Origin: Sistotremastrum niveocremeum HHB9708
Lineage: Eukaryota; Basidiomycota; Agaricomycetes; Sistotremastrales; Sistotremastraceae
Reading direction: 5' to 3'
DNA length: 64,000 bases
Assembly: GCA_001630475.1 (NCBI GenBank)
Contig: KV419437.1
Span: 186,001 to 250,000 of the forward strand
Shown here: positions 1 to 64,000 of the stretch, one piece after another
Numbering within the stretch: the stretch's first letter is position 1
Layout: every line of letters starts with the position of its first letter
Program-made: the position numbers and the translations under genes
Notes under the pieces: generated by a model
Database searches by the model: none
Seen by the model: only the letters and a program-made list of their open reading frames with translations
Told to the model about the DNA's origin: nothing

Positions 1-2055
1 GGCGGGGCGGCGGATCGGTACCCTTTCGTTTTGCTATGGTTGGTTGGAATTTGCTTCCGCCCGCCCTGTGCCTCCACACGACTTGGGCGCCAAGGCCAAG
101 GAATTCAGCGGTACTCCTGGTACTCCTCGTTCGGCGAAATCGTGACGTGCCACCGACCACACCACACCACCACTAATCCAATCGAGTCCAATCGAGTCCA
201 TGTCCAGTTTCGGAGGATTGTCCCATCGCAAGCTCATCAGCCAAATCGGCGTAGCTGCTGATTGTCACCACGCGTCGCTGGCATTTGCTTTTCGTGCCTT
301 CATTCCGGCACTGCATTAGTCACTTCATCCATCATCCATCATCCACCATCCACCATCATTATCTCGCCATGAATCACAGGGGAACACAGCAGAAGACAGG
401 GGAGGAATCGGGAAGAGAAGACGGAATATTGAGAGGGAAGGCCGGGAGAGAGTAGTGTAGATTAATCGTAATCCTATTCGCCAATTAGTGTTAGTTAGTT
501 AGTTGTAATCGCATTTGCATATGCAAAGCGTCCAGGTGGCGCTATTGCTTCCTTCTTCCATCTGCAGCTTGAGTCCTATTGCTATTGCCATTGCCACTGG
601 CCGATTTCCTCCAATGGGCCTGAGGAAACCCTTTGAGGAATTCCTCTCAACTGGGGTATGGGTATGGGATGGTTGCACGTGCATCCATGCTATGCATGCA
701 CACATCGGATGTTCGATACGACGCGATTATATCGTGTCGTACCGTACCGTATGGTAATGGTTACTACGTATACCATTCCATTCCAAATCGTGCAACCACA
801 CAGTGGTCTCATCGATATCCATATGCAACCCGGCCGAGCGATCGCGAATCGCGAGGGTAAAAGCCAGGATAAGGATCCTGGGTCCTAAGACTATCCATTG
901 TTGTAAGTTCAAGACGTAAATGGGAACACTCACCCATCACATCCTATCCTATCTCATCCCGACCCGAATTGAGAAATCCGAATTGAGAAGCCTGCGTCCA
1001 AGACCCGAGAGCAAAGACTGGCAATTCAAAGGTTTAATGAAAAAGTCCCGTCCCGTGCCATGTCTCACATAGTTTGGTTCTGAACGCATATAATCCATTG
1101 ACCAATGGACTAATTGACCATGGCTTGCCAAATGGGGCTCCGAGTCCGAGTCTGAGACTCCTCCCTTCTTTCGTTCTTCTTTCGCGGATGTATTCCTGCT
1201 TTACGGTAATGACGTGTTTGTTTGAATGGAATAGCTAGTCCCGCTCAATATTCGCCTTCCTCCAGATGATTCGTCCATTGCGAATCCGGGTTCAGGTGAT
1301 TTGCGGATTCGCAGGATCGTTCGTCGGGTTCAAGGACAGGTGATTTCATCCTTGGGTGCACCGGTGGACGATCCACGCTCAGGTCTCAGGTTCTCAATAG
1401 AACCAAAACGGATGTCCCGGGCTCTAAGACGATCCCTGTTGCCTATTGAGCACAAGGCGTCAAAGTCGCACTAAATAAGTCTAGTAACGCATTGGTTTAG
1501 CAACGATCCACCGTCAATGGCATTAGATAAATGAATTGGATAAACCAACGTTAACGTACGTGATAGTCTCACTGTCTCAGAGTGGTCAAGTCCCATTAAC
1601 GCATGGTAATTAACGGCGATAAGCCTCGCGAGTCGATTCAATGGTTAATATTGATAAAGCGAGACGCTTAGACATGGGGATGGGCGCGGGGCTTGTGCTA
1701 GAGCTCGTTGAGGAATGAGGCCATGCTGAGTGTAAGTAAGCTAAGTTGAATTTCTGAGTCAGACGTTAGCCGAGCACGATGTCTACAACGAGGCAGGCAC
1801 GCCACTCTACGGCTCCGACTCGTGGCTTCCTCGTGTCATCTCCAAAATAAAAGGAATAGATTACATATATTATTCCAGTACAACACACATTTTAAATTAC
1901 TACACAAGAGGACTGGATGCACGGAAGAGCGAGCTGTACAGAGAAAAGAGAGAAGATAAGGAATATACCGAATATATCATCCTAGCCATAATAGCCGTTT
2001 GACCCCATATTCTAATTTAGAATAGACCGAAGTCGCTCTCTGTGCTTCAGCAAGA
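1..2055. other. Intergenic stretch, no gene seen
   Basis: No reading frame in this stretch looks coding: the ORFs are short, arginine/serine-rich shadows with no splice partners. Short direct repeats are visible, such as ATCGAGTCCA twice in a row near 181-200, CATC/CCAT-rich runs near 325-357, and CCGAATTGAGAA twice near 965-990. It lies downstream of the minus-strand SAC phosphatase gene, so the right end probably holds that gene's 3' untranslated region. Confidence 0.6.
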
Positions 2056-5000
2056 CTAGATCAAATAAGGAATCGACTCAGAATCGTCAAGCGGAACTCC
2101 GAATAATACAACGTACCTAACAATATCCTCTTCCACAACGCATTGCTTCCGGCCATTCGTCCTAATCTCATAAGCACGTCTTATAGCAGTCACAATCAAA
2201 TCCACAGATTCTCGACAACTCGTAGGCAAGGAACACGATTCGTCGCCTTCGATTCCTTGGGATACGTATGGTGTTGCCGAGTCAACCGGTAGAGCTTTGA
2301 ACGCGGCTGTGGTCAGTTGATGGCCGGCTGCTAAAGAAGCGTTGGTGAGGATCTGGGAAAGTAGAGTCGACGCCCGTCCGATGGCTTGTGGTCTCTTGGG
2401 AATCTGTGGAGTGGAAGTGGAACTGCCGGACGAGCCAGATTTGGAAGACGCCTTCGACATCGAGTCGTTCACTGTATTCCGGACGGAATAACTGCGCACC
2501 CGGGTTTCCTGCCCGGAGTTGACGAACGAGACGACGAAGCCGGAATTTTGCTCTGGGTCGCGACTGCCTTCTTCGAGTGGTGATAGGATGTAGGCTCCTA
2601 ATGGAGAAACAGCCCTTTCTTAGAAAAGGGACCCTTCCTTGATGATGGCATCCTTACCTTTTCGAATCTCGGTGACATCTTCCAAAGGCACCCGTGTGAA
2701 AACTTGTACCTTTTCCATCCCGTAGTCATACTGCACAATGTACAGTGCTGCGTTGGACTGCGATGGTCATTATACCAATCAACAAGTTGCAGAGAGTAAG
2801 GACGAGCATATGCGCACCAGTAGCAGAATTTTCTCCACGAACTTCTCGGTGAGTCGAGTGTCGAAATCCACGGGTCCAAGCAAAGTCCATCCGTAACACA
2901 ACAGTTCATCTTCTGGAAGCAATGTCTCGGAACAACTCTCGATGGCTGCGGCCCGGACTTTGGACAGTCTTATCAGATCGTGTGGATCTGTCGAAGACAA
3001 TTTCACCAAGAATTCAGAGAAAACCGATAGACTTCGATGGCCGAGCATGTAGTCAATAACCGACTGGTGGAACCAATCCGAGAACGTCGAACTAAACACA
3101 CTAAAATAATCCGTCAGTGGGTTGCATGCCCTGCGTACTCCGGAGACACGTACCGAGCAATGGAGTTCATCCCATCATGAAGAATGCCCCCAAAATCACG
3201 TTTCCCCGTTCTAACAGAAGGTGAGAATGAGTACCTCCTTGGCTTAGCTTCCTCGTACCTCGTATAATCGCTCTGTCGAGGGGCGAGGCTGTTAGTGCGA
3301 TGCGCTGGCATCAGTTTGAGACTATACCTTCAACGCAGTCGTGCCGGCACTATGAAACCAGGCGTCAGCGTCGGGCCGTGCGACAGAGGAGAGCCAACCC
3401 ACTATTCTCTGCTGATCATGTCCCCGTTATTAGCCCACACTGCGCCCGATCTCAGCGTCACCTTAATAAAACAATTCTTCGCTTACTATCATTGAAAACA
3501 ACATCGACTTCGCTCCTTGCACTCAGTGCGTATACCGCGATTCCAATGCTGGACAGCTGAGTTTGTAAAACGCTTCTCGCGAAAGCCGACTGAGAGACGC
3601 TGTGAGTGGAAGTTCGGGAGAGCCCGGAATGGAAGGAAAGCACACCTCAACAACGTTGGTTCGATCCAGGCAATCGATGCAGTTGATTCGAAAGACGCCC
3701 TTTTGCTGTGAGAGGATCTTCTTGTCTGAGATCCACAGGAATCTAAGGTTCTAGGGTCAGAAGGTCGGACGACGTAATTATTGCCTCAGCGTACCCCTGC
3801 GTCTGAAAAGTGTCGTCCAGGGTCTCGATCAGACTCGCTATCTTCTCATACCTAGGGGTGCCCCTATGAGTGACGTGATGGAGAGGGCCTAATATCCTCA
3901 CGCACCGCATGCCTTTCAGTTCTTCATGGAAGTCGTAGCTTGATGAAAGTTTAGCAAATACCCGATTGCCGCCGACACTTCACGTACTCATAGTAACTGT
4001 GTTCGTTATATGAGCGTTATTCAAGGGAGTAGTCAATTCACGTACCAGACATCAGGTGAGTTCATATCCGCTACAGTTTCCTTATACGCTTTACTGAGAG
4101 GAGCTTCTTTTCCTTTTTGACCGGCCAAATTAACGATAGTCTGTCAGGTGGGTCAACACTACATAGCAACGCCTCATGCACTGATGATTTACGTTGGTTC
4201 CATAATGCCCCACTGACTTGTCAAAGTGTCTACTCAAGGTTTCAACTTGTTGTTCCTGAGTTCGATCAGTCGATAGCTGAGGTATGGGCTTGATAGTGTT
4301 TCCCAGTTGCGACCAAAACAGAGGTACTGTGGATTACATTAATGAATGATTGGGAACTATTGCAAAACGCTTACTTGATCCTCTGATCTGAATGAAAGTG
4401 AAGATATGATTTTGTTTCTCTCGCTGATCAATACTGTAGTAAGCCATTCAATGACTCGGCGACTTCTGAATAGACTCACTGTGACCTGCATGATAGTTTC
4501 AGTTTCGACGTAATTCGCGACATCCGCGTTGTCGTCAATACCGCGCCGTTGATATCGAAGTCCAGCTCGATTTTTTGACCTTCTCGAAATTACAGTGTAG
4601 TGAACGGGGATACGAATATCTTCGGAAGTAGAGACCGATTCGTCATTCTCACTTGCCGATATCGTGAAGGAAGCAGTTTGGCAGAAGCCTTGCATGATGG
4701 GTATAATGTAAGAGTGGAGCTAGTGCGTTATTCAACAAGGCGAGTCGAAGAGAATGATGAAATGAACTCACTCCAGCGTCAGCGAATTCGCTAGTCAATT
4801 GTTCGTTCCACCAGAAATGAGGGTCAAAGCGTCTCCAGAGAGGCAATGTGGCGTGGGGTTCGTCAAATGGATCGTGTTCGTTCTCGATGAAGGATTCAGG
4901 GATTATATTGGAAGTCAAATGTTCGTTTGGTGCATCTTTTTCTAGTTCGGCCATCATGCGTATCTTCCACTGCAAAGAGTGGCTGATATCTAGTCAAATT

Positions 5001-6130
5001 ATTCATTGTTCGTCCGTCATGAACTTATGGATTAAACATACCGCATGAGTAGGAAAAGAGCATTCCTCCTTTGGTGAACTCTTTAATAGCTTCACGGAGA
5101 ATTTTGTCGTCGAGCTCAGAATGGTGTTCTTCTGCCATCTCTGGCTCCGGTATAGTTACCGCACTCGCTTTCTTCAGCTTATTCTCCAAGGATTGATCAG
5201 CAGAAGGTTCGATGGGCGATGGTGCAGCTTCATGGTGCCAGGAAGCCAGCCGGGAGTGCAGTGGTTTGACGAGGTATGTCGGGGAGATGTTCCCTGGAGA
5301 TGATGTTCCCGAGGATGGCCCAGATGAGTCAGACGAATAATCTGATTCCCGACTCTCGTAGTCGGCCTTGGTGGGTTCCAAGAACTTGATCTTGGTTACG
5401 CGGGGTTTCGTCGACGTGCTCCCGCCCTTCGATGAAGGAGTCTTTGCCATCATGTTCGCTTCAAACGGATTTGGACCAGAGGGCGTCGACATCACGACCG
5501 CAGGCGTTCTGGCATGCTTAGCGTTAATGGCGCTGATAACCAGTTTGGCACCTTCGTAATGGAGTGGTATCGCGCTTGCGGCTTTGATTGAGTAGACCAT
5601 TCTGGATTCATGAAGCACTAGGAATGTCTTTGGTTCATTGGATGATCAAAATGGGTGCATATAATGGTGTACTCACAGTGTCCACTATGCTTCCGACCCG
5701 TTATGACAATCACGAATGCATCTGTCAAATCTCAGAATTTCTGGCCAAAACTACTCTGCAACAGACTTGTCTTACCACAGTATAATCTCATTATACCGAT
5801 GATGCCCCACACTCTTGCTGCCGATGTCCAATCCAAGTCATCTTCAACGCTATCCGGAATTTCAAGAATACGGCCTTCCTTTCCCCACTCAAACTTCAAG
5901 ATGTTCTGCACATCGCTGTGTGAGTCGATATCTGGCCTAAAGAACAATCCTTTTTTCGTCGCGAGCACCAATATTCGACTATACGGGCATGGATGGGGTA
6001 ATGGCGGTACGGTGAACTTTGGTAGTAAAGTTGCTGCCACGCCTGCGTGCAACGCTGAGGCCACAGAGGTCAATCCAGGGAGGGGGATTGTCAGCGTCGG
6101 TTTCTTGGACTTGTTGAAGATTCTCTTCAT
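2056..6130 (-). CDS. SAC-domain phosphoinositide phosphatase (INPP5F/Sac2-like)
   Basis: This predicted lipid phosphatase removes phosphate from phosphoinositides on endosomal or plasma membranes. The spliced protein shows the SAC family signatures in order: a Ser-rich insert, SYSCGDISHSLQ (about 5.07-4.99 kb), [26 protein letters not shown], and [17 protein letters not shown] followed by NYVETE (4.6-4.5 kb). The catalytic C-x5-R-T motif reads NCIDCLDRT at about 3.64-3.67 kb. Downstream are the SAC tail and a second domain containing [15 protein letters not shown], which matches the hSac2-type C-terminal extension better than Sac1, since no C-terminal membrane segments are seen. The start is the ATG at 6130; an upstream TTG in frame is not used. 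Many short introns interrupt the gene. The stop lies at 2056-2058. The start is 170 bp from the stop of PRE2 on the same strand. The INPP5F-like assignment is inference from domain order. Confidence 0.85.
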
Positions 6131-6300
6131 GGAGAGCAGCAAGAACTGGAGCGCCGCGCATGAGACAAAGAGGAGTATCGCCTATAAGCGCTCGGACTCC
6201 GAGATCGACTTTGGTAGCTTGCTCCCGCTTCGTATTCCTCATCAAGAACTGACGCGTTCTGCCTACTATCACCGTACTGATCTGATTACAATAACTTATC

Positions 6301-7672
<1,372 letters not shown>

Positions 7673-7759
7673 AAGAACGAAATGAACGAATTATTCACGT
7701 ATTCTGATTAAGTAAAGGATAGCAATATGTGCAAAGCAAGATACAGTAGTAGAGATAAA

Positions 7760-10700
7760 TCAAGGACCGTCTCGTAAGAAACCAAGTGTGCCTAAGGAGC
7801 TTGCTATCAGCTCGAGCACTTTTCCACTTTTCTTCATCTGCACATCCATCAACTCCACGAGCTTATCCTTCAGCTCAACATTCTCAACGAGAACCTCCCC
7901 GTGCATCCGCAGAAACACATTCAACAGCGTCTGGACTAACTCGAAATCTCTGTGAGATATCAGTCGTCGTTCTATAGCTGCCATAAACGTGGAGATATCG
8001 TCTAATGACACTAATGACCGCAGTTCTAGATCAATGGCAGCTGGACTTAAGTTCTTGATGTAGTCAAAGAATGCGTCGTCTGTACAAAGACTTGTGTTAG
8101 TTGAGCTTCAAGAGTACGCGACGGACAGGCTTACAATTTCCTTCGGCGTCTTCTTTATGTAACACCTCTTGGAATTGAGTCTTCAAGTTTGCTGCAGCAT
8201 TAGGTAAATGTTTCGTCGATTTCTTGGACTCTGATGTCTTGGCCGCCTTTTCAACATCGAAGCGGTGGTCGACCCCGGGCAAGGTGGGTAAGAAGAAAGG
8301 TGCCTTTTCGGGGACCTTCGGAGGTTCTTTAGGTTTATTCCGTCTCTGTAAAGTCATCAGAATATGTTTCTCTACGGGCACGAAATTCAATACCTGTATG
8401 ACGTCGAAGTTGAGCAAGGTCTGCCAACGGCTCCGAGGAAGTAATGTTAATGTGATAAGCTCTCCTTCTAACTGGTCCGGGGATATCGTCGGGTTCGCAG
8501 GCTTGGCATCGTTGATGTTCAACGTAGCCAATTCGTCAAGAGCTATTCGTTATCTTCAGATGAAATCCAACAGTCTCAAGGAAGAGTTACATACCTTCAT
8601 CTTCTGCAGTTCCCTGCATCGACGGCAAGCCTACAGATACCAGACTCTCGTCTTGATCTAATATTCGGAGGGCGACTTCTCCATATTGCGACCGGTTGGC
8701 CCTGAACAAAGCATCGTCAGCTCGATAACAAACTTCATGAGACAGAGAACCGAACCAGAGATAGATGCCGACGCTGTCCACATGCGCAGTAGCAAGGAAA
8801 TCCCCAGTGGGAGAGAACGCTATACTAGTCGCGACACTACTCGTCTTGAAAGCATCGATCATTCTACCAGTGGGGACGTCGAATGTACGAATGGCAGAAT
8901 CCAAAGACGTTGCGATGAGCCATCTTGAATCGGGGGAGAAGTCAATGTCGAGAATACGTCCGCGGAATCCTCGAAGTTCACGGACGATACGCGTCGTCTC
9001 AATGTCGATGATGCGCACAATGAGGTCATCGCATACGACGGCCAGGAGGCCGTTATCGCGTTGAAGGAGGATGGAGGTCGCTGATGAAGGGAGTATCAGA
9101 GTTGATGTTAACTCTGTTGAATGGAAATCGAAGAACTGCACATGAAATGGCTATTAGTCTACGCAGTTCTTCTCAAGCAGATAACGCACGTTTATCGTCC
9201 CATCCAAGGTAGCCACCACAACAATTCTATTCAGTGCGTCCGTAGCAAGTCCAGTAACCGTCCTCTCGCTCTTCTTAGCTTTGAAGACGTTTGAAACCTC
9301 CGCAGGGACAGGAGGAAGCTTGAACGTCTTCCGTTTGATGCCACTCTGCATATTCCACATCCCAATGACGCCCATCGCACTAGCCGCAAGACCAAAATTC
9401 CCACAAGCGCTAACGCAAACGGCCTGAACAGCACCTTGGGGTTGGGACTTTGAGTTCTTCTCATCTTTCTGCGAGTGAACGCCGAAATGATATGAACCCA
9501 GTTTCTTGTTCTGGACTGTCCAGGTTCTTGCGAATGAGTCGCCGGTGTGGGCGGTGAGAACATCATCCCAGTCTTTCGATCGGGTGTTCGAGAAGGCTAA
9601 TGTGCTGATGGATGGAAGTTTGAGAGAAGCTAGTGGGATGGAAAGATTGGTCGCTTTCTTAGCCAGGGGGCCTGAGGTTCTCGTCAACATCTCGTCAGCG
9701 ATCGTCTGACGGACACCTACCTTGGGAGAGCTCAAAAGACCGCGAATCTCGTACAACACTAGTGTACCGCAGAGATCGATCTCTTGACGCCGTTAACAAG
9801 GCTTTGCCGTCTGAGCCGTAGAAACGTATCAAATGAGGAGGGGCGTGGTGCCCTGAGCGGAATTTGAGAAGTCGAGGAGGAGCTGTGGGCGATTCGAAGA
9901 ACCATTGCTACACGAACTAAATCAGAGCCGTCCCAAACGGAGAAAGATTGCTTTACCTTGACGCTGTTGTCTTCTCCCGAGGTCACGAGAACCGGTTGGC
10001 CTGGAATCCATTCCAATGCCGTAATAGGTGCGTCATGTGCTCCTCTGAGGACATGCAAAAGTCGTCCGCCTTCGTTGAGGTCCCATAATACAACATGGCC
10101 CGCAGAAGAGGCACTAGCCAAAACACTTTCGCCATCTATACAATACGTGTCAATTTTTGGATGATAGACTCGGAATGATGGTGCTCACGAACCGCCTCTA
10201 AAGCCCAATGATCGAACAGCGCCGCCCTCTTGGAACATTCGCATAAGTCGCTCATCAGTCCTGATGTCGTACACTGAAATTTCGCCAGATGCGAATCCAA
10301 CAGCAACTACATCAATCGCAGGAGATTGAACAAGAGCAGTGATAGGTGAAGGTGAATCGGCCAACGAATCGGCCGCAAAGCGGTGTATGCGGGTTTTGGT
10401 GCTAAGGTTCCAGAGTTCCAAAATTCCTTGCGTACTGCCAACCAGGACTTTGTTAATGTAAGTGGCTGGATGGATGACGGTCGTGGCGGTGATATCGTTG
10501 GCAAATTCAAGGGTTGAAATGAGCTCTGTAAAATCATGAGCTTCTGAGGTTAAGCATGAACGTCTTGCAGGCTGACCGTAGGTTTTAGTACTCCATGCTA
10601 GTAAGCGTCGCCCGTCCGTAGTCAGCGCGAGCAATTGATCCCCAAACACCAAAAGCGAGGTGAAGGGTGTCCCTAGAGGGTTTTCGAGACGGTGTACCTA

Positions 10701-11163
10701 GAAGCGACATTTGAGCCACCGTTCTAAAGGCATGGTTTAATAGTGCGCACCTGCTTCCCTCTCTCGAATTTCAAGACGTATGCACCAACCGCTGCCCATA
10801 CGAAGTCTCCATCCAATGCTAGTGAAGATATTTGCTCCTCTGTCTGCGCTCCTGCACAGAGCGTCAGAGTACGAAATTCTATAGCACTGACAACCTACCA
10901 ACGAATAGCAGCGTCATCTTCCCTCCCTCCCACAAGGCCCACTCCCGTCCCAGGCAAGTTAATATGTGTATTCTGGGTCCAGATGACGCGCCCTTGTATG
11001 ATCGAACTTGCAGGACGAATGGAACATTATTCGTTACGAAGCCGAGAGCTCGGAAAGGTGCAAAAAGTTGAGTTGAGGGTGTGGAAGTAGATGGCTCTGG
11101 TTCGGCACGTAATTTTTTGCGAGGGCGGGTGCTCTCATCTTTGCTGATTAGTCCAGGACTCAT
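7760..11163 (-). CDS. UTP21: SSU processome WD40 protein Utp21 (WDR36)
   Basis: This subunit of the small-subunit processome (UTP-B complex) acts in nucleolar 18S pre-rRNA processing. From the ATG at 11163 the protein starts with a short basic region (RPRKKLR) and then runs through two WD40 propellers: blades such as GHVVLWDLNEGGRLLHVL, VLVTSGEDNSVK, GVIGMWNMQSG, VVCDDLIVRIIDIET and DSRWLIATSLDSAIRTFD are visible from 10.6 to 8.7 kb. The Utp21-specific C-terminal domain follows, with LLPRSRWQTLLNFDVI, RNKPKEPPKVPEKAPFFLP and an all-helical tail ending LGTLGFLRDGP. About ten short introns interrupt it. The conserved tail makes Utp21 much more likely than Pwp2 or another UTP WD40 protein. It is divergent from the mS38 gene across about 1 kb. 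Confidence 0.92.
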
Positions 11164-12177
11164 TATCTACCCCAATAGAGCCTGCCTAGGGAGATGCAGA
11201 ACAGCCAGAAGGGACGAAAATAAAATTGAGTGACGGCGTGACGAGCGCGGCTGAGGCGCCCGTTTCGACTTCGAATTGCTTCGAGTTTGAGTGCAGACAA
11301 TTTCAAGGCTCTAAAGTGTATTTTGAATGTGCAAGATTATAGTTCATGACGGGATATCTATATCATTTTAAAGATTCACAACTTTCAGTCAACTTCTCTC
11401 AGCCCCACTTGCACTCTCATGGAGTTGTAGAGAGCCTGAGGTAGATTTCCGGCCAGTTGGACTGAAATGATGGATGATTTCACACTAGGCCTGGTAGCCT
11501 CATTGTGGGAAAACCACTCCGCGATGATCTGAGGCCCTCAGAGATCAGACTGATCCAAAAGTACCTCGTCCGTGGAGAACACATCAGAGAAGACGTCGCC
11601 GACGTCGCCTTTAGGAGCTTCAAACTTGTGTGAGTACCCTAGATGGGTAGGAGAGCACACCCAAAGATATCGGGAACCCATCCAATGCCAAATCATGGAG
11701 ATCCAGGAAAGTAACAGTCTAAGTGGCAGTTGAGCATCATTTTCATCGGCCCCAAGTGTCGGATGCTCGAAGGACAATCAGAGATTGGTCGCCGACACAG
11801 ATTCAAAGGGCACCATGGATTGAGGTACATGCGCTTCCATCGCAATAGGTCCAGGACATCCAAGTCGTCGTCTATCAGAAGACCGAAAAACGAGCGACAA
11901 TCCAACGCGATCCCGGAATCTCGACACAGACCAGACATAAATGATAAGCAGAACCTTATATGGATGTCGTAGAGAGAATTGATAGCAGTGCTTGCCCTAT
12001 GAGCTCGCCGTAGAAATGAAGCCGGTAAAGTCGCGGACTCGGAGGTGAAAGCACTGAGGCGGAGCTTGCGGAATCGCATCAGTCAGAGCTGGGCTTAGTG
12101 CAACCAACACCACAGCCCCCTCTTGCATCGTTTCCTCATAACCCTCGTCCATCGGACGAGTCGACATCAAGTCATAG
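11164..12177. other. Divergent intergenic region with a possible decayed ORF
   Basis: This 1 kb separates the starts of UTP21 (minus) and the mS38 gene (plus) and should hold both promoters. On the minus strand two overlapping frames look partly coding: 12079-11693, which starts with ATG and contains the phrase FFGLLIDDDLDVLDLLRWKR, and 11777-11538, which contains SFEHPTLGADENDAQLPLR. No clean splice chain joins them. They could be a short unknown gene or the relic of one; I see no family signature. Confidence 0.3.
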
Positions 12178-13115
12178 ATGTCCTCAACACTCACTCGAAT
12201 ATTCCAGCAAACGTCCAATGTCTCTCTTCTAGCCTCGCGGCGCTCATACTCTTTCTTCTCTTCTAAGCCCGGCCGTGGTGGTAGATACTTCAATTCTACT
12301 AAGCCTCCAAAGGTCCCTGCGACTGCTACTGCGACTAGTGCGACCACAGAGAAGGTTGTCCAGGTCGATGGAGGGAATGGGAGTGAGCAGAAGGCTGTCG
12401 CCGAGGAGCCGTCGCCGCCTGCAAATCCTGCATACAAGGCAGAGGAGCAGTCGATAACCGCGGCCACTTCGTCTCCAAAGCCCAACACCTCTCCATCGTC
12501 GCCACTCCCCAATCTTCAGCATAATTTATTACCACTTCCGCCACATCGATCACTCTCTTCACAATCTCTGAACATGCATAACTTCTTCTCCTTGCATCGT
12601 CCACTCCTCCTTGTCACTCAACCAATGACATCTCTATTCGAGTCACCAAACTCACCTCTTCTTCCCTCGACCTCATCCTCCAGCTCGTCAAAAGATCAGC
12701 AAACTTTGATGGATGAACTCGAACGTCGAGATTCTCAGGATTTGTCACCTGAGGCTGACGCAGAGGCCGCTCGTTTATTGGCTCGTGCGCTCGTGGTGCA
12801 TCGTGTGGGATCGACTCTGGATTGGGAGAATGTGCTCGCACACCTTGGCGATAAGGAGAGCATGCTGAACAGGCGAGCAGTCGAGGATGAGATTGTGAGA
12901 GGACGTATCCTTATGGATAGTACAAAGAGGAAACGGAGAAAGAAGATGACGAAACACAAGTGCGTTGTCTCCTTTTCTTTTGAGACTCATGTCTCACCTA
13001 CTTTACGCCTAGGTTGAAGAAACGACGAAAGGTATGATACCCCTTGTTCCCGCAGTAACCCAACTGACACCTCTCTTAGCTGCAACGTGCGGACCGTCGA
13101 CGACTTGGGAAATAG
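12178..13115 (+). CDS. COX24: Mitochondrial small-subunit ribosomal protein mS38 (Cox24/AURKAIP1 family)
   Basis: This component of the mitochondrial 37S ribosomal subunit is 278 residues long when spliced. The N-terminus (QQTSNVSLLASRRSYSFFSS) is Arg/Ser-rich without acids, as expected of a mitochondrial presequence. A long low-complexity Pro/Ser/Ala middle follows. The extreme C-terminus carries the family signature: RKRRKKMTKHK joined across introns to LKKRRKLQRADRRRLGK, the lysine/arginine-rich helix that defines mS38. The splice pattern is exon 1 to 12959, a 19-nt exon at 13013-13031, and the last exon 13080-13115; all junctions are GT-AG and keep frame. The family signature lies entirely across these last three exons, so a predictor that misses the micro-exon would lose it. 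Confidence 0.88.
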
Positions 13116-13406
13116 CCTCTCGCTCGCATAGGTGTATAGACGTAATCTAACTTCACGATCAATTTTATCACATTCCACCTCATCGGACTATGGGTAGCCC
13201 CATTCTTCACGTTCAGGCTCATGATTCTACCAGGATCGTAATCGAACAATTGATAATCAGATTGCGCTACACTAAGTATTGTCGGTTCTATTAGATACGA
13301 TACATGCGTGACCATCATTAATTAAGGCTACAAAGATTAAACCAATGCGTGTGCTTTTCGTGAATTTCGTAGTGTCCGTGAATGAATCAAAATGAAGGCC
13401 TGCAGG

Positions 13407-14587
13407 TCAAGTAACGGTGACGATTTCACCCCTGCCGTCTTTCAGAACTACCACCTCGATGACCAGTTTCTCGCCTGTGTCAAGGCAGACCACATTGGTG
13501 AGATCTGTGGGATCGGTCTTGATCCCGCGGCGTTCCATGAACGCCCGGCCGAGGATGACGTCGAAATGGGTTTCCTCGGATAGGTAAACGGAGTGAGTCG
13601 TCGTAGTCTCTCCGAGAGTGATGGGCCATTGTCCGATACTAAAGCGGCGGATTAGTACATACTAGGGTAGTGTAGGCGTGAACTTACTTGACGAGACCGC
13701 CATATCCGTACAAACCCGGCGCAGCGTCAGCGGGGATGAACCCATTTCGCAGAGCAAAATTTCTCGAAATATAAACATGTCGGTACCCGTTCTTCAGGAG
13801 CATCCGCACTGAGAGAGATAGTCAGCTTTCAATGATGGAAAGAAAAGTCAATCGAGAACTGACCTCCTTTGACGGCACCAATGCTACCGACAACAGTCCG
13901 CACGCCATTTTCGTTGTTAAATTTCATGAAGTCCTTCTTGTACTGCGGGAGATTGTCTTCAGGGTGATGGACGCTCTTGCCATTAATACTCAGAGCCTTT
14001 TTGGTGCTCTTCTTCGATCTCGTGCTCTTTCCGCTGACACTCCTAGTCGTTGATGATGCCACGCCTGCGGAGAGAGCAGGCGACACGGGACGATAGAGAT
14101 AAAATAATTTGTTGCCTTCCCCAGTCGTTGGAAGAGGTACATTAGGATTTTTCAGATGGATGGTTGGCGGTTGAGTAGTCGCATGACGCCATGCGAATAT
14201 TGAATAATCGGAATCTACACGACGGAGATCGTCAGATCAGACGACGACTCCAGATAATCGACACTCACCATCATCTAGATTCCAAACACCCCCATTCCAT
14301 AGATATTTGATCCAGCCAGGTCCTATCCTCTCTCCTCTGGCACCAGTAGCAGCGTCGCTCTTCCTGCTCAATTTATCGTAAATTCCGTCTAGCGATTCTT
14401 CCTGCAAGGCATGGACAATCGAAAACGAGGTTGAGGGAGTATGGACATCGATAATTGAGGGGGCGGCATTTGGGGGTATTGAAGTGGCCATGATGAGGTT
14501 GGGAGGAGGGGTTCGTTGACCAAAGCTCGAACCGCTCTGGGAAGGTGATGAGCTCGATCGTGAGGCGGGCCGATATCGCCGAGACAT
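13407..14587 (-). CDS. Conserved fungal protein of unknown function, retropepsin-like C-terminal fold
   Basis: The spliced protein has a Ser/Pro-rich N-terminus, a middle block with GPGWIKYLWNGGVWNLDD and DYSIFAWRHATTQPPTI, a basic Ser/Thr/Lys linker (RSKKSTKKALSINGKSV), and a C-terminal domain of about 125 residues. That domain contains VRMLLKNGYRHVYISRNFA, GFIPADAAPGLYGYGGLVK, IGQWPITLG and HFDVILGRAFMERRGI. The phrase DVILGRAFM...GIKTDP resembles the second conserved block of retropepsin-type aspartic proteases (ILG followed by an aromatic residue and a later hydrophobic turn). No DTG/DSG catalytic motif is seen at the expected place, so it is probably a non-catalytic relative. This is inference from pattern only. 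Introns are short, with donors near 14.27, 13.86 and 13.69 kb. It converges with the mS38 gene, 291 bp apart. Confidence 0.75.
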
Positions 14588-15806
14588 CCTTTCTGGCTGC
14601 TTGTGTGAGTCTCCGACGGAGTGGAACAGAAAAGGCTCTTGGGCTCTCGACGGCTGCTCTTCTTATGGTTTGTGAGTCTCGGATGGATAACTATATCTGA
14701 CCGAGTCCGATTAGAAAGTGGCCAACGCGATAAGCGTGAGGCATAGCGGAAATGAGTAAGTGAAGCCTCGATGACTAAATGCGATTTCATTGATCATTAT
14801 AAAGTCGACGCATCTGAAAAGAGTTTCTAGGCATATTTTCGTCTTATATGGCATCACACCCTGTTATTTTTTCTCGACCCCATGATACGCGGTCAGACCG
14901 ACGTTGATGTGGAATCTCCTGGTGATGCATAGCAAACTGTCAATGGCTGCCGAGCAAACGTGGTTGTTTTGTCGAGCTCGATCATTCAAATCTCCTTCGA
15001 GATCTCCAACACCTGAACGGAAAGACTGACAATGTCTATGTCAGCCGACGAGGTCCATCTGAAGCTTGAAGCAGGCGAAGAGTTGGGCGCCTAAACTCGA
15101 CTCGTCGAATTGCCTAATAAATGCTCATGAAAACTGCCGGTTTCTCTCGGGTGTGTCTCAATCGTAATGTGGCGATTGATCTAATCTGCAAATATTTTCC
15201 GCCTAGGTTTATCCCAGATATCTCGTTGTGGACCGCGAAATCTGGTCAACTGTCAATGTGTGTCTAAAACGCTCTGCAAATATTGTGTCATATCCATCGG
15301 TAACTCTGGGTGGTTCATCTTGGACGCAGGTGCTTTATGATCTCAGTTCTTCACCGGCAGAGCTGGTATCGACAAGGCTTCCATCTGGCAAAGCGTGTTG
15401 GGAAATCGACCTCTGTGGAAACAACTTTGAACGATCGGATGGAGATCAAGAGTTCCTGATTCCGTGCCGTTGATGTTGACATTGACAGGTCAACGTGGGG
15501 TTACGAACTTTGAGTTGAAGCTTCACTGACCGATCGCTTCTTCGATTGATATTCTAACACTTGTGGTCAAGTTGTGACAAGCCACATTTTTCAAGGTTTC
15601 AATTCCTGCCACCTGGGCTTTGACTGGAGTCTACATGTAAAGGAACTACGAAGCGTATTAAAGTAGTATAATCGATACGTAAGGTGTCGGATGAGCGGTA
15701 TAGGATCGAATAAAGATAGCGATAACTTTAGGATAGATAGGATGGTGGGGATGTAATATGCGAGCGTGTCGGAATGAATGTGTGTGCGATGCAGATGAAA
15801 GGACGA
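14588..15806. other. Gene-poor stretch
   Basis: No convincing gene. One plus-strand ORF at 15228-15473 is open for 81 codons and contains GKACWEIDLCGNNFERSDGD, which looks partly coding, but it has no ATG and no splice partners, so I do not call it. The left end should contain the promoter of the minus-strand unknown gene that starts at 14587. Confidence 0.45.
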
Positions 15807-16082
15807 TTAAGAAGTCGTGGAATAGCGGAGTGGTCGACTCTGAAAATCCCGTTAATCGCTGGTAGAGAAATTTGTTCGACAAAGAGCTCACCAGGGTCCA
15901 CCCGGAGGGCATCCAGCGCAACTCCGTGTTTGCCCCGGAATGGTAGCTCTAGGGATAGCGCTAGTCATGGGCATATGATTGGGTACGTTGACGCTTGTGG
16001 ATCCACGAGAAGAGGAATAGACTTGGGGGGCAGCGGCCGCATGAAGAGCGAGAGCAGCGGAGACGATGTTTTGGGGCTGCAT
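15807..16082 (-). CDS. Possible small signal-peptide protein (73 residues)
   Basis: A short two-exon gene is proposed. From the ATG at 16082 the product begins MQPQNIVSAALALHAAAA, an uncharged alanine/leucine-rich stretch that could be a secretory signal peptide. A Ser/Thr/Pro-rich body with three cysteines (SCAGCPPGGPC) follows. A donor after CCC TG (GTGAGC) and an acceptor ending TTTTCAGAG give an in-frame end at 15807-15809. Supporting context: a pyrimidine-rich leader precedes the ATG, and GATATAAG lies about 140 bp upstream on the same strand. Against it: the acceptor is not the first AG, and an alternative splice gives a longer product. No family is recognised. Confidence 0.4.
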
Positions 16083-16218
16083 GGTATAGATGATGATATA
16101 GGATAGGAAAGTGATTAAAGCGATTAAATAAAGCTTATTAGATGAGACAGAGATGAAAGAGATGGAAGAGTCTGAAGAGTCGAGTTTCTGGAGAATGACA
16201 GCGCGAAGTTGGCAGACT

Positions 16219-16225
16219 TATATCC
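16219..16225 (-). promoter_or_regulatory. TATA-like element upstream of the small 16.08 kb gene
   Basis: The minus strand reads GGGATATAAG here, about 140 bp before the ATG at 16082. Between it and the ATG runs a C/T-rich leader, the arrangement common in basidiomycete promoters. Confidence 0.35.
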
Positions 16226-16296
16226 CTAGCAGAACGAGATCCACCGGAAGATATCATAGTGGCTGTCAGCTCCAGCGCATCCTAGTGCGTCTCAGA

Positions 16297-16800
16297 AGGC
16301 ATTGGACAATCCGGGTAAGATGTCCCTGACCGACGGCAGCTCACTCTCACAGATTGGAGCGATGGGGCGGGGCACCTTGCTGATTTGTATTGCGTACTCC
16401 GAACACTAGGTGGTCCAAGGGATACTGACTTGACGACAGCGATACTAGTTACATCGGACGCTGCTCCATGGTCGGCCTCGGTCATGGTCACGCTAACACT
16501 CGCAGTTGTCATAAGGACAGCCTCAGTATGATGGTGCAAGGAGTTCCAAGAGAAACATGATGACTAGTGAGAGTATCTTGATCCCTAGAATCGTAGGACA
16601 TACAGAATACAAGACATTGTGGCGACTTTCGTAATCAGAGACTAAGATCTCGTCAAGACTAGCAGTGCAAGTCGAACAATCCGTCCTTGACGGCGAGATG
16701 ACCGGCCAGGAGTTTCAACGCAGGCTCGCAGACATAGCGCGTTTATGCCGGGTCGCGAGGACAAAGCTAGGATAGCATAGCGGCTCGTGTCAATGATTAG
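16297..16800 (-). other. Coding-like fragments, unknown gene or relic
   Basis: Several minus-strand stretches read like exons but do not assemble into a complete gene. One gives MTEADHGAASDVTSIAVV, then a GTCAGT...ATCAG intron, then KVPRPIAPICESELP to a stop near 16.30 kb. Further upstream are DEILVSDYESRHNVLYS (about 16.64-16.59 kb) and, in another frame, CEPALKLLAGHLAVKDGLF ending at a TAG near 16.66 kb. No start codon joins them. This may be a degraded gene or two overlapping short ones; I recognise no family. Confidence 0.25.
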
Positions 16801-18601
16801 TCAAGTTGCTCAAGAAAGCGATCCAGACACCATGTTACAACATGGAAGACACCCACCAGACTCACGAAGATGGAGCACAGCACTAAGGAACGGGAAAAGC
16901 CGAGCGACTCTGTTTTTTGATCTCCAGGCGTCGAATTGTTTCGGAAAGGCCGGATGCTTATTTGACTCATCAACCGATCACTCTCCTTTTTGAGGTCGAG
17001 ATGAAACACCAAAGCTTGCCGACAACCATAATCCACGATCTTAAGCGTTCAGTGCAATTTTTTTAGTACTGTGAAACTGTGATAAGCACTGATGCAATTG
17101 GAGATCATGCCTCGTCATTCTGTGAAGAATATACATATAATCAGAATGAAATACGGCCATTTTTCGCAGCGCCGTAGGCCCGGGCTTCTCGTCCATCGAT
17201 CTGACAGGGGACAGAAGACTAGTTGTCCGCGACTATCTGCTGTTCCGAAGTGTGCGGACTGGAGGCACGCCCCCGAATGGCGTCCGTGCCTGAGAACTCC
17301 ATATTTCGCCGTACTTCGCGCTGGGCACTTCGGAGTATATCGATAGACCTGCGAGGGGGTTTCACTCTCATGCGAACTCAGAGTAGCTTGGGAAAGCGGA
17401 AGATGCAGTCTGGATGAAGTTGTGCCCGGATCTCAGGCGAGAATATTTGTCCGTGAATGGATACCCCCAGCACCTCTTTTGAAAATGATGTACTTATGCA
17501 CCAGCGATGGTGTTTGCAGTACAGGGAAGGAAAGGAATGAGTAAACCAGCAAGTTCTCTGGGTCACTCAATTGAGGCCGTAGCGCGAGAGGAGCGCATGC
17601 GAATGGATATCTTGTATTATTCTGAGATGGGTCAAGTACTAGCGATTTCCAGATAAGCATGCAAATCAGTGAGTTTGACAGTCGACAGAGAACGCGTGAG
17701 TCTGGCGCAGAAGCTAGTTGTGTGGCCCAGAGCCTAGGCGATTAGGCATCGATTCGAGTGAAGAAAGAACATGGCCTGGATTCAGCGGGGGCTTTGGAAA
17801 GGAGCAATAGCACGAAGCTCCATCGCCAAGGGAAGGTTTGCATACACCAGTGGATGCTCATAGCCCATCTTCGCATATGAAACTCAGCCTAGACAGACAT
17901 GCCAGTAATAGTGGCACGGCAAAAGGGCATTGAAAGGATCAGATGTAGCATTCCGGGTCTTTCTCGATGAATGCAGCTCCCTGGTTCCGGATGAAAAATC
18001 GTAGTGATAACATGGTCAGGGCACGCAGGGACAGACATTCACGCAGGGCGCAGAAGATGCAAGTTTCATGATTAGAGATTCGGAAGCAAAAATATCTGGG
18101 ATCAAGCATAACAACCTCTCGTTAAAGTTGTAATATATTTCAACAAAAACTCACCTCCAGCGGCACGAGAACCTTTCTCTGCCTTATTCCATCATAGTAG
18201 TTGCTTCAAAAGTGCCGTTTGCCTTGATTCGATGACGGAGCCAAAACTCTCAATTACCGAATAGCAGCACATATCTGACGGGGAGAAGATCAAGATCCTC
18301 GCAATCACCAGCTTGAGAGGTTAGTCGACGTTGTTTGGGATAGTGTGCATTGAATGTTCATCATTGAATCGCAGAGATGGATGCCTTGTCTAGGATGGCG
18401 GTTGGCGGCGCCTGAAGCGGCTACCGAACTTGAACACCACCGCTATGGATGCTCTCTAGCATTCCGCTCCCTCTGTACTACCGTCCATTTTTTCGGCATT
18501 GTCATATTAACCTCTTCTCTGTCGACGGTTATTCCACGAAATAGGACGCACAAACTCAAGGATTGGACAGTTCTCTCGTCAGGAGAGAAAACGCCTGGCT
18601 A
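16801..18601. other. Gene-poor stretch upstream of the paralog array
   Basis: Only short ORFs without recognisable signatures. The plus-strand ORF at 18354-18602 ends one base before the probable start of the first array gene and looks like a shadow. I see no terminal repeats, transposase motifs or tRNA genes. Confidence 0.45.
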
Positions 18602-21600
18602 ATGGCTGAAGACGTCGGTTCAGTGACTCAGTGTGATAAAGATGCTTTTGGACTCCCCTCCGACTTCTCAGAAGGTAGTTATGTGCCAAAAGATCTGGTT
18701 GATTTGAAATGTGAGCTCCAATTTCGTCAGTCTCTCTCGTTAGTCAAATCCCGCCACAGACATTATCCACCGTCTTTGTCAAAACTATGCTGTTGTACAT
18801 GATTTCAACATGGAGGAAGTCGTCAAGGCTGCGCTATCCCACGATCCGTCAATATCAGCGGAGACGCGATTTCGAGCATGGGGAGGATTCATGAAGACGA
18901 AATACAAAAACGTCCGGACGGAGGGTCAAATGTTTCCCTTTTCAAGGTAGCTTTAGCTTACGGTCTCCCAGCCTCGTCTTCCACTGAGCAGGGAACTGTT
19001 TCAAGACACCTGAGTCGTGCTATATCGGAAGGTCTCTCCCTCATGTGGACCCAAGAAGTCGAAAATCTGGAGTCCGATGGCATCAAAGAGTTGCTGCAAT
19101 CATATGCGAGGACTATTCCGGAAGCACGTGAAGACACCATTGTCGTGGAGCGGAATGCGATCACAGAAGGCGTGACTATGTCATCCAGCAAGATGCATGC
19201 TTTGCAGACAACTCTCACAAATATCACCAACCAAGTTCGTCTTCGTTGTGGTCTCTAATCAACAAAGTTTCTGACCGATCTCAGTGTACGCCACTTGCTG
19301 AATCCCATGCTCTGCGTATTTGTACCATAGGTACTATCGCGGACCCTGATGTCAGCGCCGCTAGGGGTGTTATGGTGTGCAGCAATCACACCGATGTAGA
19401 CAATTTCGTGTTAGGACCCGACTCTTTCAATGCGTTGGATCTTGGTAAGGTGATGAAACATTACTGCGAGTAAGTGCCACTCTCTTCTGGTTCGAATTTT
19501 TCAACCTGAAAGGACATAGGGCCCAAAGTCAGCGTGAACTTCTTGCTAGACTATCAAAATTCGTCGAAGCTTCAGGGCAGGATCTAACACAAGCTGCTCC
19601 CGATCCCATCTCACCCCTCACGCCTTCCACCTCTGCACTTGCCCTTGCCAATGATACGACCCCCTCAGTTGCATCCGTAGATGTTACTGCTGTTTCACCA
19701 ACACTTGCCTTGGATCTTCCTCGTGATCCACCCTCGAGTATAGCAAATCCTCGTCCTCAGAAGGTCGATCACCGGCCCTTAGATATCGTTCTCTTGTCAC
19801 AACATCTCAAACCAGAAGACCTACCCCAAGTGCTTCGCCTTGCTTGGCCGCGCTCGGAAGCCAAACAGCGAACATACAAAATGACCGAAGCTACCAAGGC
19901 GGCCATTACTGTTGCTCCTTCTGATTTCGTCAAAGACCCCGCGAGGAATACTTTTGATATCACTTTCGACAGGGAGCGCACGCGCCCGATGATCGCGGAA
20001 GTAATATATGGTGTCATTTGTAGGTCTCTTCACATAGCTCAATGGCATTAGCTAAGCACACTACTTGTAGGCAGTCCTCTTGGAATAAGGAGTTCATCAT
20101 GGCCTGCCATTCAAGACGCACTTTATGAGAAAGGGCTAGTTATTATCAACTGGCCCTACGGGACTCGCGCTTTCAACCAAACGAAATCCGACAAACCGAA
20201 CCAGCGCACAGGAGTAGAATTGCACCTTCTGCTTCATGCTTTCCTGCATCCAAACCCTGCAAGTCGCATCCAGCTTGTTTCCCGACACCATTGCGAGTCT
20301 TTCATAACACTACCGCAGAGAGAAAGTGCTGACATCTCCTTAGTTCCTCCCGACGCCCAACCTGCGTATTTCTCCTACATTTCATCGTACAAAGCAGCTC
20401 CTTCTGAGCGTGAAATCCAACGGGAAGATTACTTCCAACGACCGACTAACAAGCCGCATATCATCAACTATCCACCCGGGAAATGCCCTTGCAGTCTCGA
20501 GGGCTGCTCTCCCCCAGATCTCTCCGAATTTGCTGATTGCCTCGTCATCGAACCATCTTCCGACGAGGATGATGACGAGGAGGAGGACAGCGGTTCTGAG
20601 CATAACGAATTTGCCTTTGAAATCCCCATGAGTGGAGAAGACAGCGAAGTAGAACATTCATCAGCACCTCGGAGTCGCCTCAACCTACAGATGAAACAAA
20701 TGAAGGCGTCTATCCCTCCTCCTCCTCAATTCTTGAGCAAGAAAGTCAAGATCGAATCTCTTCCTCCTTCACTCAAACGTCAGGTACCGACAGATATAGA
20801 GCCGAGTCCGCGTCCAACACGGAGGTCACGCGCAAGTGAGCCGGATAAGCCAGCCTCGTCTGGTACACAGCGTCCTGTCACAAGGACATTGAGAAAAGCT
20901 GCATCTGTCAAAGCACATCCCTCGCCTGTTCTCTTGATGAGTGACGATGAAGGATCTCCTTCACCGAGTATGGTGGCCGGCCTTTCAACGAGAACGAGGA
21001 CTCGGCGTGCCACCAATGAGCAGAACACCACAACGGAGCGCAACGAGTCAAAGGACCCGGTTCCGTCTCGTGTGCGAACGCGATCTATCACTCAGCCGAA
21101 ATCTACCCAGCCCTCCTCATCGTCATCCTCACAAGGACCGCGTCTACGGAGTGACGCGAAACTACAAAAATCTGCGCAGCCTGATATCCCGAAAAAGTCC
21201 CTTTCTTCGACGAGCACCACACTTCCTGAGCGCAAGGGAACAGTCACTACACTTCGTCGCATTCGCCCCGCAAAGAAAGAAGTGACTACAGATGACCCTC
21301 CGCCTCCCCAGGCTCCTCTGCCATCCCAGCCGCAACAGCCTCTTCAATCATCGCCACCCCTGCATCATCCTCAACAGCTTCAATACAATCACCATTCCCT
21401 AGCTCCTCATCCATCCTCATCTTCTGCACATATTCAGTCTTCTCAGCAAAGTCAGCCATCACAGTCATCCCAACCTTCTGCACGCTCGCATCCCCAGCTA
21501 TCCTATCCAACTCAACCTTATGAATACATTCTCCCCTCTCGAGATTTGCCACCTCAGCATTACCCATACTACCAGCCTCCGCACTCACTACCGCCTCCAG

Positions 21601-22235
21601 CGAGCATCGGGTCTTCATCACGGCCTATGAGTGCTATGCATGATCAGCCTGTACTGCCGGGCGTGTCGTCCTCCTCTCAAACATCTTTCCAGCATTCGGC
21701 CGTTGACTCGCCAACACCCGATCTGGCCACAGCAGTCATCAGCGCTCGCACTTTCGTGGCAGGTTGCCAAACTTCTGACGCGTCATTGGTGCAACAACTC
21801 GTTGACATTTGTTTGAATCCTCATATACCTGTCGAGCCGGTATTTCCGCCTCCTACGGTGGACTTTTGGAGTGGTTGTATTGTTCATGCCAGGAGTGCGG
21901 GCGTCGAGGAGACATGGCTTATCAAAAGGACGCAGTTTTGGATCGAAAACATTTTGCGAAAGCCACATGTCCCGGTACAGATCATTGAACAGGTCTATCA
22001 AGCCCTTCGCAAGCTGGTCGAAGTGCTGCCCTCAGATACCCCGGAGCATTTACACCCCATCGTGAGTCGCATAGGGACGAAGCGCGGAGATTGGTGGATG
22101 CATGGACTATCTCCTTCGCCGTCCCAAGAGACGTACCACCTTGCACAGTCTGCGCTCGCTGCTGCGAATCTTGATCCTTCCTGGGTCAGCAGAATCCTGG
22201 CCCATTGGAAGAACATACTGCGACAGTCAACCTGA
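18602..22235 (+). CDS. Array paralog 1: long member with extra N-terminal domain
   Basis: Function unknown. Splicing gives 1107 residues from exons 18602-18710, 18760-18946, 19006-19234, 19285-19469, 19520-20019, 20071-20292 and 20344-22235; all join in frame. The first ~330 residues form a domain shared only with the 37.7 kb paralog at its start (GLPSDFSEGSYVPKDL, HRLCQNYAVVHDFNMEEV). The family module follows: LKPEDLPQVLRLAWPR, DFVKDPARN, LVIINWPYGTRAF, HPNPASRIQLVSRHH, PAYFSYISSY and CPCSLEGC. A very long linker has an acidic run (DEDDDEEEDSGSE), basic clusters (KKVKIES, RPTRRSRA) and a Gln/Pro/Ser-rich tract of about 130 residues, like nuclear regulatory proteins. The helical C-terminal domain ends at 22235. 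The intron after SRHH has a GC donor (20293-20343, 51 nt), unlike every other copy. A start at the ORF beginning at 20220 is unlikely, because the conserved module lies upstream of it. Confidence 0.82.
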
Positions 22236-23010
22236 CAGCATCCCGTTGTCGCAACCTTGATGAATATCGAATCCGGCTCGTCTTGTGGAGCAATTGGCCC
22301 AAAATTCTTGTGTTGCTTTCTTGTATTGTTCCTTTTCTTGCTCAAATATAGTTTATCTGTTATCTGTACTATTCCTTTGCTCTGTAGCTCTCTTGTCTAT
22401 TGTTGGGTTATTTATTTCCATGGCATAACTCCCTTTCCGCAAAAAGAAAGGGCTTTCTTCTCTGGACTGCAACAGGAAAGCCCCCCTCGGATTCCTATTA
22501 GAGGACTACGACCTGCTATCAGGACTGCCTGAGGGCGCTTCGCGCTATCGAGCAACTATGCAACTATGATTTCAGGGGGGCGTTTACCTGATGTGTTCAT
22601 CACTGTTGAACACGTTAACGTATGGAATTATTGGGTTTTCTCATAGCTGATAGTTTGCTTCTGAGCAAGCGAGTTATGCCAGGCGAGAACTGACAGAAAA
22701 TGGCTCTGTCAACCTGAATATATCATGGCCAGCCTCTCGTGTTTTGACTCTTGAGTGATCTGGAAAGAAGGCGGAAATCGGAGCAAGCATACAGAACCCA
22801 TCAGCTCCCCCATCACCCACTGTGCACGGATGCTCCTGATAGAGTAGTCTCATATTGCGCTTTACATCCTAGCCTGCACCAGATATTCTGTCAATTCCAC
22901 TGTATCTGATGCAAAGATTCAGTGAGGGCAACGTCCAATAAACAGCAACCACCGGCTTCCACTCGTTTGGAAGCTGACCTCCCAACTGCAACGATTAGAA
23001 AGGATTGAAG
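22236..23010. other. Spacer between array paralogs 1 and 2
   Basis: It contains the 3' untranslated region of paralog 1 (T-rich near 22310-22420) and no gene. The plus-strand ORF at 22257-22532 is hydrophobic and low-complexity, and I regard it as fortuitous. Confidence 0.55.
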
Positions 23011-23166
23011 CATGTCGATACCACGCAGTCGATACAGCGCTATTTCTCCGGGCGTGGATGTGTCTGCCAACAAGGAGAATGTGAGGGTTATCGCGCGTTC
23101 AGAGACGGTTCAAAGCCTGGAGGAAAACCTGTATCGTTCGTTGATCGCGACTGCCGCTTTGTGAGC
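23011..23166 (+). other. Possible upstream exon of array paralog 2
   Basis: An ATG at 23011 opens a 51-codon frame whose composition looks coding (SRYSAISPGVDVSANKENVR, then SETVQSLEENLYRS). A GTGAGC donor near its end and an acceptor CCAAG before 23218 would join it in frame to the main paralog 2 exon just upstream of its ATG at 23224. It is alternatively an unrelated upstream ORF. RNA evidence would decide. Confidence 0.35.
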
Positions 23167-23223
23167 TCCTTGCATACGCTCTATATTGCCCCAAGTTGCT
23201 AACAGAAACCAAGAAAAAAGCAT

Positions 23224-25162
23224 ATGGAGAATCGCCAGCATGACGCAGACCGGGCTACTCCTGCCGCTCTAAAGCTTCAGCGCCAGACATCGACTTCTAC
23301 CAGTGGAGGTGTCAGAGCCTCAGAGCCCACTGAAAGCCCTGGACTGACTCACGATGCTGCGACTGCGATTACACGTTATCTATCGCCCGACGACCTACCT
23401 AAAGTTTCGGAACATGTTTGGCCACGCGTAGCTGCTAAACTACAGCGTTTCAACTTTGCCGAGGCTGGAAGCACTATCCGTGAACTTGCAGCCCCCGGTG
23501 ATGGGTTCATAGAGGACCCCGACCGTGATCTCTTGCTGATCCCGCAATCCAGAGCAGATGGCATCCGTATCCTCGTCAAAATATTGACGAGAGTGTTCAG
23601 TAAGCTTGTCTTGTAGTGAACGCATTTCATAATTGACAAACAGCGATTGGGCCTTAGCTTCTGCCTTGGATTCACTACACAGAAGTCGCACCAAAGTGCC
23701 CCATTACTCGCTACAGAACGAATTAAGAGAGCACGGGCTCGTCATAATCAACTGGCCTTACGGGGTTCGTGCGGCTTTCTCAGTTCGTGCGGCTGCCTCA
23801 ACATACTTCGAGATGAAACGGTTAATAAGAGCTTTCCTTCATCCAAATCCCGCCAGCCGCGCCCAAGTGGTGTCTCGTCATCATTGTGAGTACATGTACA
23901 GCAATCATGTGTGTGGCGCGCAATTAATCATGCCACCAGTTCCTCCAGGAACTCATCCGGGCTACATATCATATGTTTCTTCTTTTGATGAAGATCCTCG
24001 AAAGAGAATCGTAGTAGACGAAGATTATATGCACGAAGACCCTCTACCTCCTCTTGTTCGACACCGGCCTGTAGGACAATGCCTGTGCCACCTTGCAACT
24101 TGCAATCCGCTTGACCTGTCAGATTTCATCAATGAGCGCAACGAGCTTGTTGACCCAGAGCCGAATGAGGATCTTGGCCCCAAGCATCCTGAGAAGAGGG
24201 CCAGCGAGGATCTTCCATCTCCGTCCCGACGCTCGAAACAAAAGAGTGATCCTCAACCACCCCCGCCACTACCCTTAAACAGCGATCCAGGGACACGGCT
24301 CCCAAATCACACCTTAGCAGCGGCTAAGTGGGCCAATTTGGCTTCTGATGGATTATCGCTGGTTCTGAATCACATGCCGACGTCCGACGTCCCCTCTGGC
24401 GCTCCGTCCATGCCTCTGGCAGCCTCTTCCCCTTCGCCTCCTCTGCAGTCGAATGTGCTCGAAGGAAACGGCGTGGAAGCCGATGCTGCTCCCCACGGCA
24501 GTCCTCATCCTCTGTCTGACGACAATTCCGCACCCGTCCGCGCTGCGGAAAGAATAGCATCTCCCCCCTCTGTAATCGACCTATGTTCTTCATCTCCCGA
24601 ACCGTTCGACCCAGCAGATCCTACCGAAGAGTTATCCGAAGCAATGACCAATGTCCGTAGCATACAGAAGTTGACGATCGACAACCGTGACAAAGAAGAG
24701 TTCGCATCGAAGATACTCAACAAGCTATCATGTATACCGCCCACCCCAGTCTTGCCGCCTCTGACCGAAAGTGACTGGTCCGATGTCGTTCAGCTCGCTA
24801 AGATCCATCACGTCGACGAAGCCTGGTTTCGAAACCGAATGAAGCAGTGGATCTCACATCTTCTCAAGATTTCGGTTGTACCGCTGAAGCATCTCGCTGT
24901 CACCGTCCGAGCCACTCAAAAGCTTGTCCAGGCTTTGAAACCTCATTTTGGGTCGAAGTTTGATCATGAAATCAAGGGTCGAATCTTGATGTGGTGGATA
25001 AACGTGATCCAACCGGGAGCGTCCCGGCGAACGTATAACGAAGCATGGTGCTTACTTGGAGAACTTTCCGACCTGCACGACCTTACTTGTGAAGACGCAG
25101 ACAAAATTGAAGTGTATTGGAAAGAGGTCTACCGACTCTCTTTGCAGGACTCAACACAATGA
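23224..25162 (+). CDS. Array paralog 2 (608 residues)
   Basis: Family of unknown function. Exons 23224-23599, 23658-23885 and 23940-25162 join in frame to 608 residues. The module reads LSPDDLPKVSEHVWPR, GFIEDPDRDLL, LVIINWPYGVRAAF, HPNPASRAQVVSRHH, PGYISYVSSF, IVVDEDYM and CLCHLATC. The linker is Ser/Pro-rich and contains VIDLCSSSPEPFD, which resembles a SUMO-interaction motif followed by acidic/serine residues. The C-terminal domain has CIPPTPVLPPLTESDWSDVV, WISHLLKISVVPLKHL and RTYNEAWCLLGELSDLHDL. Its middle exon is 228 nt, 15 nt longer than in paralogs 3-6, with an insertion after the INWPYG motif (Ala-rich instead of the FFEKR form). The start ATG at 23224 is the first in this frame; an extra upstream exon is possible. 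Confidence 0.82.
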
Positions 25163-25543
25163 AGATCCTTCTTTCCTTAACTTATTCATCAAATATTTCT
25201 TGGTCGCTCTGTATTCAGTGGTTCGGTGAGCCTACCTGGACTGCCTGTAGCCCAATCCGTCTGGCCTGTATATCGATCCTTCTGTCGTCCTTCTGGCCTC
25301 TTTCTGTCCGTCTTATATCTCCAACTGTGCCTTGCTACGACTCCCCTATCCATCATGTTGTTATTGTGCTTTCAGTTTCCAAGTCTCTGTTGTGTTGCAA
25401 ACTCCGCGATTCTAATGATTCTATTAATACCCTCTCTTATGTTCAGTAATGCACTCTTCTCGCAGTGAATAGTCTAAAGTCATCTAAAATCATTGCACGT
25501 GCGCCTTGAACGCTATTCAAACCACGAACCTAACCGATGAGCG
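25163..25543. other. Spacer after array paralog 2
   Basis: 3' flank of paralog 2 with T-rich sequence. No gene seen. Confidence 0.5.
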
Positions 25544-25989
25544 TTGATTCCGAGCCGCTGTGACGCCGCGACGACCATCCTACCCGACGACTTTGACTCG
25601 CGTCCGCGATTCATTCTCGAAAACTCTGAGTGTGAACGGTTCTCGGGACCGCCTTGCACTCTGTTGGAACTCAAGACGCATCCCGCTGACTATATTTACT
25701 ACGACCACCGTAGTGGCCTCCAGTGGATCGAAGTCGATCTCGTCACCCACCAGTCGCTCAAGCCTCCAAGGTCCCCAGCGCGTCCAAAACCGCGTCGTGT
25801 TTCATATCCCGTCGCCCAGAGAGCACTCTGCGCTATAAAGTACATCGCATATCGCGTCGAGAGCCTCTCAGTGAGCCTTTTTGAGTATTAGCTTGACAGG
25901 TCGTGTTCATCTCCAGACCTTCGCAGAAACTACTTGGCACGACCCTCAGCAGCGCGCGATTCAAGAACATCTGTCCATATCCCTGCCAC
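25544..25989 (+). other. Possible 5' exons of array paralog 3
   Basis: A frame open from just after a TGA at 25538-25540 to 25870 has coding-like composition (RPRFILENSECERFSGPPC, HPADYIYYDHRSGLQWIEVD). A GTGAGC donor at 25871 and an acceptor at 25915-25916 lead to a 73-nt exon (TFAETTWHDPQQRAIQEH). That exon has a GTACAT donor at 25990 that joins, in frame, to an acceptor at 26048-26049 inside paralog 3. The chain lacks an initiating ATG, so the true first exon is missing from my model or the stretch is a relic. Its sequence does not resemble the N-terminal domain of paralogs 1 and 7. Confidence 0.35.
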
Positions 25990-26033
25990 GTACATAGTAC
26001 GATACGACTCCCCTCGAAGACTTGGGTCGGATT

Positions 26034-27778
26034 ATGGCCACCGCTGCAGTTACATACAATCTTAGCCCTTCTGCCCTCCAAAAATACCTTTCGATTGAGG
26101 ATCTGCCGCGAATCCCTGAGCATCAGTGGCCTCGTCAGGAAGCCAAACTGACGCGCTTGGGGACGTCGGATTGTGTGAATATTCCTTATGAAGTCTCCAT
26201 TCCCAGTACAGAATTTGTCAATGATCCGACCAACACCCATCGAAATCTCCCCGAGTTTACTGAAGAGAGAAGCAGAATGCTGCACGGACTAATCTCAAGC
26301 GTGCTTAGTCAGTCGTTTTCTAGTCTTGATAACACGGACATTGAACAGAATACATTCTCTAGCCGCGACTTTGGGATCTGGTCGCAGCCCCCACAAAAAA
26401 ATCCAAGAAACCTTGCATAAAAAAGGTCTCGTGCTCATAAATTGGCCATATGGCATCCGACCCTTCTTCGAAAAACGGGCTGCGGAATTGACGGGTACCG
26501 AGATGGCCCGGTTAATAAAGGCATTCTTGCATCCCAACCCCGCTAGCCGTATCCAGCTTGTTTCCCGCCACCATTGTGAGCACGCGCGATGATGTCCTCG
26601 TTGCTAGCAATTGTTTGATCCTATACCCAGTCTCTCGCGACACCCAGCCCGGATATATTTCATACATTTCGTCCTTCCACGAGGATCCCCGACAGAGGCA
26701 GATCATCGACGAAGACTACAATGAAACCCTGATTATTCCCTCCGAACCAATTATAGTCACCCCACCCCTCGGACGTTGTCGATGTCACCTCTCAAGCTGC
26801 AGACCCGTTGACCTATCCGGTTGGATCAATTTTGACAACAAAGTTGTGATCCCGAATTCCATTCAGGAGCCAGAACCCGTGCAAACGAGCAAAAGAACAA
26901 GCGATCATTTGGAGCCTGTAGATAATGAGGAAAAACGCCGACGCACCGTCGATCGTGTCATGCCAAAAACTCGGTTAGCATCGGGCTCGATGCCGCTAAA
27001 GACCTGGGCTTCCGACGGTTCCTGCAGAATCCTTCCTAAAAGCCAACCCACAAACTCTGATGACTCTGGCTCGTCACATTCTTCGTCGTCGGAAATTTCG
27101 GACCGTTCGCCAAATACTACTCTAGTCGATGGGATCGCGGGTTCGTCTAAGCAGCCTATAGACACCATCGAACCCACTCAGTCTGTGATCGACTTGACCA
27201 CCCAACCGACGCCATCTCAACAAATCAGCTACGCTATGATCGCTATCCGCGCTATACGGGACCCGAATGTTAACATCGACTTGGTTGGAAAGGAACGAAT
27301 GGTATGGACAATCCTCGACGGCTTGGAATGTATCCCGTCTACCCCGACGTTTCCGCCTGCAACAGAGAACGCCTGGTCCGATATCGTTGAACTCGCCTCA
27401 TCTCATATATTAGACTCGGATTGGCTTCCAGATCGATTGATGCGGTGGTTTTGCCACATCTTGGAGATCTGCACGGTCTCTATCGAGGATATCGTTGTTA
27501 CTATCCGAGCGGTCCGAAAACTATTGCACGTAACAAACGTTCCACTCAAGCAAAAGGTTATCGATGAGGTCGAGAGGCTTATTATACAATGGTGGGTTAA
27601 TCTTGTTCCATCCGGGACGTCAAGGAGTGTCTATAATCGTGCATGGTGTCTGCTGGGAGAACTTAGCGACCTTCGTGAGGTCACATTCCAGGACGAGGAT
27701 ACTATTCAGCTCTGCTGGAAAAAGGCTTTCCGACTCGGTATCGAACAGTCCAAGGACCGTGATCAGACGGCGCCGTGA
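26034..27778 (+). CDS. Array paralog 3 (544 residues)
   Basis: Family of unknown function. Exons 26034-26307, 26363-26575 and 26631-27778 join in frame. The module reads LSIEDLPRIPEHQWPRQEA, EFVNDPTN, LVLINWPYGIRPFFEKR, HPNPASRIQLVSRHH, PGYISYISSFHEDPRQRQI and CRCHLSSC. The linker contains basic stretches (KRTSDHLE, EEKRRRT) and VIDLTTQPTP, a textbook-like SUMO-interaction core. The C-terminal domain has CIPSTPTFPPATENAWSDIV, WFCHILEICTVSIEDIV and NRAWCLLGELSDLREV. Exons 2 and 3 have exactly the same lengths (213 and 1148 nt) as in paralog 4, and the two proteins are the most alike in the array, so this pair is probably the youngest duplication. The ATG at 26034 is used here, but possible upstream exons would bypass it. 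Confidence 0.83.
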
Positions 27779-28136
27779 TGGCTTTACCCTCGATCCTGCT
27801 TTCAAGTGCCTGCCAAACTCCAATTCCTCAAGACTTCTTGGACAATCTTCCCTTGGTATGTCGCGTGCAATCTGCCTGTATGTTTTCAGCCTTTCATGTT
27901 GTCAATGCTGTTGTCTAATTTGAAGGCACGGCCTTGATCTCAGTACATCAAGAATAGTACTGCTAAAATCGTGAATATAGTGACCTGGGCGTAGTCTACA
28001 TACATGATAGTAATAATAATCATATCCACTTGAATCTCGCCAAGCTATGACCCAAATACCCCATCTCCCGGCTTTCCCCGGTCACGGTGTTCCTTGCTAG
28101 AAAGTCTGCTTCCATCCTGTCGCTTGAACATTCGGG
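27779..28136. other. Spacer after array paralog 3
   Basis: 3' flank of paralog 3 and distal promoter of paralog 4. AT-rich near 27940-28030. No gene seen. Confidence 0.5.
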
Positions 28137-28154
28137 ACGCGTCTAGAGACGCGC
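28137..28154 (+). promoter_or_regulatory. MCB-like sites upstream of array paralog 4
   Basis: ACGCGT at 28137-28142 is followed by ACGCGC at 28149-28154, about 330 bp before the ATG of paralog 4. ACGCGT is the fungal MluI cell-cycle box bound by MBF-type factors. Paralogs 5 and 6 have pairs of the same hexamer. Function is inferred. Confidence 0.35.
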
Positions 28155-28230
28155 TTTCTAGTCTGGCTTCTTCATTGTGCCCTTGAGTACATATGACTGG
28201 CCGTACATCACGTCCAGATCGCGTCAGTGA

Positions 28231-28479
28231 GCTTCCTCTGGACGAAGCCTACTGCAACAAGTTGCCAACAACTGGGAATCTTCAAGTAGGTTCAGGTCCC
28301 TCAACGCTTTGGGAGCCGCTCGACTGACACGAAACCTATCAGACGAACTGAAACGTTCTATTTGACCCAATAGCCGCAAGGCTGACCGAAGAGACTTCGA
28401 GAAACTGTGCACTCATTGCCAAGCATCCCTGAAGGACGCCGATCGCTCCCCTCTCGTTCAACCGTCTTTCGTTTGCATT
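28231..28479 (+). other. Open frame fused upstream of paralog 4, broken by one stop
   Basis: In the frame of the paralog 4 ATG, the sequence is open from 28231 to 28362, has a single TGA at 28363-28365, and is open again to the ATG at 28480. The translated composition looks coding (WESSSRFRSLNALGAARLT; RRDFEKLCTHCQASLKDAD). It may be a decayed N-terminal exon, an exon with an unrecognised intron, or chance. Confidence 0.3.
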
Positions 28480-30216
28480 ATGGAAAAAAAGCTTGACCCT
28501 TCCGTACTTCAAAAACATCTGTCCCCTGAGGAGCTCCCACAGATCGCTGACCACCAGTGGCCCCGTCATGAAGCGAAATTGACCCGCTTGCAATTGAGGG
28601 CTGTAGAAAAAGCAAACGCTGCCCATCAGGTCACTGTTCCTCCCGCAGGTTTTGTGAATGACCCCACTGAGGGTGAACCGCGTCTCCCCGAACCAACTGA
28701 GATGAGATGCAAGATACTGCAAGCTTTACTCGCTAGCCTGTTTGGTTAGTTGTCATCTAATAGTCTCAATGACGTTACTAATGAACACAATGCATACGCC
28801 AGTCACAACGTTGGAGTGGAGTCGAACCCCTCACAAACAGATGCAAGAGGCCTTGCACAAAAAAGGTCTTGTAATCATCAATTGGCCATACGAGATTCGG
28901 CCCTTCTTCGAAAAACGACCTGCAGAATTGACGGGTGTCGAAATTGGAAAGCTGATAAGAGCATTACTGCATCCTAACCCCGCTAGTCGTGTTCAACTTA
29001 TCTCACGCCATCATTGTGAGTGCATAGTGACCTTTCCGTCGCTTGAAAGTGGTTCACAGTGTCCCCAGTCTCTCGCGAAAAGCAACCCGGATATGTTTCT
29101 TACATTTCGTCTTTTCACGAGACTCCTCAAAAGAGACAGATCATCGATGAAGACTATAATGAGGACAATGATTCTCCTGTCGGACCATTGATCATAGTTC
29201 CTCCTGCTGGACGTTGTTCTTGTCACCTCTCAACCTGCAAACCCATTGACCTCTCTAAATGGATCAATATTGACAACACGGTCGTAATTCCAAAAACTAC
29301 ACAATCAGATTGCCCACGCAGAACGAAAAGGAAGAGTGATCATTTGAATTCCAAAAATTCCGAGGAAACAAGCAGTTGCAGCCTTGATCAGAATATGCCA
29401 AAAACTCGGTCGGCATCAGGATCGACCACCCCAAAACACAGGACTCCTGACGGGCCCTCCAAGGTCCCTCGCCTCAGCCAACACATCACAGCTGCTGAGT
29501 CCGGTCCGTCATATCCCTCACCATCGGCGGGAATCATAGAGCCCTCGCCGAATAGGACTTCGTTGGTTGGGACCGTGAGATCTTCTGCGCAGCCTGCTCA
29601 AACCAGTGAACCCAGTCAGCCTTTGTTTGGCTTGAGAAAGCGACTCGGACAGACGCCAGCTCAACAGATCGGCAAAGCCATGGTCGCCGTCCTCGCCATT
29701 CGGGACCCGAGCGTCAACATCGACTTTGCTGGAAAACAGGAGATGGTCTGGAAGATTCTCGACAGCTTGGATTGTATCCCACCCATCCCGACGTTTCCAC
29801 CAGCGACAGAGAACGCCTGGTCCGATATCGCAGAACTTGCCGCCTCTCATCATGTGGATTCGGGTTGGCTTCTGGATCGAATGGCGCGGTGGTTTAGTCA
29901 CATCTTGGAGATCTCCACTGTTCCCATTGAAGATCTCGTCGTTACCATTCGAGCGGTCCGAAAGCTATTGCACGTTGCAAATCTCCCGCTCAAACAGAAG
30001 TTTGTAGAAGAGGCTGAAAAACTTATCTTACGATGGTGGATCAATCTTGTCCCACCTACGGCATCGAGGATCGGCTATAATCGTGCATGGTGTCTGCTGG
30101 GTGAACTCAGTGACCTTCGCGACATCAATTTTGAGAACGAGGATACCATCCAGCTTTGCTGGAAGAGGGCATTTCGACAAGGCCTCAAAGAAGAGCATGG
30201 CCGAGCTGCACTGTGA
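28480..30216 (+). CDS. Array paralog 4 (541 residues)
   Basis: Family of unknown function. Exons 28480-28744, 28803-29015 and 29069-30216 join in frame. The module reads LSPEELPQIADHQWPRHEA, GFVNDPTEGEP, LVIINWPYEIRPFFEKR, HPNPASRVQLISRHH, PGYVSYISSFHETPQKRQI and CSCHLSTC. Compared with paralog 3, the INWPYG glycine is replaced by glutamate, and the VIDL motif of the linker is lost. The linker keeps basic runs (RRTKRKSDHLN). The C-terminal domain has CIPPIPTFPPATENAWSDIA, WFSHILEISTVPIEDLV and NRAWCLLGELSDLRDI. The stop is at 30214-30216. Upstream lies an MCB-like site and an open, stop-interrupted frame. Confidence 0.83.
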
Positions 30217-30548
30217 TAGCTGATTTCCGGCTCAACTTCGAGCGATATCTTAATACGTTTGGTCCAGCCTGGAGGCGCTGATCCCATCTAAACCCTTTAG
30301 CCGTCAAGATTGTTCCTAAATTCATATAGTGTAATTTCTCCAATTTGACACAATAATACCGAACTTGTGACCTAGCCAGCCATAGTTCAAGTTCCACCAG
30401 TACCGTTCAGAGCACTGAACCTCGATTCAAACAAATGTGCATGTGTGCACATATTGTCACGTATAACTGGGACACCACATGCGAGCTCACTTGCGTCACC
30501 ACCAGCACTCAGTCTGGCGGTTGAGCGTTAGCAATGACTGGGCTCTGA
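30217..30548. other. Spacer after array paralog 4
   Basis: 3' flank of paralog 4. No gene seen. GTGCA repeats near 30436-30450 (ATGTGCATGTGTGCACAT) are the only structure noted. Confidence 0.5.
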
Positions 30549-30585
30549 ACGCGTTTTTCGTGCTCAAATTCACGCTATAACGCGT
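30549..30585 (+). promoter_or_regulatory. Paired MCB-like ACGCGT sites upstream of array paralog 5
   Basis: ACGCGT occurs at 30549-30554 and 30580-30585, 15-51 bp before the ATG at 30600. Close spacing and presence in the neighbouring paralogs suggest shared cell-cycle (G1/S) control by an MBF-like factor. This is inference. Confidence 0.4.
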
Positions 30586-30599
30586 CTTTTACCACCTCA

Positions 30600-32242
30600 A
30601 TGTCTTCGAGCTCAACAGCATTGCTGAGCAACGGAGCTGCAGCCGCAAGTCTAAAAATTTCGAAAGCAACGCTTATCTCCCACTCGTCCCAAGGCCTGGC
30701 ATCTCTTACACCAGAAGATTTACCCCACATCCGCAAACGCAAATGGCCTCGCAAAGAGGCCAAACTCCCGCAGACCCGTCAGCGGACTAATCGCCTACTT
30801 TCCTGTCCTAAGGAGGGCTTTGTGTGCGACCCTTCGTGCACACCTCTCCATCTTCCACGTCTCCCTATTGATGTCAAGAATCTCTTAGGAGAAGTCTTGT
30901 ACAAGATCATCGGTCAGTCATCCTCTTTATCTCATGTTTAGGATCAGCTGAACCCAGGCCCAATAGGTCAAACTTTGAGAACATCTAACGTCCCGCACCA
31001 TAGACTGGAAGATTTTCTCCATCAGAAAGGCCTCGTTCTCATTAATTGGCCTTACCAAATCCCAGCGTTCTTTGCTAAAGGAACCGCGGCATTTACACCG
31101 GACGAGTCGATATTGCTGCTCAAAGCCTGTCTGCATCCAAACCCGGCTAGTCGAGTTCAGCTTATCTCTCGACACCACTGTGAGCCATCATGACCTCTTA
31201 CTCCTTGTATCAGAAGCTAATCTCCTCGCCGCTGGCAGTTCCGTCTGATAGACACCCTGGATACATATCTTATGTCTCTTCATATCATCAAAATCCTCGG
31301 CGGAGAGAGATCGTCGATGAAGACCACAACATAAAGGTCAAGATCTCTCCGGAGCCTCTCGTTGTTCACTATCAACCAGGCCGGTGCCCCTGCCATCTCT
31401 CGACATGTAAACCAATCGACTTCTCGCCCTTCATAGATTTCCAAATCGAAGACGAAGGAAATATCGATACGATCATAGGGATAACTCCGTTAAGTCCCAC
31501 CATCAAGAGGCCCAGGAAAGATTCAGATTCTGCAGACCAAACCAGAAGTGTCAAACAGAACACGGGAGTGACTTTGAACCATGCTACCTCCACCTCCGAA
31601 AGTTCGTTCTGTCCTGCGGCCACGCATGCAGCAGAGAGGTCGTCTTCAACTGCTCACGTTGATAATGCCCTGGGAGGAAACGCTGACCAGGGAATTACTG
31701 AGGCGCTGCAATATCCGAAAGGTTTCAGCACCGAGCCATGGGATACCGACGATAAACGTGAGTTGGGCCAGAAGACGCTGACCAAACTAGCATCCATTCC
31801 CTCCACTCCGCCCTTCCCGCCTTCAACGGACACCGCATGGTCGGACGTCGTGAAACTGGCAAAGCTTCACGAGATCGACAACGATTGGTTTGAAGACCGC
31901 ATGAGCCAGTGGATCTCACATATACTCGAGATTCCATTTGTCTTTCTAGACGATTTGCCGGCGACCATTTGTGCAATTAGAAAACTTCTCGGCGCAATGG
32001 ATGCTTCATTCCGAAAGAAGTATGCTGACCGTGTTGAAGCTCACATCAAAGATTGGTGGGCAGCTATCGAGGATTCCGATGCCACAGAAGAAGACTTTAT
32101 CGAGGCACTCGATCAACTGATCGGTTTAGGCGCGGGCCATGAAATCAAAATTGATGATGTGGTTGCAGACGAGGACCAGTCCAAGGACGGTCAGGAACCT
32201 GTACTATCACCGGATGGTGAAAGCCCTGAAGACAGTGGCTGA
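30600..32242 (+). CDS. Array paralog 5 (509 residues)
   Basis: Family of unknown function and the shortest full member. Exons 30600-30912, 30967-31179 and 31239-32242 join in frame. The module reads LTPEDLPHIRKRKWPRKEA, GFVCDPSCTPLHLP, LVLINWPYQIPAFF, HPNPASRVQLISRHH, PGYISYVSSYHQNPRRREI and CPCHLSTC. The phrase CDPSC (two cysteines flanking the DP motif) is shared with paralog 6 only, linking these two as sisters. The linker is short. The C-terminal domain has SIPSTPPFPPSTDTAWSDVV, WISHILEIPFVFLDDL and FRKKYADRVEAHIKDWW. It ends in an acidic tail (EDQSKDGQEP...ESPEDSG) in place of the NRAWCLLGELSDL block of paralogs 3 and 4. Confidence 0.83.
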
Positions 32243-32723
32243 GTGCAACACCCTTCTGCCGCCATCCTCTGGATCTTTTTTGGACCTGTATATTCCAAGC
32301 CATTTGCTTGACCGAGTCGACGCCTTTATCTCGGTCCTTTCTCCCATTCGCCCATTTAGGGGTATATATTCTACTTTATTCATTCGGATTCAGCTTTCGT
32401 TGCTATCAATTCACACCGATTCGTGCAGTCGCTTTTCTACCGTTGTCTGTTATCATGGTCCCAAATTGTACTCAAAGTGTAGAATCTCAACTCGCGTCCG
32501 TAGTCCTTGCACTGGCTTGCAGTGCTCTGCGAGTCGAGACTGCGACTCTGCGAGCGGTTTTTTGGATTTGACACAACTTCATCATTAGCTTGTCTGAATT
32601 TCGACAACGAAATTTCCTGCAACACTTTACAATCCTTGATTTCCGAGCGATCCTGACCTCCACCAAACTTGCCAAACTTGAAAGTTGAGACTTGCTACCA
32701 GGTAGAACGCGAGCGTGACTGTC
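32243..32723. other. Spacer after array paralog 5
   Basis: 3' flank of paralog 5, T-rich, with no convincing gene. The ORFs across 32.14-32.74 kb are shadows. Confidence 0.5.
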
Positions 32724-32794
32724 ACGCGTCATCATCCGTCACGGTTCTAGCGACTTGGTCTGCAGCTTGACGTTGAAAAAGGCTGTGAACGCGT
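32724..32794 (+). promoter_or_regulatory. Paired MCB-like ACGCGT sites upstream of array paralog 6
   Basis: ACGCGT occurs at 32724-32729 and 32789-32794, 46-116 bp before the ATG at 32840. The second site sits in a context (GTGAACGCGT) close to that upstream of paralog 5 (CTGAACGCGT), so these promoters are probably related by duplication. Confidence 0.4.
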
Positions 32795-32839
32795 CTCCGA
32801 CATAGATATGATCTGAAGATCGCGTTTTTCGCTCTTGCG

Positions 32840-34658
32840 ATGTCACTGAAGCCTACATCTCTAATCAGCATCGTCAACAACGAAGCCCCGAGAGCCCCAA
32901 AAGCCACTCTTGTTTCTGGTTCCTCCCTTAACTCCCTCACGCCAGAAAATCTGCCTCGCATAGCCAAGATTGAATGGCCCCGTAGCTCTGCACAGTTGAA
33001 GCGTTTCCGTAAGATGGAGTTTCCTTTACCGAGTCGCGTAGTTTGTCAAGTTACTTGTCCTGGCGAGGGCTTTGTGTGTGACCCAGCATGCTCTTCTATC
33101 GTTCTCCCAGAATCATCTTTCGACGTCCGGGAAATCTTGCGGATGGTGTTATCATGCATACTTAGTCAGTTGTCCGTTTTGAAAGCGTGCATTGGGCTGA
33201 CCCGGAGCCAAATAGCTGAGACTTTGAGCACTCGTGCTATGCCTCACACAACAATCGAAGAAGTCTTACACAAGAAGGGCGTCGTTCTTATGAACTGGCC
33301 CTATGGCGCCCGAGGGTTCTTTGAGAAAACACCTCTCACATTGTCGATGCATGAGCAGAGAACATTGCTGGAGGCATGCCTTCATCCAAATCCAGCCAGT
33401 CGCATCCAGATTGTTTCTCGTCATCATTGTGAGTGACTCAAGCGTCGCACTAATAGTGTCATTGATCACAGAAATTTTCTCTTTAGTTCCATCCGACGCC
33501 CAGCCTGGATATTTTTCATATGTCTCGTCTTTTCACGAGGATCCTCGCCAAAGAGAGCTTGTTGACGAAGAGCACCATAAATCTTTCGAAATCCCTCCTG
33601 AACCGTTTATTATCCACTATCAGGATGATCAATGCCCTTGCCACCTCTCAACGTGCAGACCCATTGACTTCTCCGCCTTCGTAGATACCGAAGCCGATGG
33701 GCCCGTTGGGAAAGATTCAGGCTCGGATGCCACGAAACCTACTATTAAGAGGGCTAGGAGTAATCCAGGTTCTCTGGATCAAATAAGGAGCGTCAAACAA
33801 AAAACTGAGAGTAGTGCGGACATCTCATCGAGCCAGCCGCAAACTGGACGTGCCGGAGCCTCCGCACCTCATATCTCTCCGAAAGTGGCCAGATCCACAG
33901 CCTCCACGTCACTGACTGCAAGCCATTCTTCCGTCTCTGCCCCTGGGAACAAATCTACAGCCCAGGTGGATCACTTCGAAATCGTGTTCAAGTCTGCGAC
34001 TAATCCTTCGTCACAGAACTCCTCTTCAACTTCGCAAAAGGCAGGCAGCACGAGTTCCCTGACGTCTCTCTCCGACTCTGTGCTATCTGGCTCAACTCGG
34101 GAGATAACCGATGTGATGCAAAACCTGAAAGTTTTTAGCACTCTGTCGTTCGATGCCAACGATAAACGTGAGTTAATCCATAAGACACTCAACAAACTCA
34201 CATGCATTCCATCAACCCCTCTCTTCCCGCCTTTAACGGAGAACGCGTGGTCCGCCATCGTGGAATTGGCAAAGCTACATCAGATTGATGATTGCTGGCT
34301 TCGAGACCGTATATCCGGGTGGATATCTCACCTTCTCAAAATTTCCTCCGTTTCTCTGGACGATTTGCCCGTGGCCATTCGCGCAGTTAGGAAACTTCTC
34401 CGCGCCATGGACACTCCATTCCGAAAGAAGTACACCGCGGACGTCGAAGCTCGCATGAAAGTTTGGTGGGAGAACGTTGTGGATTCAGAGACTACAGAAG
34501 AAGTTTATGTCCGGGCCCTCGAACAGCTCATTGACTTTGGCGCATGCAAGGAAATCAAACTTGAGGATATGGCTGCAGTCAAGGACCACTGGACGGACGT
34601 CTATTACCCTGCATCATCCTCGGATTGCGATGATGACCAACTTGAAGAGAGCGATTGA
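32840..34658 (+). CDS. Array paralog 6 (569 residues)
   Basis: Family of unknown function. Exons 32840-33164, 33216-33428 and 33487-34658 join in frame. The module reads LTPENLPRIAKIEWPRSSA, GFVCDPACSSIVLP, VVLMNWPYGARGFFEK, HPNPASRIQIVSRHH, PGYFSYVSSFHEDPRQREL and CPCHLSTC. A long Ser/Thr/Ala-rich linker with a basic patch (TIKRARSNPGS) follows. The C-terminal domain has CIPSTPLFPPLTENAWSAIV, WISHLLKISSVSLDDL and FRKKYTADVEARMKVWW, and ends in an acidic tail (SSSDCDDDQLEESD). Shared CDPxC, the same C-terminal rearrangement and similar promoters mark it as the sister of paralog 5. Confidence 0.83.
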
Positions 34659-35452
34659 GTGCACCATCTCACGCCGAGCAGTCGATGCGTACTGCGCACA
34701 GCCTTTCAACTTCTTTCTGGACCCGTTGAGAGCGAGTTCTTATTTATTCTAAGTCCAGCCTGTGTTGTGGGTCACTTTATTTCATATGCATGTTAGGCAC
34801 CTGACCAACGTTCGGCCGGGTCGCAAACGCCACCCCGTTCTTTGTTATCTACGCTTTGTCTCTTTCCAATCGCGCGCTTTCCTTCCTGTTAATTCTTTGC
34901 TGTATTGTAGACCTTTATAATTCAAACTCCTCATCCTTTCTACGATTTTCCATGCGTCATCGCAACTACTGCCCGGCTACTGTCAGACAGGGAATCCTCC
35001 ACGCGCTCGATCAGGCCGGTAGTGCGCATTCCAAACGTCCACATCACCCGCGTATTTTGTGTTCTAATTGACACGCATGGGAAATATATTGTGCGATACT
35101 TGCCTGCTATGTACAACGAGTCAAAGAATGCACCGACAAATATAAAACTTTCGAGAGCAACAACTAGTGGAATCCTTCGCGCCCGCGCAGTACCCATACG
35201 GCCCATACCACTGAATAGTTCAGAATCAACAAGCCCGTGCAAGTGCGGATTCTGCGCTGCTTCTGAGAGACTGTAAACCATTCGCGGAATTAAAAGGGGA
35301 AAATGCGCCGAGTCGGACGCTCCTCGTATTAGCAACAGTGCTAAAGGGTCTCAGACGCGCTGCGACGATGATCGGCTGGAGGTCGACATACTGAGTATAT
35401 AAAGATAGCATTCAAGGCAGTTTAGAGACCATCCGAACCCCAAGCCATAATC
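34659..35452. other. Spacer between array paralog 6 and the NmrA-like gene
   Basis: 3' flank of paralog 6 and promoter of the NmrA-like gene. A TATATAAAG run lies at about 35396-35404, some 50 bp upstream of its ATG. No gene seen. Confidence 0.5.
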
Positions 35453-36813
35453 ATGTCCTCAACGAAGAAACTGATCCTCGTCATCGGCGCAACGGGCGCC
35501 CAAGGCCGAGCAGTGATCGACGCGCTGCTATCGCCGGCAGCTGACGGCACGACGTCACCGTACGCTGTCCGAGCTCTGACGCGAAATTTAGAGTCAGCCT
35601 CGGCAAAGGAGCTTGAGGCCATTCCAGGTGTCGAAACGTTCAAAGGTAAGTCGTACATCCGGAGCCATAGTAGCTGGATAGATGATGGAGATCCGGTCAT
35701 ACAGGTTCGTTCACGGACTTTGATGCTGTGTTCAAAGCTTTGGAAGGGTGTTACGGAGCGTATGTGAACACCGATGGCTTCACCGAAGGCGAGCAGACAG
35801 GTATGAGTGTCAATTTTGGCAGATTACACGGATCCTAGAGTTGTCTCAGAAATCTACGCTGGCCTCCGAATTTTTGAGCTGGCAAAGCAGAGAGGGACGT
35901 TGAAACATTACGTCTGGAGTAATCTGGATTATTCGCACAAGGTGAGATCCATGCTCCGGAGACAGTGTAGTCCACATCCTGACGAAAAGCATAGAAAAGC
36001 GGATATAACCCGAAATATCGATGCGAGCACTACGATGGTGAGTGGTTCCTGCAACCAGCCCCAGCGACCGTCAATGTATCGTCTAGGCAAGGGCAGAGTT
36101 CTCGAATTTCTTCGAAGCCAGTCAAGTGATATCGACGGCATGGTCTGGTCTTCATTGACCTCCGGTCCGTACATGGAGATGCTGAAAAGCGTGAGTCGAG
36201 AGCGGTGTCATGAATACCAAGTCCTGATTTGAGGTATTTCCAGCCTATGTTTGGTCCATCGCTTCGAGATGATGATGGATCGTTCATATTTGCCGCACCT
36301 ATGGGAACGGGCCATGTTACGATGATCGCCCTCAAAGACTTGGGATACTTTGCGCGATACATCTTTGACCACCGAGAAGAATACACTGGCAAAGATTTGG
36401 AAGCCGCTTCTGAACTTGTCACCTGGCCCAATCTGGTCGCAGCTTTCAAGCGCGTCACCGGAAAGCCAGCCAAGTTTATCGATGCGCCCCTTGAGTTGTG
36501 GTTCCAGCTCCTTCGAGATACTGACAGGCCTGTTGCCAACAAGCTTCACGAGTCAGAGAATGCAGCCCAGCATACCTCTTGGGAGAAGAACTTCACTGCT
36601 TGGTGGAGTCAATTCCACGATGGCATCCTCGCCAGAGACATGTCTTACCTTAAATCCATTCATCCTGGGTTGCGAAGTGTAGAGGCATGGATGATCGAGA
36701 ATCAATACGACGGGTCGTATAAGCCCGTGCTGAAAAACTCGGCGGAAGGCAAGTCGGTCTCCTTCAATGCGGAAGGAGTGTCGGCAGTTTTGGCCAAGCT
36801 CAAGGCCATCTAG
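35453..36813 (+). CDS. NmrA-like NAD(P)-binding family protein
   Basis: This is a Rossmann-fold protein of the atypical short-chain dehydrogenase group (NmrA/HSCARG/isoflavone reductase-like), cytosolic, acting as a redox sensor or reductase; the substrate cannot be told. The N-terminus LILVIGATGAQGRAVIDALL carries the GxxGxxG-type dinucleotide motif, and RALTRN follows at the expected NADP-preference position. Later exons give SFTDFDAVFKALEGCYGAYV, LKHYVWSNLDYS, GYNPKYRCEHYDGKGRVLEF (joined across an intron near 36.04-36.09 kb) and WSSLTSGPYMEML, typical of the family. The C-terminal exon 36241-36813 completes the substrate domain. Introns are short and GT-AG. The gene is intact and has no relation to the array in which it sits; a TATA-like run lies about 50 bp before the ATG. 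Confidence 0.85.
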
Positions 36814-37682
36814 GGCCAATCCGACCTGAAGTGTCTCTGAACAAGATTCTGTAATTCTGGCCAAATAATACATGTACATTTAGAGAGGCATACCTTGCAT
36901 AAATGGAAAGACTCAAGCTCAAACGCTGAATAAACTTTCCGTTGCAACAGTAGAGTCGGAACCAACGGGGAATTCGCTCATGAGCACGAAGCCATGAGGT
37001 GGTGGTGGCTCGCATTCAAGGTCAGGCACCTGGTGGTGGTGGTGGTGGTGGTGGTACTAGTATTAGACTGTTATGCTGAAGAAATAGGATAAGCGCCCAA
37101 ACTTACAGCGCTCGCTCGTCTCAGCGGCCAGGCTTATCCTGCGACCTCGCTGCTACTCGTTGACAGAGCATCCCGGCAGGTTATCGAATCTCCCTTAAAT
37201 CAACGCATCAGACACCGCTATAATCTCTTAGTACGTATTTACCCGTCACCTTGCCCATTACCCTGATATCGACCCTTCTGTGCCAGCTAATGTTGTACCC
37301 ATACATCAACTTAGTTCGACCTTGGCAGTCATATGACAAGAGGGCATTGGGAATCTGCATCCTGTACTGTGTCAAATTCTCCCGTCGCTGAGACATACCG
37401 AAGCAAGGGTCTTCCAACTCACGTGTATGTCGTACAAAAAAGCAAGCAGCTTGACACGCCGGTCATGCTCCTGTCCTCGTGGCATCAAACTAGGAATTAA
37501 ACTGTTCTTCTTTCTTAGGTATTCTACGCCCGACAAGATGGACTGGGTTTTGCTTATCGTGGCCTTGCCTCGAGCCTGAGGGCAACTACGTTCTCCCTCG
37601 AAGATCCCTCGTACTCCTTGTGGCTTTCTTTCCCCTCTGCACTCCCTTTTGTACTGCGAAAGATTGAGAGCCCTCAGAAATG
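36814..37682. other. Spacer with microsatellite, no clear gene
   Basis: Apart from the TGG repeat, nothing is recognisable. Minus-strand ORFs at 37208-37417 and 37372-37692 contain short coding-like phrases (GRTKLMYGYNISWHRRVDIR) but no start, splice chain or family signature. Confidence 0.4.
37031..37055 (+). repeat. (TGG)8 microsatellite
   Basis: Eight uninterrupted TGG units plus one base, in non-coding sequence between the NmrA-like gene and array paralog 7. Confidence 0.95.
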
Positions 37683-40600
37683 AATGACACAACGAGGAAT
37701 GCGGTGGTTGACGTCTTAGGTTTCCCTCGAAACTTCAGAGATAGTGCATACGTAGCAAAGGATCGTGATACGTTAAGAGGTGAGAGCAATTCAAATCAGT
37801 ATAGCTGATGTCAGCTTACTTCCGGCGGAATCTCTGATAACTATCCTTTGTCTGGCACCATAGATATCGTGGTTCGACTTATGCAGAATTATTGTGCCAT
37901 ACACAAAACCGACATGCGGGAATTACACCGTTTCCTTCGGGAGGACGAAGAGGAACCTTCTATGCCAAAAATGGCTTGGCTTAGCTTCTTCAAAGAAAAC
38001 TACGCTCTTGCCTTGCGTCAAGGTGGGGGCGTTTCATTCTGTCTTCTTGTTCGCTCACCTCAACTCAGTCACCGCAGTTGAAGGAAGATCGAGCGGCCCA
38101 ACGTCATCCTCAAGTCATGACATCTCGAAAATGATGCAAAGGCTTCTGGAAAGCAAGATATCGACATCCGGGAAGCATCAGTTTCTTCAGACCTATGCGT
38201 ATCCCTACCAATCCGTAGTCAATAAGGTTACTCATTGTCATGGTTTTATTCTCGTACTAAAACATGCTACAATTGCTAGTTTTGGCGATATCCATTCCGA
38301 GCCCTCCGAATCGAGGAATTGCCTATCCCGACCGGTAAAACATGGCCAAGAAATCGCCCTACCCGCCGAACAAAAGCAGGTGCTAACATCACCGCACGCA
38401 CAAATCTATTGGAACGACCAGTCAATTTTGTGGAAGATCCAGCCAACGAACAACTCAATGAGATCTTCAGTAGATTGAACAGGGCCTCTGCCCGCGTCTT
38501 TGCGAGGCGAATTTTCAATGCTATTTGTAGTCAGTCTCCATTCATCTATTCGTCTATCATTCGATCTAATCCACGCTGTCAAGATGCTCCTCTGAATGGT
38601 TCTCAGAGCCAAATGTTATGGAGAAATGTCGGAGAGGCGCTTCAAAAGCGAGGTTTCATCATTCTGAACTGGCCGTACGGAACCCGAAGATTCGTAAGCG
38701 ACGATAAAGACAAACTCAATCAGCGCTCGGTTTCAGAACTGCGAGTCATTATTCAAGCTCTTCTGCATCCAAACCCATCAAGTCGTTTGCAGATAGTTTC
38801 ACGACATCATTGTAGGTCGTTGAAGTCAATTCATCGATCCCCATACTGACTCTGCCTAGTTGCTGGAAAGAAATCTGAAAGCCCAGGCTATATCACATAT
38901 GTAACCGCCTTCAAACCTGTGCCTTCCTCCCGGGTTATAACCGAGGAAGACCATTTTGTCCAGCCATTGGACGCAGGACGTTCAGACAAGGTTCCACCAG
39001 CTCCACCAGTTATCAATAATGCGCGTGGGCACTTGAAGTGCCCATGCAATCTTTCACAATGCACCCCTTTAGACCTTGGCCCGGAGATTAGGAAAATCGT
39101 CAAAGGACTCGCCCTTGAAGGAGCATCGCCGGATGCTGGTACTTTCGATTTCCTTTCACCTTCAGATCTTCCTCGTATTCCGCGGCGTCCTTGGCCTCGT
39201 ATTACTGGTCGGATGACACGATATACGCCGATAGACGAGCACTTGTCCTACTACGTTGCTCAGCCACCCGAGCACTTCCTGGAAGACCCCGTCAATGGAC
39301 AGCTGGACTTGTCTAAGTTATCACGTTCTGCCTCAACTGCGGCTTTCTCCAAGATAATGATCATGGTTATAGGTATAGTCAACCAATTTGCGTCCCTCCC
39401 GTGACAATTTGACAAATTTTCAAAACTTTCATCTAGGCGATCCGCTTGGACAACAGTGTCTTCCATGGAAGACGAAATTGCAAACCATGTTGCATGACGC
39501 CGGCCTTGTGATCATCAATTGGCCTTATGGGACTCGGCGTTTTAACGACGCTGAACGTGACAGACCAATATGCAGAACTCTCAAAGAACGTACCCTGATT
39601 CTCACGGCGGCCATGCACCCAAATCCCGCGAGCCGGCTTATGGTCGTCTCACGCCATCACTGTAAGAATTTCATATCGGTGTACCTGCTATTGCGAATTT
39701 ATACATCGTGCACAGTTCCATCTGGTTCTGAGCCTGCATACATAAATTATCGGACGTCTTATTCTGAGACCGCCACGGATAGAACGGTCTCTGATGAAGA
39801 TTTTTTCGTCGTACCCAGTTCGAGACCCATCATCAAACGCTACAAGGATGGAGAATGCCCTTGTGCCCTATCAACTTGCAGTCCCCCTGACTTAGTCACA
39901 TGTCAGCAGATTCTCAACGGCCAATATGTTGGTGGTGTTGGCGGACCAACCATCGGGGACGCTCGGGAGCCTTCTCCCTGTCATGACAGCGATGCCACAA
40001 GCTCCGATCTCGAGTCCGCAGACGAATCTCAGCCTGAAAATGCTGCATCCTCTCACAGATCTCAGCCAGCGGCTGCGAAAAAAAGACGTGCACCAGGCAC
40101 TGACTCTGAAGCTAAGCGACCGAGAACTCGGCGTCGTATAGAATTTGCCCAAGATGCCGAGAGCGTCGCTGAGGCAACATGGAGTGGGGAAGACGCGCCG
40201 TCATCCGGAGAGGAAGATGAAGTTGTTGAAGTCGCTGCTGCGAGTGCCGGAGCGAAAGTGGACATTTCTACCGCTACAAAATACGCCAACGAAGCTCGTC
40301 GTCTTGCGAAGAAGAGTGGGGCTAGCCTCAAAGCTGTGAAGCAACTCGTAGACGAGATTTACGCGAAACACATCCCAAAACATCCTCCTTTTCCGCCCGA
40401 CGGTCCTAAGGACTGGGCAGATGTATATATCAGCGCCAAATCCGCTGGTGTGGACAGTGCGTGGCTTTCAGAGCGCATGCTTGGATGGATCTCCAAAATA
40501 CTTGCCCGCGACACCGTCCCACTATCGGTCATTGTCCGGGTGAGCCGAGCTCTAAAGAATCTCGCATTGGCTTTAGGAGATGAGACACACTTGGAATACC

Positions 40601-40812
40601 TCGATAAAGTCAACCAAGCAAATCGGAAATGGTGGCTTGGAAGTATCACGCTGTCCTCATCTGCCTCTGAATTCGCCAACGCGATGACGCTTCTCTTGGA
40701 GGCGAATGCACGAGGTGAACTGAATTTTCAAGAACAGCAGGAAATTGAAGACCACTGGAAAAAGAGTTGGAGGACGGGTCTCAGAAAATTTGGTCCAAAG
40801 TCGAAAGTGTAA
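37683..40812 (+). CDS. Array paralog 7: two fused modules plus N-terminal domain (904 residues)
   Basis: Function unknown. Exons 37683-37779, 37864-38022, 38078-38226, 38280-38526, 38584-38811, 38860-39372, 39437-39661 and 39716-40812 join in frame. The start (GFPRNFRDSAYVAKD, VRLMQNYCAIHKTDMREL) matches the extra N-terminal domain of paralog 1, with the first intron at the same place. Module 1 has EELPIPTGKTWPR, NFVEDPANEQL, FIILNWPYGTRRF, HPNPSSRLQIVSRHH, PGYITYVTAF and CPCNLSQC. About 40 residues later, in the same exon, module 2 begins: LSPSDLPRIPRRPWPR, HFLEDPVNGQL, LVIINWPYGTRRF, HPNPASRLMVVSRHH, PAYINYRTSY and CPCALSTC. Then come a basic linker (KRPRTRRRIEF), an acidic stretch (SSGEEDEVVEV) and the helical C-terminal domain (WISKILARDTVPLSVIV). 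Module 1 lacks its own linker and C-terminal domain. Confidence 0.83.
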
Positions 40813-43800
40813 TTGTGCCACAACGGGAAATGGCGATCAATTACAGATGACAGTGCGTATAGCCGTAGCTTTTGTTACATTTGCACGACGATCCAATCCT
40901 AATGCTGCTATTGTGAAATGTACTGTATGATGGGGAAGCCACGCATGTGGACGGCTTGTCAGAATCTTGATTAACACTCCATTGTCAAACTCTCTTCGAT
41001 AATGCAAACAGCTTGATCAGTTGACATACGACCTGAGTCAGGAGAAAAGACGATCACCCCCAGCTTGAGAGTGCCCAGAGACTGACGCAATGGCATTATT
41101 GTTTTAGAGTCACTGTGAGCCCTGGCGCGGGGGATAAACAACGCAAAACAACGTCCGAACGTTGATTGCGGTCGGATCAGCGTATTCGGCTGAACGACGC
41201 GACTTGAGCCAACAACTCCAAATTCGCTAAGTCCAGCTCGAAACCCCTCAGCCGGCATGTTGTGATTTCGAAGCGAAATATATCATTGATTTTCAAGCGC
41301 TCCTTTAAGGGAAGATATGAATTTATGTTAATCATTGGAATATACAGGTTCAAAACGAGTGATCCTCGTGAAGGAATGGCGTAGATACAAATTGATAGAC
41401 GAAGGGGGAGTATTCCTAGTCATATCCTACGGGCGAGCCAATGATGATGCGTCAAAAGCTGGCTTTCAGAACGAAAGAAGATCGTGCGTACCCTGTGATT
41501 ATTGGATATTGCTGATTTCTCTCCTTTCCCCAATGCTACACTTCCTGGAGCCTAAACCAAACCCGCCAAACAAACTGACGTAGGGCGCGTAAGCTAAGTG
41601 CAGAATTGATTTCCTCCAGAGGAACAGCGTTGATGGGGTGAGAGTGGCCCGTTCTTGACGGTATAGATCTGAGGTTGAGATGAGGACTTTCTGAGGCAGC
41701 GAGATAAGGTTTAATAGCATGGACAGAGAGGCTTGCTAGAAGACAGCGAGGAGCCGATGAGACCGTCGTTGGACATGTCGATTTCGAGAGAAAGGTTCGG
41801 CGAAGGCCGTATTAGCCGAGTCATGTGATCGACGGTTTCAACTTGGGCCAAACACAGATCAACACTCTCCTCGTCTTTTCTTCACCACCACCACTGCTAC
41901 CAACCACCGTAGGCCCCGAGCCTCGCTTTTCGTAATACTCGACCTCTGTTTCCTCCAGACCCCGACCGACGCTCCAGCATCACCGCCAGACAGCCCTTCA
42001 ACAATCCCAGCTTGACCCCCGCCCCTCTTCGCCGGTCGCCAACGACTAAGCCAACGACGCTAGATTGCCCGACTCTGCCAAGCCATTGCGCTCAGGGTGC
42101 TTTTTGACCTTCAAGACTACTTAGAAGGAGCCCCCACATACTGCCTTCCGGTGAGTCTCTCTGTGCGTTCGCTTCCACAAGCTATTAATATCTAAACCTG
42201 TGAAGCAGTTTCTTTCGCATTATCTTAGGGCATGTGAGTTATGCCCGTTGAAAGTTTACGACAAATGTCTCATGCTCCCTTCTCCCAGAGTCCATCGGCT
42301 TCAGCAAATTCTTGACAGTGGAAGAGTGTGGGATGGTGATGACTGTCTGGGCGAAGGCCGCGGGAAAGAGTGGATCTGAGGCGGAAATATGCGTTTGAAG
42401 GTTGCGGGAATGCCGGAGAGGACTCTTTGCAAGTTTTAGGACATTTACTGTACTTAGAACTATTAGAGTCATCAATAATACTGATTTTTATGATTATTAC
42501 TACGTGATTTCTCTCATGACTTCAAGTACAAAACAGTGTCAGAAACAGCCACAAAACGTCCAAAAGGCGGCTCTGGATGGTCTAACCGAGATCCTAGATA
42601 CGCTGAAGAGCGACACTCAGACTAAGATTTTAAGTGTGCAAACGAACAGGGATGTTCACGGACTAGGGCTACATTTTCGGGAACATTCGAGTGGTTCGGC
42701 TGTGACATACGCGTGACCGTCGGACCTGAATATCCGTGCTGCGAGGGCTCACAGTGAGTGTGACAGGAAGTTTGGACAGATCGCAGATTAGGACGTCAGG
42801 TGGTAGAGCTCCTTGTGGCCGCTAATACGTCGGGGGCGTCCCATATTGAGCGCCTCGCAGCTGATGTTGATGATGGCTTGCCACCACTGCATTGAGTTCG
42901 TTCCCTACGTTTTTCGGCCTGATAATTAGCCCACAGTTCCCTTGCTGTACGAGTTGTGCCTTGAACCCTTGCTTCACGTCATAATACATCAAATCGCTGC
43001 GTTGCATCTCGTGGTAGGCAGCGATCAAAATGAGGCGTCCGGAAGGAAGAATAGCCACGTAAACCATCGTGAGGTTTGTCGAGCGTCTTCCCAGGTGTAG
43101 ACCGAGTGTTCGTCATCGCTGCGACCAGGGGACACGAAGGTCCTGGGTTGAAGATCTAGTCCACAACTCTTCCTTCCCGCGCGCGATTAGGCTGTCTTGC
43201 TAAAATGCCTGCAAGATACAGGATGCGGCAGACTGTTCAGGAGTGCGGGGCCGAGAGATTGACAGACTTACTAGTAAAGAGATGTCTGAGAAACACGTTG
43301 TTGAACTTCGACATCAAATGATAACAAAGCGCGTTCAGATAGCGGAGATCATGGCGAGAATGAAATGAATGGTCAAGTGAGCTATTGACCCTGCCAATGG
43401 ACCCTGCACGTCGAGTCGAAGTCGCAGGTATCGGAATCAAATCGGATCATCGGAATGCTGAAGCGTTGTTGACACTTGTTGTCCATTAACCTCTTGAGCT
43501 CATTCTTGGAGGGATCCACAACGAAAGGGCTAGCGCTCATGATCAGTCTGATGTCAATCCATTTTCTTCAGGGTCTGTATGGCGCATGATAAAAGTGCAT
43601 GGAATTGTCCCACAACTGTGTTTTCACCTCCTAAGGAATGTTGGATGAAATTCATGGAATGCAGCTTCTATGCTTTTCTGCTACTGTAATGTCGACTATG
43701 ATCTCAAATTTTGATTCTTCCTGCTATGGGAGATCAAATTGTAAGGCTCCAACAACACGAAAAATTGTATGTATCAATGATCTGCTTAGTATTGTGCTGC

Positions 43801-44141
43801 TGATCGACGTCACAGACATTCGATTCATCATCAAAAGGCAAGGACGGCTTCAACCTCGTCCAGCTGATTGGGCAGCGTTCCCTTTGGACAGCGATATATC
43901 GGTTGATGTGCCTAATGCACCTCGATGCCAGTCCACGCTGTAGCTTCTAATTTAGCTTAGGGCCACCTTATCTGTTCCTGCTTCGGCCCGCTAGTCGCGA
44001 AAGTGGAAAGATCCAAGTTCGACAGCAATCTTGAAATACATTGAATCAGCTCTCTCAAGTTCCAGCTAATCCCCCCCCCCTGCTGATCTGCTTGGAACAT
44101 AGTGACAGATCATCACTTGTTGTCCTGGCAGACACCATCTC
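40813..44141. other. Degenerate zone inside the array
   Basis: 3.3 kb without a complete gene. Fragments that look partly coding are a minus-strand ATG ORF at 41258-40971 (95 codons), a minus-strand ATG ORF at 43067-42822 (ILPSGRLILIAAYHEMQRSD) and a plus-strand ORF at 43638-43943. At 41.87-42.24 kb the plus strand looks like a pyrimidine-rich fungal leader with an intron (GTGAGT...CTTAG) ending in an ATG followed by GTGAGT, but no downstream exon is recognisable. It is best read as relics of displaced genes. Confidence 0.35.
44071..44080 (+). repeat. C10 homopolymer
   Basis: Ten consecutive C bases upstream of array paralog 8. Its length may be a sequencing-sensitive site; it is non-coding. 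Confidence 0.9.
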
Positions 44142-46058
44142 ATGAGCTCACCGCCTCAACTGTGCTACATACTGGTACCTCCGCGGGTATCCTCAAAGCA
44201 TTCTCAGACAACTGAAACGACAGCAGAGTTCGCTCAGATAGGGTATGTTACAATACACTCTTTCGGATCCTAATAGTAGTCTGACCAATTACCTAAAGGA
44301 TTATGAGTGGAAGTTCAACATGCCCACCTCTGGCCTTACCCGTGGTTTCTTCCACTATGGATCAGCCTCGAATAGAGACATCACTGGCTTCATTCCTGAG
44401 GGTTGATGATCTACCTCAGACACGTCTTGAAGCTTGGCCATGGGGTACACAGGTGCTACGGGACGATCACTGCGGAACGCTTCCTCCGCCGGGCTTCATT
44501 GACGATCCTCAAGATCAAGCGCTGAGTGACCCAGGTACTCATGACCAACATCGCGCGATTCTGAAACGATTATTTTCCCTTGTCATCAGTGAGCGTTGTG
44601 ATAGATTCCGTTGCGTCCATCATATTCTGACGCGAGCCGGTGCTCCTTGCAGAAACTCGATTAGATATTGATAGAGTCACGGTGGCATCTATACAAGAGG
44701 GTCTGCGGAAGCAAGGCATGGCCCTTATAAATTGGCCTTACGGCACTCGGGATATATTGTTACGTCCACCGATGATTCTCTCCAATGACGAGTTCCGTAT
44801 CATCATTCGTGGATTTCTTCACCCCAACCCCGCAAGTCGAATACAGCTTGTTTCGCTGCATCATTGTGAGTGTCGTATTCCGCTGAATTTTCCAATAGGG
44901 GCTGAAATCGGCTCCCTACAAGTTCCCAAAGACTCACACCCGGCGTGTATATCTTATCGAACTTCTTATGATCAAGTCTCCTCACACCGACTCATCACGC
45001 AGACCCAAACCGATGGCCGTAGCAGTGCCCCAGGTACTGATACTATTGATCCTCAGGAATGCAGTTGCCATTTAGCGACTTGTTCACCCCCAAATTTCGC
45101 GGGTTTCGTTCGAGGGAACGAGCTTATATATGAAAACGTTTCACTTTCCCCGACCCCAAGCCATGTTCAGGATTCCAGCGATTCCTCTTCAGAGATTATG
45201 AGTCCCGGGGACGGAAGTCCATCGCTGCATGAACTTCAGGCGATTCGAGCTGGAAAAAAGCCCGCGAGGGCTGACGACGATGGCCGTTCACACACGATGC
45301 TCGAGTCAGACGGTGGTCACGATCTCCAGGATAGCCTATATACCCCGACCAGAGAATCTGTTGCGGACGAGCCACGAATCGTATCCAGTTCTCAAGCCAC
45401 TACTCCAAGTTTGGCACATAATCCGTCCGACGAGCACAGCAGCATGGATGTGGACTCTGGTCTCAGAACTGCCTCTGGTACAGACAAAAATGCACCGAGA
45501 GATGATGACTTCAAAGTCAAGCTCGCCGCCGCGGCAGATTATGCACAGCGCACACGCACCCTCATATTGCAGGGCATCTTGGAACCCAATTTGGGAGCCC
45601 AAGTGATTGAAGAAACATTCAATGGTCTCATACCCAGACATCCTAATTTCCCGCCTCCTAATGAGGAATATTGGGAGAAACTCCTTTGCGACGCAAAAGC
45701 CGCGGGAATGGGAGCAGACTGGGTCTCCGGACGTATCAAGGATTGGATCTCGCACATTTTAGATCGAGAGACCATCGACATTTCGGAAATCATTCTTGTC
45801 ATTAAGTCCCTCGCCAATCTCATCACTCTCGCCGATGTTCCTACGCAAAACGAGGCTTTTGCGAAGGTGCAGGAGACTATGCCTAGGTGGTGGCTTGGGA
45901 TGATATCCTCATCTTCGAGTGATGCTGATCTTGGCCATGCGTACAAGATTCTTTGGCAAGCCCAGGCATGCGATGTTGTCACCAACGAGGACCGCGAGGA
46001 GATCGTCAAGGCTTGGATGAAAAGTCTCGCGTCCCGCGGTCCGAGTTGCGAGCCATAA
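44142..46058 (+). CDS. Array paralog 8 (579 residues)
   Basis: Family of unknown function and the most diverged copy. Exons 44142-44242, 44299-44588, 44653-44865 and 44923-46058 join in frame; the first intron has a perfect GTATGT donor and CTAAAG acceptor, so I prefer the ATG at 44142 to that at 44303. The module reads LRVDDLPQTRLEAWP, GFIDDPQDQAL, MALINWPYGTRDI, HPNPASRIQLVSLHH, PACISYRTSY and CSCHLATC. WPR has become WPW and SRHH has become SLHH, but the His pair and all three cysteines remain. The linker is Ser/Asp-rich with HSSMDVDSG. The C-terminal domain has IPRHPNFPPPNEEYWEKL, WISHILDRETIDISEII and RWWLGMISSSSSDADL, closest to paralog 7. It lies apart from the other copies across the degenerate zone. 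Confidence 0.82.
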
Positions 46059-46615
46059 GCCAGCTGCTTGCAAATTGAGATTGGTGGTGGATATTTATTA
46101 TGGGGCTGGATATCATCTTCCACATGACGATTTTGTGATTATAAGGCTGTGTAGGATCTGACGCCGATGAAGGTGTTCAGCTCTGAACCTCATCTGTTCA
46201 TATCAGGTATCAGTACAGCATAACGGACCCCGAACACCGAACTGCACTATCTGGTTCGCATTCAATTATCTTTTTGTTGCTATTCAGTGTACGACATTGG
46301 GCAACCATATATGTTTAGTATAGGTTTGAATATACGCCCTCTGCATAAACTTTAGAATCAACAAGGATATCCTTGATTTCTTAAGCGAGTCGGAGAACGG
46401 AAGCTGAACGTGGATGGGAGGCCGAAGCCTCCAGGAGCTCAGCCGAGTTTGTAGTCGTCCTCCTGCTCCGTCCAGCTCTTTCCGTCTATAGCCATCATCT
46501 CTTCGACCGACGTTCTTTCATTTCCGTTTTCAATCAACTCATTAGAAAAAAAGCCTTAACTTCAAACTGTGTATCATATTCAATCTTCCTGGTCGTTGCA
46601 GGCGACCTACATCCC
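46059..46615. other. Spacer between paralog 8 and ERF2
   Basis: 3' flank of paralog 8 and ERF2 promoter. A C/T-rich leader (CATCATCTCTTCGACC, CTTTCATTTCC) lies 80-130 bp before the ERF2 start. No gene seen. Confidence 0.5.
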
Positions 46616-48926
46616 ATGAACCCCCCATCTCCCGACAACACTTCGTTCGACCATAGTGCAGGCGACACTACAGCGGATACGTCTGCAGACAGGTCCAGCA
46701 CTGCACATCTCCTCACTGCTTCTACCTATCGAGCTCGAAGCGGCTCAGTCGCGTCTTCTCGTTCGCGAGGTACTCGATCAGGCTCCGTCGCATACCCCCC
46801 TCTTCCATTTGGTCCTCAGCCCTACAACACAGGCTTTCAGAGCACTGGAGCAGCGCAAAATGCCCCGCCTCATGTTAGCTCGACCCATGCTGAAGGCATC
46901 CAGCCGCCAGCCTCCTTTTTCCGCCCATCACGACCGAACAACAATTACATTCCCTCACTGCCATCATCCCCACCTCGACCCTCTGAATTTCACAGCTCAT
47001 CTTTGACGCTGCCTACGGAAATTGAAAACCCCAATCTACCCTTTGCAGGTAGTCCATTCGTCAAGCAGCTTACTCATCATGGGAACTTTTCCGCAGGAGC
47101 TGTAGGAGTGGGAAGAGGAGAGACGACGAAGGAACCAATTTTGGACGATCCAGCATACACTCTACGTCGGCCTGAAAAGCTGCAGCTGAACCGAGAACCA
47201 TTGCTCCCGATTAGTGGAAGCGGTGGGCTTTGGAAGCCAGCAGTGCCATCCTCACCGCAGGTAACCCGCACGCGATCACCTACCCAAACACACTCCCCGA
47301 CAGGCTCTCGTGTACGGTTATCCTTGGAGAAGATATTCAAACGAACGGTGTCGCCCGAGCAATCTGTGATTTCCTTGCCTCGGAAAAGCAGTGATAGACG
47401 GAAAAGTCTGGCTACGAGTGTGAGAGATGACGCTCACTTGCCTTCCAATGGTCAGAATCGAGTACACTCGTCGGATATTAGAGCATCGCAGGACTACTTC
47501 TCATCTCTTGCAAACCGGAAACCATCACCACCTTCGTCCATCTCAACAGCACATACCACTTCACGCCATCCCCCATTCTACCCCAACCCACCTGGAACTA
47601 AGCCGCCTGCCCGGATACCTTTCAAACCCGCATTGGCTCCTGGTAGAAAACGGCCATTGAAGAATTACGTCGGCTATCCATCTCAAAATAAATTCTTCTT
47701 TGGCGGCCGTCTGCTAACTGGCGGTGACTCGATTATTCCCTTCCTATGCACCCTCCTTGTCGTCTTTGGGGTGACAGGCGTGTGGTTCGGGACGACATGT
47801 GTATGGTGGTGGCACAACAAAAGTCCTGCTGTCGCTGGCGCTGGTGCATACTTGGCGTTGATCACGATTTCAAATCTCTTTGCAGCCGTGAGCATTAGTC
47901 TATCCACATCTGAACTTGTTCCTGATATCGAAACTTGAACCAGGCATTCCGAGATCCTGGCATCCTGCCGCGGGATATGGATCCTGACCCTCCATATCCT
48001 GCTACCTCTCCGTCTGATGGGGGCACACGAGTACCCCTACCTCGTGATTTGAAGATTCGTGATGGATAGTACGCTAAGCTCTCTACCTTTAATGTTAACG
48101 CTGCCTGACCGGATTCGTTAGCGTTCGGGTGAAGTATTGTACAACGTGCGAAACGTATCGGCCGCCTCGATCGAGTCATTGTAGAATGGTAAGCTTGGCT
48201 CGGATACCTGCCAAATTCATCGGCTGATCTTCGTATGCAGTGTGATAACTGTGTTGATGGATGCGATCATCATTGTCAATGGCTCAACAACTGCGTCGGC
48301 CGCAGAAATTATACCTCTTTCATTGTCTTATTATTATCCGCCGTGCGTGTCTTCAACATCCACATGTAAAGCGAGCGAGACTGATTCTCGGATGCAAATA
48401 GGCTCTTACACTGGTCATGGTGATCATTACTTCCGCGCTTCATATTCACTTCTTAGTTTCCGACGACGGATTCGACTTCGATCAAGCCCTACGGCATGGT
48501 GCAGGAAGTGCGGTCGGCTTTTGTCTTGGAATTGTTGTGATCTGGCCCGTTCTCGCTCTAATGTCCTATCACGTCCGGGTACGTATATGTCGGCTTACCT
48601 GATCTTGCTCAAATGCTTACATATCCCTCACTCCTTGGCTCGATCCGAACCAATAGCTTCTTCTCTTCAACATTACGACGATCGAACAAGTCCGGAATCA
48701 AGCGCATAAGAAGTTGGTTCCTGGACCTCCACCTCCGAACCCGTTCACGCTGGGCCGGTGGTATCGGAATTTGGCTTACTTATTGTGTCGTCCCTCGGGG
48801 TATACGTGGATTGAGGCGGATGGTGTGAAGTTGATTGATCAGCGAGAGTTTGGACCTTGGGCCTGGCGGAATGGGAACGCAAATGCGCGGAACGAGGGTG
48901 TTTGGGAGCATGAGAGACACGGTTAA
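46616..48926 (+). CDS. ERF2: DHHC palmitoyltransferase, Erf2 type
   Basis: This integral membrane S-acyltransferase is predicted to palmitoylate Ras-type proteins at the ER/Golgi together with an Erf4-like partner. A long Ser/Pro-rich N-terminal region precedes [20 protein letters not shown], an Erf2 signature. Two membrane segments follow ([35 protein letters not shown]). After introns come [10 protein letters not shown], the cysteine-rich domain ([38 protein letters not shown]) with the catalytic DHHC, and NYTSF. Two more membrane segments ([38 protein letters not shown]) and [14 protein letters not shown] complete the catalytic core. Introns near 47888, 48072, 48187, 48331, 48574 are short and GT-AG. 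The N-terminal tail is much longer than in yeast Erf2, which is common in filamentous fungi. Stop at 48924-48926. Confidence 0.9.
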
Positions 48927-49128
48927 TTTTGAACTCTTCCTAACTGGGCATCTTTTTCTTTCACCATTATATTTCTGTTTATGTTTCAATGCCCTCATGG
49001 CTGCGTGTTTTATAATAATAATTGCATCTGATTCTATCACTCGTTCTATTACTGTTGTATTACGGCTGTTACTGGAAGAAACCTCGGAGTCACTGCAAGA
49101 AAATGTCTGTGGAATAAGGACGGAGTGA

Positions 49129-50041
49129 TCACGCTTTGAGCATGATTTCGCGAGCCTTCTGCTTTTGCATCCATTCGATGTAATGAGGGACGTCCTATGA
49201 GATAGAGATGAGATGAAGTAACATCACAGGTGAAACACAGCGCTCACGTTTGAGATCTGGCTTGGCATGCTGTGCTCTGCGACGAAATTCGGAATATTTC
49301 CTCCGGGCGTTGAGCTCGTCGCCATGATCCATTCCACACCACCATCCTCAAGCTCCTTGATATACTCGACACTGACGTAACGCCCTCGGACCGCCTTCTC
49401 TTCCTTTTCTGCCAAAGCTTCATCTCCGGGCGAAGACAGATCTATCGGGATGGAGACGATATAGCCTTCTTTCGGTATACCGGGACTCGAAGGCGGGAGA
49501 TGGGTGAGTTGATAGACGGTGAATACACGAGGGGAGACGGGGGGAGGGAATTTGTAGTAAAGCGTCCAGATTGAACCGTATGATGAGAGCTCCTTGACCA
49601 ACGTGACTTTCTCGAGTTCCGGGATGAACCTACGGTCAACGCCGATGAGGTCAGGACGTCGTCACAAACGTTCATGAGGCGAGAGTGGGAGTACGTACTC
49701 TCGCTCATGTTCAGCTTTCTTCACACCGAGTCCTTTCCAGAAATCTTCGAATGAGCCGACTGAGGGCGAGTGGACGGAATGACGGGCGTGCCAGCCTGCT
49801 CCGTCTTTGGAGGTCTTGGAACGAGAACAGGTCTTTACTGTATTTTTGCAATAGGATTTTCCCTGCTTCCACTTTCTGGACTCGTCAATGAGTGCCTTTC
49901 CAGCGGCGATGAGCGCATCTTCAGCGGGAATGTCTACAGCATAGCATGTACTTTGTTAGTTGAGAACATTGACAGATGGAGAAAGAGCGCACTTGATGGA
50001 GTGTAAGGTGTGATGGAGAGATAGAGGTCTTGGGAGGACAT
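49129..50041 (-). CDS. DUF3074 / START-like domain protein
   Basis: Probable lipid-binding START-like fold protein of the fungal DUF3074 group; its ligand and role are unknown. The ATG at 50041 gives SSQDLYLSITPYTPS, then after an intron DIPAEDALIAAGKALIDES, GWHARHSVHSPSVGSFEDFW, FIPELEKVTLVKEL and WTLYYKFPPPVSPRVFTV. The combination W-x-x-R-x-S-V-H and KFPPPVSPRVF matches the DUF3074 pattern as I remember it. The C-terminus has GRYVSVEYIKELEDGGVEWI, TSSTPGGNIPNFV and a last short exon ending at the TGA 49129-49131. Three or four short introns. It is divergent from nothing: bL27m follows on the same strand 240 bp upstream of its start. Confidence 0.7.
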
Positions 50042-50281
50042 GGTGGTTGCTGTTCAAGTGATGGGAACTGAGTGAGAGCGAGTGGGAGTCCGGCACACGA
50101 GTCGATTTGAGGGAGCCAGGACTTGATCGGGAGTTGCGCATAATAAACCCATCAAAGCGAATTCAGAAATATCGGCAGAAATCGTTGGTCATCATGCATC
50201 ATCGCTACTAATACACATAATACCTCTTCGGATATCACGAAGAGTTCCTGAACACAGCCCACCGACTCGCTCTCCTAGTCG

Positions 50282-50928
50282 CTATAAGCCCAGCACGCGT
50301 CTCGGCGACTCGACTTCGCGAGCTATCCGCTCCTCCTCTTTGATGCGGTTCAGGTCGACCAGACCAAAGTGTCGACTTCGTCCTTCACTGCTCTCGTCTC
50401 GGGGAAGCTTCTCTCCACGTTCCAGCACGAGCCCTACGAAGCGGCGTTGTTTGCTCATCCATTTTTCGGTGTAGAAGCGAACGAATCCGGGCGCGACGGC
50501 ATATATCGTATGATCACGACCCATCTTGACCTGAGTGGCAGGAAGGCAATTGTATTAGAAATGTGGCAGGAGTGATTGAAACGAGGGACCCACATGTTGT
50601 CCCGGATGAAATTGTGTACCTCGTTGCCGCACGATGATGTTCCCTGGAACGCAATATTGATCTATACGACAACCATGTCAGATATCCAAAATCGAGTGGC
50701 AGAGATGACGTCGAACCAGAGAATTTCTTTATTCCAAGTCTTTTGCCAGGAGAGCCTCCATGGTTGCGCACGGTGCCTCCAGCACGCTTTGTAGCGGTTC
50801 TCACTTGTCCAACACCTGCGAAAAAATTAGAATGTTCCGTAGTTAGGAAACACATGCCACTAACGAGACAATAACCACTTGGGATCAAGTGGCACATTGG
50901 CTGTGAGGCTGCCAAAAAAGCGCTGCAT
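50282..50928 (-). CDS. MRP7: Mitochondrial large-subunit ribosomal protein bL27m
   Basis: Component of the mitochondrial large ribosomal subunit near the peptidyl-transferase centre. The ATG at 50928 starts [18 protein letters not shown], a plausible targeting sequence. It splices (C|GTTAGT...TTCGCAG, 49 nt with a CTAAC branch site) into [20 protein letters not shown], then [13 protein letters not shown], the bL27 core. Later exons give [18 protein letters not shown] and [17 protein letters not shown], both diagnostic. The fungal extension ([32 protein letters not shown]) and a charged C-terminus follow. Stop at 50282-50284. It is divergent from SKP1 with only about 130 bp between the starts, so the two probably share a bidirectional promoter. 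Confidence 0.9.
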
Positions 50929-51056
50929 TCACAAAGGCAATGCGGAGTTTGAATTGCCTAGATATAGGGATCAGGTTGCGGCCTGTCTTGGCCTCTCTCC
51001 AGTCACGCTGATCACCAACCCTTCTCACTCCTCTACCACCATCTCAAAACTTAACC

Positions 51057-51848
51057 ATGGTCCTCCTCGTCACCTCCGACAATGAACAGTTCACCGTCGA
51101 GAAGAAGGTCGCTGAACGCAGTGTACTCATCAAGAACATGCTCGAAGGTACGCCCTTGTCTACGGGCGCTCTGTCGCCTTTTCCTGGGGAATGAGCGATT
51201 AACACGTCCTCTCAGATGTCGGCGAGAGTGACCAGCCCATCCCTTTGCCCAACGTCACGTCAAGCGTGCTAAAAAAGGTTCGTCGCTCGCGATTACCACT
51301 TGCGAAACTGCCACTGACTTTTTTCCCTTGTCCCTTGCTTTGTCTTATTCAGGTCTTGGAATACTGCGAACACCACAAGGAGGAACCTTTGCCCGTTGGC
51401 GACGATACTCAAGATGATTCGCGCAAGCGCACAACTGATATCAGCGAATGGGATCAAAAGTTTATCACCGTTGATCAGGAGATGCTGTTTGAGATTATCC
51501 TCGCTGCCAACTACCTCGATATCAAAGCCCTTCTGTGAGCCCTGTCTTCTGAGCGTTTTCTATCACGATTCGAACGTATCGGATGCAGCGATGTCGGCTG
51601 CAAGACTGTCGCAAACATGATCAAGGGCAAAACTCCTGAGGAGATTCGCAAACTCTTCAACATCGTCAACGACTTCACTCCCGAAGAGGAAGCGTGAGTT
51701 TTTCGTCTCCTTTCGTGTACTTTATCTCATCGCTTTCGTATGCTCCAGTCAAATCAAGAAAGAAAACGTGAGTCTCTTATCACCCCATCACCACAATGCA
51801 ACGACTGATTACGTTGTATTATCACAGGAATGGGCTGAGGACCGTTAG
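51057..51848 (+). CDS. SKP1: SCF ubiquitin ligase adaptor Skp1
   Basis: Skp1 links F-box proteins to cullin-1 in SCF ubiquitin ligases. The spliced product is 159 residues, the normal length. The order is [122 protein letters not shown] and EWAEDR, the complete BTB-like fold and F-box-binding helices. Exons: 51057-51147, 51216-51277, 51353-51534, 51589-51693, the 19-nt micro-exon 51749-51767, and 51828-51848. All introns are GT-AG and keep frame. The gene is divergent from bL27m. Confidence 0.95.
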
Positions 51849-52322
51849 GCTGCGCACTGACTTTACTTTGAAACATCGAATCGTATACGCTCTTCTTAGT
51901 TTCTTTTCTCACTCTCTTGCACTGAAGTTTTCCATGTATATCTACTTTACGAGTCTTTTCTTCTCCGTAGAAAGCTGTGGAATGATAATTGACTCACCGA
52001 AGTGACCGACTCTTCTCTCGTCTGATTATGTCATTGTGCTTACGTACATTGTGCGGACTGTCCGTAGCCGCCATATCCGGTGTCTAGCGCGGCAACTTCA
52101 CGCCTGTCCTGCTCGTCGTCTGCATGCCCCTTGCCGCCACTGAAATCCAGCCCATACCTCACCGAAAGTCTCTCTAGGCAACTCAACATTCATCGCACAG
52201 TAATCACACGACAAAAGCGTGCCTTATCAGCCGGCTTGTCTCGGCACGTCTCAGTGACTCTTCATCCACTCCTTTCTTAGACTCCTGAATCAAAAAAAGA
52301 CTGGCCACTCTCGAGAAAACGC
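51849..52322. other. Spacer between SKP1 and CEG1
   Basis: 3' untranslated region of SKP1 (T-rich near 51880-51980) and the CEG1 promoter. The plus-strand ORF at 52080-52280 is Ser/Leu-rich without signature and is ignored. Confidence 0.5.
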
Positions 52323-54167
52323 ATGCCGGGTCCTTCATCGCAGAGCAAGACACACTCTTCTATCCCTGATATACCAGGCGATCTTATTCCTGACGATCGT
52401 GCTGAATGGCTGAGACAACGCGTTGCGGAATTGTGTCATTCGACAAGTCCACGGTACGTCTTCATTATTTTACGAAAAGAAATATGTTGATGGGTTGTAG
52501 GTTTCCTGGAAGTCAGCCTGTTTCATTTCGGAGGGGTGATTTGGAGAAATTGGAGAATGACGAGTTGAGTCTTTCCTTTCGTTTGCATGAGTGACTTTTG
52601 ACGAGCTTGGTAGTTTTTGGGTTTGCGAGAAGTCGGATGGGATAAGGGTGTTGGTGTTCATTCTTCCTAGTGGATCAGGACAAGATACATTCCTCGTACG
52701 CTCTATTCTACCGTTTGCCATTTACGCGCGAGCTAACGAGCATGGCAGATCGACAGACATAATAAATATCGTATCGTCCAAGGCTTCGTATTCCCCCATC
52801 ACACCGACCCCCGACGTCCCCTCCGCGCCTCAATCCTCGACGGCGAACTAGTCCTCGACACAGACAGACGAACAGGAAAGGTCCGTTTATCCTTGCATAT
52901 TCTATCGAATGGCAATGAAGGATAGAGCAGGAAACGCTACGATTACTCATATTCGACTGTCTCGTTATCGATCAGGAGAACGTCATGGCGAAAAGCCTGA
53001 CTTCCCGAACTGGGGTCCGTGATTTCTCCATTGCCTTCGAGCGCTCATCAGAACCTTCATTGACTCACTCCATTATAGAGACTCAAGGAATATCTATTCA
53101 AGCCTTATGATAAGATGCTTGCTGAGTTTCCGCAGATGGCGGAGAGTCAACCTTTTGAGTGAGTTGTTTCGTTCGAAGTGAGAAGTGGGGTGCTAATGGG
53201 GGTTAGGATCCGGTTGAAGAAGATGCAGTTGTCGTATTATGTCGATCAAGTCCTCGAAATCGACATTCCGAACCTTCAACACGGAAACGACGGACTTATA
53301 TACACCTGTGCATCCTCAGGATACGTCATGGGGACCGATCAAAATATGTGCGTTCCATTACCACTCTCCGATGAATCTCCTAATCAATTCATTACCGTTA
53401 GAATGAAATGGAAACCACCATCGGAAAATTCAATAGATTTCAAACTAAGCCTTCGATTCCCTCCTCTTCCTAACTCTTCCAAACCTGATTTCTGTGCGAA
53501 GCCTGTGTTCGTACTTCTCGTATGGACGGGCGGAAAAGGCGCAAAGGCGACTTACAACTTCTTCGACCTCATGCACGTCACGGATGAAGAATGGGAAGAG
53601 TGCGTCTCCCTCTCCCTCCCCTCCTTCTCTCGTCACACACTAATACTGATGGGGGTAGGATGAAAGCCTCAGGCGAACAATTCGACGACAGGATAATCGA
53701 AGTTGTCTGGGTCCCCACTCCCATTCCGCGCTGGAAGATGATGCGGTTTAGGGATGATAAACCTGATGGAAATTATGTGGATATTGTTGAGAGTATCTGT
53801 AAATCTATTTCTGAGGGTGTGGAGAAAGAAGAGGTTCGTTTCCCCTCCTCCCTCCCTCCTTTCTCCCTTACTCATATTGGATTGTGTACAGCTCCTATCA
53901 CGCTCCCAATCCATCAAAGCAGCCTGGAAAGAACGTGCCGCCCGAGGCCCCACAAATCCCCACCCGCATCCTAACCCTCAATCTTCCCAATCCTCACAAA
54001 GAGCCACACTCCCCCCCACCTCCTCATCCTCCTCATACCAATACGCTCAAACGAGCGCAGCTCCCTTACGTAGACCGCCTGCGCCTGTTCCGCTTTATGG
54101 ACCGCTTGCGGAGAGTCCTTGGAGTAGGGTTAGTGGGCCTGTTAAAGTTAATGGACTTATTCGATGA
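52323..54167 (+). CDS. CEG1: mRNA capping enzyme, GTP-RNA guanylyltransferase
   Basis: This nuclear enzyme transfers GMP from GTP to the 5' diphosphate end of nascent pre-mRNA. The catalytic lysine lies in motif I, VCEKSDGIRVLVFILP (about 52.62 kb). Motif III is in the SILDGELVLDTDR exon (52.83-52.87 kb). Later parts include LLIFDCLVIDQENVM, YLFKPYDKMLAEFPQ, HGNDGLIYTCASSGYVMGTD and FITVRMKWKPPSENSIDFKL (motif IV/V region, DGLI and K-W-K). The OB-fold part has VFVLLVWTGGKG, FDDRIIEVVWVP and WKMMRFRDDKPDGNYVDIVE, family signatures of motif P and VI. The C-terminal tail is Pro/Ser/Gln-rich. At least nine short introns. Fungal guanylyltransferases are separate from the triphosphatase, and no triphosphatase domain is fused here. 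Confidence 0.93.
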
Positions 54168-56515
54168 GATACGCTTACCCGCCTTCCCTCCTTTATTTTG
54201 GGGGTTTTGGGGGTTATATCGTCCCCTGGGGGCGTCGGGAGCTGGCGAGATTTGGTTCTTGAAGGGTGTGGTGGCGGCGTCGATTGATGGTGACGATTGA
54301 CTGTTGTTTCTTGATGTTTCAATGTTTCTCGATGTTGATGATTTGAATGCTGATTATACCGTTATCGTACGTTGTACAAGTTAAACTTTCTTTTCTTCAC
54401 TTCTTCCTCCTTTCATCGGCATCCAGTTTACTGCACTGTATGCCCACTCTTCACTACGCTCTCACTCTCTCCTCTTTCTTTCCCTCCCTCATTCTTAAAC
54501 TTCTCACCGCTAAGGTTGTACCACCACCTCCCCATTTTTACCTCTACGGGGATTTTCTTGGTTCTTTTCGACGTCTGACCTTTGATTTTTCGACTTTTTG
54601 TTTTTGCTTTGCGTTATCGTTATCCTTTTCTTCTAGCATTTTAATCAATCTCAATTCAATTTCATTCCTCTCCAAGCCGGGTCCAACTTCCTTCCAAATC
54701 TCCAATGCACACCCATGGGCTTAGGGAAGACGCCAAGCTCGCGAAATCTCGTCCGTTCAGCATCACGCCTGAGGCTTATGAACGAGGTCGTTGATGTCCT
54801 GATGCGCGGGCATTCGCAAAGAAACATGAAAATGGCGACAGAGATTCATTTGACAACAGGAGGCTAAACAGCGGAGCTATAGCTACCAGGCTACCTACGA
54901 AATATTCACATCGAACACGAACACGAAGGAGTCAACAAACAAATGAACAAAAGACAGGAACAAAAGATAGAGATAAACAAGGCAAGTGCTCAATAGGTAC
55001 AAAAGAACTTGAAGGCGAAGGGTGGAAGGGAAGTATCATAGACACGAAGTGACGACGACGAACACAACTTATCAACAGAGATGAACAGAGGGGGAGGGGG
55101 GGGGAGGTGGCAACAAAGACAAAAATATGAACAACGAAACAAACAGGAGGAGAAGTGGAGACGAGGAGACGGGGCGGATTGACGATTGGATAAGTAAAAG
55201 ACTAAAAGTACTTTTTGCAAGTCACAAATTCGGATTCAGGTTTGGATTCGGGTGAGGCGGGAGGAGAGGGGAGGGGAGGTGGAGGAAGTGGAGGGGAAGA
55301 GGAGGAGAGAGGAGGCCTGGGAGATCGTCAAGGCCGTGCATATAATCATTGGTCATGAGGGTTCGTAAACGGAGTGTGAGGATTCGGTGGGTCACAGTGG
55401 GTGGAAGGGTTCATAACGGTGAGACGGTAAGACGGGGTGGGTGGTGGCGATGAGAGAACTTCCTGGTAGAGATAGGACAAAGACATCCGATGTTCGATGT
55501 TGAATACATCCGATGTTCGACGAGGGTCCAAGCTCGACCCAGGGACTGGGGAGCAGGACAGTGAGGAGGGATGACCACAAAGAACAAAAAGCGAACTCTG
55601 CAACAAAAAGCCACTCAGAACAAAAAGCGAACTTTGGAACAATCGAACACGGAACAAGCGAACAATCAAACATTCAAACAATCAACAATCGAACAAAAAG
55701 ACGCAAGAAGATGAGGTGGTCAATGCGCATATATGACTGTTTTTGTAGCCAAGTCAAAGACAAAGGATGAAGTGAAATGCGATTGAATTGCTGCAATGGT
55801 AGCTAGGACAAGGAGGGCGAGGTAAACGAGGAAGGAAAAGTAGGTAGGAGAACGGAATGGAAGAAGGTAGAGGCTGGGACGTTGGGGAAAGAGGTTGTCA
55901 CGGCGGGGAAGAGGTAGAGAGGAAGAGGGAAGAGGTGAGGGAGTCGTAAGAGTTCGTAAGAAACGTAACAAGGACATGAAGAACGTAAACATGAGAAGAA
56001 CAAGTAGAAAATGATGAGAAAAAACGAGCAAATGCAGAAGATGATGTAAAAGGATGAGGGAGATGAACGATGCGTATTTTGGTCGATGAAATGACGAGAA
56101 AGTGCTTCAGACGTGGAACGAGAAAAACAGAGTCAGAGACGGAGCAAAAGAAACAGTCATGAAGTTCGTAAATTCATAGCCAACTCGATCCAGCAGCTCG
56201 CGTTCTTCCTGCCGAAGAAACGCAATCCAGACCGTCAAGCGTTGACTTGGATAAGTCCACTGGGGGTGGAGATGTGTGGTAGTACATATGTACATATGTA
56301 CCGGTTTTTGTTTGACATGGTGTGATATATATACTTGCGTTGCGTCGTAAGCTCGCCTCGCTCCTTGTCTTTCGACCTCGTTGGAGAGGGACGAGGGATG
56401 GACAGAAGCAGGGAAGAGCATGAGAGCTCACTCGGGGGCGGTGAATGCGGCGGGAGGATAGCGTCATGGCAGAGAGAGGCGAGAGGCAAAGGGCGGGGAA
56501 GAGAGAGGGGGGTAG
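54168..56515. other. 2.3 kb low-complexity spacer, no confident gene
   Basis: The left part is T/C-rich (54370-54690), consistent with the CEG1 3' region. A purine-rich tract on the plus strand runs from about 55249 to 55320 (GAGG/GGAG units). Short direct repeats are present: CATCCGATGTTCGA twice (about 55485 and 55507) and AGAACAAAAAGCGAACT twice (about 55581 and 55616). Short coding-like phrases exist on both strands (for example EDAKLAKSRPFSITPEAYER near 54.72-54.79 kb, plus) but no gene could be assembled. Confidence 0.45.
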
Positions 56516-57269
56516 TTAGAGATCGTAGAAGGGCAGAGGAGCGCAATCTTCGAATTCACCGCCTCCCGAACAAGAAGACGAGAAAGACGCTTGTCTTCGA
56601 CCTCTTCCTCCGCCTAGTCCTAGATTTCCAGTTCTTGATAGGGAGTAAGTGAAAGCGCCGGAGGTTGGAGAGGGTAAGGACGAGGGGAACGCGAAGTCGT
56701 CTTCTGTCTCTGTCTCTAGTCCTGAGGATGGGCGCCCTGGACTGGATTGGGTCGATGATGATGAGGATAGTGAGGGGCTTAGGGATGGGTTGAAGAGGGT
56801 GAAGTCGAAGGGCTATATATGCGCGCGTTAGATATTATTACAATACGGTGAGACATAAAGGTACCTCGGGTGACTCCGCCCTGACCGACTCAGACACACC
56901 CATCGACATCGACACATTCAACTGAACCCCTGGCAAAAGTCCAGAGCCCACACTATTGACACCAGAGCCCAGGCTCAGCGCCGGCCAAACAACTTCATCA
57001 CTCGCGAAAGAAGAAACCTCGTCGAGAACGTCGAGTTGACCTCGATGAACGATCCACCATGATATATCCGCTAATACACGTCTGCGAGGCTGTGCATCCG
57101 TCCCTCGACGGGGTCGTCCAGGACCGCTCGTGCTCGTGCTCGTCGAAGAGGCCGAGCTCATCGGAGACGAGGAAGAGGAATATGCCGACGATGTGGATGA
57201 TGGGGTGGGATAAGGAAAGGCACGGACGCTGACGGAAGGCGATGAAGCCGAACGACGAAGAGCGGGCAT
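56516..57269 (-). CDS. Ser-rich protein of unknown function
   Basis: Two exons. From the ATG at 57269 the protein begins with a basic Ser/Pro-rich stretch (PALRRSASSPSVSVRAF), a poly-Ser region, and one conserved-looking block RRRVLADISWWIVHRGQL. Acidic and Gly/Ser-rich sequence follows. A GTACCT donor after ESPE (about 56861) and an acceptor ending TATATAG (about 56811) join, in phase 0, a second exon: PFDFTLFNPSLSPSLSS, ETETEDDFAFPSSLPSPTSG, SRTGNLGLGGGRGRRQASF, ending PFYDL at 56516-56518. The ORF reading straight through the donor to a TAG at 56838 is 143 residues and is the alternative. I recognise no family; the composition suggests a disordered regulatory protein. Confidence 0.6.
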
Positions 57270-57747
57270 CCTATCAATAATATCTATAGCGAATATCTAC
57301 GAAGACGACGACCGGGAGGCCTAGCCTGGTGAGGGAGAGGAGGGGGAGGAGGTGGGGTGAGGAGTGAGCCTGGGAGTGAATCGAAAGTGTTCTCGTGCTT
57401 TATATTTCGACCGGCGAGCGTCAGCGTCAACGTCAACGTCGTTCCTAGACCCTGACTCTCACACTCTCACTTGATAATTTCGTAGTGATATTGGGGGAAG
57501 GAGGGGAGGGAGACGCGTTGAATTTATAGAGGACGTGGAGGAGTGGCTTATTATTCCCCAGCACAAGTTGTAGACATCGAAACGCGTCGAGAGTACAACA
57601 GTAGTGAGTGTAGTAACGCGACGAGGACAATAACAATAGCACCCCGGACCCTGTATGTTATCATTGCATTTGATGGGTAAACAACCTGTCACTGTCAATC
57701 GAATCGATAACAGTAACAAACCACATGTACACTTTCCTATACAAATG
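57270..57747. other. Spacer between the Ser-rich gene and SPB4 3' end
   Basis: Holds the promoter of the 57.27 kb gene and the 3' region of SPB4. GTCAGCGTCAACGTCAACGTC-like repeats lie near 57419-57440. No gene seen. Confidence 0.5.
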
Positions 57748-60700
57748 CTACAAATCAAGCCCGAACGAACTCTCAAATACACTCTTACTAACTCTCCCCA
57801 TCCTAACTCTCTTCGCCATCTTCTCCTCCCTCTTCAACTCTTCCCAATCATCAATATCTCCATCCCCGCCATCCCCGCCATCGCTATGATTCCCGCCAAT
57901 ATGGTTATCCTGATGGTTATCGTCGCTGCCGTCATCGCCGTCATCACCGCTCTTTCTTCGGCTCGGCACCCTTCCCTCTCCCTCTCCCTCCTCGGCATCA
58001 GTACCAGTATCGTTAGTACCAGTGGCATCGTTAGCGGCATTAGTATTGGTGGCAGCGCGCAAAGCAACCCTCCGTCTCTTCTTCTTCTCCTTCCTCTCCT
58101 CCCGCCTTTCCTTCTTCTCCCCTTTCGCACTCCACGCTCCATTCACCTTTTTTCTCTCCTTCCTCTCTTTCCTCTCTTCTCTTTCCTTGTCTTTCTTCTC
58201 TCTCGTGCCTGCGTCGGCGGATTTTTGAGAGAGCAGTAGGACGCGCTGAGCTTCCCTCTTCGGATCCAGGAACTTGAAATTATCCCACTACACCCCATCA
58301 GCACCCATCATCCCCAATTTCTTTTGAAAAGTACTCACATCAACATCAGCATCCACCCACCCCTTCAACCCCTTCGCCCTCTGCTGCCCTGTCTCCTGCC
58401 CCGTCTCCTTCTCATTCACCCAAGTCTGAGACTGCGTCTTCGGCTTCGGCTTCGCCTCAGCCGCAGCCTTAGCCTTCAAAGCGCTAATCTCAGGCATACG
58501 AGGTAATCTCAACAACCCGAAACTTCTCGCTACACCGATTAGATCAAGGTCTTTCAACCGGAATATATACGATGCTTCGTGTTTCGAGTATGCGCGTATG
58601 TGGGATACGTAGGCTTTCATTGCCTGGTGTCCGACATCGACGACGAGCAGATGCATGGAGATAGATAGGGCGCATATATCGATCGAATTGAAGTCGGCGT
58701 GCAGTTGACGTAAAGTTGACGAGATAATTTGAGTAAAAAAACATAGAAACTGATCAGCAAACTCCCTCGAATAAAAGTGTAAGGAAGATAAAAGACGAAC
58801 CTTCTCATGTAAATCCCGATCCCTCAAAACCCACTTCCGAATCTCCTGGAGTGCCCATTCAACCGCTGGATCTTCTTCTCTCCCTCCTCCTCCTCCTCCT
58901 CCCTCCCTCTCTGCCCCGTTGTCTCCTTCTCTGTCTCCGTCTGCGTCGATGTCGTGCATGTCGATATCTTCGTCTTGTCCTGGCTTATGAGGAGGAGGGC
59001 GAGAAGAGGATGGGGCGTGTGAAGAATTATGAGAGGGGTTGTGGGAGGTTGAGGAAGTTGATAAGGGAAGGGGTGATTCGGTACCGTTTGCGAGGATGTA
59101 TCCTCTTCTTTGGAGCGGGATTTTTCGGACTGCGAGAAAATCTATATGTATGCGTCAGTTTTGTTTTGTTCGATTGTTTGAAACAGGATAAAGAAAAAGA
59201 CGGAAAAGGGTCGGGCAGGTAGGAAGTAGGAAGTGGAAAGTAGAAGATAGAAGATAGAAGATAGAAAGGTGGAAATTCGAAGCAAAAAGTGGAAAGAGAA
59301 AAAGAGAAAATGGAAAGTAGGGAGTTAAAAATGGTTGCAAGGAGATCTCAAGATCGATCTCTGGGATGAGCAAAGCACCAACAGCCCGAACGCGTCCAAA
59401 AACATGCAATTAGAATGATGAAGATGAGGAAAGACGTCCGCAACGTCGGACGTAGGAAGTAAAAGTAGGAAATAGAACGTGCAAGTGAGAAGCGAAAAAT
59501 GTAACTGGTGTCAAATAGATCTCGACTCGGCCCAGCCCAACGAGCGAACGAAGGAGCAAACGCGTCCAAAGAGAGGCAACTACCGATAGAAGGATGAAAA
59601 TGTCGCAAAAAGGGGATCGGAAAAGGAAGAAGGTGGGCGTAGAAAGAGATTAATAGAAAGTGAAGATGGAACAAGACGGAAGCAGAGAGTATAATCGGAA
59701 ATAGATGTCAAGGCGATCTCGAGCTCGATCTCTGGATGTGCGAAGTGCAAATCAATGGGGTCCAACACGAAAAAAGAAAAACGAAACAAGAACAAGAAAA
59801 AAGGCAACCAAAAAAAAAAACCCTGCGCCCGAGAGAAAGAGTAGAAAACCGAAGGAAACAGACTCACCAACATACCCCTCCTCCCTCCCCCCCTCCCCCT
59901 CCCCAACCAAAAAACACCACCCCCTCCCATCCCGTCCCCCCCTTCCACCCCTCCCAACACGATGCATAAATCCCCTCGGATCAACCGGTAAATCGAACTG
60001 CACCACCACATCTACGAGGGGTATATCGAGTCCTCGTGCGGCTACGTCTGTTGTTAGGAGGATTGAGGGGTGGAGGGGGGTTGAGGGGTGCGAGGAGAAG
60101 GCGGAGAGGGTGGAGGAACGGGTGAGGGGGGGGAGGTGGCCGTGCAGGGAGTGGAGGGTGTAGGGTGTTTGGGATTGGGATTTTTGCTTTTGTTTGTCTT
60201 TTTTCTGTTTCTTCTTCGACGAGACCGCGGTGGACGAATTGTCGACCGCAGAAGGGTCGACGGCGGAGGCAGAGGATGGCTCGGCGAGGGAGGTGGATTT
60301 CGAAGAATTGGATGTGGAAGGTAAGGGAGAGTTAGAGAGGAAATGAGGCAAAACAGCCCCCAAAACTCCCCAAAAATAAGCAACTCCCGCACACGTACTA
60401 AAATAAACAACAAACTTCGAACTCCCCATCACCCTCCTCTCATACTCTATCACTCTACACAGCTGTATGAGCTTTTCGGAGGGGTGGCATGTTAGGTAGA
60501 AGTTTTGGAGAGTAGCGGGTGTCCTTCTTTCCGTAACCTCCTCAATCGGTTGGGGGTCCCGTTTTCGTTTTTTTGATTCGGGGGCTGAGGCGGTAGCCGA
60601 AGTTGCGAGGTGGGAAGAGGAAGAGGTGGAGGGAAGGGGAGGGGGGAGTTTGCGTTTCGCTTCGACCCTCACAACGACTCTCGTCGGATTCCTTAATCCA

Positions 60701-61713
60701 GCGCGAACAAGCTCCCCAAGTCCATCCGTCATCGTAGCCGAAAAAAGTCCCGTTCGTCGTTGTTTAGGTAAATGACCAAGGATCTTCGTGATAGATTTCT
60801 CAAAGCCCAGATCCAACAACCTACCCCCACCACCAACAATATCAGAATCAGAATCAAGATCAATGCAAAAAGAGGTGATGGCGTACCGATCTGCTTCATC
60901 TAAAACAAGCACCTCAACTTCCCTACAATCCACCACCCCCCTCCCCCTCCCAACCAAAAACTCCTCAATTCTCCCAGGCGTCCCAACAACAATATCAGAT
61001 CCTTCTTTGATGAACCGTTGGATGTCTTGGGAGGGTGAGGAGGGTCCGGAGATTAGGAGGAGGGGTGGGGGGTATGTGGGTTTTTGTGCTGGGGGTTCGT
61101 CGCCTTCAGTTTCTGCGGGAGGAGGGGGAGGGGTGGTTTCGTCTTCGTCTTCGTCGGTGTCGGATGATGAGGAGCGCGAGCGTGCACGAGCGTGCGATGG
61201 CGGGGGTTGGGAATCTAAGAAGAGCTTGAACACAGCATGTATCTGTTCCGCCAACTCCCTATATTGCCCATGAGCTTCCATTCTGATGTAATAATAGTAG
61301 GGAGGGAGGGAGGACCTACCTCGTTGGAGAAATGACGATTGCGCCTATTTGTTTCGATTTTAACCTCTCCGTTCGGCGGATTAGACGTTCAATGATTGGA
61401 ATCACGAATGCTAGTGTTTTTCCTGAGCCTGTGACTGCCTATTCACATCTTCAATATTTATTCACGCTGGATAGGGAGAATGATGATAGGGACATACCTC
61501 GACGACTACATCTTTACTTCCCATAAATAGCGGAATAGTGCTAGCCTGAACAGGCGTCATCTGTGTAAACCCACATGATTTGACAACATCCTCTCTACAG
61601 CCCACCCACACCAGTAAGTATCAATCGACGGATTGATATGGGAAGACTTACATCCAGGGTGTTAGAGGTGGTTTGAGAGAGGCGAAAGAGCCTGCGAATG
61701 CCGTTGTAGACAT
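57748..61713 (-). CDS. SPB4: DEAD-box ribosome-biogenesis RNA helicase Spb4
   Basis: This nucleolar ATP-dependent helicase acts in 60S pre-ribosome maturation. From the ATG at 61713 exons give [17 protein letters not shown] (Q motif), [19 protein letters not shown] (motif I), [12 protein letters not shown] (Ia), [14 protein letters not shown] (Ib), VLVLDEADR (II), [20 protein letters not shown] (III) and [15 protein letters not shown]. Motifs IV-VI follow ([48 protein letters not shown]). An exon with [11 protein letters not shown], the Spb4-specific extension with [20 protein letters not shown]-like sequence and a charged coiled tail complete it. Long Ser/Pro/Lys-rich insertions sit between motifs Ia and Ib and between IV and V. 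The intron 59142-59867 is 726 nt (GTGAGT donor, TATAG acceptor), over ten times the usual size here. Stop at 57748-57750. Confidence 0.92.
59333..59790 (+). repeat. Diverged ~190-bp tandem repeat inside the SPB4 intron
   Basis: Three imperfect units start near 59333, 59510 and 59705. Each has a GATCTC-rich head (GAGATCTCAAGATCGATCTC; AGATCTCGACTCG; GATCTCGAGCTCGATCTC), then GCGTCCAAA or GGTCCAACA, then a purine-rich GGAAAGTAGAA-like spacer. The third is truncated by the exon. Adjacent to it (59216-59270) are GAAGATAGAAGATA triplicates. Confidence 0.6.
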
Positions 61714-62042
61714 TCGGAGGAGGTCAAGTATCAACTGTGCACGTAATTATTGGTCTTGATTGAAACCTGAGTGAATGCTGGTGGGTTGAAGAAATGTGCG
61801 AGGAGATTTTTCTTGCTGACGCTGAGCGAGGGGATCGGAAGAGGGTAAATCGGAGATCGGAAGGAAGTTTTTGCGTTTCGTGCCGTTCGGCATCTTCTTC
61901 CTCACCCCGCTCTGCCGTTTCCAAAATCTTGCATCGCTCTTCCTGTCGACCTTGTCAAAAACCTTGTTTACAGGCATCCATACTCTACATCTATCTTCTT
62001 CAAAGTTTATCCATAGACTTGATCGACTCGTATTATTTCAAT
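61714..62042. other. SPB4 upstream region
   Basis: Probably the SPB4 promoter and a divergent promoter for whatever lies at 62.04 kb. No gene seen. Confidence 0.45.
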
Positions 62043-62459
62043 GACTTCTTTTGAGCACCAAAGGCTCGTCGACGATCCTCTATCGACTTGAGGGTCCTCG
62101 CTCAAGATACTTTGCACAGACTGCAAGCTCAGGCGATCATCGAGGCTTCCAATCAATGCGGTACAGAAATTGTGGCTATATCTTACGCGGCACCTCGATG
62201 ACTTTGCTTGCCTCTCAAATCCAGACGGTTCTCTTTGACATGTCAATTCCGCTATTCATCAAGACCATCCTATATCCAATCACCCTTCCAACTCAACATC
62301 ACCGTCACCTTCTTCCCCACAACAATCAATCATCTATCTCCCTTCTTCACACCCTCCGGCAATCCATCAACTACCGGTCCTGAACAGACGGTTGTATGCT
62401 TAAGTCGAACCGAAGTAGGAACCTGCACCGCGGACCCTGCTGGCGGTGGACGAGCCTAA
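62043..62459 (+). pseudogene. Interrupted reading frame, unknown product
   Basis: One plus-strand frame is open from about 62048 to 62198, meets a single TGA at 62199-62201, and then runs on to a TAA at 62457-62459. Both halves read like protein (LHRLQAQAIIEASNQCGTEI; FQLNITVTFFPTTINHLSPF; EQTVVCLSRTEVGTCTADPA). Either a nonsense mutation has broken a gene, or an intron that I could not place with GT-AG removes the stop. No start codon is evident. No family recognised. Confidence 0.3.
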
Positions 62460-62864
62460 CGCTATAGTATCGCGGAGAATGACGAGGTGGATCGATCGAA
62501 ACCGATATGGAGGTTCGCTGGGGAAATCGAAAGGTCTCTGCTCAGTTTGAGGTGTGGACTAACGTATGTTGGCACTCATGAGTCAAAGATTGTTTGTTTT
62601 CTGATAGTTAGTATCTCAGGAACGATCATTTATGTCTTTTCTGCATCTCACGCTGGGTCAATAGATTTCCCTTTCTGTTCAGACTGCCTCATGTTGAGAG
62701 GACGTGTATGAGTGGCTATTTTCTCCAAAGACCCAAGTCGCACCACCGATCAATTTTTGAGACGCAGGTGACAGACATGTACAGAGCTGACTCCGGGAGG
62801 ATCAAATGACCGTATTCTAGTCTCATTCAGCCACATCAACCATCCCAATATCTGCTCCTCGACC
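62460..62864. other. Spacer, no gene seen
   Basis: No ORF with coding character; the right end is the 3' flank of the next minus-strand gene. Confidence 0.45.
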
Positions 62865-63254
62865 CTAAGTATTCCAACTCCCCTTATACACCCCAGCCGG
62901 GAAACTCACATCACTAACAAAACTCCCCGTATAAAAAGGCTTCGTCCTCTCCGCGTCACCCGGAAACAGCGTAACACTCATCTGCACCCCACTCTCCACA
63001 ACGATAAACCACATATCGCCTTTATCGACTCCATTCGGTGGTCCGTGGACTTTAGGTCCTGTTCCCATTCCTCCGTATTTTTGGGAACCGCTGTAGGGAC
63101 CTAGACCGGAGATGAACATTACGCGGGTGCTGTCGAGGAGGAATGAGAAGTGGGATTCGGAAGGGTTGAAGACTAGGTTTAGGTTCACTGGGGGATGTTA
63201 GAGATGGGGTTGCGGATTGATGGTGGATGATGTACTTCCGATATCGTCTCCCAT
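62865..63254 (-). CDS. Small protein of unknown function, tandem copy 1
   Basis: About 114 residues. The start is the ATG at 63254 (MGDDIG), spliced through GTACAT...CCCCCAG (branch-like CTCTAAC) into MNLNLVFNPSESHFSFLLDS. The body has TRVMFISGLGPYSGSQKYGG, GPPNGVDKGDMWFIVVESG, VQMSVTLFPGDAERTKPFY and FPAGVYKGSWNT. It is clearly related to the gene at 63715. The pattern of short beta-strand-like segments suggests a small beta fold. No signal peptide or membrane segment. Family not recognised. Confidence 0.65.
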
Positions 63255-63714
63255 GATTTTGCGATGTGGTCTGGATTTCAAAGTTTAGAGTGGTAAGTTT
63301 GCGTTTTATATGCTTGCGCGTGCTCACGAAACCGAATTCTATGTATGGGATACGATTAACGATCTGTTTTTTGTGGTAGATCAAATGCTCTCGATTAAAT
63401 GGAGGACTGGACTGATTAGATCAAACTTCCCGATTTAGCAATCTTCAACACGTGGAGCCGGAATTGGTGTGGTTTTGCGCGGGATTTGAGTATGTCCGGT
63501 CCACAGTCAACTTGCCTGGAAAATATTCTGATATCGAGAATGCAGAACTGCTTCACTCGTCGGGCTCTTCAGAACGAACCTGCAAAATCCTGATTTGTCA
63601 ATTTAATTCCGAGTGGCGGGACAACTCCGATGCCTCCAGAATATCTTCCCCTCACAAAACCTTCCATTCATTCTTCCTACCAACACCTCATCGTACAAAC
63701 TCGGATCCTAACCC
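63255..63714. other. Spacer between the two small tandem genes
   Basis: Promoter of copy 1 and 3' flank of copy 2. No gene seen. Confidence 0.5.
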
Positions 63715-64000
63715 TCACACCTTCCACGTGCCCTTCCAAATCCCACACGGAAATTTCTTGCTAGCCTTATACTCCCTCGACAAGAACGGAGTCGTACCAC
63801 CCGCAGACCCAGGAAAAAGGGTAAGCGTCATATGTTTCCCCTCCTCCTCAATAATCAACCACAGATCTCCAGAATCGACGCCGTCAGGCGGTCCTTGGAG
63901 TTTCGCACCCGTACACATGGAAGATACGTCTTTGGACCCGTTGTACGTGCCCAAACCGTCCGTGAATGTCACTCGGGTGCTGTCGAGGAGGAAGGAGAAA
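63715..64000 (-). CDS. Small protein of unknown function, tandem copy 2 (cut by window edge)
   Basis: C-terminal part of a paralog of the 62.87 kb gene; the start lies beyond the window. It reads FSFLLDSTRVTFTDGLGTYN, GPPDGVDSGDLWLIIEEEG, KHMTLTLFPGSAGGTTPFL and FPCGIWKGTWKV, aligning end to end with copy 1 without gaps of note. The stop is at 63715-63717. Shared invariant parts are FSFLLDSTRV, GPPxGVDxGD, TLFPG and the G-x-W/Y-K-G-x-W ending. Confidence 0.65.
   Translation of the reverse strand, partial: FSFLLDSTRVTFTDGLGTYNGSKDVSSMCTGAKLQGPPDGVDSGDLWLIIEEEGKHMTLTLFPGSAGGTTPFLSREYKASKKFPCGIWKGTWKV

Follow-up and report, generated by a model that had tools for sequence, protein, structure and literature searches.

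The question raised by this locus is what kind of protein is encoded by a tandem family of eight genes for which no name was recognised, and what the architecture of its members suggests about their function. The window, meaning the whole 64,000-nt stretch of DNA analysed (C44:186001-250000), contains at positions 18602-46058 eight plus-strand genes with nine copies of a shared module, gene 7 having two. This arrangement, as claimed in the initial annotation, is borne out by the open frames, by the placement of splice sites and by a 53-nt stretch encoding HPNPASR..SRHH which occurs nine times (20245, 23838, 26528, 28968, 31132, 33381, 38764, 39614 and 44818). The features of the array are as follows.

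18602..22235, plus strand: gene 1, exon A ending at 20019, exon B 20071-20292, last exon 20344-22235; the ATG at 18602 was set from a frame identified by eye, with exons upstream not fixed
about 18744-18947, plus strand: conserved N-terminal segment of gene 1
20079..20552, plus strand: core of gene 1 (modelled copy), read through the in-frame intron
20293-20343, plus strand: GC-AG intron of gene 1, between exon B and the last exon
20344-22235, plus strand: last exon of gene 1, holding core, long linker and C-terminal domain
23224..25162, plus strand: gene 2, exon A 23224-23599, exon B 23658-23885, last exon 23940-25162
26034..27778, plus strand: gene 3, exon A 26034-26307, exon B 26363-26575, last exon 26631-27778
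28480..30216, plus strand: gene 4, exon A 28480-28744, exon B 28803-29015 (NWPYE), last exon 29069-30216
30600..32242, plus strand: gene 5, exon A 30600-30912, exon B to 31179 (acceptor ambiguous; NWPYQ), last exon 31239-32242
32840..34658, plus strand: gene 6, exon A 32840-33164, exon B 33216-33428, last exon 33487-34658
37809..40812, plus strand: gene 7 (two modules), N-terminal segment within 37809-38078, true start not fixed
gene 7 module a, plus strand: exon A ending at 38529, exon B 38584-38811, exon C from 38860
gene 7 module b, plus strand: exon A ending at about 39372, exon B 39437-39661, last exon 39716-40812
44303..46058, plus strand: gene 8, exon A 44303-44588, exon B 44653-44865 (SLHH), last exon 44923-46058
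27197..27775, plus strand: C-terminal domain of gene 3 (modelled copy), eight-helix model
21708-22232, 24605-25159, 29641-30213, 31682-32239, 34092-34655, 40240-40806 and 45501-46055, plus strand: other copies of the C-terminal domain

The region 38.3-40.8 kb is regarded as a single two-module gene because the reading frame of module 7a stays open through its exon C and leads, without a stop, directly into exon A of module 7b. An NmrA-like gene on the same strand (window 35426-36810) breaks the array between genes 6 and 7; the NmrA-like Pfam match covers 35426-35764 only and the remainder, to about 36810, consists of open frames. Among the exons adjoining the array are ones with matches to WDR36/Utp21, to a proteasome subunit and to an SPB4-type helicase; together with the STE3 pheromone-receptor matches in the genome, these identify the source as fungal, probably a basidiomycete.

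Intron positions are shared across the array. The intron between exons B and C, 48-59 nt in length, is located at the same position directly after SRHH in all nine modules, with GT donors in eight. Removal of this intron alters the apparent protein sequence, as the CE that follows SRHH in the raw frame is intron sequence; after splicing the protein has SRHHF here, and the cores can be aligned through the exon junction. In gene 1 (window 20293-20343), this intron is apparently GC-AG, compared with GT-AG in the eight other modules. In-frame solutions for the exon A/B intron are likewise obtained at the matching position in 9/9 modules, the best-scoring choice being 51-64 nt in eight of these; the intron is ambiguous in gene 5 (45, 54 or 99 nt) and has a weak donor in module 7b, with 3/6 consensus bases. 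Between genes 3 and 4 the exon B/C introns share 58% identity (53 aligned bases), and between genes 5 and 6 they share 49% (43 aligned bases). By their appearance, the genes look like they encode intact proteins, possibly nuclear ones.

An ordered set of motifs is found on the plus strand across the array, and the order initially described was retained in full, as was C-x-C-x4-C in 9/9 modules, but several of the other motifs vary in single copies and the tail is not universal. NWPYG is exact in 7/9 modules, being NWPYE in gene 4 and NWPYQ in gene 5, while HPNPASR, SRHH and WPR are each exact in 8/9, the exceptions being HPNPSSR in module 7a and, in gene 8, SLHH and WPW. P-x-Y-x-S-Y is exact in six modules and deviates in 7a, 7b and 8. 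A helical C-terminal domain follows every module except 7a. Alignment of the nine spliced array modules with one module from contig C39 yields 18 invariant columns, a level of conservation which agrees with the rigid core originally described. Extension to 12 modules, nine from the array and three from elsewhere in the genome, retains 17: Asn19-Trp20-Pro21-Tyr22, His52, Pro55, Arg58, Ser63, His66, Phe67, Pro73, Tyr78, Cys114, Cys116, Leu118, Cys121 and Pro123.

The family is not confined to the array. Relatives were sought in the 34.7 Mb genome (111 contigs) with single-protein queries rather than profiles, and the counts are lower bounds. A second subfamily contains at least three single-module genes, one on C39 at about 90 kb and two on C37 at about 76 and 97 kb, whose spliced frames stop soon after the core without a C-terminal domain. 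The possibility that the C37 copy at 76 kb is a broken gene was considered and rejected, as its stops vanish on splicing and the spliced core is open. The C37 copies, about 20 kb apart, are close to each other, and by eye their surroundings also look duplicated. At about 154 kb on C13 (C13:148001-157500, about 5573-6562, minus strand), an open frame of 330 residues contains a C-terminal domain that shares 49% identity with the gene 2 copy, and a search for a decayed core beside it found none. Core and C-terminal domain are therefore separable units, since the second subfamily has the core only and the C13 copy has the tail without a detected core. Genes 1 and 7 possess an extra N-terminal segment, alike at 30% identity and 28.9 bits in a comparison of three sequences only; a genome search with the gene 1 segment found itself alone. 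A search with the corresponding segment from C39 recovered the C37 genes and a weak match on C27 at about 143 kb (E 7e-5) but not the N-terminal segments of genes 1 and 7. On the minus strand of C27:142301-143900 is a frame weakly like the C39 segment, by eye perhaps twice. Matches to STE3-like receptors, 25 of which were listed, are present on two contigs, C13 and C35.

Relationships within the family were resolved in part by a tree of the 12 modules. The two subfamilies split with support of 100/100 and the C37 copies pair at 98/95, while the pairing of genes 3-4 (85/90) and genes 5-6 (81/88) is moderately supported. The rest is poorly resolved, with two of nine inner branches starred and five open, and gene 8 and module 7b lie on long branches. 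Rates of substitution were measurable in few pairs, most being saturated, including the core of genes 5-6. In genes 3 and 4, dN/dS is 0.21 in the core, 0.22 in the C-terminal domain and 0.45 in the linker at a dS of about 0.9, and in genes 5 and 6 it is 0.32 in the C-terminal domain, also at a dS of about 0.9; the remaining finite values, 0.14-0.75 at a dS of 1.8-3.0, are less reliable. Purifying selection is observed in the few measurable pairs. No finite value exceeds 1, a pattern unlike that of strong diversifying selection, with the qualification that domain-wide averages could hide a few fast sites. Of the pattern initially noted, the tandem paralogs, the rigid core and the diverged linkers are supported.

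The initial failure to recognise a named family was confirmed by the library searches. No Pfam family matched the last exons, cores, C-terminal domains or N-terminal pieces over cut-off (exon A of 7b being outside the scan), nor was a match over cut-off obtained for the C-terminal domain in NCBIfam, the core in PHROGs or in the PDB sequence search, and nothing fell below E 0.008 in any of these scans either. The family is thus unnamed in Pfam, NCBIfam (tail), PHROGs (core) and the PDB, and undescribed is used here in the sense of those libraries only. IMG/VR and prokaryote genomes provided no confirmed relative. Structure prediction, suggested at the outset for the core, gave a poor model of the gene 1 core (mean pLDDT 57; the first 70 residues at 71-80 and the rest at 33-56 in blocks of ten), whereas the separately modelled C-terminal domain of gene 3 is a confident eight-helix structure (pLDDT 92). 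No clear PDB relative of the latter was found. No metal site was seen in the gene 1 core model, in which the Cys part is at pLDDT <50, and structural comparison of the core was uninformative, the model being poor.

The linkers bear on the possible cellular location. K-K/R-x-K/R, a basic consensus resembling a nuclear-import signal, occurs after the core in 6/10 linker rows compared with 0.81 expected from shuffles (0/5000 reaching the observed number), and in 8/12 compared with 1.31 expected when two C37 copies are included, an excess to be read with regard to the choice of the motif after the linkers were viewed and to the linkers not being independent of each other. The motif is absent from genes 2, 4 and 8 and from module 7a, whose linker row consists largely of module 7b exon A and so is not pure linker. 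By the cruder measure of K/R density, P <= 0.05 against their own shuffles is reached by 3/10 linkers. No nuclear or DNA-binding family or structure was matched in the Pfam and PDB scans.

Our tentatively preferred explanation, to which we attach somewhat less than an even chance, is that the genes constitute a lineage-restricted, probably nuclear family that expanded in tandem and combines a binding core, perhaps stabilised by metal, with a disordered linker and with a helical tail for docking. The module, which spans exons A and B and the beginning of exon C, would carry the rigid core, in which one invariant His together with the C-x-C-x4-C block could coordinate a metal ion. Downstream of the last module, a variable and probably disordered linker, often with the basic motif resembling a nuclear-import signal, would lead to the compact eight-helix domain, which probably docks on partner proteins. 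The core may bind a nuclear ligand, either nucleic acid or a chromatin protein, with linker and tail setting the partners. Tandem duplication would then have produced paralogs with different partners or targets, possibly in a regulatory role, and selection would have kept them.

One alternative is that the paralogs are self/nonself or antiviral receptors whose diversifying linkers and tails detect different ligands. The tandem array, its strongly diverged linkers, C-terminal domains with identities between paralogs as low as 19% and the several family loci in the genome are all compatible with recognition or defence, but no domain of fungal allorecognition or immune signalling (NACHT, HET, TIR or other known immune domain) occurs in the Pfam-scanned pieces, which exclude exon A of 7b, none of the finite dN/dS values is above 1 and, of the STE3 receptor matches listed, none is on the array contig. 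We consider a recognition function unlikely. An enzyme family, in which an active site would be built from the invariant Asn-Trp-Pro-Tyr, His, Arg and His residues and substrates would differ between paralogs, appears quite improbable; invariant polar residues in the core are what such a family would display, but no enzyme family was matched over the Pfam cut-off.

A different type of origin, domestication of a mobile element, is suggested by copies on several contigs and by a C-x-C block that recalls the cysteine clusters of basidiomycete KDZ elements. Opposed to this are the few copies found, although these are lower bounds, the placement of both introns in 9/9 array modules, which argues against retroposition, and the lack of a transposase among Pfam matches of the scanned pieces. 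Such an origin is judged very improbable.

Lineage-restricted tandem gene families are already known as a kind, and what is notable in this case is the pairing of a core under strong conservation with a tail modelled at high confidence, neither of which has a name in the libraries tested. An extended form of the preferred nuclear explanation is on the doubtful side. In it, the core would represent a new domain, stabilised by metal, for binding nucleic acid or chromatin, the tail would constitute a new fold family, and neither would occur outside a fungal lineage; together they would define an unnamed class of tandem-multiplied regulators. If the core were a new nuclear binding domain, fungal proteins now annotated as hypothetical could be labelled, and the paralogs would form a testable set for studying regulator diversification.

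Comparison with known systems provides partial likenesses. KDZ transposases of basidiomycetes have associated cysteine clusters, multicopy fungal proteins with a C-x-C motif. The array family is alike in being fungal, multicopy and C-x-C-containing, but the scanned pieces gave neither a transposase nor a Pfam match to such a cluster, models of which Pfam probably holds. For the C-terminal domain only, the nearest known system is the CTD-interacting domain of RNA polymerase II; the modelled likeness is low enough that it may reflect a common helix arrangement, and no profile of this domain appeared up to E 5 when the nine C-terminal domains were compared with Pfam. Tandem clusters of zinc-finger transcription factors are exemplified by the mammalian C2H2 and insect ZAD-ZNF genes. 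No C2H2 or other zinc-finger Pfam match was obtained up to E 5 in ten segments or ten cores, and the putative site of the array family differs, consisting of a His and C-x-C-x4-C. The array family resembles these clusters in its tandem expansion and in possessing a candidate Cys/His site.
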